This document shows, in pieces, positions 1-64,000 of a stretch of DNA of 64,000 nucleotides; the first letter of the stretch is position 1; each line of letters opens with the position of its first letter. This DNA is from Macrolepiota albuminosa. Lineage: Eukaryota; Basidiomycota; Agaricomycetes; Agaricales; Agaricaceae. The stretch covers positions 1,563,205 to 1,627,204 of the forward strand of contig JAMWFC010000051.1 of assembly GCA_027475525.1 (NCBI GenBank). The letters are read 5' to 3'. The position numbers and the translations under genes are program-made. Below the pieces are notes generated by a model. It saw only the letters and a program-made list of their open reading frames with translations, did no database searches and had not been told where the DNA came from.

Positions 1-448
1 CATAGACGTCTTTGAACTTGACATCGATTCTTTACCACCATTACCCTCTCTGTCTTCCAAAGAGCCGGTTCGACTGCTTGACATCGATCTTCATATCCGC
101 GTTTTAGAGCGTGACATCGCAGAGCTTGAAGAGTTTTCGGAACGCGTTGATGACGTGTTGGGCCGGAACACACAACGCATCAAGGAACACCTGGGGCGCC
201 GCGTTTGGGCAGGCAAAGACGTCTACTTAGCAGATGAAGATGTCCGGCGAAAGGTATCTCGGGAGGAATGGATCGAGTGCGTTGGTTTCGACCGCGGGAA
301 ACCAAGGAATCCACCTCAAAGCTCGCATACGAAAACAGCTGCTAAGGATCCCTCGTCGCCCCATTTCTTTCAGAGTAATCAGATAACAATGACTGAGGCG
401 CCACAAAGCGTCCTTGAACACCTGACTCATGGTGCAAGCCAATCTTAG
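1..448 (+). CDS. 3' end of an unrecognised protein (partial at window edge)
   Basis: The frame is open from the window edge to a TAG at 446-448, giving about 148 residues of a C-terminus whose start lies outside the window. I do not recognise the family. The visible part is hydrophilic, with a charged, probably helical stretch near its middle (VLERDIAELEEFSERVDDVL) and a polar Ser/Pro/His-rich tail. It converges on PCH2, whose stop is at 765. It could be the last exon of any soluble protein; no catalytic or metal-binding motif is visible. No codon or frame break is seen. Confidence 0.5.
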   Translation, partial: IDVFELDIDSLPPLPSLSSKEPVRLLDIDLHIRVLERDIAELEEFSERVDDVLGRNTQRIKEHLGRRVWAGKDVYLADEDVRRKVSREEWIECVGFDRGKPRNPPQSSHTKTAAKDPSSPHFFQSNQITMTEAPQSVLEHLTHGASQS

Positions 449-764
449 GCTAAGGTATTGTACATTTCACTGCGTATAACCCATTCTGACTGTACCTCCA
501 GATATCGGCGTTTGACTCATTGAAGCTAGTAATCTCGCCGAGACGTTCAGACGTTCAGACAGCCCTTTTAACAGTTCTTAAGCTTAAGGCCCATTGTAGT
601 CAGATATCGATCTAATATATGATTACAGTGTAATTCAATCTGACACAGATAGACATATGTATCATTAGCTACATTTCTGGTCCCGTTCGTGGTCACGCTT
701 GAGATAAATAAGTACGTGCAAAGTCGAAAATCAGGAGGTCCAAAAAGTCCTCGTGACGTCTCCT
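449..764. other. Intergenic, convergent 3' ends
   Basis: Stretch between the stop of the partial gene and the stop of PCH2. It should hold both 3' UTRs. The short ORFs here show no domain and no acceptable splice context. I see nothing else. Confidence 0.6.
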
Positions 765-2670
765 TCAATTCAGCCGTTGAAGCTCCAAAGTCTGTTCTCG
801 GACAACTTTCTCCATACCATCTAACCACGCATCAACATCCGTAACTTCAATAGAACAAGAGCTCGAGGACGCTTTACTCGAGGGAGACGTATTTGAACCA
901 GCAGTAAAGTTATATACATTTCCAATGCCAATATAACGGGCGAGTGCCAGCACCGGAAGGCGGCGAAGAGCACGTCCTGATAGATTGTGTGTCTGATATT
1001 ACGAAAGTTTGATGCTGTGTAAAAGACGACAAGGAGTGTACTCACCCTGCATTGCACCGCAAGGGTTAACAGCCTCAAAGCGACGGACTTTGATTTGGAA
1101 AGTGGGTTGTCCTTCGACGTCAAGACAGATGAAGATGTCGCTTTGGCTGTAGCCTCAAAAATCTGGGCTTGCCGCAAAGTAGGTACGTTCTAGATTACCA
1201 TGACAATCAGATTGGCTCTTCTTGGATTACGTCAAGGGCATTGTACTTCCAATAGATGCAACTATACCCTTCGCCACAATTTCACACAAGCATGTGCGCA
1301 ATATCTCATAGATGGCATCGCGTGACGGTAGATCGACATATTGCACGATATCTGCACGATCCACGAACGCACTGTCTGTGATTTGGACTTGATAAGCGGC
1401 AGCAGCAACTTCGATAAGCGATGGTGGTACCAATAGCCTTCACAAGATTACTTGTTGACATGATTAACACGTTTTTACGATGCCTTAGTTTGTCGAGCTG
1501 GGTCAGGAGTGCATTGACAACCTAAGAAAGATGAGTTGAATTTGAATCACGTAGGCAACTGGATAGTATGCGAACCCTTAAACCGTCGGATGGCTCTGTT
1601 CCGGCCATTGCACCCGCTCTGGCCGCGGTTAAGGATTCGACTTCATCTATACGATGTCAAGTTCTCTTCCCTGTTTGAAGCAAGAAACACACCGATCAAA
1701 ACCACTAAGAATGCGTCTTCTTCATCAACCAATTCATTTATGTTATTGAAGAGACGCTGTACGAGCTTCCCAGATTCAGAAAACCATTTAGAGAAAAGAG
1801 AATGAGAGTTGATTTCTAGTAATCGAGCATGCGAGTATCTAGATGGAATGAGGCGATACTTGGCATGATGCTATAGGGGCGGGCTAAATCACAACTTGCC
1901 GATGAGAGAGACGTATGGACAACTTTTGCGCTAATGCGCGGCATAAAGATGTCTTTCCAGTACCCGGGGGGCCGTGTAGCAGAACCACACGGTTCCAAGA
2001 CACAAGGTTGACTAGGTTGATGTTGAGAATGTACCAATGAGACCGTTTACCATGGAAAGAAAACCCACAATCGACATTGGCATCACTCAGAAGCAATGTA
2101 GCATGGATATAGTCCAAAAGTTTCAGCTTGATATCATCCGCATATATGAGCGAGTCCCATAGCCCTTCCCAAGTACTGTTTGGCAATTCGCAAACACTGG
2201 CTGCCATCGTGTCATCATTGTCATCTCTTACCCCAGCACTGTTTGAAAATTCTTCGAAGGAGTCCGAATCTGAGGGTTGATACACGTGTATTTGGAGCAC
2301 CGCATCTTCCAGAGCTAAGGTGTGTGTTGGACATGTGGACTCAGAAACCGAGATTCTATCCACCGACGAGACGAGTTCTGGGACATCCTGCCAGCCATCC
2401 AAAGACGAAGGGAGGCTGATGCGGTCGAGAGTTTTGAGATATGTATGCACAGAATTTCTGATCGAGTCAAATCGCGCTGCGGCTCTGGTTTTTAGGCATA
2501 CTTCAACTATATACATTCAACAAAAGTGCACTGAGCTCAGTATTAACTTGCGAAAGAAATTCCATGTCCTTTCACATACCGTGCACTGTCCATTTCAAAG
2601 TCGTCTTTTGAGCTCTTGTTGGCGCTTCAACCTCGTGGACACCTTCCATAACTATGTCGGTTACGGCCAT
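765..2670 (-). CDS. PCH2: Pch2/TRIP13 AAA+ ATPase (meiotic checkpoint, HORMA remodeller)
   Basis: Hexameric AAA+ ATPase that remodels HORMA-domain proteins (Hop1, Mad2) in meiotic checkpoint and recombination control. Read from the minus strand in several exons. Exon 1 starts at the ATG at 2670 and splices at a gtatgt donor near 2580 to the exon beginning [13 protein letters not shown]. The Walker A motif GPPGTGKTS lies near 1950-1980. Walker B, LVVLIDEVES, has its Asp codon split by an intron near 1690. Further downstream come [42 protein letters not shown], and a C-terminal lid with [19 protein letters not shown]. The order and spacing match TRIP13/Pch2 over the whole AAA+ domain; the N-terminal substrate-binding part is poorly conserved, as usual. 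The frame is intact once introns are removed. The exact borders of the last two introns (about 950-1230) are not certain. Confidence 0.93.
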
Positions 2671-2784
2671 ATGCAAGAGAAACAACGAAGTCGAAAGTCG
2701 TCGCTGAAGTAAACAACGCGTCAACATACACTGCGCGTTGGACACCGATCACATGTCCAGCTTGATTTCTTCCAAAAGACTACC

Positions 2785-3365
2785 ATGACGAATGCTTGCC
2801 CACAAGAAAAGCAGGAGGCCTCCACAGCTTTAAATATGCCTTCTGTTGATGTATCGACTTTCGTCTTTCCCGAGCCGCTGTCCGTTCCTAGTGTTACCAT
2901 CGAATTCTGCGACAGAGTGCGCTACTACCTTAGGTCATCTTAGCTTTATCTGACTCCATTTGACTTGGTTCAGTGTCGATGGTCAGTCTTGAAAAGAAAC
3001 GTTACTCTCTCTCTTGACTCATACTCCGTGTAGGCTTCATCGAGCGAGCTGGACACAAACGGAACTCTTTCTTACTTTTCCTTCACCAGCGTTGGGATCA
3101 GTGAGTCTAGTGCCTCTTAATTCTGAGGAGACTGCTGGTCGCTTCCGTGTATGGGTGTCTATACCCTCTCAGCCTCCCTACTTGTTATGGGATCGGAAGG
3201 TGGAAGGTGGTTTTCCGGAACTGAAAGTCCTGGTGCGAAAGATTCAATTACCTTCTAGGAATTTGGGATATCTAAATGCATCATTTATGTATACTTGCTT
3301 AGAAACAACGTTTGCGTGATCATCTGCAACCAGGCAAATTTTTGGGGCACTCAGATAAGACTTGA
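2785..3365 (+). CDS. SelW/SelT-like Rdx-family thioredoxin-fold protein with an 8-nt microexon
   Basis: Small redox protein of the Rdx (selenoprotein W/T/H-like) family. My exon model is 2785-2916, 2974-2981, 3034-3232 and 3303-3365, which gives 133 residues ending ...LGHSDKT. The family signature VTIEFCDRC-RWLHRASW is recovered only if an 8-nt exon (TGTCGATG, 2974-2981) is included between introns gtgcgc...ttcag (57 nt) and gtcagt...gtgtag (52 nt). That microexon supplies the second Cys of the CxxC motif, here Cys-Asp-Arg-Cys. Family members have CxxC or CxxU; fungi normally use Cys. Downstream, TQTELFLTF, the GRFRVW strand, LWDRKVEGGFPELKVL and KQRLRDHLQPGK are all typical. The substrate is unknown; a glutathione- or thioredoxin-linked oxidoreductase role is inferred from the fold. 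The start is the only upstream in-frame ATG. Confidence 0.9.
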
Positions 3366-3585
3366 TAAGGGAGGACAACGTTTATGCGCAGACGCTGGGG
3401 AATGGATTATGGAGGAATTAATCTAGTTTAAAGTGCGGCTTTGCCGTTGATTCGTTGATTATGGCTATATGAGTATCACCTTAAATTGATCGTGTTACTA
3501 TTACATGTTTCTTTGGTGCTTCTTCCACTTGATTTGAAAGCGTCTGTTCTGATTCGAAAACCGATACAACTCTTGTTATTGCACG

Positions 3586-5451
3586 ATGAGCGACCAACGA
3601 CAAGCAAAACAAACGGCCGCTAGCATTGAGATATTGAATGCCGGTGACATCAGCCCCATTTTCACGGGAGAACTGCTTGTTTCCCATGAGGGCCTCAGTC
3701 AATATCTTCGCCATTTGCCCTCGGCAGGGCACTCAGCTTGTGGTCTCGCAGCGTTGAACTGTGCCCGCCTTACGTTTGAAAAGCACAATGATGGCGTTCC
3801 GAGTGAAGATCTGATTTGTTGGTTATCTTCTCGTCAAGGTGCCGAGGTAAACAATTGTTCTGACAACGACAATCGGCAGCTCAAAACATACATCTTCATA
3901 GAAAATAATCTCAATATGTGAATTTTGGAAGAATCCTTCTCATCTGGATGTGGAAGACATTCTTAAGGTCCCATACTTCAGCAACTCTTTCAATCTCGTG
4001 GAAACTTATTACGAACTCTGTGAATTGGAGAATTTTCGGACACTTTTACTGTAAGTTGAAGGTATTTTTCGAACACTTACAAGTGCGATTGATTCCTGTT
4101 ACTTCAGAACCACTCAAAGAATCCCTACCTTGTCGGCTGTCATAATTACTAAACCTCCCGAGATCGTAACCTGTATGAAACTACCAACGTCAAAGGGAGA
4201 TGTCTTCCTCGTGTTTGATTCTCATGTCCGACCTAACCATCCAAATGGTGCCGGTTTTATCTTCAATTCGTCCATTGATGCTACTGCGAATTATTTGTCA
4301 CGCTTGTTCTGGGTTGACAAGACCTCCCCTACCGCCAAAGACGAACAATATGGTTTTCACATGGATCTCATTAAGCAATTCTGCGGACATATAATAGTTC
4401 CAAAACGTCCTATTAAGGGTGACCTCGCTTTGACCCAATCCTTACTTGACGCCAGCATGATGATCTTGGCGCTTACCACAGAACTGGCTGATTCGAAGGA
4501 CACGATCTCATCCATGAGGGCCGAGTTACAAAGGGTCAATCACAGGCTCATTGAGCCACCTAATGTCACCCGTGATTGGAGCCAGGCTAAAAAACATCGC
4601 AATAGGTATGACGTTAACGTATACCCAAATTTGATAGCTTGCATTATCAAGCGGTTCTAGTTTAAGGAACACACGGAAAGGCAATATTGCATCAAGTTCC
4701 GGTGAACATGTTATGCGAGTATCCTACGATACTGCAAAGGGTTCAGAAAGGACGGCTGCCTCCACTAATAATTGGGGAAGCACTGCCAGCGAAAAGTTCT
4801 CAACTGCATTAGGCTTTCAAAAACGAAGGCAGGTTGAAAATGACTACCAGTGCGCTGTTAAGCTTCAGGCGGACTTGGAAAGGCAGGACCAAGGCGGTTT
4901 TCATGGGAAGAACGAACGCCAGTCTACGAAAGGTAAAAAGCTTTCCACCGACAGCTCAACATCATTTCCTTGCATGTCATGCTCAGTGGAAGGTCGGGAA
5001 TATGACATGGTATGTATATCACCGTGCTGCCATCGATTTTGTAGGAGCTGCTTAGGAGAATACGTGTTGTCGTCGCTGCATCAAAATCGTTTTCCCATAC
5101 CATGTCCTATGTGCGCAGCCTATGACGAGACCCCATTTAAATCCAGTCGTGAGCCTTTCTCGTCTATGCCTGAGCCTTGCAAGCCTTGATGACCCCTTTT
5201 CAGTTATCGATAGTAAAGTCATCAAGCAAATTGGTATCGCAGAGGAAGATTATCAGGTGTTTCAGGAGTTGCAGGCTAAAAGCCCCTCCAACCTGGCTTC
5301 TAAGTGTCAGCACGACCATCGCGTATCGCCAGAAATCCCAGGTTCGCGTTCGAGTTTTGCTCAGGTAGCACCAATACAATTGTGTCAGGATATGTTCCTA
5401 ATCCATTTGTTGAAGGTTGTTTCCAAGGGTGCTGCTACCAGGAGACAGTAA
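3586..5451 (+). CDS. RING-finger protein of a fungal RBR-like family
   Basis: Probable E3 ubiquitin ligase of a family I know as multi-copy in Agaricomycetes. Exons read cleanly as: N-terminal region (MSDQRQAKQ..., with GHSACGLAALNCARL); an exon with FWKNPSHLDVEDILKVPYF; then a conserved central domain with AVIITKPPEIVTC, VFLVFDSHVRPNHPNGAGF and a coiled stretch near 4480-4560. After a polar linker with a ubiquitin-interacting-like helix (ENDYQCAVKLQADLE) comes a RING near 4965-5110: CMSCSVEG...CC-HRFCRSC...CPMC. An intron of about 55 nt (gtgagc...ttttcag) then joins to IDSKVIKQIGIAEEDYQVF, which resembles the RING-IBR linker. No clear IBR cysteine pattern follows, so the last 240 nt may be degenerate or mis-spliced. 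The end at 5451 is simply the stop in that frame. Confidence 0.62.
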
Positions 5452-5921
5452 ACCCATTTATTCTTGAGTACCTTGAATGCCTGTTGTGAGGAGTATGTGA
5501 CTAGGATCTTATGGACATATGTTTCTTTTATTTGGCTCGTGGTACTTGATCTAGTCCCGATATTCAATACTGTCAAAATCTCAAACGTTCATCTACTCTA
5601 TAAATCACAAGTGCATCAAAGGCTTGTCCAGATGTGCAGTTGATCTGACTTCTATGTCCTGGCAGTCGTCTTAGTATCATAACAAAGTGTAAGAGAGCTG
5701 GATGGTTGTTTTGAAATCTGAGGAGATACCCTGGACTTGTTTATTACAAAAGTAATACTTGTATCTACTGATTGTAAGGGTTGAAATACTTGTTACGATA
5801 GATCTTTTTGTTTTCGTACGGATGGCACATGCCATCATAAGCGCTTTCGGCTCGCTTCGTCTTCCATAATTTAGCTTGTAAAGTTTGTTCTGCGCAAGTC
5901 CTACCTCGTTTCTCTTTTGCC
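5452..5921. other. Intergenic between RING gene and CLASP
   Basis: Should contain the 3' end of the RING gene and the CLASP promoter. AT-rich; short antisense ORFs only. No TATA box or repeat that I would defend. Confidence 0.5.
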
Positions 5922-8900
5922 ATGGCCTCGGATGGCCTCGAGCGGCTCATTAATCAATGCAAAAGCAATGGTAGGTTTTGTTCTCTGTAACTGAACCGCT
6001 TGCATGATGAAGTTTCCGTTTTCTAGATGTTGATATTAAAGTTGACGCGCTCTCGAAACTGCAAGCCGCTTTTGAAGATGGAATAGAGGTGATGAAAGCC
6101 TCTTTTAACAGACAGCAGGATGTTATGAACTTGAACACGAATAGATTAACGATTTAGACGGTTTACTCGGCGTCTTGAAGACATGTTTGCGAATACCTAA
6201 CCAACATCTGACCACCGCCACGCTGGCTGCCTTGCCTCCCCTGCTCCCTCTCCTTTTTATACGTTCAGTGGGTTCTTTGCAAGCATCAAGCACCCAGCCT
6301 CGATCTCCGTCGTCTTCGACTTCCTCCGTAAGCCCCTCTGGCGTCGTAGATTTGGCGACACTACGTCAAGTACTCAATACATTCCTACCTGCTGGTGGTG
6401 TAATTGACAGATTGGGAGACAAGGAGAAAGCTCAGCTCAAGGCACGAGAATGTTTGGTGATCATGGGAGGACTGGCCTTTCGAACAGGAAGCGGAAGCGT
6501 GATGTCGTCAAAATTGAAAGACAAGGGTCCTGAAACGCCTCTCATGATATTCGAGCGATTCTTAAAAGAAGGAGGGTTAGCAAGCAAGGTTTGGAAAGTT
6601 CGTGAACAGGTATGATAATGGCGAGGATGAAAGTCGAGCATATTACTGACAAAATGAACAGTCTATCCTGACGTTGGTACATATCAGACGCGTCCACCAT
6701 CAATTTCCAATCCGTCCCTACCTCTCCTTACTGGTTGATTGCCTGGAAGACACTGATGCACACGTTCGGGATTGCGCCCGACAATCAGTCATCGAGCTTT
6801 TTACAGGTCCAGGCGTAACCGATGGTGCACGCGCCGATCTGAAAAAAGAATTGACAAAAAAAGGCGTTCGGAAAACCATTGCTGAAGGAGTCCTATCGAA
6901 ACTTCTTGGAACATCAACCAGCAGTAATACCCACAATCAAGAAGGTTCAGAGAGTCCAAAAGAGTATATACCCCCGAGTCTTATGCTTCAGGGTCGAAGA
7001 CCTATGGCAGGAGGTCAAACAGGAGTTCCCCGGACCGTTAGTCAGGGGAGCATGAAGGACGTATCACGACCTAGCAGTCGTGCAGCAACGAGCCCTCCAT
7101 TGACAGGCCCATCTGTTCCTCAAACCCCTTCGAACGAATCCGCCGACATTCAACCTGTATATGTATGTTTCTTAGAAAATTATCCTCTTATTGCGATTTA
7201 GCTTCTTCTTAGATTGCATCCATAAGAGACTTGGAAAACGAGTTTTCTGCGATGTCAAAACCATTCGAGGCAAGTCCAATCTATGCTTTTTACAGGTATA
7301 TGTAAATATTTGTACAGGGGAAGGAAACAGAGCATAACTGGGCTGCCCGAGAGCAGGCAATTATCCGAGTACGTGGGATGTTGAAGGGAGATGTGCATCT
7401 ACGTTATCTGGACACGTTCCTAATTTCACTTAAAGATGGATTTATACAATGGTCACTGAAGGCGGTATGTCTTCGCCCATGTTTTGTCTCATGACGATAT
7501 GAATATTTCTTTCGCAGCTCGTCAGTCTTCGGACAACTGTCTCAGCCAATACTTCGTTGCTCTACGGCGAACTGGCAGCAGCTCTCGGATCGTCAATGGA
7601 TCCGTTCTGCGAGACTCTGTTGACCAACCTCCTAAAGATGGCGGGCCTTACGAAGAAAATTACTGCCCAACAATCTCAAGCATCAGTGACAGAGATTATC
7701 ACATACACCTCAGCCCAACCTCGCATCCTTCTTCCACTCCTATGGAATACTTTACAAGAGAAGACCGTGCAAACCCGAGCATTCGTTGTTGACCACATAA
7801 AGCAATATCTCAATGTTCATGGTCTCCGCTCCAAACACGCAATTGAGGGTACAATTGGACTCGAGCTACTTGAAAAATCATTCAAAAAAGCCTTGAATGA
7901 TGCCAATCCAGCTGTACGAGATAAAGCGCGTGCCTCGTTTTGGGACTTGAAAAATCATTCAAAAAAGCCTTGAATGATGCCAATCCAGCTGTACGAGATA
8001 AAGCGCGTGCCTCGTTTTGGGTTTCGAAGACGTCTGGCCTGAGCAAGGTTTGGCAATTCTCGAAAGTCTTGATCCCAATGCTCGCAAGCAGGTTGAAAAA
8101 CTCTGTCCCAAACCCGAACAACTAACAAATTTACCGCCGACTACTCCGAAGGTGAAGAAATCACTAGCTGCCACCATTGCGGCCAGTAGGGCCAAAGCAA
8201 AAGCCATTGCAACAGCGCCCCCGACCCTTCGCCATCAAGCGACATCTGCTTCTCATGCACCTTCTGTACAACGTCCCGCTTTTCCAGTGACTTCCCCTAG
8301 GTCATCAGTAGTTCGACCGTCATCCCCTCTCACAGCATCTGTTTCTCCTCCCGCTCCAACAACACCAGGAAGGCCCCGCAATATATCAGGAACAAAGTCT
8401 CGTTCCGTGAGCAGCACAGGTGTGCCGTCTGGCCATTCGCACTCATCGTCTAGTGGTTCCAATGATTCTGGAATAGCTGCCTCTCCTCCCTCGCCCAGTG
8501 AAATCCGGCGCAGAGCCTCGTCTCCCCTTGCTGCAAGCAGCACATCTATGAGCCGACCCGCTACTGTGCATAAAGCGCTACAATCATCGCCGCCTTCGTC
8601 TAGACACGTCTCCCCTAGCGCTCGCAACGCCAACGGTGCCGGACGCACAGTTGCGGTGCCCATACCTGCTAGACGCTCGAGGCTTTCTCTTCAGATGACA
8701 CAAGATGACGACGAGTCCCTCGTAAAAGCGCAATTCGTGCCCATTCCTGATAGTGATTCCGATGGGGATCAATCTATCAATCTCATGTCGTTCTCCGCTC
8801 CTTTTGAGGCCTATCCTCCCATGACACCGCAAACAAGGACCGTTAATAATAATTCAGCGTCGCCCCGTTCCACACACTCCAAACCGACTGTTGTTTCTAA

Positions 8901-10511
8901 TGCTCTGTCCTCTGGTTCTGTAGCAGACATGGTTACCGACCGGCCTGTGGTTGAAGATGCTCTTCGTGCGCGGGCGGAACAAGCAGAGAGTGCCGCAGAA
9001 CGGTTGTTGGAATTGGTGGACCCAGAGGAGGAGAGCTTACACCATTCAACGCTCCCACCTTCTCTTTTGGTCAGTAGCACCAATGGGCATGCTGTTCCTA
9101 AACCCAAAGTTAAAGAGAAAACGACGTTACATCCAGTTGTTCAGAATCACCCAATGCCTCCGGCGACCCCCATAAACAGGAATGCGGCTATTTTGAGGCA
9201 GGCGGCCATGTTCCAGGATAGCCCAGTCCGTAACGGGCAGCAATCTTCCCTAGTAGATGTACTTCAAGGCAAGAAGCATGAGACGGGTTGGTGGTTGAAA
9301 AGGAAAGCTCGTGAGTTCTACTTTTTTGATACCGAGAAAATCTCTCATCTTTTGAAAGTGGTATCACAGGGCAAACCTCTCCGAGCAACCCAGTCAACAG
9401 ACAAAGTGAAGGAGCTTCAGAGTTACATCACGAAGCTGGCGGATGGTGAAACAGATATTCATGGACTTCAGGAATTGGCTTTGTTCTCAATTGAAAACCC
9501 TGTGTCCGACACTGATCCACCTCTGAGCCCCGGTCAAGAGGTCTTAAGTAGTCCTTCACCTTTTTACACGTCACGGTCCCTGCCATCCCTCCACGCTGAC
9601 CTTTGGGAGGTGGACAAAAACTTTGACCGCCTTTTCAATGCGCTTATCCAATTCCTTGAGCCTTCAAAGGTACGCTCTTTTGTGCAGGTTAGGTTGCAAG
9701 GTCTCTGACGGGCATTCTAATTCTAGCCTGCGGAAGAGGTCGAATACGGATTAATCCTTCTATGGGAGCTTCTAGAAAATCAGGGTCCATACTTAGAGGG
9801 GAAAGAATCCGACCTCTTTTCAGTGCTTCTGCGAGTACGCTATTGTGACAAACTCAACGTACGCTACTGTCTTGGTCAATCAAACTTTGGCTGAATTTTG
9901 CAACAGGTTTTAGAAGCCACTAGTACCTTACGAGATGCCCTTACTGCAAGCATTGAGCCTGTTTATGGCATTACTACGATGCATGCCAGCCTGCGCGCAT
10001 TCGTTACAGAACCAAAGCCCACGACGTCGGACGACGATGTCAAGTCTGCGACCTATGCTTTTGGCCTCATTGCATTGGGAAAGTTCATCTTACGTCTCCC
10101 AGCCGAGATCGCAGAGGAAGAACTTCCGCGTCTCAAGGGAACACTGATATCCGTGCGTGATATCCTTTTACTTCTGACATCGAACTCACTTCGCTGTTTG
10201 CCGCTTACCAGTCACTAAATGACAAGTCATCTCTCATTGTACGTGAATCGGCTGCTGTGGTAATCATAGCTGCACAACTTGTTCTGCGTGACGAGACCCA
10301 TCTCTTTGTGTTGTTGGACGGACTTGCGGACGAGAAGAAGAATCTCCTCACTTATCTGTTTGATAAGCATGGCGCGCGTGGGCTGGTGGCGGCTACCAGC
10401 TCTTCTGGCATAGATAGGCTGCAAAAAGAGATAAGCCGCTTGGATACCCGGACCAGCACGCCTTTCAAGCCTTTGCGAATCGCGCCCAAGATCCCCGTTA
10501 CGTTGCCGTAA
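5922..10511 (+). CDS. STU1: CLASP/Stu1-type microtubule-binding TOG protein
   Basis: Microtubule plus-end/spindle protein that promotes tubulin rescue. The start ATG at 5922 gives MASDGLERLINQCKSN, then two short exons (VDIKVDALSKLQAAFEDGIE; INDLDGLLGVLKTCL) lead into HEAT-like TOG repeats. The CLASP_N part reads through VLNTFLPAGGVIDRLGDKEK, MIFERFLKEGGLASKVWKVR, PYLSLLVDCLEDTDAHVRDC and VIELFTGPGVTDGARADLKK. A second TOG block (about 7320-8140) ends in ARKQVEKLCPKPEQL, followed by a long Ser/Pro-rich basic linker (about 8150-9200) and a C-terminal helical domain ending APKIPVTLP. A perfect 77-bp tandem duplication (7868-8021) breaks the frame at ARASFW; removing one copy and allowing one missing base after 8021 restores W-x-FEDVWPEQG. 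I regard this as an assembly error, not a pseudogene. Roughly 1,300 residues, normal for the family. Confidence 0.91.
7868..8021. repeat. 77-bp perfect tandem duplication (CLASP)
   Basis: Copies at 7868-7944 and 7945-8021 are identical. The insert shifts the CLASP frame. One more base seems missing directly after 8021. First of ten such units in the window. Confidence 0.97.
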
Positions 10512-10652
10512 ATGCCTCTGTAGAACCCTCGATACCCACTCGTTACCTAAGAAGTTCTCCGTGTATAGTGAATGACTGTTGCCCTTTCACGTCGAAATAA
10601 ATAGTTGCATTGCAGAGTTTCTATAACATACATTGGTTGGGGTAATACATGC

Positions 10653-11756
10653 TTAGAACATTCGGAATCGAAGAACGAGGGAATATGCGATGCCAACTAG
10701 AAGGCCGCTTATATGTCCGACGGTATCTACCTCCTGCCGCTGAAGAGCGATGGCAAGTCAGGCATGCATGGAGAGAAACAAATATCATGACTTGCCTTTC
10801 CGTAAAGGGCTGAGAATGTGTCGTATGCAAATACACCGGAGACGGCAAGCCAAGCAGGAATAGGAACGAGGCCATACAACATGAATGTCGCTCTGGGGGC
10901 TAAACCAGCCAGAAGGGAGACGACGGAATATATTGCGCCTGGAAAGATTGATTGGGTTTGCTGTGCTGATGAAAAGATAAAGAACCAACCACTTGCACCC
11001 ATTGATGAGACATCGTACTGCTCGATAAGATTATGCCAGACCATACTGCTCACGGACGAAAATAATCCTCCTGTAGCGAGACTCTGTAATTAGACATTGT
11101 TAGTGCGTGAGAAAGAGGTTACCGACCTCCCATATAGAGGAATAGGAACTTGCGGGTGCCGAGGAATTCAAGGACGGGCTTAGCCATGAAGTAAAATGTG
11201 AAACCATTGAAGAAGATATGTTCAACCCTCTCATGCGAGAAAATCGCAGTGATAGGCGTCCAACTGCGAAATGAGTGCAACGAAGCGGTTATCCATGGCA
11301 AAAAAAGCTCACATTCGACCTTGAGAAACATTAAACCAACTGCTTCTAAAGTTATTACGCATCCAAATGTATGGCGCTTGCACGCCTTCGGAACCCTGAC
11401 GAGTCATGAGATGGTACAGACCTCAAAAGTGTAAGATGACGACGAACCATACGCTGTTTTGTCAGAAACCACATTACGAACACTACACCATTGATGGTGA
11501 TGATTCCCCAAAAGACCGCGTTTTGTGGGATGCGATCAAGAAAGCCAAGGAAAGGTGGCTTTTGATAATCGTAGTATGCCCTGTGTGGGTAGGGACGACC
11601 TCTGGATTTGGGCGCTGTTGATGTGAAGAATCGGGGCTGTGGCCGCAGCCTCAGCCGCTGGAGTATTGAAGGGCTAAATGGTATACGCCTGAATTGCAGC
11701 GGACGAGCGTGCACAGACCCATTGAGGACGCGTCCAAGTACATGGTGGAGAGACAT
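10653..11756 (-). CDS. PCP1: Mitochondrial rhomboid protease (Pcp1/Rbd1/PARL type)
   Basis: Intramembrane serine protease of the inner mitochondrial membrane. In yeast, Pcp1 processes the dynamin-like Mgm1 and cytochrome c peroxidase. The ATG at 11756 starts an Arg-rich presequence (MSLHHVLGRVLNG, then RLRLRPQPRFFTS). A first membrane segment follows (VFWGIITINGVVFVMWFL). Then come the family signature VEHIFFNGFTFYFM, a GASGAIYSVVSLLAGL loop with the catalytic Ser of GxSG, and VDTVGHISGLLVGIAYS with the catalytic His. The protein ends LRFRMF with TAA at 10653-10655. Several introns interrupt it. It is divergent to TRS20, with only 68 bp between the two start codons, and convergent with CLASP. 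All catalytic residues are present. Confidence 0.93.
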
Positions 11757-11824
11757 TTGGTGCACACGTGACTTGCGCTTATAATTTAAACTGTTGGTGG
11801 ACGCGTTTACTCGGCTTGTCTGTC
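11757..11824. promoter_or_regulatory. 68-bp bidirectional spacer between PCP1 and TRS20 starts
   Basis: The two start codons face away from each other across 68 bp, so 5' UTRs and promoter elements must be shared or must overlap the neighbouring coding sequence. No TATA box is visible. Confidence 0.6.
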
Positions 11825-12496
11825 ATGTCGCATCATTTATTCCTGCTTTCACCATCGGATACACCACTGTATACGCTTACTCACTACTCCACGAAGCCGG
11901 CGCCGAGCACGACGTCGCCCCTGTCGTCGAACCTGCCCAACTGGTCGACGTCGGCTTTCGCGGGTACACTAACGGCGCTCTCTGGAGCATCAAGCGTGAT
12001 GCACCACGCATCGGGGGGCAATGTGCGGATGGGGGGAGGACAGGACCGCCATGTGATTCAGATGATAGCAAATGCCAGCTTGGATATGATTGAGGACGTT
12101 ATGCGAAGAGAAAACGCGATGTAGGTCGCGTGATTGGCGTGAGCAGATCAAGGGCCTGACAAACGCAGGTACCTAAAGGGTGTGGACAAGTTCAACGAGT
12201 GGACTGTGTCTGCGTTCGTGACGGCCGGAAGTGAGGATGCGCAAGTGTGATGTGGGCTGGGCTGACGGCATCTAGACATGAAGTTTGTGCTGCTGCACGA
12301 GGGGAAGAACGACGAGGGGATCCGGCAGTTCTTCATGGAGGTGTGGGAGCTGTATGTGAAGGTGAGTGGCCATTCCTTGCGAGGAGCGCGGCTGAGGACG
12401 CAGACGATGATGAATCCGTTTCACACGGCGCACACTCTAATTCGGAGCGCGGTCTTTGATGGACGGGTCCGGGCCAGCGCGAAGAAGCATCTGTGA
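11825..12496 (+). CDS. TRS20: TRAPP subunit Trs20/sedlin (TRAPPC2)
   Basis: Core longin-fold subunit of TRAPP complexes, which activate Rab GTPases in ER-Golgi traffic and autophagy. The start ATG at 11825 gives MSHHLFLLSPSDTPLYTL. Exon 1 ends MIEDVMRREN; then YLKGVDKFNEWTVSAFVTAG, MKFVLLHEGKNDEGIRQFF and NPFHTAHTLIRSAVFD follow, all close to sedlin. Three short introns (gtaggt..cgcag, gtgagg..tctag, gtgagt..acgcag) give a clean frame to the TGA at 12494-12496. A Gly/Ser-rich insert after the first strands is longer than in animal sedlin. It could be confused with the paralogue Tca17, but the KGVDKFNEW and AFVTAG blocks favour Trs20. Confidence 0.93.
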
Positions 12497-12724
12497 TCAC
12501 ATGGTCTTCGTGACGTGACTGAATCACGTGGGGGTGGGAATGGGGTGTGATGTGTGACGTGACTTGCTGGTGTGGTGGGTTGTGCTTGGTCTGCATCGTC
12601 GTCTTTCTCTTATCTTCTCTTCTCGTCTTATTATACAAAAAAATCTTCTATTCCTCTTCTCTTTCCGTGACTTAACCATTGTACTCCCATTTCCACTTAA
12701 TTAAAAGTCTATCTATCCCCAGCC

Positions 12725-14228
12725 ATGACTACCGCTCCTCCAAACCCCCGCGCCTCTCTTCTTTCTGGTCTTCGTACTGGCGGCGTCCGATCTGCCTCTG
12801 CATCCATTCCACATACTGCCGCCCCCGCCGCTTCTTTCAATGTTCCTCGTTTCCCTTCCCAGCACAACCTCTCTGCCTCTTTCAACGAGCAGGACGACCA
12901 GCTCACAGACATGCCTCCCCGTGATATCTTTGTTCCCCGTCAGGTTCCTATGACGGCAGCCGTCGATGGCTCGAACAGCCGCTTTTCTACCCATCAAATG
13001 GCACCTCGTGGCTTGAATCCCAATTCTGTCCCATTTAGTCCTGGCACTCCTTTTAACCCAAACATGCAGCCCGCCCAGATGCAGAATCAGGCATTGCAAA
13101 TGCAAATGCTCCAGCTCGAAGTTATGAGAATACAGGCATGTGCTCTCCGTCGCTCCTGTGAACCGTCTGATTGATGATCATTGTCACAAGGCTATCCAGG
13201 CGCAACAACAGATGCAGGCTGAGTTGATTGCCCAAGCACAGCGTCAACAACAGCAGACTCAGTTTCAAACTCAGGTCAGGCGTACCAGCCTCGGCCACAA
13301 CCCGCCTGCCACTGCCGGTCCGATGAGCAACTCATTTGATCTTCGTTCTGCTGCTATAAGCGCGCAGATGCGCCGTGCCACCCAGGCTGAGCATATGAAG
13401 GCTCAGCTTGGCGTTGCAGGCGATGACCAAGTGCCTTTGACTGCTGCCCTCGGGGGCAAATTCGGTAGTCGAACTACCAGCTTGAATGCCACAGCGAATA
13501 TTTCTAGGTTTGCTACAGATGAGCATAACGAATCTGTGCTCCCTCCTACTCCGGGTTCTACCACCGTCATCAGCGGTGGAACTTCACTTGGCATCACGGC
13601 GACGAGCAACAAAGTTGCATTGAATACATCTTCCAAGTCCGATTCCGCTACTTCCTGGAGGCGTGGCGGAAACAACAACTCTGTGTTGAGCGGGCTTAAC
13701 CGTGTTGTGACCTCACCCATGCTCAAAGTGACCCCTCCCAACGAGTCCCAGGATTCCCAGCGCGTTTCGCCGCCTCCTCTTAACCCCTCCGCATCCAAGT
13801 TCCGCCCTCGGCCGTTGCATTTTAGTGGTGCTGCTGCTGCTCCAATGGCCTCTGTCTCCATCGACACTTCCGACGGTAACGATAATGACGATGATACTTC
13901 TTCTGGTACTGCCACGTCCAACTCTTCTCCGACGTCACCCAGGTCGTCTTCTTCATATGGAACATCCCTTTCGCCACGCGAGGAGGCGTCCAAGAAGCTC
14001 TATGAAGGTTTAGGAATTGGTCGCCCAGCCTCCGCGGTATCGGACAGTCAGCAAGTGTCTGCGCCGAGGCTAGTAAGCCAACCGACGAGGCAGCCTCGAG
14101 GGCCGCCTTCGGGCGCAGATGAGCTCGGGCCTAAGAATTTCGCTAGCAGGATTAGGCGTAAGGCTATCGGAGGACTTGGTGCATTGATGGATGCTCGTGA
14201 GAGGAGGGAGCTGGTGGAAGCATTTTGA
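12725..14228 (+). CDS. Conserved-looking Gln/Ser-rich protein of unknown function
   Basis: I cannot name this gene. Two exons: 12725-13135 and 13191-14228. The first 140 residues are Pro/Ser/Asn-rich and run into a Gln/Met-rich amphipathic helix (QMQNQALQMQMLQLEVMRIQ) that continues across the intron as AIQAQQQMQAELIAQAQRQ, so it is probably a coiled coil. The remainder is low-complexity Ser/Thr/Pro with an acidic patch (DGNDNDDDTSSG) and a short basic conserved-looking tail (FASRIRRKAIGGLGALMDAR). The frame-preserving intron has a GC donor (gcatgt...cacaag, 55 nt). An RNA-associated or cytoskeletal scaffold would fit, but that is a guess. The promoter is followed by a pyrimidine-rich leader (12595-12725), typical of well-expressed fungal genes. 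Confidence 0.8.
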
Positions 14229-14814
14229 AAAGATTAGTCTTTTCGGAGCTTCCGTTCTTCCTCCTTTCTGCTCCAACCCAAGAACATTTACTTTCCCCTC
14301 TCCCACATTGCTTTCTGGACTTTAATCTGTTACGCTCGACTGGCTGGACGAGATTGATCGAGCAAGGTTCCGGTTCCTTTAAGTTATATCTACCCACTCT
14401 CGCTCTTCGTCGACAAACCACACCGCCTTCCTTCCCTCTTTGAATCCATAACGGTTCTAAATACGGCGTAAACTATCTCTATGTTTACCTCGTCGTTGTG
14501 CTTTTACATTACCACTATACACTCATTATACATTGACTGTACAATTATCCATCGTGATGCCTGCAAATTTGGTGTTATTATTGAATCCCAGTTGTAAGCA
14601 GCTTGAGTGAGGCAATATCTGTGATGTAATATCACTAGACCTATTTCATATCCTCGATCCTTTCCCCCAGCTTTCAAAGACAAGAACATCAAATGTGTTG
14701 ATGCGTTCATTGCGGCTTTGCAGGAAGGAACTAGAGACACATCAAACCTGATTGAGGATTTTGCGATGTACAGCAGAGTGCGACGAGATCGGATAAAAAG
14801 ACAGAGTACATTAT
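14229..14814. other. Intergenic, convergent 3' ends
   Basis: Between the stop of the Q/S-rich gene and the stop of ARP4. T-rich and CT-rich leader of 3' UTR type at 14230-14460; no coding signal, tRNA or repeat seen. Confidence 0.6.
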
Positions 14815-16610
14815 TCATTTACATCTTTGGCCCACAATAGCTTTCCCATGTTCCTTTGAAACGCAGGGGAAAGATGATCAGCCTACCAACAACTCGGGAT
14901 AGAAGCGGAACCACGTTACCTGCCACTCTTCTCTACTGATCCAAAGTTGGTGGAACGTTCCTAAACTCGCCAAGATGCTACCTCCTAACCAAGCTCCGTA
15001 TTTACGCTCAACGGGGTTCCCGGGGGCATGTATTTTCGTCTGCATCACAAGATTAGTAACTGGACGGACCCGCACTCGCGAAAAGATCGACGTACGTGAG
15101 GGAAACCACGAGTAAGTTCGGCTTGTAAGCGATCGGTGAATCCAGTAAACAGGGTGCCGCCCCCTGTGACGACGACATTACTTGAGAGGACTTGGCGCAG
15201 TTCTGCGTCGCATGCTCGGAAAGTCTCCCCGATGAGAGCGGGTAGATGCTTTGGCAAGTTAGGATTTGAGGCCTGGGAATTTTGCATTGAGAAACCTATG
15301 TGACGGGCCGGACGATGTGGATGATACGAACGACAAGTGGCTGGGGATGGTAGAAAAATTGTTCGCCTACCGACAACCTCTCCGAAGTGAAGTAGGTATT
15401 GTATCCTGTCGGGAATTCGTAGGGCTTAGGCGGACGAGAAGCTGCAGTCCTATAGGATAGGTGTTCGTAGGACAGTAAAGATAAGTAAGCACTTTGGAAC
15501 TCACTGGTCATTCCATCCCTGCTCAAGGACACCTGCTACACTTTGAACCCACTCATCCACCTCCCGAGCTTCAGCCCACAATCGCCAAGACTCAGTTGTG
15601 CCTGCGAGACGGTCCTCTTTTAATGTGAAGCGGGGCGGGGCATTCAGGTCTACAGGCTACCCAAAGACTCACTGGCAGGTTGACAGCGATGGGAGACAAC
15701 ATACCTGTTTGCTGGCAATTAATTGATGGGGTATTAGTTCTATTCCCCTCCGCGTGTGTGCTGGGTTAACAAGTATATGGCGAGCATGTGCATGGACAAG
15801 CTTTGGTAACGAAGAATATGCGAGCCCTGCAAAGAAGTTGGCTTATAGTCAGATGGTGCGATAATGACGCGTGCCTTTGCGGAGAACAAATCCATCCACT
15901 ACAGGTGTTACGCTAGCCATGCTTTTCCCAACATCAATGACAAGAGCGGTACCGCGGCCAGCAGAGAAGCTAAAAAAGAATGTAAGCCCACGCATAGCGT
16001 TACGACGCACAACGGATACAACGAACGCGCTCAAAACACCCGTATTGGCGATGTAAAACGCGGGTACTTGAAATTCTTCAAACATTATTTCTGCCATTCG
16101 TTCGCGATTTGCGGGAGTATTCCATGTCGGTTCTGTCACGAGAATGGGATGTTCTGAGGGCGTACAACGCATGACGTTCACAAGGGCATGTTCTATGAGA
16201 GGAGGGATGGCGTTGAAGTCTTGGACTTGACACACCCATAATCTTGTTAGATCACATTGGTCTATGCTGAGATATATGTACAACTTACTTAGACCATCGA
16301 CAATCGGATTTGAGACCTCCATTCCTGCACGCCATAAGGATGGGCCATTCTCTCCAATATAGAGGTTCAGAGATTTAGAACTTTGCGTCGCGTCGGTTCC
16401 TTCGACTTCCATCGCCGTCTCGTCACTCGTATTAAGGTATCCATATGTGGTTGGGATAACTGCCTTTGGTGTGTCATCTCCGGCGTATCCTGCGCGCAAC
16501 GAAGATGAACCAATATCAACTACAAGTGCTGATACCTCGTCTGCCAAGATGTGAATACCGTTCTGCAGCTGGGGACAGACTCATCGCGTACCTCCACCAT
16601 AGTTTACCAT
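14815..16610 (-). CDS. ARP4: Nuclear actin-related protein Arp4 (BAF53)
   Basis: Actin-fold subunit of the NuA4, INO80 and SWR1 chromatin complexes. The start is a tiny first exon: the ATG at 16610 encodes MVNYGG and splices (gtacgc...ttggcag) into [20 protein letters not shown], the Arp4 N-terminus. The nucleotide-binding segments follow: [58 protein letters not shown] and [20 protein letters not shown]. The C-terminal part holds [20 protein letters not shown] and [20 protein letters not shown], and a last exon ending [11 protein letters not shown] at 14815-14817. Several introns of 50-70 nt are present. Divergent from ERB1, with 187 bp between starts. Confidence 0.95.
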
Positions 16611-16797
16611 TATATATCACACTCGTAAGGCAAGGAAACGAGGCGCAGCTTCAGTGCCAAAGTATTGGCTCAGGGCGTTGGTGAATTAGCGCTACCTAAA
16701 CTGGGAAAAAGCAGTTGATGACAACTGTTTGGAATAAAACCTATTGCCACCCCGATCCAGATTTTTCGAAAAAGCAAAGTACAATTTGCTCTTTGCT
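16611..16797. promoter_or_regulatory. Bidirectional promoter region ARP4/ERB1
   Basis: 187 bp between divergent start codons. No TATA box recognised. Confidence 0.5.
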
Positions 16798-19423
16798 ATG
16801 GCCATCAAGGAGGCCACGAAACCCAGCAAAAAGAGGAAGAATCCGTTGGAGGATGATGCTCCTACCCTACCAACAATTGCGGTCGGAGAGCTGGAAATGT
16901 TGAGCGACGAAGAAGACGACACAGGCGCGGTATCCGACGATGGCGAGGTGGACGAGTTTCCTGAAATTGACACTAGGAGTGACAGCGACGATAGCGACGA
17001 GTTTGAAGAAACAGATGACGAAGATGGTGGAGAAGAGCTTGACGACGATGAAGACGACGAAGAAGATTCAAGCGATGCAGACTCCCTCCATGTCTTTCCG
17101 CAGGCAAAAACCATCATATCCGATATTACTGGACAATTAAAACGCGTCTATCCTGAGATTGAGCCGGATTATGACTCAGACTCCTCAACAGAAGATGTGA
17201 GCACCTCTGTATACTTTCCAGCTTGCGTTGCGTACTTAAAGAACTCAGGCACCTAACCGCGTTGGGAACGTGCCAATGCATTGGTACGACGATCTTCCTC
17301 ATATTGGTTATGATATAGACGGAAAAAAGGTCCTACGTCCAGCGAAAGGAGACGAGTTGGATAAGTTTTTATCCACTGTAGAAGACCCTTCCGCATGGTC
17401 AGTCATACATCTCAATATCACGGTTTAACCTTGACAAATGATAAAAGGACATCTGCATTTGATAAAAATACTCAGATGGACAAGCCTCTAACGAGCGAAG
17501 AACTTGACATCATCCGCAGATTGTACGCAGGCGAAGTGCCGGACGCTACTTACAATCCCTATGAGCCAACTACAGAATGGTTCACTGGTAAAGGAAAAGA
17601 GGAAATAATGCCCCTTTCATCTGCTCCAGAACCTAAACGTCGATGGGTACGGAGTAAATGGGAGAAACAAAAAGTAAGTACCTTCCGATGTCGCGTTCAA
17701 ATCCGAGGCCTCATGTTCAATTGCATATGTAAGATAATGAAAATTGTTCGTGCCATACGGCAAGGACGAATCATAGGTTCAAAGCCAAAAACCACTTCCA
17801 AATTCTCTTTCTACTCCATTTGGTCAGAACCCTCATCATCGCAACTCCCCCCACTACCAGCACCGAAGCCTCGGCTTCCCACTAACTCTGAGTCATACAA
17901 CCCACCAGAGGAATATCTCCCGACTGAGGAAGAACGCAGAGAATGGGAAGCTCAGGACCCTGAAGACCGAGAGCAGGACTATCTGCCAAAGAAGTATTCT
18001 GCGTTGCGACTCGTCCCAGCCTACGATTCCTTCATCAAGGATCGCTTCAATCGTCAATTAGACCTCTACCTTGCTCCAAGGATCCAACGGACTAAGCTCA
18101 ACGTTGACCCCAGCACATTGATACCCAAGTTGCCTAGTCCAAGTAGCTTAAAACCTTTCCCCAACTACAAAAGCTTGAAATTCATGCACTCCAAGGGTCG
18201 AGCAAGGTGTGTCAGTGTCAGTCCTGACGGTGGGTGGGTGATCAGCGGTGATGAAAACGGTCAAGTGAGTCTCTGGGAGGTTAACGTTGGACGCGAAATC
18301 AAGCGTTGGAATTTCGACAGCAAGATAGGAGCTGTGGAATGGTGCCCACGGCTTGACGTCCGCTACTTTGTCGTATCTGTGTGAGTAAAATTTTGGCCTT
18401 TTAGATGGGCACCGTTTGACATGCTGGTTTCAGCGAGGAGAAAATCCATTTCATCATACCTCCGAATCTACCGACTTCAATTCTTTCCCTCACACAAGCT
18501 CTGTTAGCCCCTTCCTCTCTTCCTCCTGCAGCGGCACCATCTCCTGTGAAATGGATCACACCGGCAACCAACACTTGGTCAATCAACACACCTATCTTGA
18601 CTGCCAGCATGCCGCCTTCCTCTGGGTTGCCGGTTCAGTTGGCATGGCACCGAAAAGGTGATTACCTCGCAAGCGTTTGTGAGTTATCTCCTCTCTTTTT
18701 ACCATTCTCAGAGCTTAATTGACACGGGTTTCAGCGACTGGAGCAACTCAGGGTGGTGTATGGATTCATCAAGTCCCCCGTAGGCATTCTCAAGCCCCGT
18801 TCAAGAAAGTTAAGGGTACGGTCCAAATGGTTCTATTCCACCCGTTGAAACCCCATTTCTTCGTGGCTGTAAGCGTAAATTACTTTTACATCTATGTGTC
18901 ATGACGTTTTGTTTCAAGACCCAGCAATACGTCCGACTTTATAACCTTTCTGAGCAGAAGCTCTTGAAGACTCTACAACCTGGCATTAAATGGATATCAT
19001 CTATGGACGTTCATCCTTCTGGCGACCATCTCATCGTTGGCGGTTACGACAGGAAGTTATGCTGGTTTGATCTAGAGCTCAGTGATAAGCCCTACAAAAT
19101 CTTGAGGTTTGTTATATCTTCGATTACAAACTTGACCTTAACTCTTGCATCCATTCAGGTACCATACACGTGCTATACGCTCGCTCAATTTCCATCCTTC
19201 ATATCCACTCTTTGCCTCCTCCTCGGATGATGGCTCCATTCAGATCTTTCATTCGAGGGTCTATAATGACCTCATGACGGATCCTTTAATTGTTCCGTTG
19301 AAAATACTGCGCGGCCACGAAATTCGGGATGGTCTTGGTGTGCTACAGATAAAGTGGTCTAGTCGGCAACCATGGCTTATCAGCAGTGGAGCTGACAGTT
19401 CAGTTGCGGTGTGGTGCAGCTGA
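16798..19423 (+). CDS. ERB1: Ribosome biogenesis protein Erb1 (BOP1)
   Basis: WD40 protein of the PeBoW-type complex (Nop7-Erb1-Ytm1) needed for 27S pre-rRNA processing and 60S assembly in the nucleolus. The ATG at 16798 gives [20 protein letters not shown], a basic nuclear signal, then a long Asp/Glu/Ser-rich stretch (about residues 35-105). The BOP1NT domain follows: [75 protein letters not shown] and [20 protein letters not shown]. The WD40 propeller starts near [20 protein letters not shown] and continues over four more exons ([59 protein letters not shown]) to [13 protein letters not shown]. The frame is intact after intron removal. Regulation is not visible. Confidence 0.96.
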
Positions 19424-20272
19424 TGCTGGATGTTATCCTTTCTGACAGTTAACTTCGATTGTTCGCTGCCTTTTAGTATGCATGGTATTCAGGGACTTCT
19501 GTAGCTCCTATTAATCTATGGCTCACGACAAGTGTTCGCAAGTTTTGTAGAACGTCATGCATTTTTTTGCCACGACGGTTAGCGAGCTGAAATAAGCGTG
19601 GTTACTAAGGTCAAATCGCGGCCTAGCCAAAAATTATCAATCCGCTTGCTTCGTAGTCATTGAAAATTTCCAGATACTTCACCCCTCATGAATTCGACGT
19701 AATTCGGGATAGGAAGGATTCGACAACCTCGACCGAATACTCTGGTTTATCCGTCCCTTCTGGACAGACTGAGTGTAAGCCTCAAGAACGCCCTTTCAAT
19801 ATACTTACCGGAACCCCGACAACTCCACGGAAATGTAGAGAAAATCTCTTCTGATTTATCAAAGATGTCAGATGACTGTATTCACTCGTAATTCGTGTTC
19901 TTTAGACACACGCTAGAGACACGCCACCCGAATTCCAGCGAGCTGGCTGCTGAGCAGAGATATGCTACCTACGTAAGTTCCCCTCTATAATCGCACCCTT
20001 CCGTCACATGCCAAAAAACATGTCGAGCTGCCAAATGACTCACTGGGGATAGTTTGGGAACCTCGGGGAAATGACTGCCAGAAAGAGTTTCCCGGTTACT
20101 TACTCAATCTTTTGATATAGATGAAGATGGACTAACGACATAGACCCTTGAGAAGCGGCGGTATGATCGGGAGACGAGACCATAATCTTTAAAAGCGAGA
20201 ACGCAAAGGATATCCACTAAACTCCGTGTCTCATTCTCTTGCTTTTTTTCCTGCTCGAGACGGTGCGCCACG
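19424..20272. other. Intergenic region ERB1 to DUF6533 gene
   Basis: 849 bp holding the ERB1 3' UTR and the upstream region of the membrane protein. A short ORF at 19660-19854 has no domain, no homologous look and no splice context, so I do not call it. No repeat seen. Confidence 0.5.
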
Positions 20273-22065
20273 ATGGTTAAATGGTCAGACCCTCAGGAGA
20301 TTATAAAAGACTCCGGTATGTTCTTGCTTTCACCATATTTATTAGTGTAACATCTGAAACAGAGATCTTCTCAAAACTCATACTCGCACTCTTTGGTGTG
20401 TACGTATGGGAGTTGTTTATGACCTCGGACTTTGAGTGGTCCCTCCTCAGCAGAAAAAGGAAGTTTCGGTGGCCATTGGTGTGTTTGTCGTTAGTATTTA
20501 TTGCGATTGTACACTCAATGCGTGCTTGTAGAGTTTGTGTCGCAATTTTGAAGTTGATCTCTCGCTGAAACTGCTTCAAGTTTTCTTCTTTCTCTGTCGT
20601 TATTGCATGCTTTTGGCATTTGTTGGTCTGTGGGTGTCTACGTATCTTGTTTCTTGTTTAGTCGCACTTATTGACGAGGGACAGAATCGTCTCTCTCAAT
20701 ATCACTACTCCAGTAAGAGGTTCTTTCTTTGTATCATCTCAATTTCACCAAACGTTCTTCTCAGATCAACTGCGGAGTGCGTTCCCAATTTCCATCTCTA
20801 AAAAGCTGTTAATGGCGAATCATTCACGTTCAGGCCTTGTATACTTTTAATTCGGTGCTTCATGATCCGTCACTCTCGTTGTAGCCTCTTAAATGTTTTC
20901 AGTGGACTGGCAACATGACAATTCTGTGTGCTTCAACCTCCCTCATGTTGAGAACGTGAGTGCAAATTCCCATTTACATGTTGTTCGAACCTTATCCTCT
21001 ATAGTGTCGCTTTATGGGAGCGCAACCGCATTGTCGTGGCATCTCTAGGCACTCTCTGCCTTGCACACTGGGCTCTTCTGTACCGAACGATGTTCATCGT
21101 AAAGGCTGTATGGGATAATCAACATCAAACTTGCGAGGTCATTGCAACCAATCCGTCACTACTCAATGTTACATTTTTTTTCAGTGTGTTTTTTCTTGCA
21201 TGCTCTTTCTCATTCATCTTTACATTTTTCGGTAGCGATGCTTTTCGACCTTGTTATTCTCATCTTCACGGCAGTGGCTTTACTCAAGAAGCATTCTGCA
21301 AGAACGGATCTCTGGAAGCTGCTCTTTCACGACGGTCTTGTCTATTTCCTTATATCATTTTCCACAAATTGCATACCAGCAGTCCTTAATGTTCTCAATC
21401 TGAACAGTAAGTCTCACGTCGTATGTCATCGTCGATGACTTCTGACTTGACGTGATAGCGCCCATGAATGTGTGAGTGTGATACGTCTCATTGAAATCCT
21501 CGTCCTAACGTGATCATACTTTAAACAGAATGGCTACGGTGAGTACATAGCAGGCGATGCCAAATCCTTGTGGGCCCTGACTGGTTGTATTGCTAGATTC
21601 CGGCTGCCACGGTCACGTATGTACCCGCTTATCGTTCATGTCCTGTCATTCCTAGTGACATCGGAACAGCTCTATTGCCGCGTGCCGTGCAGTAATCAGG
21701 CTACTAGAGTTCAAGTCATGCGATGTCTATGTGCACTCAATGTCCAACGTAGCTAGCGTTCACCCTATTCGGCACAGCACACCGTACTCTCCAAAATATG
21801 CACTTAAGCGCCCTGAAGTTCACGTTACCACTGAACATATTACCATGGCTGAATTCTCGTATGGGTTTCATTACTGAATCTCAGAATTACTAACAATGCC
21901 ATAGACCGTCCAGCACTGACTCACCATATAGTAAGAATCGTACCTCGTCTGTGGACCTTAGTTCACCAAGGGATATGGAAGGTCAATTGGAGAAAAGCGA
22001 AAGAGAATCTTTTGTCTTTCCGCAACCGGTCTGATCAATTGGGACTCGGTGAGAGTTCGAAATAG
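20273..22065 (+). CDS. DUF6533-type multispan membrane protein
   Basis: Integral membrane protein of a family known to me only from mushrooms and relatives, function unknown. The ATG at 20273 starts MVKWSDPQEIIKDS, and the exon after next carries the DUF6533 block YVWELFMTSDFEWSLLSRKR followed by KFRWPL and FFLCRYCMLLAFVGL. Later exons give ALWERNRIVVASLGTLCLAH, a membrane helix, the LFDLVILIFTAVALLKKH segment, and LVYFLISFSTNCIPAVLNVL: about six or seven membrane helices. The cytosolic tail ends RNRSDQLGLGESSK, TAG at 22063-22065. At least seven introns make exact borders uncertain, but the conserved order is complete. No enzymatic motif. Confidence 0.78.
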
Positions 22066-22286
22066 TTGTAGTTAGTATCTTATATCTTGTGATTATTTGA
22101 TCTTGGTGTTTGTAGACCTTGTGAACAGCGGAAACGTGATACATACGTCTATTGCAATAGAGTTCTGTCGTTCAAAGAGCATTTTGAGTTCGTTTGTAAA
22201 GCGGGTAATTTGTCGATAGCGAAATTAAGAAAACTGGGCGGTATGAGAATAAAAGCAGTACAACCATCAACATAGGCAATGTAGTA

Positions 22287-22944
22287 TCATCGTCTTCTCT
22301 TTGCTCGTCCAGCTTTTCGTCTACCGGCAAGCCCTCCTTGACGATTTATTCCAGTTCGCTTGGGCTTGGGATCTAGTCCTTTCGAAAGTCTCCATTCTTC
22401 TCTTCTTGACCCTCGAGGTCCGTGTGTTGATATAGGTTTTGTAGGCTCCGTGTCAACGGACATGGCATCTGCATAGATGATAGATAAGAATCGATAGTAG
22501 GTGCTGAAGAATCCGGGTCAACCTGCCGGTTCTCTTGCTGGATCCGTATTTTTGTCTGTGGAGTTGAAAAGTCAATGAAAGTTCCCGCTTTGCTGAGTTG
22601 ACGAGTCAGGAAAGAGAGATCTGACGCTTCAACCAGCCTCGTCCTGCAAAAGAGCCCAAAAACTGAGTCCGACCAGGTCCTCCCTTCGAAAATGTGTCCA
22701 TTATCTCCACAGTAATGTTGCTGGAATCTAAAAGACCAAATGTTGCAAACCAACACCAACCTGGGATAAAATCCTCTCCCTCTTCCTCTTCACCTTGTAC
22801 ACCACCGGAGTCCTTCGACACGACAGCCGCAAGTTTTGAATTGAGTCGATGTAATCGTGCGGCTTCTGCCGCTGCATAGACGCTGTCTTCGCGTTTCTTG
22901 TTGCGATAAGTACGCTTCGACTTGGACCTTATGGATTTTGCCAT
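22287..22944 (-). CDS. DUF2423/Llp-like small basic nucleolar protein
   Basis: Homologue of LLP/learning-associated protein (DUF2423), small basic proteins linked to ribosome biogenesis. The ATG at 22944 gives MAKSIRSKSKRTYRNKKRED, then SVYAAAEAARLHRLNSKLAA, the family N-terminal block. A spacer with EEEEGED follows. After introns, KPISTHGPRGSRREEWRLSK and LDPKPKRTGINRQGGLAGRR lead to a Lys/Arg-rich end RAKRRR, TGA at 22287-22289. Both conserved ends are present, so the gene is complete; the middle intron borders (about 22560-22790) are approximate. Convergent with the DUF6533 gene. Confidence 0.85.
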
Positions 22945-23702
22945 CGAGATGAAGGTCTGTAGTTTACATGAAGGCAATAAGAGTCAACAAAATTCTTAAG
23001 CGGAGTATCAATTGGCACGTGGCTGACGGGACCGAATCGCGAAAAATACGAACATCCGAGTCGACGAATATTCTTGGTTGCGGGCTGTCGCTGCGCCACC
23101 TCAAACGAGTTTAGGAATACATTTGGACCTGAGTCAAAGGATTTGCGAATGAACCTTGGATCTGAATTACAGATGTCGAACTTTCAAAGATGTGAGTTTC
23201 AGATGAGTCCTAACTGTGACCTGTACGGTGCAAGGGGGCGCTTGGAATCTTTGGACCATGCTCTTCTCAACCCGCGATCTCTCTGACCCCTGGAAGGATC
23301 ATACATAGTCAAATAGGAATCACTTGATTCTTTGCAATACTACTCTGGCCTGATTCAAAATCTCTTCTTATCATGTACTTGTCCGAACACATAAAATCAA
23401 CGGATTGAATGAGAACATCTCAAGAAGTAAAGATGACCTATTTGGTAAAAGTGTATAGAACTCATCTCAAGTCTTTTTTCTGCAAGGTGACTTGATATCA
23501 CGAAGACCAAGCGAACCGAACAATCGTGACGGGGGAAACATTGGGCCTTTCCATTTGATTATAGGACACCACTTATGAAAAGCGTACTTCTAGATACCAA
23601 TAAGTGTTCATAAGATACAGAGTGTAGTCCAATGAAGAGAAGGCTCATGTCAAGGATCCTCAAAGTGCAGACCTGTGCTCACGGCAAGACCGATGTCCTA
23701 AA
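22945..23702. other. Intergenic upstream of the Llp-like gene
   Basis: 758 bp between the Llp-like start and the SmF stop. Short ORFs (for example 23074-23286) lack recognisable content. No repeat or RNA gene seen. Confidence 0.5.
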
Positions 23703-24176
23703 TCAGGTTCGATCTTCGGTATCGATTTCAGCTGGAGCCTCTCTGTAAAGGAAGAAGACAGCGTCAGGCTAGAAGCAGTAGAGAAAAACGTCAGACTTAT
23801 AATATAGAGAACATTGTTGCATCTGGAAATGGAATAAGTGTCAAAGTACATAAAAGAGGGTTTAAAGCACACACCGGATGAAGACTTCTCCGAGAGCTCC
23901 GTTGGATTTCCCGTCTTGAAACTCCTCCGTATTGGCAAGCTGTGTAAAACGATTAGGCTATAATTACAGTTCTAAGAATTGCGAATACTTGGAGGTTCAT
24001 GTAGCCATCAGTGCTGACAAGAAAACCCTTATACTCTAACCCCCATTTTAGCCTGACAAAGACAGGCTTTCCGGTAAGCTCCTGCATGAAGGGCTTCGGG
24101 TTGACGGGATTAACCTGAATCAACATACTTCAATGACGAGCATGAGACACGACAGAGGAAAACGCACAGACGCCAT
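23703..24176 (-). CDS. SMX3: Spliceosomal Sm protein F
   Basis: Sm-ring subunit of U1, U2, U4 and U5 snRNPs. The first exon codes only MAS (ATG at 24176) and splices through gtgcgt...ttcag to [20 protein letters not shown]. The Sm1 motif continues [20 protein letters not shown], next exon [20 protein letters not shown], then Sm2 IRCNNVLYI and a short tail ending EIDTEDRT. About 90 residues, right for SmF. The last splice is odd: the best reading uses an acceptor at ttacagag rather than ttacag, giving IIKAPAEID. Divergent from the NC2-beta gene with 82 bp between starts. Confidence 0.92.
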
Positions 24177-24258
24177 AGTGGTTCAAAAAGACGCGTGCGG
24201 ACTTAGAAATGACTGATAAATGCTGGATTGCGACTTGCATCCTGTTTGCTCTTAAACC
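24177..24258. promoter_or_regulatory. 82-bp bidirectional spacer SMX3/NC2-beta
   Basis: Two general gene-expression factors start back to back across 82 bp. A shared promoter is inferred; no element is identified. Confidence 0.55.
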
Positions 24259-24916
24259 ATGTCAGACCATGAGGGGCATAGCGGTGGCCCCCCGCCCACA
24301 GATGATGATCTTTCTCTTCCAAAAGCAACAGTAGCGAAAATGATTTCTGGTAGGTGACTTTGATCTTTCTCAAGGTCATGCTCGATTTCAACGCCTTTCA
24401 TCCTTCTCTACAGACCTACTCCCAAACGACGTGGTCTGCGCTAAGGAAACGCGTGATTTAGTCATTGAATGCTGTGTAGGTGAACATTGACTCCTTCTGC
24501 ATCGGAATCGTGGCCTAAAGTTCAGAAGAGTTTATTCATTTGATCTCCTCGGAGGCCAATGAGATCTGCGAGCAGGAGTCGAAGAAAACGATAGCACCGG
24601 AGCACATAATAACAGCTCTCAAAGTATGCCGCCCCATTTTCTTCTCTTTTTGTTCACAGGCTACAAATCGAGGACAGCGACTTGGTTTTGATTCTTTCAC
24701 AACAGAAGTCGAGGATGTCCTCAAAGACCATAAACAACAACAGAAGGTGCGCCTGAGACTCAGTTGTAAGCGACAGTCACTCACTGCTCGCTGAAGGATC
24801 GTGAAAAGAAAGTTTCGAAGTTTGAACAATCCGGTTTAACGGAGGAAGAACTGTTAGCAAAACAGGAAGAACTTTTCGCGGCCAGTCGCGCGAAATTCCA
24901 AACGACGCAGCAATAA
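24259..24916 (+). CDS. NCB2: NC2-beta/Dr1 histone-fold repressor of Pol II transcription
   Basis: Histone-fold subunit of negative cofactor 2, which binds TBP on promoters. The ATG at 24259 gives MSDHEGHSGG, then DDDLSLPKATVAKMI, followed after introns by LLPNDVVCAKETRDLVIECC, VEFIHLISSEANEICEQESK and KTIAPEHIITALK, the core CBF/NF-Y-type histone fold. The next exons give LGFDSFTTEVEDVLKDHKQQ and a tail SGLTEEELLAKQEELFAASR ending in TTQQ, TAA at 24914-24916. The size and the acidic, Gln-rich tail match fungal Dr1. Convergent with the Mak32-like gene, with 51 bp between stops. Confidence 0.93.
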
Positions 24917-24967
24917 TGTTGTGCGACTGTATCTTATTCCGTAATTGTACGTCTACGTTGTATACAA

Positions 24968-26373
24968 TTAATGCGACTCCTTTTTTTCGTGACGTGTTAG
25001 TAGAACCTTGAGCCTCTTGTGCGGGACATCGCCGTTCCACACAAAATCCCCCACACTGTTCTGAGTCAGAATCGGCAGTCCCTCTTGTTCGATTATGAAC
25101 GAAGCCGACACCGATGCATAGAATGTTGCTGGAAGTTTTTGTCAAAAACGTACAATGAAAGGCAATTGTTATTCACCTTCTATGACATCTCTAGTTAACA
25201 TGAGACCGGCAGCAAGCCCTCCTAAGAAGCTGTTACCCGCTCCTGGGAGTACATCAGTTATCGCACGATAAAACTGTTCCTTAATCACCTGTAACATCGA
25301 CGACCCGCTCGGAATCGTCTAGTGTCCAGAACGCGTCAATCCACTTCCCCTGACTATTGGAAGTTTTCACGTAGGCGCCCAGTCTACCACTCCTGATGAT
25401 AACCCACCCTTTCCCTGCGACCCCAATTCCATAACCGAGAAAACGATCTGCCGCCTCTTCAATCGAAGAAGATGTGGGTGGTAAAGGTATTGATAACAGG
25501 GATAGGGCCTCTTCCGCATTCGGACTTTGTCACCCCATGAATCTTTGCAACATTACACACAGAGGCGGCACACCAAATGAACGCACCTTAATATCGTGAT
25601 GGACGGCAAAACCTCAATTAGGGCAGGTAGCTCTTCCGGTACACATCTGTCCTTCAGAGTTAGTCAGTTACTGGCTTATGCTTTGATTGAGTCTACAGAC
25701 TGGTATCGGTTCGTAGATTATTGTTGGACACCAATCATCAATTGTGTGGGTTTCCAAAATGATATCGGAGGCTCGTTTTGGTGAGCAGATGAAATGTAGC
25801 ACGCTGGGCTTAGGTATCTTGGTGCCAATAAGATCCTTTGGTGTTATTCTTATCCCTGGCGTCGTATACTCAAAGCTGGTAAGAGTATGAGTTGTGAGTT
25901 GATCGTTGTGGGACAGAGAAATAAAATAAACCTACTTTCGGTGCTCGCCTCGATAAGCGTTCAAGGCACGCGTCGTGAGACGATCAGGTTGATCTCTGAA
26001 TATCCACATATCTGACCCATAGCTCAAAAGCTTTGCTTCAATCGATGCCGGAAAATCATAGCCTTTATCAACGATCATGCCAATATCCTCGGCAGGAAGC
26101 CTGATCCATTAAGATTGGTCGTATAGACCTGAAACAAGAAGAGGTTCACCATATTCGAGCTCCTATTGTTGCATAGGTCCCTCCCCCACCTATCTGAAGA
26201 ATCGATGTGAGAAGTCAGCCATTTACGAAGGGCTTGAATCATTCCTGAGAGTCCAAAGTTTTCCCTGTTGGAACCCCGTCGTTATCTGCAAAGGAGAAGT
26301 CGTCGATGATAAACATTCCAAGCGTTACAAAGCCATTTGATAGATGCTCTGCCCCCAGGTGTTTCAACATCAT
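24968..26373 (-). CDS. MAK32: Mak32-like PfkB-family sugar kinase homologue
   Basis: PfkB/ribokinase-fold protein closest to yeast Mak32, a factor first found through dsRNA killer maintenance. The ATG at 26373 gives MMLKHLGAEHLSNGFVTLGM, then FIIDDFSFADNDG, IGGGGTYATIGARIWLPAED, and DMWIFRDQPDRLTTRALNAY. Later exons carry YEPIPDRCVPEELPALIEVL, ILSPNAEEALSLLSIPLPPT and the PfkB C-terminal signature VDVTGAGNSFLGGLAAGL. The usual catalytic base of PfkB kinases is the Asp of GAGD; here it is Asn, as I recall for the Mak32 group. It may therefore not be a classical sugar kinase. The end is KRLKVLLTRHEKKESH. Six or so introns. Divergent from the PPTase gene. Confidence 0.85.
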
Positions 26374-26477
26374 GAAAGTTAGTGGAAGGACTATGTCTTC
26401 GCGAGATAAGATAAGATTCCTTTCAGTCATCCCGAATTTCCCGTGCCCTCTAGAAATGAAGATGAAATTACGAACTG

Positions 26478-27477
26478 ATGAAAACCATGGAGGTTTGGGC
26501 TGTCCTTTATAAGGCCGAAGATTTCTCTGAAGACGTGAGAGCTCATATCTGCGCACTTTATTCATACTCATCGATTGAAGATCAGCTCTACCAAAGGGCT
26601 CTTCGAATGCTAGATCCCGAAAGTTCAGCTCGCATAAAGCGCTTCTATTTCCGCGAAGATGCATGTCGTGAGCATGGCCCAAGTGTTGCTCTACATGATG
26701 TCTGATTGACCTCAGGGACTCTAATTGGGCGGCTTCTCGTCCGTAAATTACTTAAACTGCGCGGGATCACCAGCAGTGCGATGACGTTTAGTGCAACGGC
26801 AAGCAACAAACCGTATATTGCAAGTCTTCCTTCGTCGACTGTGTCTCAAGCTAAAAGCCTCTGAATAGACTACTCCTGGGTTGGATCCACCCCTTGCTTA
26901 CAACGTCTCGCACGACAACGGGCTAATAGCCATGGCTTTTGCACCAGGACTCCATAATCCACCTGCCTTCAATATCGGTATTGATGTAATGAAAGTACGA
27001 ATTCCAGGACGTAATACTCTTGCGTCGTTCGTTGAGAGTGTATCCGACCAGGTCTGCCATTAAATCTCTCAACTGAATTCAATTGATTGATAATTACGAG
27101 GGTAGTTAACACCTTATGAATACCATAGATTGTTTACAGGAACTTCGCAGGCTGAGATCCTCAAACAATTTTTCTGGCTTTGGACTATGAAAGAGGCCTA
27201 TACAAAAGCTCTTGGGCTTGGGCTAGGTTTTGACTTCTGCCGTATTGAGTATGATGTTAGCGAGAACGTCGTGCGCGTGGACAAGGAGAGAGCATTAGGA
27301 TGGCGTTTCACTAAATTCGTTTTTACAGACGAGAATGATCTATACCAAGGTGTTGTTGCCGAATATATTGGAGGCAAAACGACAGAAATCATTGACGAGA
27401 TGGATTCTCAAAAATATGATCTGTCCAGGGCTGTGCCATTTGTTGAAACAGTACTCCATGAGTTAGACGATGTGTAA
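26478..27477 (+). CDS. 4'-phosphopantetheinyl transferase (Lys5/AASDHPPT type)
   Basis: Transfers phosphopantetheine from CoA to a carrier-protein serine. In fungi this serves alpha-aminoadipate reductase (lysine synthesis) and polyketide or peptide synthases. Start at 26478 (MKTMEVWAVLYKAEDF); the second Met at 26487 is also possible. The exons give LDPESSARIKRFYFREDACR, LIGRLLVRKLLKLRG and YNVSHDNGLIAMAFAP. The magnesium/CoA motifs are IGIDVM and FFWLWTMKEAYTKALGLGLG, with the expected Asp, Trp, Lys and Glu. Four short introns. About 280 residues, normal for the Sfp/Lys5 size class. The C-terminus ends VLHELDDV. Confidence 0.92.
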
Positions 27478-27530
27478 TTATCTATATTGCTATGTCCTAC
27501 ATAAAGTAATCAAGAAACACCTCTCTTGAG

Positions 27531-29338
27531 TCACACTCCATCTTCAATCGCAGTGACGGCCCCACCAACCAACCATTCACCGAAGTACACACAATCCCGT
27601 GGGTTTACAGGGCCCCCATTTTTGCAGAACTCGAACGAGGGACATTGACTGCACGGTGCTTCAGAAGCCCCGAACACAGGGCATTCCTGCCTGATCGCCC
27701 GATAAACAAACCCACCACCACCCGTGTCTAATTCGTCCCAAGCATGGAACGGAGAGGGCGATCGCTTTAGCGACTTTGACCTTTTACTGTAGCGACCTCT
27801 CTCATCGTCTGGGGAACTATCGCTAGAAGAAGAGTATCTCGACTTTCTGGATTTCTGTTTTTTTGACTTTTTCTTTCGGCTGGAAGTATCTTCATCACTA
27901 CTTGAGGAAATCTCGGAGTCGCTTCGGCTTCTTTTTGATTTCCTCTTCTTATGACGAGCGTTATCGTCGGACTCTTCATCACTATCCGAGAGGTCTTTCG
28001 CACGTCTCTTCCTGGACTTCTTTCGGGAATGATCGTCGGACGATTCCTCATCGTCGCTATGAGAGAGAGGTCTTTCGCACGTCTCTTCCTGGACTTCTTT
28101 CGGGAATGATCGTCGGACGATTCCTCATCGTCGCTATGAGAGATCTCTTGCGTTTCTTACTGCTCCTCTCACCGTCATCTCCTCGTTTTCGCCCCTTCCT
28201 TGAAGACCGTTCAACTTCTTTGTCGGAGTCTTCATCACGTAAGGCATTGTGCCACATACTTGTTCCAAATGATGGTAGCTACGACAGACAGACAACTTGT
28301 AATTGAGCGAATGGATTCTCACAAAGTTAGTGACTCACTCGTTCAATTTCACCGTCAAGAACGAGAACATTCAACAACATGTCAACATGTTCGACATTCA
28401 GTTCTGTTTCCGTAAGACGCGCTCTCCTTAGAGAATTGCGGATTTGCTCTGCACTCGGGTAATCCGGCGAGTTCGATAATGCATATAGTGGTCCTTCCAC
28501 CCCATCACCGCGACGCTTGGGAAAACTCTGTATTGCAGTAGAAACTCAGATGAGTGATCAAGATGGATAATGACAACACTGACGATGTCACGGATGAACT
28601 TCAAACACGCGTCACTGAGATGCTTGATAAATTCAGTGTCGAGCTCGTTGTCGGTATACCATGGACCACCGGTCAAGGCTACCGATGGTTCTAAGTTTTC
28701 TAGCATGTATATCTTACGCGTTGGATGCTAAAAAGAACGAGGTTGGCAATGAGACCATCTAAACAAAGAGAAGACTGACTTGAACAGAAGGAACGCGCTT
28801 AATAAGCCGTTTCTGTGTCAAAGTTTTGAGGCATCGATCAATGACGGTCTGGTGAAGGTTGGTCTTCGCCTTCAAGTGTTTCGTCCAAATTCCTGGAATT
28901 AACATCACTTTTGTGCCATGAGAAATATGATACGCATCGATGGATACCTTCATTCCGAGAAGCCTTAATGTGCCCGAGTACCAGATTTTCCTCGCCGGTG
29001 AGATCCTTAGTACTAAACACCCAAGTGAATCAGAGTTGATATATATGTGATAACAATGACACACGCTGCAAGTTCATTCTTTGTCACTGCACGGAAAGAC
29101 ACGGATCCCTTAGAATCCACCAAAGATTTAAACAACCCGACACCAAGTAGAAAGTTGAGAGCATTTTGGCGTTTAGATGCATCCGGCACGATCGCTTCTG
29201 CTTGTTTATTGCTTAATTCCTTTTCATAGGGGTGAGATACAAGATGCAGGACAGTTATAGGCAGAAGACCTTGTTGGATGCGGCGAGAGCAGCCTGGTGG
29301 AGTTTACTTTCGAGTTCATTCGGCGGTCGTTTACTCAT
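27531..29338 (-). CDS. RPC34: RNA polymerase III subunit Rpc34/RPC6
   Basis: Winged-helix subunit of the Rpc82-34-31 subcomplex that opens Pol III promoters. The ATG at 29338 gives MSKRPPNELESKLHQAALAA. The winged helices read RQNALNFLLGVGLFKSLVDS, then KDLTGEENLVLGHIKASRNE, GIWTKHLKAKTNLHQTVIDR and CLKTLTQKRLIKRVPSV. TGGPWYTDNELDTEFIKHLS and a third winged helix follow. A long Lys/Arg/Ser/Asp-rich linker (about 27770-28230) then leads to an iron-sulfur-type tail: CSQCPSFEFCKNGG...CVYFGEWL, like the 4Fe-4S end of human RPC6. The linker holds a 77-bp tandem duplication (27988-28141). With one copy removed the acidic HSDDEESSDD frame still needs one added base at the right-hand border. Convergent with the PPTase, 53 bp between stops. 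Confidence 0.92.
27988..28141. repeat. 77-bp perfect tandem duplication (RPC34 linker)
   Basis: Period-77 identity runs from 27988 to 28143, that is two 77-bp copies plus two chance matches. It lies in low-complexity SR/SD-coding DNA and breaks the frame. Confidence 0.95.
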
Positions 29339-29931
29339 TCCTGACAAATGATTATTTGATATCGTGACAATCTTTTACGAGGTCACTATGTGACAGGGTC
29401 CTCTTTCATCTCCCTCAAATCTCGACACACGCACAAATTTATTACTTGCTCTGCTGGTCCTCTGGTATCATAACATAAAAAGCTACTATTAAGCTCAATG
29501 CACACATCTTCCATCTTGATCAATCATTCCTACTACTACTGGTTACGACCTTTATCTGTAGTTTTTCGGGGTGCCTCCTGCCCCTACAGGCTCCAAACTT
29601 GTCTTCTGCGCTCAAGAATCGATGTACAGTCCAAATTTCGACCAGCTATCCAGCCTTCACATTGGTCGAGCATTTACAATGTGATAACAGGTGGTAATCA
29701 GCCATTGTCTTCAATTCTGCAATCCTTATGACCTCTCAATTGTATTTTGGTATATTCTAGAGTTGCAAGAGCTACTTGCTCAATATATCTGTGTCTGGTC
29801 CATGTTGTGTGGAGATGCCAAATCTTGGATCAAATTTTGTTGAAGCCTCTTGCTCGGAAAGATATCCATGCATTATCGTCATGGTCATCCCCGCTGTGCT
29901 TCAAAACATACGCCGTAGACCAGTCAAAACC
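29339..29931. other. Intergenic between RPC34 start and F-box stop
   Basis: 593 bp, AT-rich. ORFs at 29498-29731 and 29747-29964 have no recognisable content. It should hold the RPC34 promoter and the F-box 3' UTR. Confidence 0.5.
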
Positions 29932-31118
29932 TTAAAGTTGAATAAAATTAATAGCGTGGATTAAAAGGGGTGCTATTACATTATGACCATTAAGTAAATA
30001 AATATTACGCTGGTTATCTGCAAATGTCCAAGCGGTACCATCAGGTAGCACGCAAATATGGAATGACTCGAGGTATTAGTTCAATATACATAAAATAATT
30101 CTGATTCTACCTCGATCTCTTCTGTGCCAATGTTCTCCGCAAAAAATGGCTGCGATTGCCATACCGATTGCTGGTCTTGTGAATTTTTCTGCGCATTGGC
30201 CCAGTGCAAACCTCCAAGTTCAAAGCCCTTGAGTTGAGTCAAGGACGACAAAGCCATGGCAGTGTGTTCATAAAATGACTAAATACTCTATTAGAGTGCT
30301 TCCACTTCTACAAGAGAAACTGGTATGCTTACTGGCTGGGAACCCTCTAAAAAGTCACAAGTTGTCATTAGGCGTAGATAAACGAGAGAAGACATATGCT
30401 GGGAAAGCGAGTCGAGGATGGGCGATGGTGGGGAAGTGGTCGTAGCTCCAAGGATAAGTACATCGGATGATGAGTTAGCAAGGATGATGACATCTTCCAC
30501 TGTTAGGTCTCCCAAAGGTAAATGAATGCTCTCGACAGGACGGCCAGGCACGATTGCTCGGGCCACGTGTGACGGACCGACGAACTGCGATAGGCGAGGA
30601 ATGGATTGGGCTGGAAGGCATGGCACAAGGAGAGCATTGGGAGAGGTAGAGATGCCATCGACCTCAAGCTCTAAGAGAGCCTCTGTCTTGCTGAGAAACT
30701 CAGCGACATGACTGTCAAAGGAGAAGGAGGAGGAGAAGTGCAATAGCCGTGGATAAGTGCATTGCACTCCGGATAAAATCCAGCTTGCATCGGGGGCGAC
30801 GAAGAGATCGAGCGATTCTAATTCTGTCATCCGTGAAAGCACTGTTCGAAGCAATTGGAGGAACGGCTTGAATGTGGTCGCGCACTCTGCTCTGAGTGAA
30901 AATGATCTGACATGCGGCGCAAGTTCTGGTTTCTTCGCGAGAGTAACAACCGCCTGGAGATTGTGTAAGGCGGTGGAGAGGGAGAGGTCACGATAGAGAC
31001 GGCGTTGAGCGACTGGATGGATTGAAGAGCAAGTTCTTGACAGAACGGCAAGATCGGTAGACTGCCCACGCTGGCAGATGGCGTCAAGAAGTTCTACAGG
31101 TAGCTGTGCGAAAGCCAT
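29932..31118 (-). CDS. F-box protein with leucine-rich tail
   Basis: Probable SCF ubiquitin-ligase adaptor; target unknown. The ATG at 31118 starts MAFAQLPVELLDAICQRGQS, an N-terminal F-box with LAVLSRTCSSIHPVAQRRLY. LRR-like segments follow (PELAPHVRSFSLRAE; MTELESLDLFVAPD; PRLLHFSSSFSFDSHVAEFL; LVYLRLMTTCDFLEG). I extend the gene beyond the first stop through two introns: gtaagc...tatttag joins SFYEHTAMALSSLTQLKGFE and QQSVWQSQPFFAENIGTEEI. Then gtagaa...cctcgag joins SFHICVLPDGTAWTFADNQR and a tail ending HAINFIQL, TAA at 29932-29934. Both joins keep phase 0, and the PDGTAWTF ending is typical of agaric F-box proteins. A one-exon reading stopping at 30291 would be too short. Confidence 0.8.
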
Positions 31119-31367
31119 GGGGAATTGAAGGAGGAGGATAAGGTAAGGACTAGATATATGTTATACGGGATGAGTAGAAAGAAGAAGAAAGAGGAGGGAA
31201 AGGGACTGGAGCAGCATGATGATCAGCGTGTTGCGTATAAAAAGCTAAGGTATAGTCGGAGATTTATGCACGAGGCACAGAAACTTGGAGCGGCCCTGAA
31301 GCTTTTCCTTTGTCAGCTTCAGCAAACTTTTGTTCGCGTCCTCCATCCGGTCCTCCGGCCTGTGGTC

Positions 31368-34284
31368 ATGCTGCCTCTTTGTAGATTATTGCCCCACGCT
31401 CTACGGCGGTCCATCAGGAGCCACCGCATTCCCGGTTCTCTTGCTTCAACGCACTATTCTCAGTTGGCATCACAAGACCTTTCTCAGCCGCTCTCCGCCC
31501 TCTCCCATTGTGGTCAGTCGGCTCTCATGCTCATGCTCAGCGTGGATCTTCTGGCTCCAATTGTTTCTTCTAGCTCCATATCCCAGCCGCACCCATACCT
31601 GTGGTTCACTCACTGCTCGAGACGAGGGTGCTCGTGTCGTCTTAACAGGATGGATCCTTCCTGAGCGGTGATCATCATTCTCCCTCCAATCCCCATTTAT
31701 CTTATTGATGTTGATGTCGCTTCTTTCCTCCATCAAGCAAGGGGAAAAGTGTTTCATTCTATCCACTCAAGGATTCTTATGGTACCACACAACTCATTGT
31801 TGATCATTCAGAGGGAACACCAGATTTGTCAGCGCTTGCCAAGGTATCTGTGGAATCCACAGTGTTGATTGAAGGCACCGTCAGTTTGCGTCCGCCCAAT
31901 GCCCGACGGCCCGTTAGTGAAGCCGTTCATCAGGAAGCGTGCTATCATTAACCAGTTTCCTGCCCGAAGGGACCCACGGGCGATATAGACGTGCAAGTGG
32001 AAAAATTTACTGTTTTGAATACTGCAGGAAGTCTCCCATTTTTGCCATCCAATCCCCACAATGTGGTAAGAATTCATTTCACCGTCAAAGCCAATGAAAA
32101 TTCACTCTACAGAAAGGCAAATGATGACGTTCGCGCACGCTATCGTTATCTCGACCTCCGCCGAACGGTTCTGTCCGAGAACATTAAGAAACGAAGCAAG
32201 GTGGCCCAGATCGTTCGTGAGGTTCTGCACCAGAGAGGAATGAACATTTTCTCTTCGCCTTTGCATGTTGCTCATTTATATTCCTATATCAGATTTCGTA
32301 GAAGTAGAGACTCCAGTACTCCTCAGGTCTTCCCCCGAAGGCGCAAGAGAATTTCTTGTACCAACGCGGATCTCTAAAACTGAAGACTGCAATGAACACC
32401 ACAATCCGACATTTTATGCATTGCAGCAATCACCGCAACAACCTAAACAGCTGCTAATCTGTTCAGGCGGTGTTGATCGATACTTTCAACTGGCCAAATG
32501 TTTCCGGGACGAAGATGGGCGCAAAGACCGACAGCCTGAGTTCACTCAGATTGATATGGAGATGGCTTTTGTCTCGTGGGGTCTTCACGAATCTCGAGAC
32601 TTGCAATCTTGCGCTTGGCGGATCGGTGGCAGCGAGATTCGCGATATGGTTGAGACACTCATGCAGCAGATATGGCAAAAGGTTAAGGGTACATCACTCC
32701 CAACCAGTTTTGAAGTTATGACCTATCATGATGCAATGACACGTGTAAACCTTGATTTTTTAAGGGTACATCACTCCCAACCAGTTTTGAAGTTATGACC
32801 TATCATGATGCAATGACACGTGTAAACCTTGATTTTCCTCCACCATACTGAAGTAGTGACCATTTATGCTTAGTTTGGTTCGGATAAACCTGACACTCGC
32901 TTTAATCTTGAGGTTTGTTGTAGTTCCACATGTGCATTGACCAGAACTGATGAGTTTCGGATAAACCTGACACTCGCTTTAATCTTGAGGTTTGTTGTAG
33001 TTCCACATGTGCATTGACCAGAACTGATGAGTATCTAGATTCGGACATTACTCATCTCCTTCCGGAAAGACAACGCAGCTTATTTCAGGACAACAGGGAA
33101 ATCCTCGAAATCATAGCAGTCCGTAAAACCAGCGAAGGCCAGTTTCTTGGTGCTTCTCGAGTGTGTCAACCTGACTCTGCTACTGTAAGAGCGCGAATTT
33201 CCAAAGGGGCCGAATTTGACTTATCAACGAAACCACAGGAACGTATCACACTCACCAATCGGACCTTGACTTCTTGGTTGACTAATGCTACTATCCATGC
33301 ATCATTAAAAGAACTAGCGCCTGAAGAAATTTTACACATCAACGAAAAACTCCAAGTTACCCCCGGTGATGACGTGTGGCTTGCTCGTCGATCACGAATA
33401 CCAAAAGTGATTTGCTCTTGAGCTCGTGTTGTTCCAAATCATTCTAATCGACGCTTCTCAGGGGGGCTTTACCGCCCTCGGTGGGGTCAGACTTCGACTT
33501 TCTGAGATCGCGCAAGCCCGGAGTGAGTCCCAGTCAACACGCATATGAGGGTTCGCGCTCACCGTGCATTGTTTCAGATGACTTTGTCATTACTACAGAT
33601 CCTCATTTCCTTTGGATTACAGAGTTCCCTCTTTTCACGCAAGCTGATTCCGACAAGGATTTTCTAGCCAAAGGTCGGTGGAGTAGTACACATCATCCGT
33701 TTACTGCTCCCATGTGGCAGGATATCGATGCAATGTATCGTGGTGATGTTGAATCTGTAAGTGTTACTGCTTTCGTTTAAGCTCCTATACGTACTTGGAT
33801 TCTAGGTACGCGGGCAGCACTATGATCTTGTCCTGAACGGTGTAGAGATCGGCGGAGGCTCTGTTCGTGTACACGATGCCATCATGCAAGACTTCATCTT
33901 CACCCATATCCTCAAGGTCAGGTGTCATGGACTCTAGTTGAGTATAATTCTGACCTCATCTGGACAGCTGGATGAGGCAGAGAAGGAACCCTTCCGACAT
34001 CTCCTTCATGCATTGCAATGCGGTGCACCGCCGCATGGTGGCATTGCGCTTGGTATGTTTACGCTTCTTTTTTACACGATCCGTGTCGGGATCCTATTTT
34101 TATGGCATCTTCATCCACAGGTTTTGACCGAATGATGGCCATGCTCTGTAACACGCAATCCATACGCGATGTGATCGCGTTCCCAAAAACAGCTACTGGG
34201 ACTGACCTTCTCTTCAGAAGCCCTGCGCCCATAAGCAACGAAGTGCTATTCCAGTATGGTATTCAGCCGCGCACGACTACGTGA
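31368..34284 (+). CDS. MSD1: Mitochondrial aspartyl-tRNA synthetase
   Basis: Class II bacterial-type AspRS imported into mitochondria. The ATG at 31368 opens an Arg-rich presequence ([20 protein letters not shown]), spliced (gtggtc...ttctag) to [20 protein letters not shown]. The OB-fold domain is followed by [40 protein letters not shown], and motif 2 in [33 protein letters not shown], the bacterial-type insertion ([15 protein letters not shown]...), [11 protein letters not shown] and motif 3 (HGGIALG split by an intron from [11 protein letters not shown]) complete it. The tail holds [20 protein letters not shown]. Two 77-bp duplications (32683-32836 and 32879-33032) span exon-intron borders; after collapse YHDAMTR joins [13 protein letters not shown] in frame. 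All class II motifs are intact. Confidence 0.93.
32683..32836. repeat. 77-bp perfect tandem duplication (AspRS, first)
   Basis: Identical copies at 32683-32759 and 32760-32836, covering the end of an exon and the start of its intron, so the splice donor appears twice. Confidence 0.97.
32879..33032. repeat. 77-bp perfect tandem duplication (AspRS, second)
   Basis: Identical copies at 32879-32955 and 32956-33032. Only 42 bp separate it from the previous duplication. It duplicates most of one exon ([12 protein letters not shown]) and its intron. Confidence 0.97.
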
Positions 34285-34394
34285 TTATTAGAGTAAGGTG
34301 TGGTAGGCTAATGTTCAAATGAAAGATAACCCAGAAACAAGAGTATACATGTATGTAAGGAAGATAATAATAGTGGAGGTAAAATTGAAGGTTC

Positions 34395-36206
34395 CTACAA
34401 CTTCATGGGTGTTTGCGTCTCGTCATCTTCAGGCGTTTCGATCCGGTCTGAAGGAAGATTTGTGGTAGTTGGAAATGAATGACTGGGAGTCCTAGCATCT
34501 TCGTCTGCTGTGCCGTTGCCGAAAGAAGTACCCAATGTGGAAGTCCATCCCGATTGCCCTGTGTCTGGCGGAGGTGAAGTACCATTGACTGTTGTCGTCC
34601 TATGCGAACAATCTGGCTCGTCCTCGTGTGTATTCGTGCGAGACTCATCAATCGCAGACAACACGCTACGAAGTTTGGACTCCGCCTTTCGCTGATGATT
34701 AGAAGTCGTCAAGTGTTTCCGCGAAACTGCATGATTGGGTGGTGAGATAGACTGTGGTGGTGAAGCGGACGTCGGTGAAGGTACACCAGCCCAGTCCGTG
34801 ACCTCAGAAGAGTAAAATGTTCCATTGCTACTACTCGCCGTTGGTAACCAAGATGTTATTTTGTCAGAGGTCTCCGAAGAGTCAAGTTCTGAGGCTCCTC
34901 TCATGGGACTGGGCGAAGACGATTTTGACTGCGCCGTCATGATCGATAGCGGCGCTAAGATGCTGAAAATTTGATCCTCAGCCTGTGGAGGCCCATAGGA
35001 ATCGAAGGGATCAGGGACGGATTGCAGCATGAATTCTACGATTGGGTCTGAACTGGGGTGTAAATCAGTCATCGAGCTCTCAAAAATATGTAAAAGGAGA
35101 CTATGGACATACGCTTTGGCTGTGAATCTATCAAAGACATCCATAGTCGAGCGAACAACTACGGAAGTCTAAAAAAATTCAATCAGCGGAAGGATACAGG
35201 ACTCCTAAAAGATGTACCTTCGCCTGTACAACGTCCCAAACCTGCTCTTCGTGTTCAACAATGTCACGGTAGTGCGACTCTTTCATGTTATCAAGTTCAT
35301 CTACCTGCCGCTGCAGTACGAGAAGGGCTTCACGAAAGGTTTGGAGGTCTGAAAAGGAGAGACATCAGAATATTCAAGATGTGCCGGACCTCTGGACCTC
35401 TGAACCTACTTCTCTCCTTTCTGTTCATACTCCGCTGTTCTATATCTCGAATAGCCTGGCTTTTTTCTCTAACAGCGCGTTCATATGACGCAGAACGATC
35501 CTGAATGAAGCGGACAGCAAAATTTGAAAAGACGGGGTTACTCAACCCTGATTGCACGTACTTTAACAATGGTGCGATAAGTGTCCAGATGTTGCCGTAA
35601 TGGCCGCTCGAAGCTTTTCTCGATAGTCTCAGCCTGTGAAATGTTCAGATCACTGCCTTAGGCGCTGAAAGTTGTAGACATACAAGAACATGCCAGTGGT
35701 TTCCAATCAAGTGGTGGAGACCCGAAGCAGCCTGTAACCGCGTTCCAGCTTCATAGGATGGTCCTTTCAATCTAAACATCCATTCATCAACAACTTCATG
35801 TATAAGAATCGGTAGACATACCCACTACATGTTTCCAACGAGTCTGCGAAAGCTGCCGTAGCTTTGGACATTATCATGAGTGCGGCCCTGTATTCAGCGC
35901 TCGTATTCATCAGCTGAAGAAATTTGAGAGTTGGTAATAGAGTTCCTTGCTTGCGTAAAACCCACTCACATCTTCGTAGGCCTGGAGACTAGCTTTCAGG
36001 TTAGCGCGAGTGATAATCTTCTCTGGGCCATTCGGGCCAAAATTCATAGCAGAGATACTTGTGGCATCAGTAAACGTAGGCGACGGGGGCTCCGGCGATG
36101 CAATACGTCTGCTAGAGCCAAAGGTTAAGGTACGGAGGGAACGAGGACGACTCGGCATGTTCAGGTCAGGATCATGTGTGAGAGGGCGGGTGGACACACG
36201 CAGCAT
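34395..36206 (-). CDS. IVY1: Ivy1-like inverse-BAR phospholipid-binding protein
   Basis: Resembles fungal Ivy1, an I-BAR-type protein that binds phospholipids, Vps33 and Ypt7 at the vacuole. The ATG at 36206 gives MLRVSTRPLTHDPDLNMPSR. The helical domain reads ITRANLKASLQAYEDLMNTS, AEYRAALMIMSKATAAFADS, TRLQAASGLHHLIGNHWHVL, and SASYERAVREKSQAIRDIEQ, then a VRSTMDVFDRFTAKA helix. After VEFMLQSVPDPFDSYGPPQ comes a long Ser/Thr/Pro-rich tail of about 170 residues ending TPMKL (TAG at 34395-34397). At least four introns lie between 35100 and 35960; their borders are approximate. The symbol rests on block order, and the whole-family name (fungal IVY1 homologue) is surer than function. Confidence 0.8.
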
Positions 36207-36472
36207 TTGTCTGACTGTATTTATTAGATCATTCTACACCGGCATTTTTCGTACGCGAGGAAATAGATACTGTCTCTAATGTACTCGATGACTAAGGTAT
36301 GGATAGACATTACACCCTTGTTATACAACCACACCGCGTTGCGTGCTTGAAGGAATAAGAAATCATGATTGACCATGCAGCTGGTCAATATGTCACTCAT
36401 CAAGCTTCGAGTCGTATCTGCATTTTTACATCAGGTCACTGTATGTAACGAAGGCTGAACACGCGCACCAAG

Positions 36473-37000
36473 CTACTTCCGTCCACCCGCTATCATGCTC
36501 ATCTTCTCTGGAGAATCCCTCAAGTAGAACAACTTGGCTCTTCTCATCCTTCCACCTGGCGGGTTGCGCAACACCTGGATATTCTTCACGTGAGGAGAGT
36601 TCACGAAGAACTGCATTTCAACACCAGTCTTCTGTATGATATTGCGGAGAAGGATAGAGGTATCCAGCCCACGTCGCCGAATGCTTAAAAGAACCCCGGT
36701 GAATGTGGTTGGTGCGTGTTCGAGGGTGAGTTGAATTATGGACCCAGGCCTGATTTGGTTTGGAGAGTGGCGGTCGAAGAGTGTTCGAAACATCTCCTGC
36801 TTTTCCGGTGTCATAAGGGTTTTATTCAAGTGTTGCATGAGGCCTTTGCCTTGACGGAGAGGTTTTGGGGGTGGAGACAACGGCACGACGGGGATGATGG
36901 CAGTTTTTGAAAATGGATAGACAGGAACCTCGACTTTTGGTGCTTTTGCATGAGCAGTCGTCGACATTAGCCGCACGGCCCTCATGCAGACGTTACGCAT
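36473..37000 (-). CDS. IMG1: Mitochondrial ribosomal protein bL19m
   Basis: Large-subunit mitoribosome protein, bacterial L19 family. A single exon of 175 residues starts at the ATG at 37000. The first 40 residues are a basic, Ser/Ala-rich targeting region (MRNVCMRAVRLMSTTAHAKA). The L19 core follows: RPGSIIQLTLEHAPTTFTGV, LLSIRRRGLDTSILLRNIIQ, TGVEMQFFVNSPHVKNIQVL and RRAKLFYLRDSPEKMSMIAG. Length and motif order fit Img1. It lies in tandem with the Ivy1-like gene (266 bp apart), both on the minus strand. Confidence 0.94.
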   Translation of the reverse strand: MRNVCMRAVRLMSTTAHAKAPKVEVPVYPFSKTAIIPVVPLSPPPKPLRQGKGLMQHLNKTLMTPEKQEMFRTLFDRHSPNQIRPGSIIQLTLEHAPTTFTGVLLSIRRRGLDTSILLRNIIQKTGVEMQFFVNSPHVKNIQVLRNPPGGRMRRAKLFYLRDSPEKMSMIAGGRK

Positions 37001-37234
37001 TGTTGGTGGAAGTGGTGATTAACAGAAACCGCCGTGACCATATCGGCAATTTCCCACGGACATCAGCCGACTACAAATTCATCTTATACATGTATGGAAA
37101 AGAAACGAATCGAGTATAGATATGTAGAATATGCCAGAGAAATAGCTCAAGCAATTTTGGCCTGGTTTAAAACCCCCGTCCCCGTCCCCTGAAATGCATT
37201 CAGTTTTCTGCAGGCGATTTGACTGATGATACAC

Positions 37235-38036
37235 TCACCTCCCCCGGCCCCTTGAATAAGGGCTGTAACCTTGATATCCTCTGTATCCTCCTCTATAGGA
37301 GCCGCCGCGACCGCGTCCACGACCCCGATTAAAACCTGGGATATTCGTACGTTTGGCAGTTACCTATGGAGGATGGCCATTATAACAACTAAAAACTTCA
37401 CCAAGCAAGATAACACCCACCTTGATCAACCTGCCACGAAACAATGAGTCGTTCATGGCTAACGCAGCGTCTATGTGTTCGGATTCCGCAAATTCTACAT
37501 AAGCATATCTAGCAGCGAATGAATTGGAGCAGTCCCAAAAAGCGGGGCAAGACTGACCCTTTGGGATGGCCCGTGAATTTATCGCAAAGTATAGTTACTC
37601 GGTTTATTGTGCCGCATGCCTGGAAATGACCTTGAATTTCTTCCGGAGTCGCGCTGTAATCAACCTGTTTGACCGGGAGGACTAGGTTAGTACCAAGCCA
37701 TTGTACATTTACAATTGGTGACACACATTCCCAACATAAATGCTTCTGCTGTCTGCGAGGGTCTTATCCTCTTCGGTTTCCATCGCGGTGTCCTGACCAC
37801 CAACAGCGCTATTGGCCTCCTCGGCAGCAGCTTGAAGTTCGCGCAACTTTTTTGCCTCTTTCTCCATTTCAGCCACTCTTTGTTTCATGAGCATGATCTC
37901 CTTGAGGACAAATGAAAATCCAGAATACTCGACAGTTGGTGTGGCCACATACCTTGGACTCAGCTTCCTCTCCATCATCAATACTGGCATCTACACCCTC
38001 ATTTGTTGCAGGTAGCATGTTTTCGACGTCAGCCAT
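37235..38036 (-). CDS. PAB2: Nuclear poly(A)-binding protein Pab2/PABPN1
   Basis: Binds poly(A) in the nucleus and stimulates polyadenylation or exosome turnover. The ATG at 38036 gives [21 protein letters not shown] short coiled coil follows ([20 protein letters not shown]), then one RRM: RSIYVGN (RNP2), [36 protein letters not shown], then after an intron [20 protein letters not shown] (RNP1 side) and [20 protein letters not shown]. The tail is an RGG/RGY-rich segment ending [13 protein letters not shown] at 37235-37237, the likely arginine-methylation region. Coiled coil, RRM and RG tail is the exact PABPN1 architecture. Four introns. Confidence 0.92.
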
Positions 38037-38993
38037 ACGGAAAAAAAAACAGAGAAGAACAAAGTTCGACGGCAGAGTTTACGAGGAAGTAGAACCCAAA
38101 CAGCTGTTCAGAGCACGTGCATCACAGACTGTGGCTGTGTCGGTAAACATCATATTGTTGAGCATATTTTACTTAAAAAACTGCAAAGCACAACTCAGAC
38201 AGTCAGTACTGGTGTTCAGTACTCAGTTCTATATTACTGGTCCTTGAGGATCGCATCATGCATTCTCACGTGGTTTGTGGCTGCGACAGTATGGAAGCTT
38301 CAGGAGCATTTTGAGGCTGATCAGGGCCCTTCAGTCACACCTGAGGCCTGATCACACTGACCCCGAGAACGGAAACTACACCTTGAAGAGTTCTTCAGGC
38401 CTTGATATGGTGCGTACTCACCCCCAATCCTGATTCCTGGTCAGGGTCTTTGCCTTGGCGCAATATGACCTTCATTATATGGCATTCGTCATGATCTCCG
38501 CCACAAGGGACAGGGCAAAATTACAATTTTTATGCGCTTTGCAAGAGTGTTGGATCGGCGATGACCTTATTATTCATTTTGTTTTGTATATCGACCTCCA
38601 ATCTATTTGCAAGCATACAATCATGTTGCTCGATAAAATGGGCTTGCGGACATCGCCACGACCAGTATTTGACAGCCTTAGCGCCAAGGGGTGAGGCCGG
38701 GTGACCAGCCCAATCGATCAATGACAAAATCGTGTGCTCGCTGGATATATAAGGCGCAAGATACAAGGGGGTCTTTTGACGTCCGCCACCGGCCATCGAG
38801 GATCAGCTGGCAAGTTAGATCTCCACTGTCAAGGGTGTCGAGTCAAACGCACGACATACTTAAGAAACGGCCCGAGGTGGCACGTGCGGTCTTATTCAAC
38901 TCCTCTCCACTCAGCCAACATTCTAAGTACCTGACATCACTCCTTGTGCCCCCCTATATCGTACCTCACGGCAAAGGGCGACGGTTCTCCTCC
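38037..38993. promoter_or_regulatory. Divergent upstream region PAB2 / Zn2Cys6 regulator
   Basis: 957 bp between start codons, the longest gene-free stretch. A CCAAT at 38710-38714 lies 31 bp upstream of TATATAAG at 38746-38753, both in the orientation of the regulator gene, whose ATG is 240 bp further on. Around 38310-38450 there are several CCTGA/TCAGG repeats of unknown meaning. No ORF here is convincing. Confidence 0.45.
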
Positions 38994-41900
38994 ATGACTC
39001 ATCAAGCAAGAAAGAAACGAAACGACGATGAAACCATGCCCTCAGATACTGGTCAGAAGCCTATACAATTGCAGCGCAGGCGAGTATGGCGCGCATGTGA
39101 GAGTTGTAGGTCAGTCTGTTACACAGCATATTCATAATATCTTCGATATGACCCTCATTTCTTTGCGCCAGACGAAAGAAGATTAAGTGCGATGGATGTG
39201 AACCAACTTGTTCACAATGCTCTACGTCTGGTTCTCAATGTACTTGGCTGCAAACAAAAGACAGAGCTGCTCTCAGTCGACAGTAAGTCTTATACCTTTA
39301 TTCACAAATCGTGCATTTGTTTTATCATGCACCTCAGTTATGTACAGGAACTTGAGGCGCGTTTGCTTCATATGGAGTCCCTTTTCTCGCAGATCACCCC
39401 AGTGCTAGAACAATTGGGCCCAGCTGCAAGTGGCATACTTCAGGGTGCATTGAACGGCACAGTAGCTTCTGGATCTGAGCAGAACAATTCTGCTCTGTCT
39501 GCAATACGTGAAATGGTACCTCAAGGTGCCTCTCCTGAGCCTTCTACACCCATCAAGTCCGAGGATGATGTCAGCGAATTTTTCGGGCAACTCGCTCTCG
39601 ACGAATATGGTGCTATGAGATGGATAGGCGGTTCCTCTACAATGTCACTTATCCAATCCTTTCGCGCCTTGACATCTTCTCCTCTCCATCGAATATCGCC
39701 GATGGAGGAGGACCCTAATGCTCCTGGTCCTAGCGTCAACAAAATCTATTTCCCAGCGTCTGTTTTCTTTGGCAAAGTGCAAGTACTACCGGAACCCGAA
39801 GAAGTGGAATTTCCTGAGAGGGACTTGGCAGATAAGCTGGTGTGTATTACTGCGTGGGTTTCCGGTGCACGTAACCAACGATTCCACAGATCGCAGCTTA
39901 CTTTTCTCGCTTTCACTTCCTCATGCCTGTCCTCGACAAACCGACTTTTCTACGCCAATATAATTTGATTATGGATAACTTGAAAGATTACGCCCTAATT
40001 CGCTCGCAGACGGCCTTCCTTTCGGTCGTCTTCGCAGTCTTTTCATGCGCTGCCCATCTCGTTCAGGACGACCGTTTGACGTCGGGCCAACCGACAGATG
40101 CTGGAGGAATGGGAATGATTTATTATGAACGGTGTGTTGTTATCCTTCAGGCACCAATCAAATGCTTATTTCAGGGATGAAGAGCATTGATCTTACAGTA
40201 CATCAGTCATCCGCACACACAGATAGCCCATGTCCAGTGTTTCATTCTGATGTCCTCCTTCTTATGCTCTATCAACTGTTTGCCACAGGCTTGGATAATC
40301 CTCGGGCAGGCGGTCCGAACTGGTCAAGACCTCGGTCTTCATGTAAGTCCGCTTCATCAGCCGCCGACTTGAGTTAATTCCGCTCTAGCGATCCCCACGT
40401 AGGCTTCTCATAACCCCCATCGAGAAAGAAACACGTAAAAAGGTTTGGTGGGGAGTTTATACGTTAGATCGTATGCTTGCTCTAGCTCTTGGCCGTCCTC
40501 TTGGAATTAATGACTCGGACTGTGACGTTGAGCAACCAGTGGAGGTCGATGATGACTATTTAACGGAGTATTTTAATGGTGCTCAACCCCGGCCTTCCTT
40601 GATGGCTGGTTCGGTCGCTCTGAATCATCTCTATGAGATCGGCGGTCGTGTCCTTCGACAGGTCTATGCTCTTGACATTTGCCGTGACCAATTGGAGCCA
40701 GAGAAGAAGGCCGAGCTTCAGCATACAGTCGAGTCTCTCGATAAGGAACTTACAAAATGGTGTGAAAAACTTCCAGCGATATTCAGATCTCAATCCGAGA
40801 CGGACGAACAAATGTCAATGGGAACAGTATTATGCAGTCATTATTATTCAATATTGACGACGCTACATCGCAATCTTCTTCCCGTTAAACGCGATCAGCC
40901 TCAGCCGGCCATAGCCAATTCGACGACGAAGGCAGTTTCTTCTGCTCGCTCTTGTATACGTCTAGCACCAAACATGAAACATATGGTACCTCCATCGCAC
41001 CATCTTGCTTTCTTCATCCAGAATTTGTTCAGCTCTGCGGTCATTCTCCTGCTCTATGCAATGCACACTCCGGGTGCTTCTGCTGCTGCTATGGAAGAGG
41101 CAAGAAGCTCACTGGTAGCACTTGAGTCTTGGGAAGGTCAATGGCCGGGTGCAAGAAAATGGAAAGAGCTGCTCGTTGAGCTCACTGAGACGGCGACGCA
41201 AGCTATTTCACAAATAGGAAAGGAATCTCCTTCGCCTGTCACTGTACCATCAAGCAGCGCTGTTCCTCCATCGCCAACTTCCACCCTCTCACAGCGACGA
41301 CGCTCAGTTACAATTGTGACCAATGCGCCTGGTTCTGGTGGACCTGGGCGTATCGTGAAAGGGCGTAATGTTAGAAGAAATCAATCTCGGGATCCCAGCA
41401 CCTCTTCACGCCGCATGGCGGCCGTATCTCCCTATCGTGTTGATTGTAAGTCTTCTTCGCCCTCATCGAGGATTTCTTTCTAAATCTGGACCGCTACAGC
41501 TGGAAGCAGAGCAAGATCCACTTCACGCAGACGCCCTGACGATGATGTGGACCGTACGGGACGCTCGTATTATCAACCTTTTGCTGGTTCCGCTACAGGT
41601 GCTGGCGCGAGCCCTCACAGTTCTCCGTCATCTGCAAATTTGCCGTCCCCTTCTATGTCTGTCATGGACCAAACGGCAGAAGCAGCTAATCCAAACTCAT
41701 CACAAACTCCGTCGTTCAAGTTTTCAACAGCCACTGCAGCGGCACAGCCATCTCCACCCCGATTTGAGTCCTATGAATACGGGCTTCAGTCGAGCCCTCT
41801 GGCACAATCCAATTCCGGTCCGTGGACTGGGAACGAGGACCAACTGTCGACGACACTTGACATGTACGCGGCTGGAGATACAGCGTTGTATCCGAACACG

Positions 41901-42185
41901 TACGGATATCCATCATCGTTGGATTACCCTGCATACGATGCTGTCGATTCAACTGTAGGTGGGCTGACTGTGACACCCTCCTCTACGAACTTTGCCGCAA
42001 CAGGCCTTCCATTCCGCGGACTTGAATACATCAGAAATTTCAATTCAGGTGGGTATTCCGTGAATGATCAAGATTCTCTGTGGCACAGTTATGATCCAGG
42101 CGCTTTTGGATTTGATCCAGACCTCCCTTTTACCTTGAATGATAATTCTCTCGACACCGCAAATAACATGACGAATAACAACTAA
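38994..42185 (+). CDS. Zn(II)2Cys6 fungal-specific transcription factor
   Basis: Nuclear DNA-binding regulator. The ATG at 38994 gives MTHQARKKRNDDETMPSD. The binuclear zinc cluster is split by an intron: CESC|RRKKIKCDGCEPTCSQC, then STSGSQCTWLQTKDRAALSR, so the six canonical Cys are present plus one extra in the loop. A coiled-coil linker (YVQELEARLLHMESLFSQI) follows. The middle homology region (Fungal_trans) spans about 39780-41000, with FHFLMPVLDKPTFLRQYNLI, SPRRLLITPIEKETRKKVWW, GVYTLDRMLALALGRPLGIN and HYYSILTTLHRNLLP. The last 300 residues are Ser/Pro/Thr-rich with basic patches and an acidic/aromatic end (FGFDPDLPFTLND), a plausible activation domain. About seven introns. The target genes cannot be told from this locus. 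Confidence 0.92.
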
Positions 42186-42469
42186 TGATACACGCTCTCA
42201 GTCTCTTTAATTGCTGCATTGATTTTTTTTCGGGTTGATGGACTCTTTGATACACACGCTGTACTGTATACAATTTACTTACTTGTAGCTTTTTTCACAT
42301 GTACGATTACTCTACATCTGTCTTGACGCGCGAAGTTAGCATACAATAGAGGAATCTATGTTCTCATGCTTTCACGGTAAATAAGTGACACCCCTCGGAT
42401 CAGGGTTACCAATCCTTCCCCACAATACTAAAAGATGGCTCTTCGCGTGATACATGATTATTTCCCCCC

Positions 42470-44560
42470 ATGGCTCCCCATCCTGTCATTGAATACACGT
42501 CCGAGGCATCCTGGGCCATGGTTTGTTGTTTCAGTATTTCTTTACAGCAGATAATGACTGTTGGCAGGTTGAAGACAAGTTCTCCCCATACGCGAAGGAA
42601 ACTTTGGCCAAACTTATCACCTTCCTTGAGGTTGCTCATGACGAACTTTCTTGAGACATGATGTACTCACGGTGAATTTCAGGAGGAAATCCTTCCAGCC
42701 TCCAAGCTGGCTCATGCTCAACTTCCTATTGACCCTGTACAACGGTGGAAGACTGTCATTCCAGTCATTCAGGAACTCAAGGAGAAGGCGAAGAAACTTG
42801 GTCTTTGGAACCTTTTCCTTAGCAAAGCTCACTACCCAGAATACGGTGTTCCCCTCACTAATTTGGAAGTGAGTCAATCCAAGTCTCGTAACGTTCCGTC
42901 TTGACTCTTTCTGACTTTCTGTAGTATGCAGTGATGGCAGAGATTCTCGGCCGTGGCTCCCATATCGCTTCGGAAGTTGTAAACTGTTCAGCTCCAGACA
43001 CGGGTAACATGGGTGCGCATGAATTTCATGTCTTGAAAAATGTAATACGACGGCTTGCCCAGAGGTGCTCGCAAAATATGGCTCCCCTGAGCAACAGAAG
43101 AAATGGCTTATTCCCCTGCTCAACGGCGAGATTCGTTCTGCGTTCGCTATGACAGAAAAGAATGGTACGACGAGAGAACACTTCTTATTCCCCTGCTCAA
43201 CGGCGAGATTCGTTCTGCGTTCGCTATGACAGAAAAGAATGGTACGACGAGAGAACACTTGTTTCACCGCGATTCTTACTTCCTCAGTCGCATCTTCCGA
43301 CGCTACGAACATAAAGACGTCCATCAGGCAAGAAGGCAATGAGATTGTGATTAATGGTCACAAATGGTTAAAAACTGTCCGACTTTCATGATCGAACCTT
43401 CGTCGCTAAAAGTTCATTCAACAGGTGGATCAGCGGTGCTGCCGACCCACGGACCAAAGTCCATATCGTCATGGGCAAGAGCGACCCGGGAAACAAGAGC
43501 ACGCACAAACAGCAGAGTGTTGTGCTTGTGCCTGCCGACACCCCAGGCGTGAAAGTTATTCGACCCATGCAAGTGTTTGGTTATGATGATGCGCCCGAAG
43601 GTCATTGTGAAGTCGTTTATGACAATGTTCGTGTTCCTCTTGGGAACTTGGTGTTGGGTTGGGGACGAGGTTTTGAAATCATTCAAGGGCGTCTTGGGTA
43701 TGCAAGGCCCTGGGTTTCAGTTTGTTTTGTATCAATAATTAACGTTTGCTTTAGGCCGGGGCGGATACATCATTGTATGCGATCTATTGGAGTAGCACAG
43801 GGGGCCCTGGACCTCATGCTTCAACGTGTAACTGATCCTGGACGCAAGACCTTTGGAAAGTATCTTTACGAACATGGTTTGTACTCATTTAAACTATCAG
43901 TGGATGGCAGCTGAAATTATTATACAATGTAGGTTCTGTTGTTCAGGACATCGCAAAGTCACGGGCAGAGATCGAGTCTGCACGTCTCCTGGTTCTCAGC
44001 GCTGCTTTACAGGTATGTCGTATGTTTTTATGTACAAGGGCAATGATCTAGTTTGCTGATCATTATTCTTCCCCCATAGATTGACAAATATCAGGCCAAA
44101 GGTGCGCTGAAGGAGATTGGCATTGCCAAAGTTCGTGAACATATTAGTCTACAAGCGTTACGTTCTGATGTTTACTGTCTAGTTTGTTGTTCCTTCCATG
44201 GCTTTAACTGTTGTGGATCGGGCAATTCAAGCATTTGGTGCTGAGGGAGTATCACAAGACGCAGAACTTGCCCAGAGATGGGCAGGGTTACGAACTCTCC
44301 GTATTGCGGACGTATGTGTCTTGTTTTCTTTCAGTACCCTAGTGTGATGCTCATGTGTGGGTATTTCTCAGGGGCCGGATGCTGTTCGTACATGATACAT
44401 CCTAATCGGCATTACTTACTTACTGGTCTCATAGGTTCACATCCAACAGGTTGGACAGAGGGAGCTCAGGCGTGCATCACGCCTGGTACAGAAGACAGCG
44501 GAGCGTAAGAAGAAAGAACAGGTTCTTTTCGAGAAAGCTGGTCTTAAGAGTCATCTGTGA
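42470..44560 (+). CDS. Acyl-CoA dehydrogenase (ACAD10/11-like)
   Basis: FAD-dependent acyl-CoA dehydrogenase for beta-oxidation of fatty acids. The ATG at 42470 gives [16 protein letters not shown], joined by introns to [20 protein letters not shown] and [20 protein letters not shown]. The domain order is complete: [57 protein letters not shown] (FAD loop); [76 protein letters not shown]; and [20 protein letters not shown]. It ends AGLKSHL. There is no N-terminal kinase or cytochrome b5 fusion. A 77-bp duplication (43107-43260) doubles the [13 protein letters not shown] exon end and the following intron donor. At least eight introns. Confidence 0.93.
43107..43260. repeat. 77-bp perfect tandem duplication (acyl-CoA dehydrogenase)
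   Basis: Identical copies at 43107-43183 and 43184-43260. Each holds the end of an exon and the first bases of its intron. Confidence 0.97.
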
Positions 44561-44707
44561 TGTGCTAATTCTAAGAAACTGCGTGAAACATGGAGGACTA
44601 AATGTATTGCAATGTGTCAATCTACCATTTGTTCAATGGAAATCTCTAATTGATTACTAATGTTGTTGTGCAAACTTTGTGTAACTTTTTTCTTTAAATC
44701 GCGTTCT

Positions 44708-45406
44708 ATGTCACTGTCGAACCTCATACGCCGGCATGTCCACCCAGCGACGGTACTTTGTCGGCATCGCTCATCTACAGCCGTTAAACTCCCAGACCAT
44801 AAGCTCCGTGCATTAGTGTCTCTTTATCACCAGGCCGACAACTTCATCACGCTCGAAAATCTTTCCGAGCGCATTGACGAAGCCTTTGTAAAGAAACATG
44901 AAGGGGAGGCTAAAAAAATCCGGGGATCCTCAACCTCTGTGAAAGATATGTACGAAATTCTCAAATTTCAACGCGATCAGGCAAGAATAGCAGAATGGGA
45001 CCGGCAACTCCTCGACACTGATTCAGTGGTGAGCGGCAATGGATGGAAGGAGATCCAGAAGAGACGTGAAGCGAAGGTCAAACAAGCCCTGTATGGTTTG
45101 GACATTAATGCGGGGCCCGGAATAGAGATTCTGAAGGAGGTGGTTGCAACGAAGGGAAAGATTTTGAAGCAACTGCGAATCGACGCGTCGTCAATTGTAA
45201 AGGAGGAAGTAGAGGAAGAATCTGAGGATGATTTTGAGGATGGTTTCATCTTGGTACGTCTCTCTGTGGCCGCAGCCTTTAATTCCCTACTGAAGCATTG
45301 TGGTAGGAAACCGACAAAAGCTAAACTTGACGCTTTCGCGGACTTTGTGCTGCCAGCAACGGGTGCTCGCAATTTTTTCGTTCGTTGCGTTAGTTCAAAC
45401 ACATGA
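44708..45406 (+). CDS. Unrecognised, possibly mitochondrial protein
   Basis: I do not recognise the family. The ATG at 44708 gives a basic, Arg/His-rich start (MSLSNLIRRHVHPATVLCRH) that looks like a mitochondrial presequence; an upstream in-frame ATG at 44660 is less likely. A helical, charged body follows (LRALVSLYHQADNFITLENL; KDMYEILKFQRDQARIAEWD; GPGIEILKEVVATKGKILKQ) and an acidic segment (EEVEEESEDDFEDGF). Directly after that, at 45254, a gtacgt donor could start an intron to 45394 (acceptor gcgttag), which would give an alternative end FKHMMRNWNGFVCDP and a stop near 45463. Composition of the body is like small mitochondrial assembly factors, but nothing more can be claimed. Confidence 0.55.
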   Translation: MSLSNLIRRHVHPATVLCRHRSSTAVKLPDHKLRALVSLYHQADNFITLENLSERIDEAFVKKHEGEAKKIRGSSTSVKDMYEILKFQRDQARIAEWDRQLLDTDSVVSGNGWKEIQKRREAKVKQALYGLDINAGPGIEILKEVVATKGKILKQLRIDASSIVKEEVEEESEDDFEDGFILVRLSVAAAFNSLLKHCGRKPTKAKLDAFADFVLPATGARNFFVRCVSSNT

Positions 45407-45733
45407 TGCGTAACTGGAACGGCTTCGTGTGCGATCCTCCTTGTTTGCCTTTCGCTGGCTAGAAGTGGAGAAAGAACCATGATATTTTAGTACGACCGAC
45501 GACGAAATAATTATTATATTCTGGGCAATACGCTTGTTATAACCATACTATGCAAATCCCTCGACTTTTACGATGCACTCAGCAATTTCCTGACATATAT
45601 ATAACATGCTTACTTTACATTCAATAAGGAATTATGTAAACGTGAAGCAAGTCCCGAGGCAGCGCTTGTCTGATCTGATACATAAACGGCCAGAGTTGAT
45701 ATACCCCTCTCCACCCGCCTGTGAGTTTTACCC
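45407..45733. other. Intergenic
   Basis: 327 bp, AT-rich in the first half; contains the possible alternative last exon of the upstream gene and the promoter of the Suc/Fer gene. No other signal. Confidence 0.5.
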
Positions 45734-47186
45734 ATGTACGGCCTCAAGAGACTACAAGAGCTCGTTCTTGGTGTAGAATCCGATCCAAAGCTCCTTTGTT
45801 CTCAACTACATGCTGCTGCAATCCCAGTGACGGATGCTGACTGCCGTAACTGCTCGGAACCATGCGAAGAAGGTAAGTCAAGAGGCTTTATCTGATAACG
45901 ACGGCTCATCATATCTCTACCACATACGTGGTTACAATATAGGCCATGACTCGTATCCCGGACGCTTCACTATTGACACAGAGTCGCCGTTGTTAGGTAC
46001 AATCAAGCCTTACCGCCGCCAGGTACGTGTCTGTGGCTGACACGTTGGCTCCCGCAACTGACTTTTTTTTTTGCCAAGGTCGTTATTTCTACTGGAAAGA
46101 CTGACTGGGATAGGGAGGTGACCGAGACGAGAGGTAGCCTCGCAGCTCTGCTCGCCGGTGCCAAGAACCTTGCCAATCTGCCCATAGCGGAACCCACGCC
46201 GCCTGTGACGCCATCACCCAAGGCAGTGCGCACCCCTGCTGGTGTCTTCCGCTCCTCCGACTCGACAAAGGTGTCCATACTAAACGGCAGCCACAACACC
46301 ATAGCAGACGATATCGAGCAGGAGACTGTTCTCGTATTTCCCGATTACACTGTCGTCACTAATGTTCCGCGAACGAGAGAGGGGGCTCGTGGGCTGTGGG
46401 AATGGGCCGTAGATCCGGCTATTGAGCGTGGAAGCGCGATTGTCGAGAAAATGCCATTCAAGACTTGGGTTCTCCCATACTCGTGTGTGATATTGCTGTG
46501 TCAGTTCAGTTTCGCGCACCCTGCTTTCGATGACTCAAATGTCCTTGCAATGTCCAGGTTCTCATAAGAAGAGGGATAATCGTTGTGCGCTCACTGCTCC
46601 GAAGCTTGAACACGGTGACTGACATTCATCCCTTGTTATGCGTTTTTGGGCGCCCGTTCTGATATATACACTGCCAGCTTTTATCCATTCATTACAGGAG
46701 AATGGGTGGGCGGCCGACACACAACTTGAATGCCATTGTCTCATGGGAACGCCGTTAGAAGACATTCATTACAGGAGAATGGGTGGGCGGCCGACACACA
46801 ACTTGAATGCCATTGTCTCATGGGAACGCCGTTAGAAGATATACAAGGCACCTGTGAAGAGAGGCAGGAGACTATTGCCAAGGAGCTCAAGAGCAGCGCT
46901 GCGGAGAAACGAGCTCTCATTCTCAAAACATCACACATAACAGGCCATAAATTCGCTGGTAATTGTATAGTGTGTAGTCCGCATAAAAATCTCGCGCCAT
47001 GGATTTTAACTCTGTTTCCAGATATATACCCCTCAAGGATCCGGCGTGTGGTACGGTCGTGTGTCGCCTCACGAAGTAGAGTCTATCGTGATTAATACTA
47101 TCATACACGGGCGCGTGTTGGCGCCTCTCCTCCGCGGTGGTCTTAATATATCGCGGCCAGGCTGCAAATCTCTTAATGATTGGTGA
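45734..47186 (+). CDS. Sucrase/ferredoxin-like protein (Apd1/Aim32-type thioredoxin-like ferredoxin)
   Basis: Thioredoxin-like [2Fe-2S] protein of the Suc_Fer family that includes yeast Apd1 and Aim32. The ATG at 45734 gives MYGLKRLQELVLGVESDPKL. The N-terminal part has DCRNCSEPCEEGHDSYPGRF and LLGTIKPYRRQVVISTGKTD. A variable Pro/Ser linker follows, then VLVFPDYTVVTNVPRTREGA. The C-terminal domain holds ILLCSHKKRDNRCALTAPKL, LQENGWAADTQLECHCLMGT and the conserved SHITGHKFAGN, whose HxxxH pair matches the histidine cluster ligands known for Apd1. It ends VWYGRVSPHEVE, LLRGGLNISRPGCKSLNDW, TGA at 47184-47186. A 77-bp duplication (46686-46839) breaks the frame; collapsing it exactly restores LEDIQGTCEERQ. 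The LINE sits 54 bp downstream of the stop. Confidence 0.9.
46686..46839. repeat. 77-bp perfect tandem duplication (Suc/Fer gene)
   Basis: Identical copies at 46686-46762 and 46763-46839, inside coding sequence. Exact removal of one copy restores the frame. Confidence 0.97.
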
Positions 47187-47239
47187 CTTTAGACATGGCA
47201 GATGGTATTTATTATTTATATCTACTCTACATTACACTT

Positions 47240-47254
47240 AATTTGACATTTGTC
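47240..47254. repeat. Left target-site duplication of the LINE
   Basis: The 15-mer aatttgacatttgtc here is repeated at 55061-55075, directly after the poly(A) tract. The leading As are ambiguous with the tail, so the duplication is 13-15 bp. Confidence 0.93.
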
Positions 47255-47845
47255 GAGGGGGCCCTTAACCTTTAACCACCATGTGCCCACTAACCCTGGG
47301 TACAGCAGCTGCGCCTAACACGCCTTCTGCGATTTCGAAATGTCACTCTAACAGAGTAGAGCCTAGCCCGCTCCCAAGCGCCCCCCCTTGTGTTAACTTG
47401 GTGTCCTTGTACCCAAGCGCGTCCCCCAGAGGACGAGACTCCTAGTGGCAGAGTGAATTCGAACTCGCCTGAGGAGACTCGGGAATGCTCGGAATCTCTC
47501 AAGAACGGAGGTTGCTCCCGAAATCAGGGTCGGAACGGATCATACCAGACCACACATAAATGTCCTCAGATGCAAAGTAGCCCACTCTTCATGCCGAAAT
47601 GACGAAAAATGGTGGTTTGGTGGTTTCTTGGTAAGAAAGAGTAACCACAGGAGTAAACCCGAAGTATTGAGAAGGGAGAACTGACGATCCCGCAGAGAGG
47701 AGGGGACTCGTGGAAAGCCGCTCCAGGAACACCCACAAATAAGCAGGACACACGGAAATTGGCATGGCTATAGATTAACCACCGCGTAATATATAAACAT
47801 TATAAATGTAACCTTCGGGTGGATACCCGCTAACTCGAACGGTAA

Positions 47846-49348
47846 ATGCTCCAACAGGACGAACAAAAGAAAAGAGCGTTAACGGCCAGCCCCGAAAAAC
47901 AAACCGGGGAGAGGAATCGCGAAAGGAAAAGGCGAAACATTACCACTCTGCCCGACGTCTCTGATATGGAACAATCGGACACGGAAAGTCAGTGCCATCC
48001 GCCCGCTGAGAGCCAATCTCCTCCTGCAGCTCCTCCACCCAACCTGACAGGCATGACCATCTCTACTCCCCCCGATGAGGAATTAGATGGAGATACTACC
48101 ATGGTTGATATGTCCGTGTCCCCGGTGCAGCCGATGAGTCCGTCGCAAGTAGCGGCATCCCAGACCAGTACTCCGGTAAATGGGAGTAAGAGGGCTGACC
48201 CCCCGTGGATTATAAGCAGGCGCCCAAAGGAACCTTCGACGATAGCTGCGAACAGCCCACGAGCCACTCAGGTGAAGAAGGCAAACCTCCCGAAAAATCT
48301 GAAGAGGACGCCCACCCCAGTGGGAGGTTTCCCAGAAATACACCTCTCGACCCCACCTTGGTACAACCTCCTGCCCCTGCAGAAGGAACATTTCGAGGGG
48401 TACCCAGAGCCGAAGTTTTGGATAAGGGTCTGGCAGGCGAGTAAAGAGGGCGACCTGGTCGAAGCAGGGGAATGTCTCAAAGCCTTGGTAAAAGCTATGA
48501 CTGGCGAAAGAGCCAAACTGTCGTCGCCGCAGCAAGAAAAGGAGATTGCGCTGAAAAGGAGAGCAGAGCGTCAGAAGCCTCCCTATCACTTCCTTGTCTC
48601 AGGAATCTCAGAGGAAGCCGGACGGATCCTCACTGATAACCCGATTATATCGACCCCATCAGCATCTGCTTTCATCCTTCAGTACAGTCCACCTGTCCCC
48701 CGCTTCCTATGCACGATCGAAGGTTTCACAATGAGCGTGAGTTCGCCAGATGCAATCACCGAGGCAGAGCTCGAAGCAACGAAAATTGTCAGGAGGACAC
48801 TAGTCGAAAACGTCCTCACAGTGGACTTCGTGAAGGAAAGACTTGTCAACGACACATCCTCTCAGCACGACGTATCCCCAGCGAGGTCAATCCTAGATGC
48901 CCTAGTAGTGAAGCACTTTAGGGTGGACGATACAATGTTACGCAACACGAGATTCAGGGTGAAGAAACCCTTATGGAACATCTACTTCCAATCCGCTCCC
49001 GACATCGCATGGACGGGCTATTTTCAGATACTCCAGCACATACGGGAGGTAGTGTTCGTAGACATGGACTACGGTAACGCTAAACTTGTCAAAGAAGAAG
49101 ATCGTCTGCACTGCTTCAACTGCAAGGGTGCGGACCATAACCAGCCTCAGTGCGAATACGCATCGCTAGCCGGATGGTTTGGAAACCAGGACTCCGACAA
49201 AAAACTCGAGGAGACTGCTGAGTTTGCGCAACCTAATCGTGAGCCAAAGAACAACGATGGCGAAAGGAAATGGGGTAATAGCCGCGGCGGCTTTAGAGGA
49301 TCAGACAGACGTGGCTTTGGTATACCGCATAGGCGTGAATGGCGCTGA
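47846..49348 (+). CDS. LINE ORF1, gag-like nucleic-acid-binding protein
   Basis: 500 residues from the ATG at 47846. The first 150 are disordered, rich in Ser, Pro and charged residues (KRALTASPEKQTGERNRERK; PAESQSPPAAPPPNLTGMTI). A folded middle part (PEPKFWIRVWQASKEGDLVE; YHFLVSGISEEAGRILTDNP) is followed by one zinc knuckle, CFNCKGADHNQPQC, with C-x2-C-x4-H-x4-C spacing. The end is Gly/Arg-rich (GGFRGSDRRGFGIPHRREWR). This is the usual layout of LINE ORF1 proteins that package element RNA and act as chaperones. No frame break. Confidence 0.9.
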   Translation: MLQQDEQKKRALTASPEKQTGERNRERKRRNITTLPDVSDMEQSDTESQCHPPAESQSPPAAPPPNLTGMTISTPPDEELDGDTTMVDMSVSPVQPMSPSQVAASQTSTPVNGSKRADPPWIISRRPKEPSTIAANSPRATQVKKANLPKNLKRTPTPVGGFPEIHLSTPPWYNLLPLQKEHFEGYPEPKFWIRVWQASKEGDLVEAGECLKALVKAMTGERAKLSSPQQEKEIALKRRAERQKPPYHFLVSGISEEAGRILTDNPIISTPSASAFILQYSPPVPRFLCTIEGFTMSVSSPDAITEAELEATKIVRRTLVENVLTVDFVKERLVNDTSSQHDVSPARSILDALVVKHFRVDDTMLRNTRFRVKKPLWNIYFQSAPDIAWTGYFQILQHIREVVFVDMDYGNAKLVKEEDRLHCFNCKGADHNQPQCEYASLAGWFGNQDSDKKLEETAEFAQPNREPKNNDGERKWGNSRGGFRGSDRRGFGIPHRREWR

Positions 49349-49883
49349 TGTCGACCCCCAGTGTGTAGTCCTAAGCGTGATGAAATAGAATTCTTACTCG
49401 TGTCTCGATCCTAAAAAACCTTGGGCACTAAGTTTAGATGAATTTACTGAGCTTGCTAGCGACAGGTAATCTAGACTGCCCCCCTGACTGGACCAGGACA
49501 TGTCCAGACGGCATCGTATTTACGACGGGTTAGGCCGTGCAGCGATCCTGCTGAAATCCTGAGCACTCTGTGCTTGGGGTATTACCCGACTCCTACTACC
49601 TGACATACATGATATTATATTAACACAACGGGATGACATTATCGGTTTTGGCTATAGCCCCGCCCAGGAAAGAGGGGGAGGTGACCCAACCATCGATCAC
49701 GCCCCTGACGACGACCTGGGAGGGTTCGGAGATGGCGCGCGGCTTTACCCAGCTCACGGAGTGAGCGACGACTGGGAGAACGAGTCTGACTTTACAACGG
49801 GGGTGGGGTATCCCCAAGGAATCGGTGTAAATTCAGAAAGTACCCCGACAGGAGGTCTAACAAACCACGATTTAGAAAGCGAT
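49349..49883 (+). other. Inter-ORF spacer of the LINE
   Basis: Between the ORF1 stop and the first ATG of ORF2. The ORF2 frame is open from a TGA at about 49558-49560, so roughly 108 codons upstream of that ATG lack AUG but could be read by reinitiation or a non-AUG start. Confidence 0.6.
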
Positions 49884-52800
49884 ATGCATAACCCGATTGA
49901 GGGGTATGACATACCACAGGAAACCAATATGGAAAATGTTGACGAACTCACCCAAAGGTACCCTGAGAACTTAGCGAGCAGAAACAGCACGAGCAGCAAG
50001 AATAAGAGAGGGAGCGTGAAAGTTGCATCCCTGAACATGAAAGGTGGAGGATCGAGCTCCACAAGAGAAAAGTGGCTACAAATGTGCCAGCTGATGAGGG
50101 AAATGAAAATTGACATCCTAGCAGTTCAGGAAACGCACCTGAGTGAAGAATCGAGGGCTGACCTGAATGAATTATTCAGCAGGCAGATTCACATCGTGGG
50201 GAGCATTGACCCCTCAAGACCAAACGCAATGGGAGTCGCCTTCATTATAAATAAAGGCACAATGAAATGGAAAGAGATCAAGACTACCGATATTATCCCG
50301 GGAAGAGCACTGCTGATGGAGGTACCGTGGTACGATAATAAAAAGCTGACATGCGTTAACACATATGCCCCAAACGACCACAATGCGAATGGTCTTTTCT
50401 GGAGAAAACTCTGCAGGTACTGGCAGGGAAGGCCAGGACTTCCCAAGCCAACAATCGTGCTTGGCGACATGAATGTGGTTGAGGATGCGATCGATAGACT
50501 CCCAGCACACCCTGATCCAAACGTGGCAACTGACGCTCTAACTGATCTGAAGACGCATCTGAACCTTGCAGATGGATGGAGGAGACATAACCCGCTCAAG
50601 GTGGATTTCTCCTTCTATATGACCAATAGACCCATACAGTCGAGAATAGACAGAATATATATAAAAGAAAGTCTCCTACAATACAGTTGGAATTGGTCCA
50701 TCAAACGCACTGGAATAAACTCGGACCACAGATTGGTGATAATGTCTATACTAAACCCAAGGCAACCCATTATAGGCGAAGGAAGATACGCAATGCCTCT
50801 TAGTCTTTTGTCAGAACCTCCGCTAATGATGAAATTAAGGGAATTGGGACTGGAATATGAGAATGATTTAGAGTCGAATAGCGCAAGCCGTAGCGAAATA
50901 TGTAACCCACAGACAATACACAGAGACTTCAAGCATAGGGTCTTGGAGGAAATACGAAGATATTCGAAGAAGCTGAAACCAAAGCTGTTAAAAGAGGAGG
51001 CAGCAATTCAGAGAGATCTCCAGAAAGTATTAAACGACAAAAACATGGACGAACACATGAAAGCAACGCAAGCGGGCATCTTGGATGAGAAGCTGAAAGA
51101 GCTCGAAACCAGAAGATTCATGAAAGCAAGAGATACTGTAGCGTCCGATAGCACTATATTTGGAGAAACAATAACTAAACAGTGGATTAACCAGAACAAG
51201 GATAGAAAACCCAGGGATGCAATAGTTGCCCTTCGGAAAAACGGAAACGAAACGCATCTGTTGGAAAGAAATGGAGTAAAAATGGCGGAAATCGCACGGA
51301 AATACCATAATAACCTTCAAATCTCGGGTCTTCCAGCAGGAGGAAGTCGGCACGAAAGACGCATGAAGAAAGCTCTGAAATGCATCGACAGGAAATTGTC
51401 GGCAATCCAATCAACAAGGATGGGTAGTCTAATAGAGGAAGCCGAAGTATCGGAGGCCATAAGAATCATGAAAAGTGGCAAGGCTGCAGGGCTGGACGGC
51501 ATTCCGCACGAAGTATGGAAAGAACTGACAACAGGTGAAAGTCAACCAGAGGGGGAAGAAGACCCTGGTTTTAACATTGCAAAAGCCTTCACAATAGTCT
51601 TTAACGACATTCAAAAACATGGCCTAGTAGCTAATACTGGTTTTGCCGACGGATGGTTATGCCCACTCTATAAGAAGGGAGATAGGACTGAAATTGAGAA
51701 CTACCGCCCAATCACAATTCTCAACACTGACTATAAAATTATGACTAAGGTCCTAGCAACGAGGTTGGGGATAGTCTCCCCAACAATCATACACCCGTCA
51801 CAAGCTGGCTTTATGAAAAATAGAAGAATCGAAGATCAGACCGAGCTCGCTCACATGATGATCAAGTGGTGCGAAATTTCGAAGGTAAATGGCATGATAC
51901 TGTGTCTAGATCAGGAAAAGGCATATGATAAAATTGTCCACGCTTTTCTGTGGGCATCCTTGAGAAAGTTTGGCTTCCCAGAGTCATTTATCAACACAAT
52001 ACGGTCACTATATTCGGATGCCCAAACAGTAGTTATACTAAATGGTGAGAAGAGTAGGCCCTTCAAGGTCACTAGGGGTGTGCGACAGGGTGACCCAATT
52101 TCATGTCTGCTATTCAATATAGCCATTGAATCACTCGCGCAAATGATTAGGGTTTCGAAACTTAAGGGCCTGAAACTGGGAAATTACGATGAATACGTTA
52201 AAGAGACAATGTTCGCAGATGACACCACTGTTTATATGTCCATCGATGACTCTTTCGAGAAATTGCAAAGAGTCCTGAAGAAATGGTGCAAGGTCTCGGG
52301 AGCAAATTTCAACATCCCGAAAACTGTGGCCGTACCAGTAGGATCCAGAGAATTTAGAGAAAAACTTATTCAGACAAGACAGCTAAAGGAAGGAAGCGAG
52401 AGCATACCAGACAGTATTAAAATTCTAGATGAAGGAGAAGCGACAAGGCTCCTAGGTACCTTCGTGGGAAATAGAATCAACGACACAAGCGTATGGTCAC
52501 CCACGATTGAAAAAATTGTGATGGACCTTGAAAGATGGAAGAAAGCGAGACCCACATTAGAAGGCAAAAGACTTATTGTCGGAATGGTAGTGGGGGGAAG
52601 GACGCAGTTCCGAACACATGTCCAAGGCATGCCAAAGAACGTTGAAATCAAGATAAATAAGATAATCAGGGATTTCATGTGGGGAGAAGGTTCGCACCCA
52701 ACAATAGGAATGCAGACCCTAACACTCCCGCACAATAGAGGTGGCAAAAGCCTCCTCGACCTAAATGCAAGAAACGAGGCGATAGAGATAATGAAAGTCA

Positions 52801-54880
52801 AGAGATACCTGTGTCTTGACGAGAACAGACCAAGCTGGGCGAAAGTGGCAGATGCAATAATTGGGGGAAAGATTGCAAAAAAGTGGAACGTGAAGGACCA
52901 TAAAGCTTTTGTAAATACTTTCTTACAAAACATGGATGTAGATGTGAGAGAAAGGGAAGATGGTCTCCCCCTAACGCTGCAGCGAATGCTGAAATCAGCT
53001 CGAAAACACAACGTAACATTTCAGTCGTTGGCACTAGATACAAACTTGAAGGAAAAAATGCCCATATGGTTCCACTTGGGCCTAAGGGACGAAAAAAATA
53101 TCAGATGGAACAACGAGACAGCAGAGTGCCTGAGAGATGTCCATAATGTAGTGTCAGTTGGGGACATGATGGTAGTGGCAAACAACACTGACACGGAGAA
53201 AAACACCCGCCATAAACAGAGGAAAAACTGTGCGTGTATTCCCTGTAAGGAGTACAGAAAAGCCGGGTGCTCCAACCCGCACAAATGTGGAGATTATGCA
53301 AGGGATCTTTTAGGAAAGCTTAAAGTGAGGTGGAACCCTATGAAATTATCGTACGACAGGTCACTTACTGCAGAGGAGCGAGCACTACAGCAAGATGAAA
53401 GTAGCATAGCCTTTAACCCGGAGATAAAAATACACAGCAGCCTGAGAGAGGGGTTTCGAGTCTTTTCAGAGGGCAAAGATAATAGATCAACAGATGACGC
53501 AGACTATGCAAGGACCGTGACCGCACCTCTGGACATGATAATTGCATATACTGATGGCTCTTGCCAAAAAAACGGATCATTGGAAGCTGTCGCAGGTGCG
53601 GGCGTGTGGTTTGGACAAAATGATGTGAGAAATGTAGCAATGAGATTGCCGATCGACCTGCCTCAAACAAACAATGCTGGAGAGGCCGTGGCAATATTGG
53701 CCGCAGTGAGAAGAGTCCCAGACGACTGTGCAATCCTTATCCGAAGTGACTCACAAATAACAATTGATTGTATTACTAAACATCTAGAAAGCAGGGAAGA
53801 CAGTGGTTGGATAGAAGTTGCGAATAAACAAATATTAAAGGCCTTAGTAGCCGAATTAAGACGACGCAAAGGTGCGACATTTATAGAAAAAGTAAAAGGA
53901 CATGCTGGTATTGAAGGAAATGAGGGGGCCGATAAACTAGCTGGTGACGGGGCCAGCAAGGAGCAGCCAGACGAGATCGATTTATCGATCCCCCCGGATT
54001 ACAACGTATCAGGTGTAAAACTAGCGCAGGCCACACAATCACTAATATACAAAGGCTTGATGGAACGTATGGAGCCACCATATAGAAGAGGAACCTTAAC
54101 GCATCTAGATATGACCCGCTGGGCGGTGCATACCCTGAATGGAGATGCTCCGAGTGATGAACGAATCTGGCAGTCATTAAGAAGTAAAACTCTATCAAAA
54201 GAGTTCAGGAACTTTGCCTGGAAAACAATGCACAATGCATTTAAAGTGGGGGATTACTGGCAACATATACCACAATACGAACCACGAGCTCTATGCCCCT
54301 GCTGCCGTGTGGAGGACTCAATGGCGCACATCTTGTCAGAATGCCCGTACACTGGGCAAAAAGCAGCATGGCAACTGGCCAAGCGCATTCATACTAAGAG
54401 AGGTATTGACCTCGAGCCTCCGTCCCTAGGGGAGCAACTGGGCTGCGCCCTGATAACGAGAAATGGGGAGTCTAACAGAGATGCACAAAGTGCCACACGC
54501 TTCTCAACAATTGTTATTTCCGAAACAGCCCAACGAGAAATGGGGAGTCTAACAGAGATGCACAAAGTGCCACACGCTTCTCAACAATTGTTATTTCCGA
54601 AACAGCCCACGTAATTTGGAAGACTAGGTGCGAGTGGCGTATTAGGCATGAGTCAGACCCAGACAAGGTACCCTCTGATGAAGAGGTTACGAACAAGGTT
54701 AAAGCGGCAATCGCACGGAGAATAAAACTTGATTGCCTAGCGACTGATGAGCGTAGATACGGTAGGAAAGCCCTGGAGGCCAGGGTTGTAAGGAATACGT
54801 GGAAGTACTTCCTACCAGGAAATAGATCCCCAAGTAAGTCGTGGAGAGTTGCAACCGAGGTTTTAGTGGGTATTGGCTGA
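49884..54880 (+). CDS. LINE ORF2: AP endonuclease, reverse transcriptase, RNase H
   Basis: Replication protein of the element. The first in-frame ATG is at 49884 (MHNPIEGYDIPQETN). The APE endonuclease (about 50010-50760) shows VASLNMKGGG, AVQETHLSEE, NTYAPNDHN, VLGDMNVVED, RIDRIYI and SDHRLVIM. The reverse transcriptase (about 51460-52480) has GKAAGLDGIPHEVWKEL, NYRPITILNTDYKIMTKVLA, HPSQAGFMKNRRIEDQTE, LDQEKAYDKI, RGVRQGDPISCLLFNIAIE and the catalytic FADD. A Cys-rich region lies near 53225-53300. The RNase H (about 53530-53950) has YTDGSCQKNG, NNAGEAVAIL, RSDSQ and KGHAGIEGNEGADKLAG, so all four acidic residues and the His are present. A terminal CPCC-x8-H-x4-C finger is near 54293-54345. 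A 77-bp duplication (54455-54608) shifts the frame; exact collapse gives SETAHVIWKTRCEWRIRHES and a stop at 54878-54880. Confidence 0.93.
54455..54608. repeat. 77-bp perfect tandem duplication (LINE ORF2)
   Basis: Identical copies at 54455-54531 and 54532-54608. Exact collapse restores ORF2. Confidence 0.97.
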
Positions 54881-55033
54881 GTGCCCGAGTCCCACACAGC
54901 GTGCGTAAAGGCATTTCCTCCGGCGTGGCTCCCGACTTTAAATTGACCTACTGTAATGCGTGAGTTTCTCACATACCCATGGTCCCAGAGGTTGGCTATA
55001 CGCGAACTGTCTGGAACCAATAGTGGTACCACG

Positions 55034-55062
<29 letters not shown>
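55034..55062 (+). other. Poly(A) tract at the LINE 3' end
   Basis: 29 uninterrupted As, followed at once by the right target-site duplication. Supports target-primed reverse transcription of a polyadenylated RNA. Confidence 0.95.
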
Positions 55063-55067
<5 letters not shown>

Positions 55068-55075
55068 CATTTGTC
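55061..55075. repeat. Right target-site duplication of the LINE
   Basis: Second copy of the 15-mer at 47240-47254; the flanking host sequence continues at 55076. Confidence 0.93.
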
Positions 55076-55412
55076 AAACGAGCTTTTTTCGATTAGAACA
55101 AATGTAGTGTATACTCGTCGTAGTACATGAGCATTGAGTACATACGGTATTAATTGCACGATTGCATGATGAAGGGTCTGTAAATAAGTCCATGAAAAAA
55201 AGTACAAGATGCAGTAACATGAAGCAAGTCTGTAAATCTGTCGTTACCTCGATACCTAACAGTGACAAGAAAGAGTTGAAACCAAAGCCCGAATCGGTAA
55301 TGAGAATGTCCCTCGTTACTCTTCATTGTGGCCATCCGCTTAGTGCGAACAAAAGAAGGAGCGCATATGCTCCTGCAGCCACGACCCGATCCCAAGAAAA
55401 AAAAAGGTATCG
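55076..55412. other. Intergenic, SCH9 3' side
   Basis: 337 bp of host DNA between the LINE and the SCH9 stop; probably its 3' UTR. An open frame on the plus strand (55162-55698) is a shadow of SCH9 in its second half. Confidence 0.5.
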
Positions 55413-57996
55413 TCACGGCATGTCATCGTCAAGAGAGCTAAAGGCCAGCCCTTTCCGCCGGGCGTTGGCATATCGGCCGACCGGCTTGCCAATATCATCA
55501 AACTCGTCATCCGTAGTGGGCATCACGATTTCCTCGTCCTCGACAGCATCTTCGTCATCGACCTGCTGCTTCAAATGGCTCGGTGGTGCGACTACACTCT
55601 CACCACCCGAGTATGTGAATCCCCTAAAATTCGCTTGCACGCTGTTCGTCAATGGGCTTCCCGAGAATTCGGGACTTTTCTTTTTTGGCCTGATCTGAAT
55701 ACCCTGTGTGCGGCCGTTCGGTCCATTGAGAGCATACGGCCCCAGGGGCCCCTTGCCTTCTCGCTCGCTTCCCAAGGGACCATTCGGGGTATGCACAAGA
55801 CCGGTATTGCCAATCGATTGGGAGACCCAGTTTTCTGATGGATCGTCTTCATCGAGAACCATATCCGCAATGCCGACATCCCGGATATCGGCCGACGTAA
55901 ACTCTGGGTCAAAGTTGTTCGTAGACTCGTCCGACTCGACGACAGGCTTGAACGGCGGTGTTACCTGTTTGAGCGCGAGGGCCTTCCAGTCGATCGATTT
56001 GAAAAAGGGGTGGTCCTTGAGCTCGTTCGCGTCGCGGTTTGCTCCCAGGCGATGATTCGGATTCCGGTTGAGAAGCTGCATGTTATAGTTAGAACATTGA
56101 TCGAAAACAAGTCAAAAAAACGAAGAAGCAGTGTTAATTTAAAAAAAAAAACATGTTTTTGACTCACCCCTTTTACAAATTGTTTTCCGTCTTCGTTGAT
56201 AACACCTTTCGGAAAACGGATCTTTCCGAAGCAGATATTTTTGTACATTTGCTGAGTGTCCTCTGCGTAAAAGGGGCTCCATCCACAGCACATTTCAAAG
56301 AGTAGGACGCCTAGTGACCAAAAGTCGACAATTTTGGAATAACCGTGCTCGGAGAGGAGTATTTCTGGCGCGAGGTACTCGGTGGTGCCGCAAAATGTCG
56401 TTGTCAACTCATCGGACCGTAGATCGGCCTTTGACAGTCCGAAATCACAAAGAGCTACATGGCCCGTGGCATCGAGAAGGATGTTCTCTGGTTTGAGGTC
56501 GCTGTGCGACAAGTAAGCCCATGTACGTTATATGGTAGGGCAATGAGACACACCGGTAGACGATGTCGAATTTGTGTAGATGTTCGAGTGCGAGAACCAG
56601 CTCTGCGATGTAGAACCGTGCGCGTTCTTCACTGAAGCGCGTCTCACGTTGGAGATGCCAAAATAGCTCGCCGCCGCTCTTGAAGTCTGTGACGAGGTAG
56701 AGGTCCGAGTCGGTCTGGAAGCTAAACTTGAGGCCGACGAGGAACGGCGAGTCTAGTGAGCGCTGGAGAATCTTGCGTTCTCCTATTGTGTGGGCGACTT
56801 CCTTCTTTGCGACGATCTCCTTTTTAGAGAGGACTTTCATTGCGTATATGCGCTTGGTGTCGCGCTTTCGGACCTGGAAAACCTTGCCAAAGGTGCCTCG
56901 GCCGATGAGCTTGAGAAACTCGAAATCCCGCGGGGTAAGAGGACGTTTTGTCTGCGATAAGACGTTGATTAATAGGCGGGGAGAACCTGAAACGTAACAG
57001 CCGATAACGGACTTTGTATTGTTCAAACGTTATCTGAAGGCGCATCTCGCCAGTGACAGGCTCGTTCTCGAACGGTTTTAGCCTGGAAAAGGAAATGCTG
57101 AGAGGATTGAGGGGGATGGTGGGAGGGACCTACTTGTACCACTGGTCGACGGTGTGGTCGTGTATGAGGACGGGTTTGACTTGGACAGTTCCGAGGAAAC
57201 CCTGGTCCTGGACAGAGCGGTCATAGACGTTGAAAGTGATGAGAGAATGCTCAGATGTGACGTCGCTAGAGTTGGGATGAGCGATAAGAGATATGGGGTG
57301 GGTGGGGAGATTGGCTTACAAGGAGACCTCGTGTTTCCAGACGGGGTTGTGGGGGGAGAGACGAGCAAAAAGGCCGGTTGAGATTGCGGCAGCGGATTTG
57401 GCAGAGGAGGAAGAGGCATTGCTGAGGTTGCGTTCGCGACGAGAGGGGTCGAGGGCAGCAGCCTTGGAGCCGATTGCACCGAGGGCGGAGATTGCGTTGG
57501 AGGAGGAGGTGCGGGAGAGATTGGTAGGGGTGCCCCTGACCTCCTTGTCGGACTCTGAGGTGGGATCTCTGGAGACGAATTCGTTTTTTTCAAACTGGAC
57601 GACGACATAGGGGCGTGCAGAAGGGGCGGGGACAGCGAGGCCGCGGGCCTGGATGAGCTTGACGTGGATCTGGCCGCGGGAAGAGGCGACGTGTGGAGTG
57701 GAAGTGGCGGTGTGGTCGGACGAGGCGGAGACGGGGGGGGCCTTGTGGGATCTGCGGGCGGGAGGCTGCTGCATGGTGAAGTCGGGTGCATGGAGGGTCG
57801 GGCCAAGCGAGGGGGTGGCCAGGGGCGTGATGTCGGCGTTGGCCGAGTGGTGGAGGAGAGGATGGCAGGTGGGCGTGGGCGGGCGCGGGGCGTCGAAGGG
57901 ATTGGGACGGGGCTTGGGCGTGAGCTGGTCCATGGGCGGCGGCCACAGCTTGATGATGACGCGGTGCAGAACAAGACTGAAGCCGGCGCGGTCCAT
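55413..57996 (-). CDS. SCH9: AGC protein kinase Sch9 with N-terminal C2 domain
   Basis: Nutrient-sensing S6K/Akt-like kinase downstream of TORC1. The start is taken at 57996 (MDRAGFSLVLHRV); 57932 (MDQLTPKPRPNPFDAP) is also possible. After a Pro-rich N-terminus comes a C2 domain (GQIHVKLIQARGLAVP; PYVVVQFEKNEFVS; NPVWKHEVSL). The kinase domain begins PLTPRDFEFLKLIGRGTFGK, with the Gly loop, the AMKVLSKKEI lysine, DLYLVTDFKSGGELFWHLQR, the catalytic loop YR|DLKPENILLD across an intron, CDFGLSKADL, the T-loop TTTFCGTTEYLAPEIL and NRNPNHRLGANRDANELKDH. The C-tail has PPFKPVVESDESTNNFDPEF and hydrophobic motif FRGFTYSGGES. A C2-kinase-AGC tail layout separates Sch9 from Ypk1. All catalytic residues are present. 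Confidence 0.93.
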
Positions 57997-58080
57997 CGCC
58001 TCCACACAAATCAATTCTTTTCTTTTGTACCCGTTTCTTATCTCACGTCCCTTTTCCAACAGAAACACCCCTGTCACTGA
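57997..58080. promoter_or_regulatory. 84-bp spacer between Tim17-like stop and SCH9 start
   Basis: Both genes are on the minus strand. 84 bp must hold the 3' end of one and the 5' UTR of the other, unless the SCH9 start is the downstream Met at 57932. Confidence 0.5.
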
Positions 58081-58616
58081 CTAATTTGAGCGACTTTCCC
58101 CCGCTACCGCCAACAGTCTCTCCCTGCCCCACCGCAGCCCCTTCACTGTGCTTCCAACCCCCACCCCCGCAACGGCTGCCCGCCCTGTCGTCCGCCATCC
58201 TGCCCGGTCTGCGTCCTGTCAGCCCAGCACACCCAGTCGCGAGTCTACGTACATACGCAGCCAAACACCCCAGCCACCCCCAGTCCCGCCCCAATCTCCT
58301 TCATCCCACCCCACCCCATCCGCTCCATGCCCTCCTCAATCCCCACCCACCCCACCGCCACACTCGTCAGCTTCGTCGCGTCCGTCGCCGCCCCCTTCAG
58401 TCCCCCGTACAGCACCTTGTAGTTTTTCGTCTTGTTGTAGAAATACCATCCCTGCACCGTCGTCGGCGCCCGGTGCGCATTTTCTGCAAGGAACCGCAGC
58501 GACGCGCTCCGTGACCCCCGCACCAGCCCCATCATCGTTCCGACAACCAACGCTGCCCCTGGCACAAGATAGAAACGCGCCGGAATCTCAATGCGGATTG
58601 CCGTCTCGTCGGTCAT
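58081..58616 (-). CDS. Small membrane protein, Tim17/Tim22-family-like
   Basis: The ATG at 58616 gives MTDETAIRIEIPARFYLVPG. Gly/Ala-rich membrane helices follow (ALVVGTMMGLVRGSRSASLR; VAVGWVGIEEGMERMGWGG; EIGAGLGVAGVFGCVY), with a conserved-looking loop FLAENAHRAPTTVQGWYFYN. An intron of about 44 nt (gtacgt...gacgcag) near 58215-58260 extends the protein through RAGWRTTGRAAVAGVGVGST to a stop at 58081-58083. The GxxxG-like helices resemble the Tim17/22/23 superfamily, which includes the complex I assembly factor TIMMDC1, but I cannot assign a member. The DNA is clearly richer in GC than its surroundings, so many overlapping open frames appear on the other strand. Confidence 0.65.
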
Positions 58617-59025
58617 CAAGTCGTCCAATCTGTCAGTCACTCATCCAAATCTAATCATGTGACCTCCGAACCATGCGGCCTTCCCCACCTCTAGCCGACG
58701 CGTTCCATTGCATTTAATGCTTTTACCCAACGCCTACCATGCCCAACAGCGAAATTTGCGCTTATCCAAATCTCCGTGATCGCTTCTCTGCTTCCTCTCA
58801 CTGATGTCATTCTCCCATCGCCAAAAGCGTCCCATTCCCTCCTATCGAGAAAAAACAACTCAAAAAGTCTCAGACCACAAGGTTACTCCGGTCATTTCTC
58901 TGGCAAAAGGAGCTCAAGAAGCGATCACCTGCTCATTGTGCCTAATGTCTTTTAAGCATTCGGTAGCGTCGCGTGGCACCATAGAAATGCAATTCATGTA
59001 CCCTACCCGAATAGACGAGCAACGT
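58617..59025. other. Intergenic between DPH1 stop and Tim17-like start
   Basis: 409 bp. An ORF on the plus strand (58804-59049) has no recognisable content and would overlap the DPH1 end. Nothing else seen. Confidence 0.5.
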
Positions 59026-60807
59026 TCAAAATTCCCCTGTCGTCCGTGAGATGGCCCATGCACTCCCGCCGGTATAGAAGTCCATTGGGTAAACCCCATC
59101 CCCCCGTCCTTCGTCTTCCATCCAGCTGTCAGTTTTACCGACGGCGACAGCTGTTTCATAAGGGCTAAGCAGTGGGCGGTCGAAAGCGTAACCCCAGTCT
59201 ATTGAAAGACGAGGGCACGATGTCTGAACAAAAGTCGATATGTACGGGTTGAACAGCGCTAGCTTTGCCGGCGAAAGCTCAGATAATAGAATCTGAATGT
59301 ACGGAATCGGTGTCTTTGAGGCTTCTAGCTGGTTGGTTATTGCCTGATGCACAGTCAGTGCATGAACGTTTTCCTTCCATTCAAATGTACCTGTAGCTGC
59401 TTAAAGTTTCCTTGTCGCCCGAGCGTCCCGAGTATCACACCCCACAGCGGTGGCGAGTCATGCGAAAAGGCCGCGATGCTCCTGCGAGCGACCTGCACGG
59501 CATCATCACGAACCCTTTGCATCGCGCGGTGGTCATACCGTTCCCGCGTCAGCTTCTTGGAATAAGGATCGTAACGAAATGCAGGAACAGTTGGATTGGC
59601 GATCATAATTGACTCTAAATGGAAACGCCCATCGCCAAGATATCTATTCCATGCTCGTATGTAGTGGCGTTGTTATCTCAAGAAGATAAGACGTACATCA
59701 ATGCATCGACGTCGTTGAGGCGCGGCGCTGTGCATCCGAGGATCTCGCCCGGTGAAAGAGGTTTTGATCTCGGAATCGTCGCTTCGTACTTCCCTGACCA
59801 AAGCTTTTCTTCTTGTTCCTCTGCGGCGTTGGAAGAATCAAGAAGACGAGAAGGATCGATGACGAATGATTCGCCTGTGAGGTCTTCTTTCAGACGCTGG
59901 AGGGCAGCCACGAACTGGATTGTCGATACCAGCGCTAGCCGCGTAGGGTCGTACGAATGTGATGGCCCTCGTTCGTCATTGTCACTGGTCGTCGGTCCTT
60001 GTATTCGGAGATGCGAGGTAGATCCTATCTTCGTGCCCGCTGGAATCAGACGATCAGTCTCTTCCGAATTCAGCAGATTTTCGTGAAATTGTTGTCGGTC
60101 ACTGGGAAAGTTGAGCCGGACGGTTTGAGCGAGGTGTGTAGAATCAATTGCGATCTCGACAAAGACGTAGAGGGTCTTGATAGAGGTCTGGTCCATTGGT
60201 ACTATTGTACCCTCGTTCAGCTTTGGGTGCCAAAGGAGAGAGCAGAGTAGACACCTAGACAACTGTGGCCGTAGTGCACCAACATGTCGCATCCCAATGC
60301 AACAGCAGTATAATCGTCAATGCAGCAAGCACCATATGTGACATCACCCATGATTACTGTCAAAGCATTCGTAAATCTTTTTCAGTATAATCGTCAATGC
60401 AGCAAGCACCATATGTGACATCACCCATGATTACTGTCAAAGCATTCGTAAATCTTTTTGTTTCGCAGGTCAGATCTGAGAACTTGAACACGATCAACAA
60501 TTTACCTCTCAATTATATCTGCGATGGTGCAGGCAAACATCTGCAACCCCTCTGGCATCTGTAGCGCTACCATAGTAGCATTGTTTTTCCGAATCTGATG
60601 TATAGTTTTGTGGATCTCGAACGAATAGTTCGACGGCAGTTGTGCGACGGCAGCATTGAGCTGATCATCTTCGAGTATATCTTGAGGGATCTGGTGACCG
60701 ATAACACCAGAGACACCCGGCTTGGAAGGAGTCGCGCTCTTGCTGCCAACGAAGCGTTTCCGAGGTTTCAGAGTCTTGGGTCTGGCCGCTGTGGCTTCCT
60801 CGGGCAT
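59026..60807 (-). CDS. DPH1: Diphthamide synthase subunit Dph1
   Basis: Radical-SAM-like iron-sulfur subunit of the Dph1-Dph2 complex, which transfers the aminocarboxypropyl group of SAM to a His of elongation factor 2. The ATG at 60807 gives [60 protein letters not shown] and [20 protein letters not shown] are diagnostic. After introns come [20 protein letters not shown] with the first cluster Cys, [75 protein letters not shown], and [20 protein letters not shown]. The last segment holds [33 protein letters not shown], and [13 protein letters not shown] 77-bp duplication (60306-60459) doubles the [14 protein letters not shown] exon start. Confidence 0.93.
60306..60459. repeat. 77-bp perfect tandem duplication (DPH1)
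   Basis: Identical copies at 60306-60382 and 60383-60459. Each holds an intron 3' end and the first exon bases after it. Confidence 0.97.
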
Positions 60808-61028
60808 GGGGTCAAGCGGTAGTAGAAAAGAGTTCTTTTTTATATATAGCCGGCCCGGACACGTGAGGGGTTTCGAGACGAAGCACGGCTCATTGTGCGG
60901 TGCGTCACCTTTCTGTTCTCCTTCTCTCAGCTTAGGCCTACATGCTCTGACGCTCCCTTTTTCAACAACCTCACGTATTTCCTTTGGTTCTCTGATATAG
61001 AAGGTATCATTTGACTTGAACGACGATA
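60808..61028. promoter_or_regulatory. Divergent promoter region DPH1/NPC1
   Basis: 221 bp between start codons. TATATATA at 60841-60848 is 34 bp upstream of the DPH1 ATG and 180 bp upstream of the NPC1 ATG used here; it reads as a TATA box in both directions, so its owner is unclear. Confidence 0.45.
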
Positions 61029-64000
61029 ATGGCCAAGAAGGGCAATAGAACATGGGCCACTGGTCGGTGTGCCATGCGGGACACCTGTGGCAGCAAAGGT
61101 TTCTTCGGAAAGCCTTTACCTTGTCCATATGATGGATCACCGGCAGAGGTGTGTGCGCATGATACCATTCCGTAGTCGCTGGTTGTTTCTTACCTTGTCG
61201 TAGCCTGATGACACAGCCGGCAGAGGTGTGTGCGCATGATACCATTCCGTAGTCGCTGGTTGTTTCTTACCTTGTCGTAGCCTGATGACACAGCCGTGCC
61301 TTGTTAGTGCAAACGTGTGGATCTGAATTCGCCAATGGACCCGTTTGCTGCACAAAGGAGCAAGTAGAAACACTCCGCGACAACTTTAACCAAGTCGAGC
61401 CCCTTATTTCAGCTTGTCCAGCTTGTCGGAACAACTTCCGTTCCTTCTTCTGTTCATTTACCTGTTCTCCCGAGCAAGGCTCGTTCGTCAATATCACTTC
61501 TACGCAGCAGACGAACACAGGGAAGATTGCTGTAAAGTCAGTAGACTTCCATGTTGAAGAACAGTTTGGCGAGGGCTTCTATAATAGCTGCAAGGATGTC
61601 CAAGTCGGGACCACTAATGGTTATGCTATGGAGCTGATTGGAGGGGGCGCGTCAGATTACCATGGTTTCTTCAAGTTTCTGGGTGACGAGAAACCAATTG
61701 GTAGCCCTTTTCAGATCGACTTTCCAACTACGACCCCCTCAGGAATTACTCCCCTAAACATCACACCACGAGGATGCGCCGATAACGACCTTGCGAGCCG
61801 TTGCACATGTGTCGATTGTCCTTCGATATGTCCTGCCCTACCACCCGTTACGGCACCGAATGCAGGGCCGACCTGCCACGTCGGTGCATTCTCTTGCCTC
61901 ACCTTCGTCCTTCTCGTTGGATATACTTTGGCAGTCCTAGCCTCCCTCTCTGGATGCATCATCTCGACTTCTATACGTAAGCGTCGTGAGAGATCATATG
62001 AACGTGTCGCATTGTCAGAGGACGCCACGTCCCCTAGAATACAGACTCGCGGTCTCGTTGGTCAAAGTTCTCTGGCTCATTACCTCGATGAAGATTCGAT
62101 GGGAACACAGTCTGGGTCTCGAAACCTCGGTCGAGGTGCAACTCTATTAGACCCTGATGAAACCCTTCAGCCTCGCCAATACCCCCTAAATACTTTCCTA
62201 CGTCATGGCTTCTATAGACTAGGCCTCTTTGCTGCAACATCTCCGTGGCTCACGTTTTCTGTCGTCTTCCTCCTGATTGGACTCCTCAACATTGGATGGC
62301 AGAAATTTGAGATCGAGACGGACCCCGTGCGGTTGTGGGTAGCACCTACTTCGGAGAGCAAGTTACAGAAGGAGTTCTTTGATGAGAATTTCGGGCCTTT
62401 CTATCGCACGGAACAGATCTTCGTGACTTCTGCTCCCGCACTCGACGAGCAAGCGAGCAATTTAATTTCGGGCCTTTCTATCGCACGGAACAGATCTTCG
62501 TGACTTCTGCTCCCGCACTCGACGAGCAAGCGAGCAATTTTCGCTCGCAGCAACAAACACGCCTGTATTGTCTTGGGAACGTCTCAAATACTGGTTTAAA
62601 GTTGAAAATGACATCGTCAATCTGCGCTCACCAAGCGGGTACCGTCTCACAGATGTTTGTTTCAAACCCGCTGGTCCTAGAGGCGCGTGTGTTGTGCAAT
62701 CCATCGCTGCATGGTTCGGAAACGATCTTGACTCTTATGACGAAGACACATGGGCGGAGCAACTAGACGAATGTGCCCGATCACCAGTTGAATGCCTTCC
62801 AGACTTCCAACAACCTCTCGCTCCTCATTTCGTGTTGGGAGGTGTTCCAAGTGACGATAGCGGACGCCACATGTACGTTGATGCTGAGGCATTCGTAGTC
62901 ACTTACGTGGTGTCAGATTCTTTGGACACCGAGGTCCAGGCGAAAGCTATGGAGTGGGAACAGACTCTTCGGACGTATCTTACAGATCTGAGCCAGCGAT
63001 CTGAAGAGGATGCTGGCTTGCATATCGCTTTCTCGACAGGTGTATCGCTTGAGGAAGAGATCAACAAAAGCACTAACACCGATGTTAAAGTTGTTGTCCT
63101 GTCGTACTTGGCAATGTTCTTATATGTCTCATTGGCTCTCGGAGCCGGCACTGTTGTTCGCGAGGAACAAGGTGTTCTTGCTTCTCTTGCCAATTGGGTA
63201 TCCAACTTTTCCGGACTGTTCAAGCCCTCTCGTGTGACCTCTTCATCTGTATCTGTAGATTCTCGGACAGTGCCCCACATCTTCCCCCGTCTTCCTCGCA
63301 GTCTTTTCACAGGATCAAAGTTCGCACTCGGCCTGTTTGGCATCTCTCTCGTCATTCTCTCTGTTTCCTCATCTGTCGGGTTCTTCTCTTTGATGGGCGT
63401 CAAAGTGACTTTGATCATCGCAGAGGTCATTCCATTTTTGGTCCTTGCAGTGGGCGTTGACAACGTCTTCATCCTCGTGCATGAGCTCGATCGTCAAAAC
63501 TTTCTCCATGGCCCCAACGCGGCGGTCCCTGCTTCACAGGGTGGTTTGACCAGTCCGATGTCACCGACTCTTTCATATCGTTCTCCGTACGCGTCGTCTG
63601 TCCGCGAAGACATCGATACAGTGTCTATGCCGCAGTACTTGCCCGCTGAAGAACGCGTAGCTCGCACCCTTGCCAAGATGGGCCCATCTATTCTCTTGAG
63701 CACAATCACGGAAACCGTTGCCTTTTCTCTCGGTGCTCTTGTACCTATGCCCGCTGTGCGAAATTTCGCGCTCTATGCGGCAGGAAGTGTGTTTTTGAAT
63801 GCGATTCTTCAAGTGACGGTCTTCATTAGTGCTTTGCTATTGGACTTGAGACGATTCGAAGCGAACCGCGTTGATTGCTTCCCATGCGTTAGACTACCCT
63901 CTCGGATTGCGCTCATGGAAGGGCCAGTCACCGGAAGTGGCTTGGGTAAAATCGGGCGCTTCATTCGCCGTTACTACGCACCATATTTGCTGAATCCCAC
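61029..64000 (+). CDS. NCR1: Niemann-Pick C1-type sterol transporter (5' part, runs off the window)
   Basis: Vacuolar/lysosomal RND-family membrane protein that moves sterols from Npc2 into the limiting membrane. The NPC1 N-terminal domain reads [29 protein letters not shown], then [40 protein letters not shown], and a Pro-rich hinge ([16 protein letters not shown]) before the first helix. Then [20 protein letters not shown], the lumenal domain ([51 protein letters not shown]), and the sterol-sensing domain with [40 protein letters not shown] and [20 protein letters not shown]. Two 77-bp duplications (61140-61293, 62387-62540) disturb it; after removal one base is missing at each right border. 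The ATG at 61029 yields no signal peptide, so the true first exon may lie upstream. Confidence 0.94.
61140..61293. repeat. 77-bp perfect tandem duplication (NPC1, first)
   Basis: Identical copies at 61140-61216 and 61217-61293, covering the exon end CCGGCAGAG and the whole following intron. Confidence 0.97.
62387..62540. repeat. 77-bp perfect tandem duplication (NPC1, second)
   Basis: Identical copies at 62387-62463 and 62464-62540, inside the exon that codes [20 protein letters not shown]. Confidence 0.97.

Follow-up and report, generated by a model that had tools for sequence, protein, structure and literature searches.

Exact 77-bp tandem duplications in a Macrolepiota albuminosa assembly as probable products of untrimmed contig overlaps

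Features of the locus

The window (the whole 64-kb stretch of DNA analysed, being C92:1,056,390-1,120,389 of an assembly of 100.1 Mb in 129 contigs) holds CLASP-like, aspartyl-tRNA synthetase (AspRS) and NPC1-like genes, a minus-strand frame matching Rpc34 farther along than the duplication in its upstream part, and a frame with a sucrase/ferredoxin-like match just below the curated cut-off. A LINE occupies positions 47846-55062, with a single long frame comprising endonuclease, reverse transcriptase and RNase H, a 500-amino-acid frame without a Pfam match ahead of it and a run of 29 A at 55034 behind. No RNA gene was found in the window with Rfam at gathering thresholds.

Distributed over these features are ten perfect tandem duplications, all with a period of 77, which were revealed by comparing base i with base i+77 (Table 1). 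The lengths of the matching runs are, in order of position, 77, 79, 77, 77, 77, 77, 78, 77, 80, and 77. No period from 20 to 399 other than 77 gave a run above the thresholds (at least 40 bases or, for periods below 40, at least 20 bases or the period's own length) anywhere in the 64-kb window, and Tandem Repeats Finder listed the same ten duplications and one A-run, with nothing more. The ten starts given in an earlier note on this DNA are correct to the base, and its claim of a constant length was likewise borne out, the exact cases sharing the single unit length of 77.

Table 1. Duplications and transposon copies; positions without a prefix are those of the window.
Feature	Position	Strand	Context
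Exact 77+77 duplication	7868..8021	none	CLASP-like gene; matching frame stops at the join
Exact 77+77 duplication, 2 bases of chance extension	27988..28143	none	Upstream part of minus-strand frame with Rpc34 match
Exact 77+77 duplication	32683..32836	none	In aspartyl-tRNA synthetase gene
Exact 77+77 duplication	32879..33032	none	196 bp past the 32683 duplication
Exact 77+77 duplication	43107..43260	none	Self-comparison and Tandem Repeats Finder
Exact 77+77 duplication	46686..46839	none	Overlaps frame with sucrase/ferredoxin-like match
Exact 77+77 duplication	54455..54609	none	In LINE; C65 copy has the unit once
Exact 77+77 duplication	60306..60459	none	Self-comparison and Tandem Repeats Finder
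Exact 77+77 duplication, 3 bases of chance extension	61140..61296	none	5' end of minus-strand frame 60502-61245; NPC1 frame directly after
Exact 77+77 duplication	62387..62540	none	NPC1-like gene; homologue P0001 single for the stretch
Imperfect 77-bp duplication	L080:158-313		1-base length difference in a G-run
Imperfect 77-bp duplication	L095:802-955		76/77
Imperfect 77-bp duplication	L088:734-887		74/77
Tc1-like transposon copies	L018:7816-9664 and L084-L095		DDE_3 match; HTH_Tnp_Tc3_2 below curated cut-off

Period 77 across the sampled assembly

The survey was extended to a non-random sample of 29 pieces amounting to 234,621 bp, or about 0.2% of the assembly, in which the flanks in C92 and the transposon copies were picked for their bearing on the question, and the other contigs were represented by eight 10-kb stretches outside C92, each taken at positions 50,001-60,000 (two more contigs chosen for this purpose proved too short). 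These eight stretches contain 0, 0, 3, 1, 6, 0, 1, and 1 exact period-77 duplications, respectively, so that the excess of period 77 expected by the earlier note in the rest of the assembly is present outside the window, with 12 exact cases in 80 kb and in five of the eight stretches. Across 164 kb, including the window and its two neighbours, 34 exact duplications were counted at period 77 and one at all other periods from 10 to 1000, namely a 60-bp repeat. In all 29 pieces, 51 exact cases fall on 77, the others being the one 60-bp repeat and two low-complexity runs (L082 and L063). With 10% mismatch allowed (90% identity) and periods of 60-95, 53 cases were recovered at 77 as against 2 summed over the other 35 periods. 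Duplications are found in at least nine contigs (C92, C20, C30, C40, C83, C110, C53, C108, and C122). The units were claimed to be unrelated to each other; words common to two of the 51 units reach at most 23 bases.

The run exceeds 77 by 0, 1, 2, 3, 4, and 5 bases in 27, 16, 5, 2, 0, and 1 of the 51 cases, against expectations of 28.7, 14.3, 5.4, 1.8, 0.6, and 0.2; the small excess can thus be put down to chance matching at the edges, which predicts the same distribution. Spacings between duplications (n = 37) vary from 181 to 20,120 bp with a median of 1170 bp. Bubbles due to a single SNP would be expected to leave a spacing of 155 (2k+1), and none of the 37 has this value. Three further duplications are imperfect (Table 1), one of them being situated at the right-hand parting point of two copies in C92. 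Given that a pure k-overlap must be exact, the imperfect units require a correction of each contig before joining to be assumed.

As a side observation, a 60-bp tandem repeat at L016:5915-6272 is both flanked and overlapped by two 77-bp duplications, as would be expected if a short-read graph tangles there.

Copies with a single unit

The whole window occurs base for base a second time in C92, at an offset of 506,815 bp, with all ten duplications at both places. It belongs to a block of about 320 kb lying at C92:~955,000-1,274,400 and C92:~1,461,900-1,781,300, whose left border falls between about 953,700 and 957,000 and whose right border lies near 1,274,400 at the first place. The two copies of the block differ by 1 mismatch over a comparison of 83,800 bp, which covered roughly one quarter of its length; being near-identical, they are not independent witnesses for the ten duplications, and the second place was therefore rejected as confirmation.

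Outside the block, the two places in C92 diverge in the manner of haplotypes, the aligned pieces being 94 to 100% identical and most of them above 98%. In these diverged flanks, all 13 exact duplications belong to copy 1 (24.8 kb), and copy 2 (25.0 kb) is free of them, having each of the 13 units once (13/13). The block of about 320 kb is probably a false large duplication, and the combination of a near-identical middle with haplotype-like flanks would fit a scaffold that contains both haplotypes and in which a single middle was used for the two of them. Since junction-free and junction-rich stretches stand in one contig, some mixing of sources is implied; the homologous stretches free of duplications suggest a composite assembly, built from source sequence of two types. 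In such a composite or patched assembly, the joins would be carried by the short-read graph parts only.

The LINE provides a comparison within repeated DNA. Its copy on C65 matches at 100% identity to the left and right of the unit at 54455 and has the 77-mer once, the 384 bp tested being identical but for the 77-bp copy, with no difference within about 150 bp of the unit. The copies on C43 and C95, at 67-77% identity, also hold the unit once, making three of three informative copies together with C65, while the rows for C88 and C45 cover one side only and are uninformative on the number of units.

A Tc1-like DNA transposon (about 1.6 kb without its duplications, with inverted ends of about 200 bp) is present in dozens of copies. 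Four exact 77-bp units lie inside the single element on C40, and among 12 other copies three have exact units (four in all), with one more carrying a 76/77 unit at the threshold of the test. Nine units from five source copies were each compared with 12 other copies, giving 108 comparisons, in which an offset of 1 or 2 bases was scored as single and the 74/77 unit in L088 was left out. The unit was single in 101 of the 108 comparisons over all nine units and in 45 of the 48 concerning the four units of C40. In the seven double comparisons, the copies have duplications of their own that overlap the place with a shift of about 5, 19, or 30 bp, and thus do not represent one inherited duplication. 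The duplications of different transposon copies nonetheless cluster at overlapping places.

Genes at the joins

The earlier note anticipated false frameshifts in genes, and conserved frames are indeed cut at the joins in the NPC1, AspRS, and CLASP genes. The CLASP_N match in the frame 7503-7970 reaches about 7955, the join being at 7945, and the next long frame starts from 8002. The AspRS homology continues into the first unit of the 32683 duplication, up to about 32756, with the open frame stopping at 32795; a search of the PDB with the frame after the AspRS duplications (32879) gave no match.

The NPC1-like gene, which has named relatives in Ceratobasidium (at 56% identity) and Moniliophthora (at 73%, covering a quarter of the query), among others, is read in one frame as far as the join, switches to another beyond it, and continues in a third from 62541. 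Residues 366-384, which are single in the homologue P0001, are encoded twice in the window, in two frames. The corresponding motif was found once in 47 of 88 homologues, was lacking in 41, and occurred twice in none. By a strict count, only 3 of the 59 homologues touching the join follow the two frames across it.

Origin of the duplications

Adjacent SPAdes sequences share k bases, and 77 is a usual largest k. The 77-base duplications are very probably an artefact of assembly and not biology, neighbours in a k = 77 graph having been concatenated untrimmed. On this reading, much of the assembly was built from contigs that overlap their neighbours by exactly 77 bases, in the way expected of successive pieces in a de Bruijn graph. 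Ordering these contigs and joining them end to end with the overlap kept would have left the 77-mer twice at each join. The assembler behind the joins may have been SPAdes at k = 77. What the data show is a unit of fixed length that is in excess wherever the assembly was sampled as a whole, is nearly always single where homologous DNA could be compared, and cuts conserved frames; that a de Bruijn graph lay behind it, and which tool and which step left the overlap in place, is what we infer. Untrimmed joins between contigs had been proposed in the earlier note, and this core of the proposal holds in an amended form: the 77-mer overlap was very probably left untrimmed, but not the whole assembly is affected and most breaks lie away from visible branch points.

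Counted against the artefact are the three imperfect units, the breaks off visible branches, an extra frame change in the NPC1-like gene, the small number of its homologues that follow two frames across the join, and the clustering in the transposon. With regard to the breaks, differences between the haplotypes occur no more than 10 bp beyond an edge in four of the 13 flank cases and at the final base of the second unit in one more, and the remaining eight lack any so close; heterozygous bubbles were therefore rejected as the general cause. Nor is an origin at repeat boundaries supported in the assembly, for nine of the ten window units have no place beyond the two identical ones in C92 among the best candidates of an assembly search. 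It is not supported at the LINE either, where the sequence around the unit is the same as in the C65 copy, yet the clustering of duplications in the transposon has to be set beside this. At breaks without a visible branch, the reads may hold variants that are absent from the assembly.

The position of most breaks away from visible branch points would also suit some other artefact with a fixed overlap of 77 bases, for instance a patching or gap-filling step in which flanks of a preset length are pasted in, and so would the mixing of sources seen as junction-free and junction-rich stretches within one contig. Such an explanation is nevertheless unlikely, given that the distances between duplications vary without showing a chunk size and that 77, a usual k, is a length one would hardly choose for a flank. 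It is very improbable that the duplications are real and were made by a cellular process copying exactly 77 bp. Their exactness in the assembly and their spread over several contigs could be accommodated, as could the few imperfect units, which resemble aged duplications, but the sizes have no spread, where natural duplications or minisatellites would vary in length and diverge. Moreover, the unit is single both in the LINE copy that is identical on either side and in every one of the homologous flank stretches, and the genes for NPC1, AspRS, and CLASP are cut, with no other locus of these stretches found in the assembly search beyond the second place in C92. A cellular mechanism would have had to generate thousands of exact 77-bp tandem duplications per genome, very recently and in one nuclear haplotype of a basidiomycete, which is more improbable still.

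Transposases produce duplications of fixed length, and target-site duplications of a departed transposon would accordingly share the constant size of the units. The copies abut with zero bases between them, however, leaving neither insert nor footprint, and several units lie inside one transposon copy. A length of 77 bp is, to our knowledge, far beyond that of any target-site duplication, and the chance that the units arose in this way is practically nil.

Relation to described artefacts and consequences

If the untrimmed 77-mer overlap is the correct reading, it has relatives among described artefacts. In PMC5368935, K is given in the part considered here as the overlap length at the edges of the graph, and k-linked errors at contig ends are described. 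The present case resembles these in that errors are tied to the k-mer length at contig ends, inside scaffolds too; it differs in that the errors of that part are spurious variants located a constant distance away from the ends of contigs, whereas here the overlap is kept as a tandem copy. According to an excerpt of PMC2864568, overlapping or allelic contigs set side by side bring about false duplications and extra exons, as is probably the case here, although those stem from haplotype differences and vary in size, in contrast to the constant 77 bp. The block of about 320 kb in C92 comes nearer to the false segmental duplications of that excerpt. False duplications in an assembly are likewise the subject of the passages of PMC9516828 on homotype and heterotype false duplications, where the cases are recognised by read depth, gaps, read pairs, and k-mers; here they were recognised from the sequence of the assembly alone. 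No description of tandem artefacts due to untrimmed overlaps came up in the literature covered by the search.

The duplications are of low interest in themselves and yet constitute an important warning for those annotating the assembly. As 77 is not a multiple of 3, each duplication in an exon shifts the frame, and gene models, pseudogene counts, and tandem-repeat surveys of the genome would be wrong. Should the small sample from other contigs be representative, with its 12 cases in 80 kb of which a single contig supplies half, a rough extrapolation yields on the order of 15,000 places in 100 Mb. Similar assemblies would be caught at little cost by a scan for a single exact tandem period that outnumbers all others.

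A last detail concerns the NPC1-like gene, where an extra frame change of one base lies at the end of the second unit (window 62464-62560). This step goes beyond the effect of the duplication itself and may stem from a local change in length, from divergence of the sequence there, or from an intron. Should other joins show length differences at their edges, the one-base change could be a trace of the branch at which the contig broke off in the graph.
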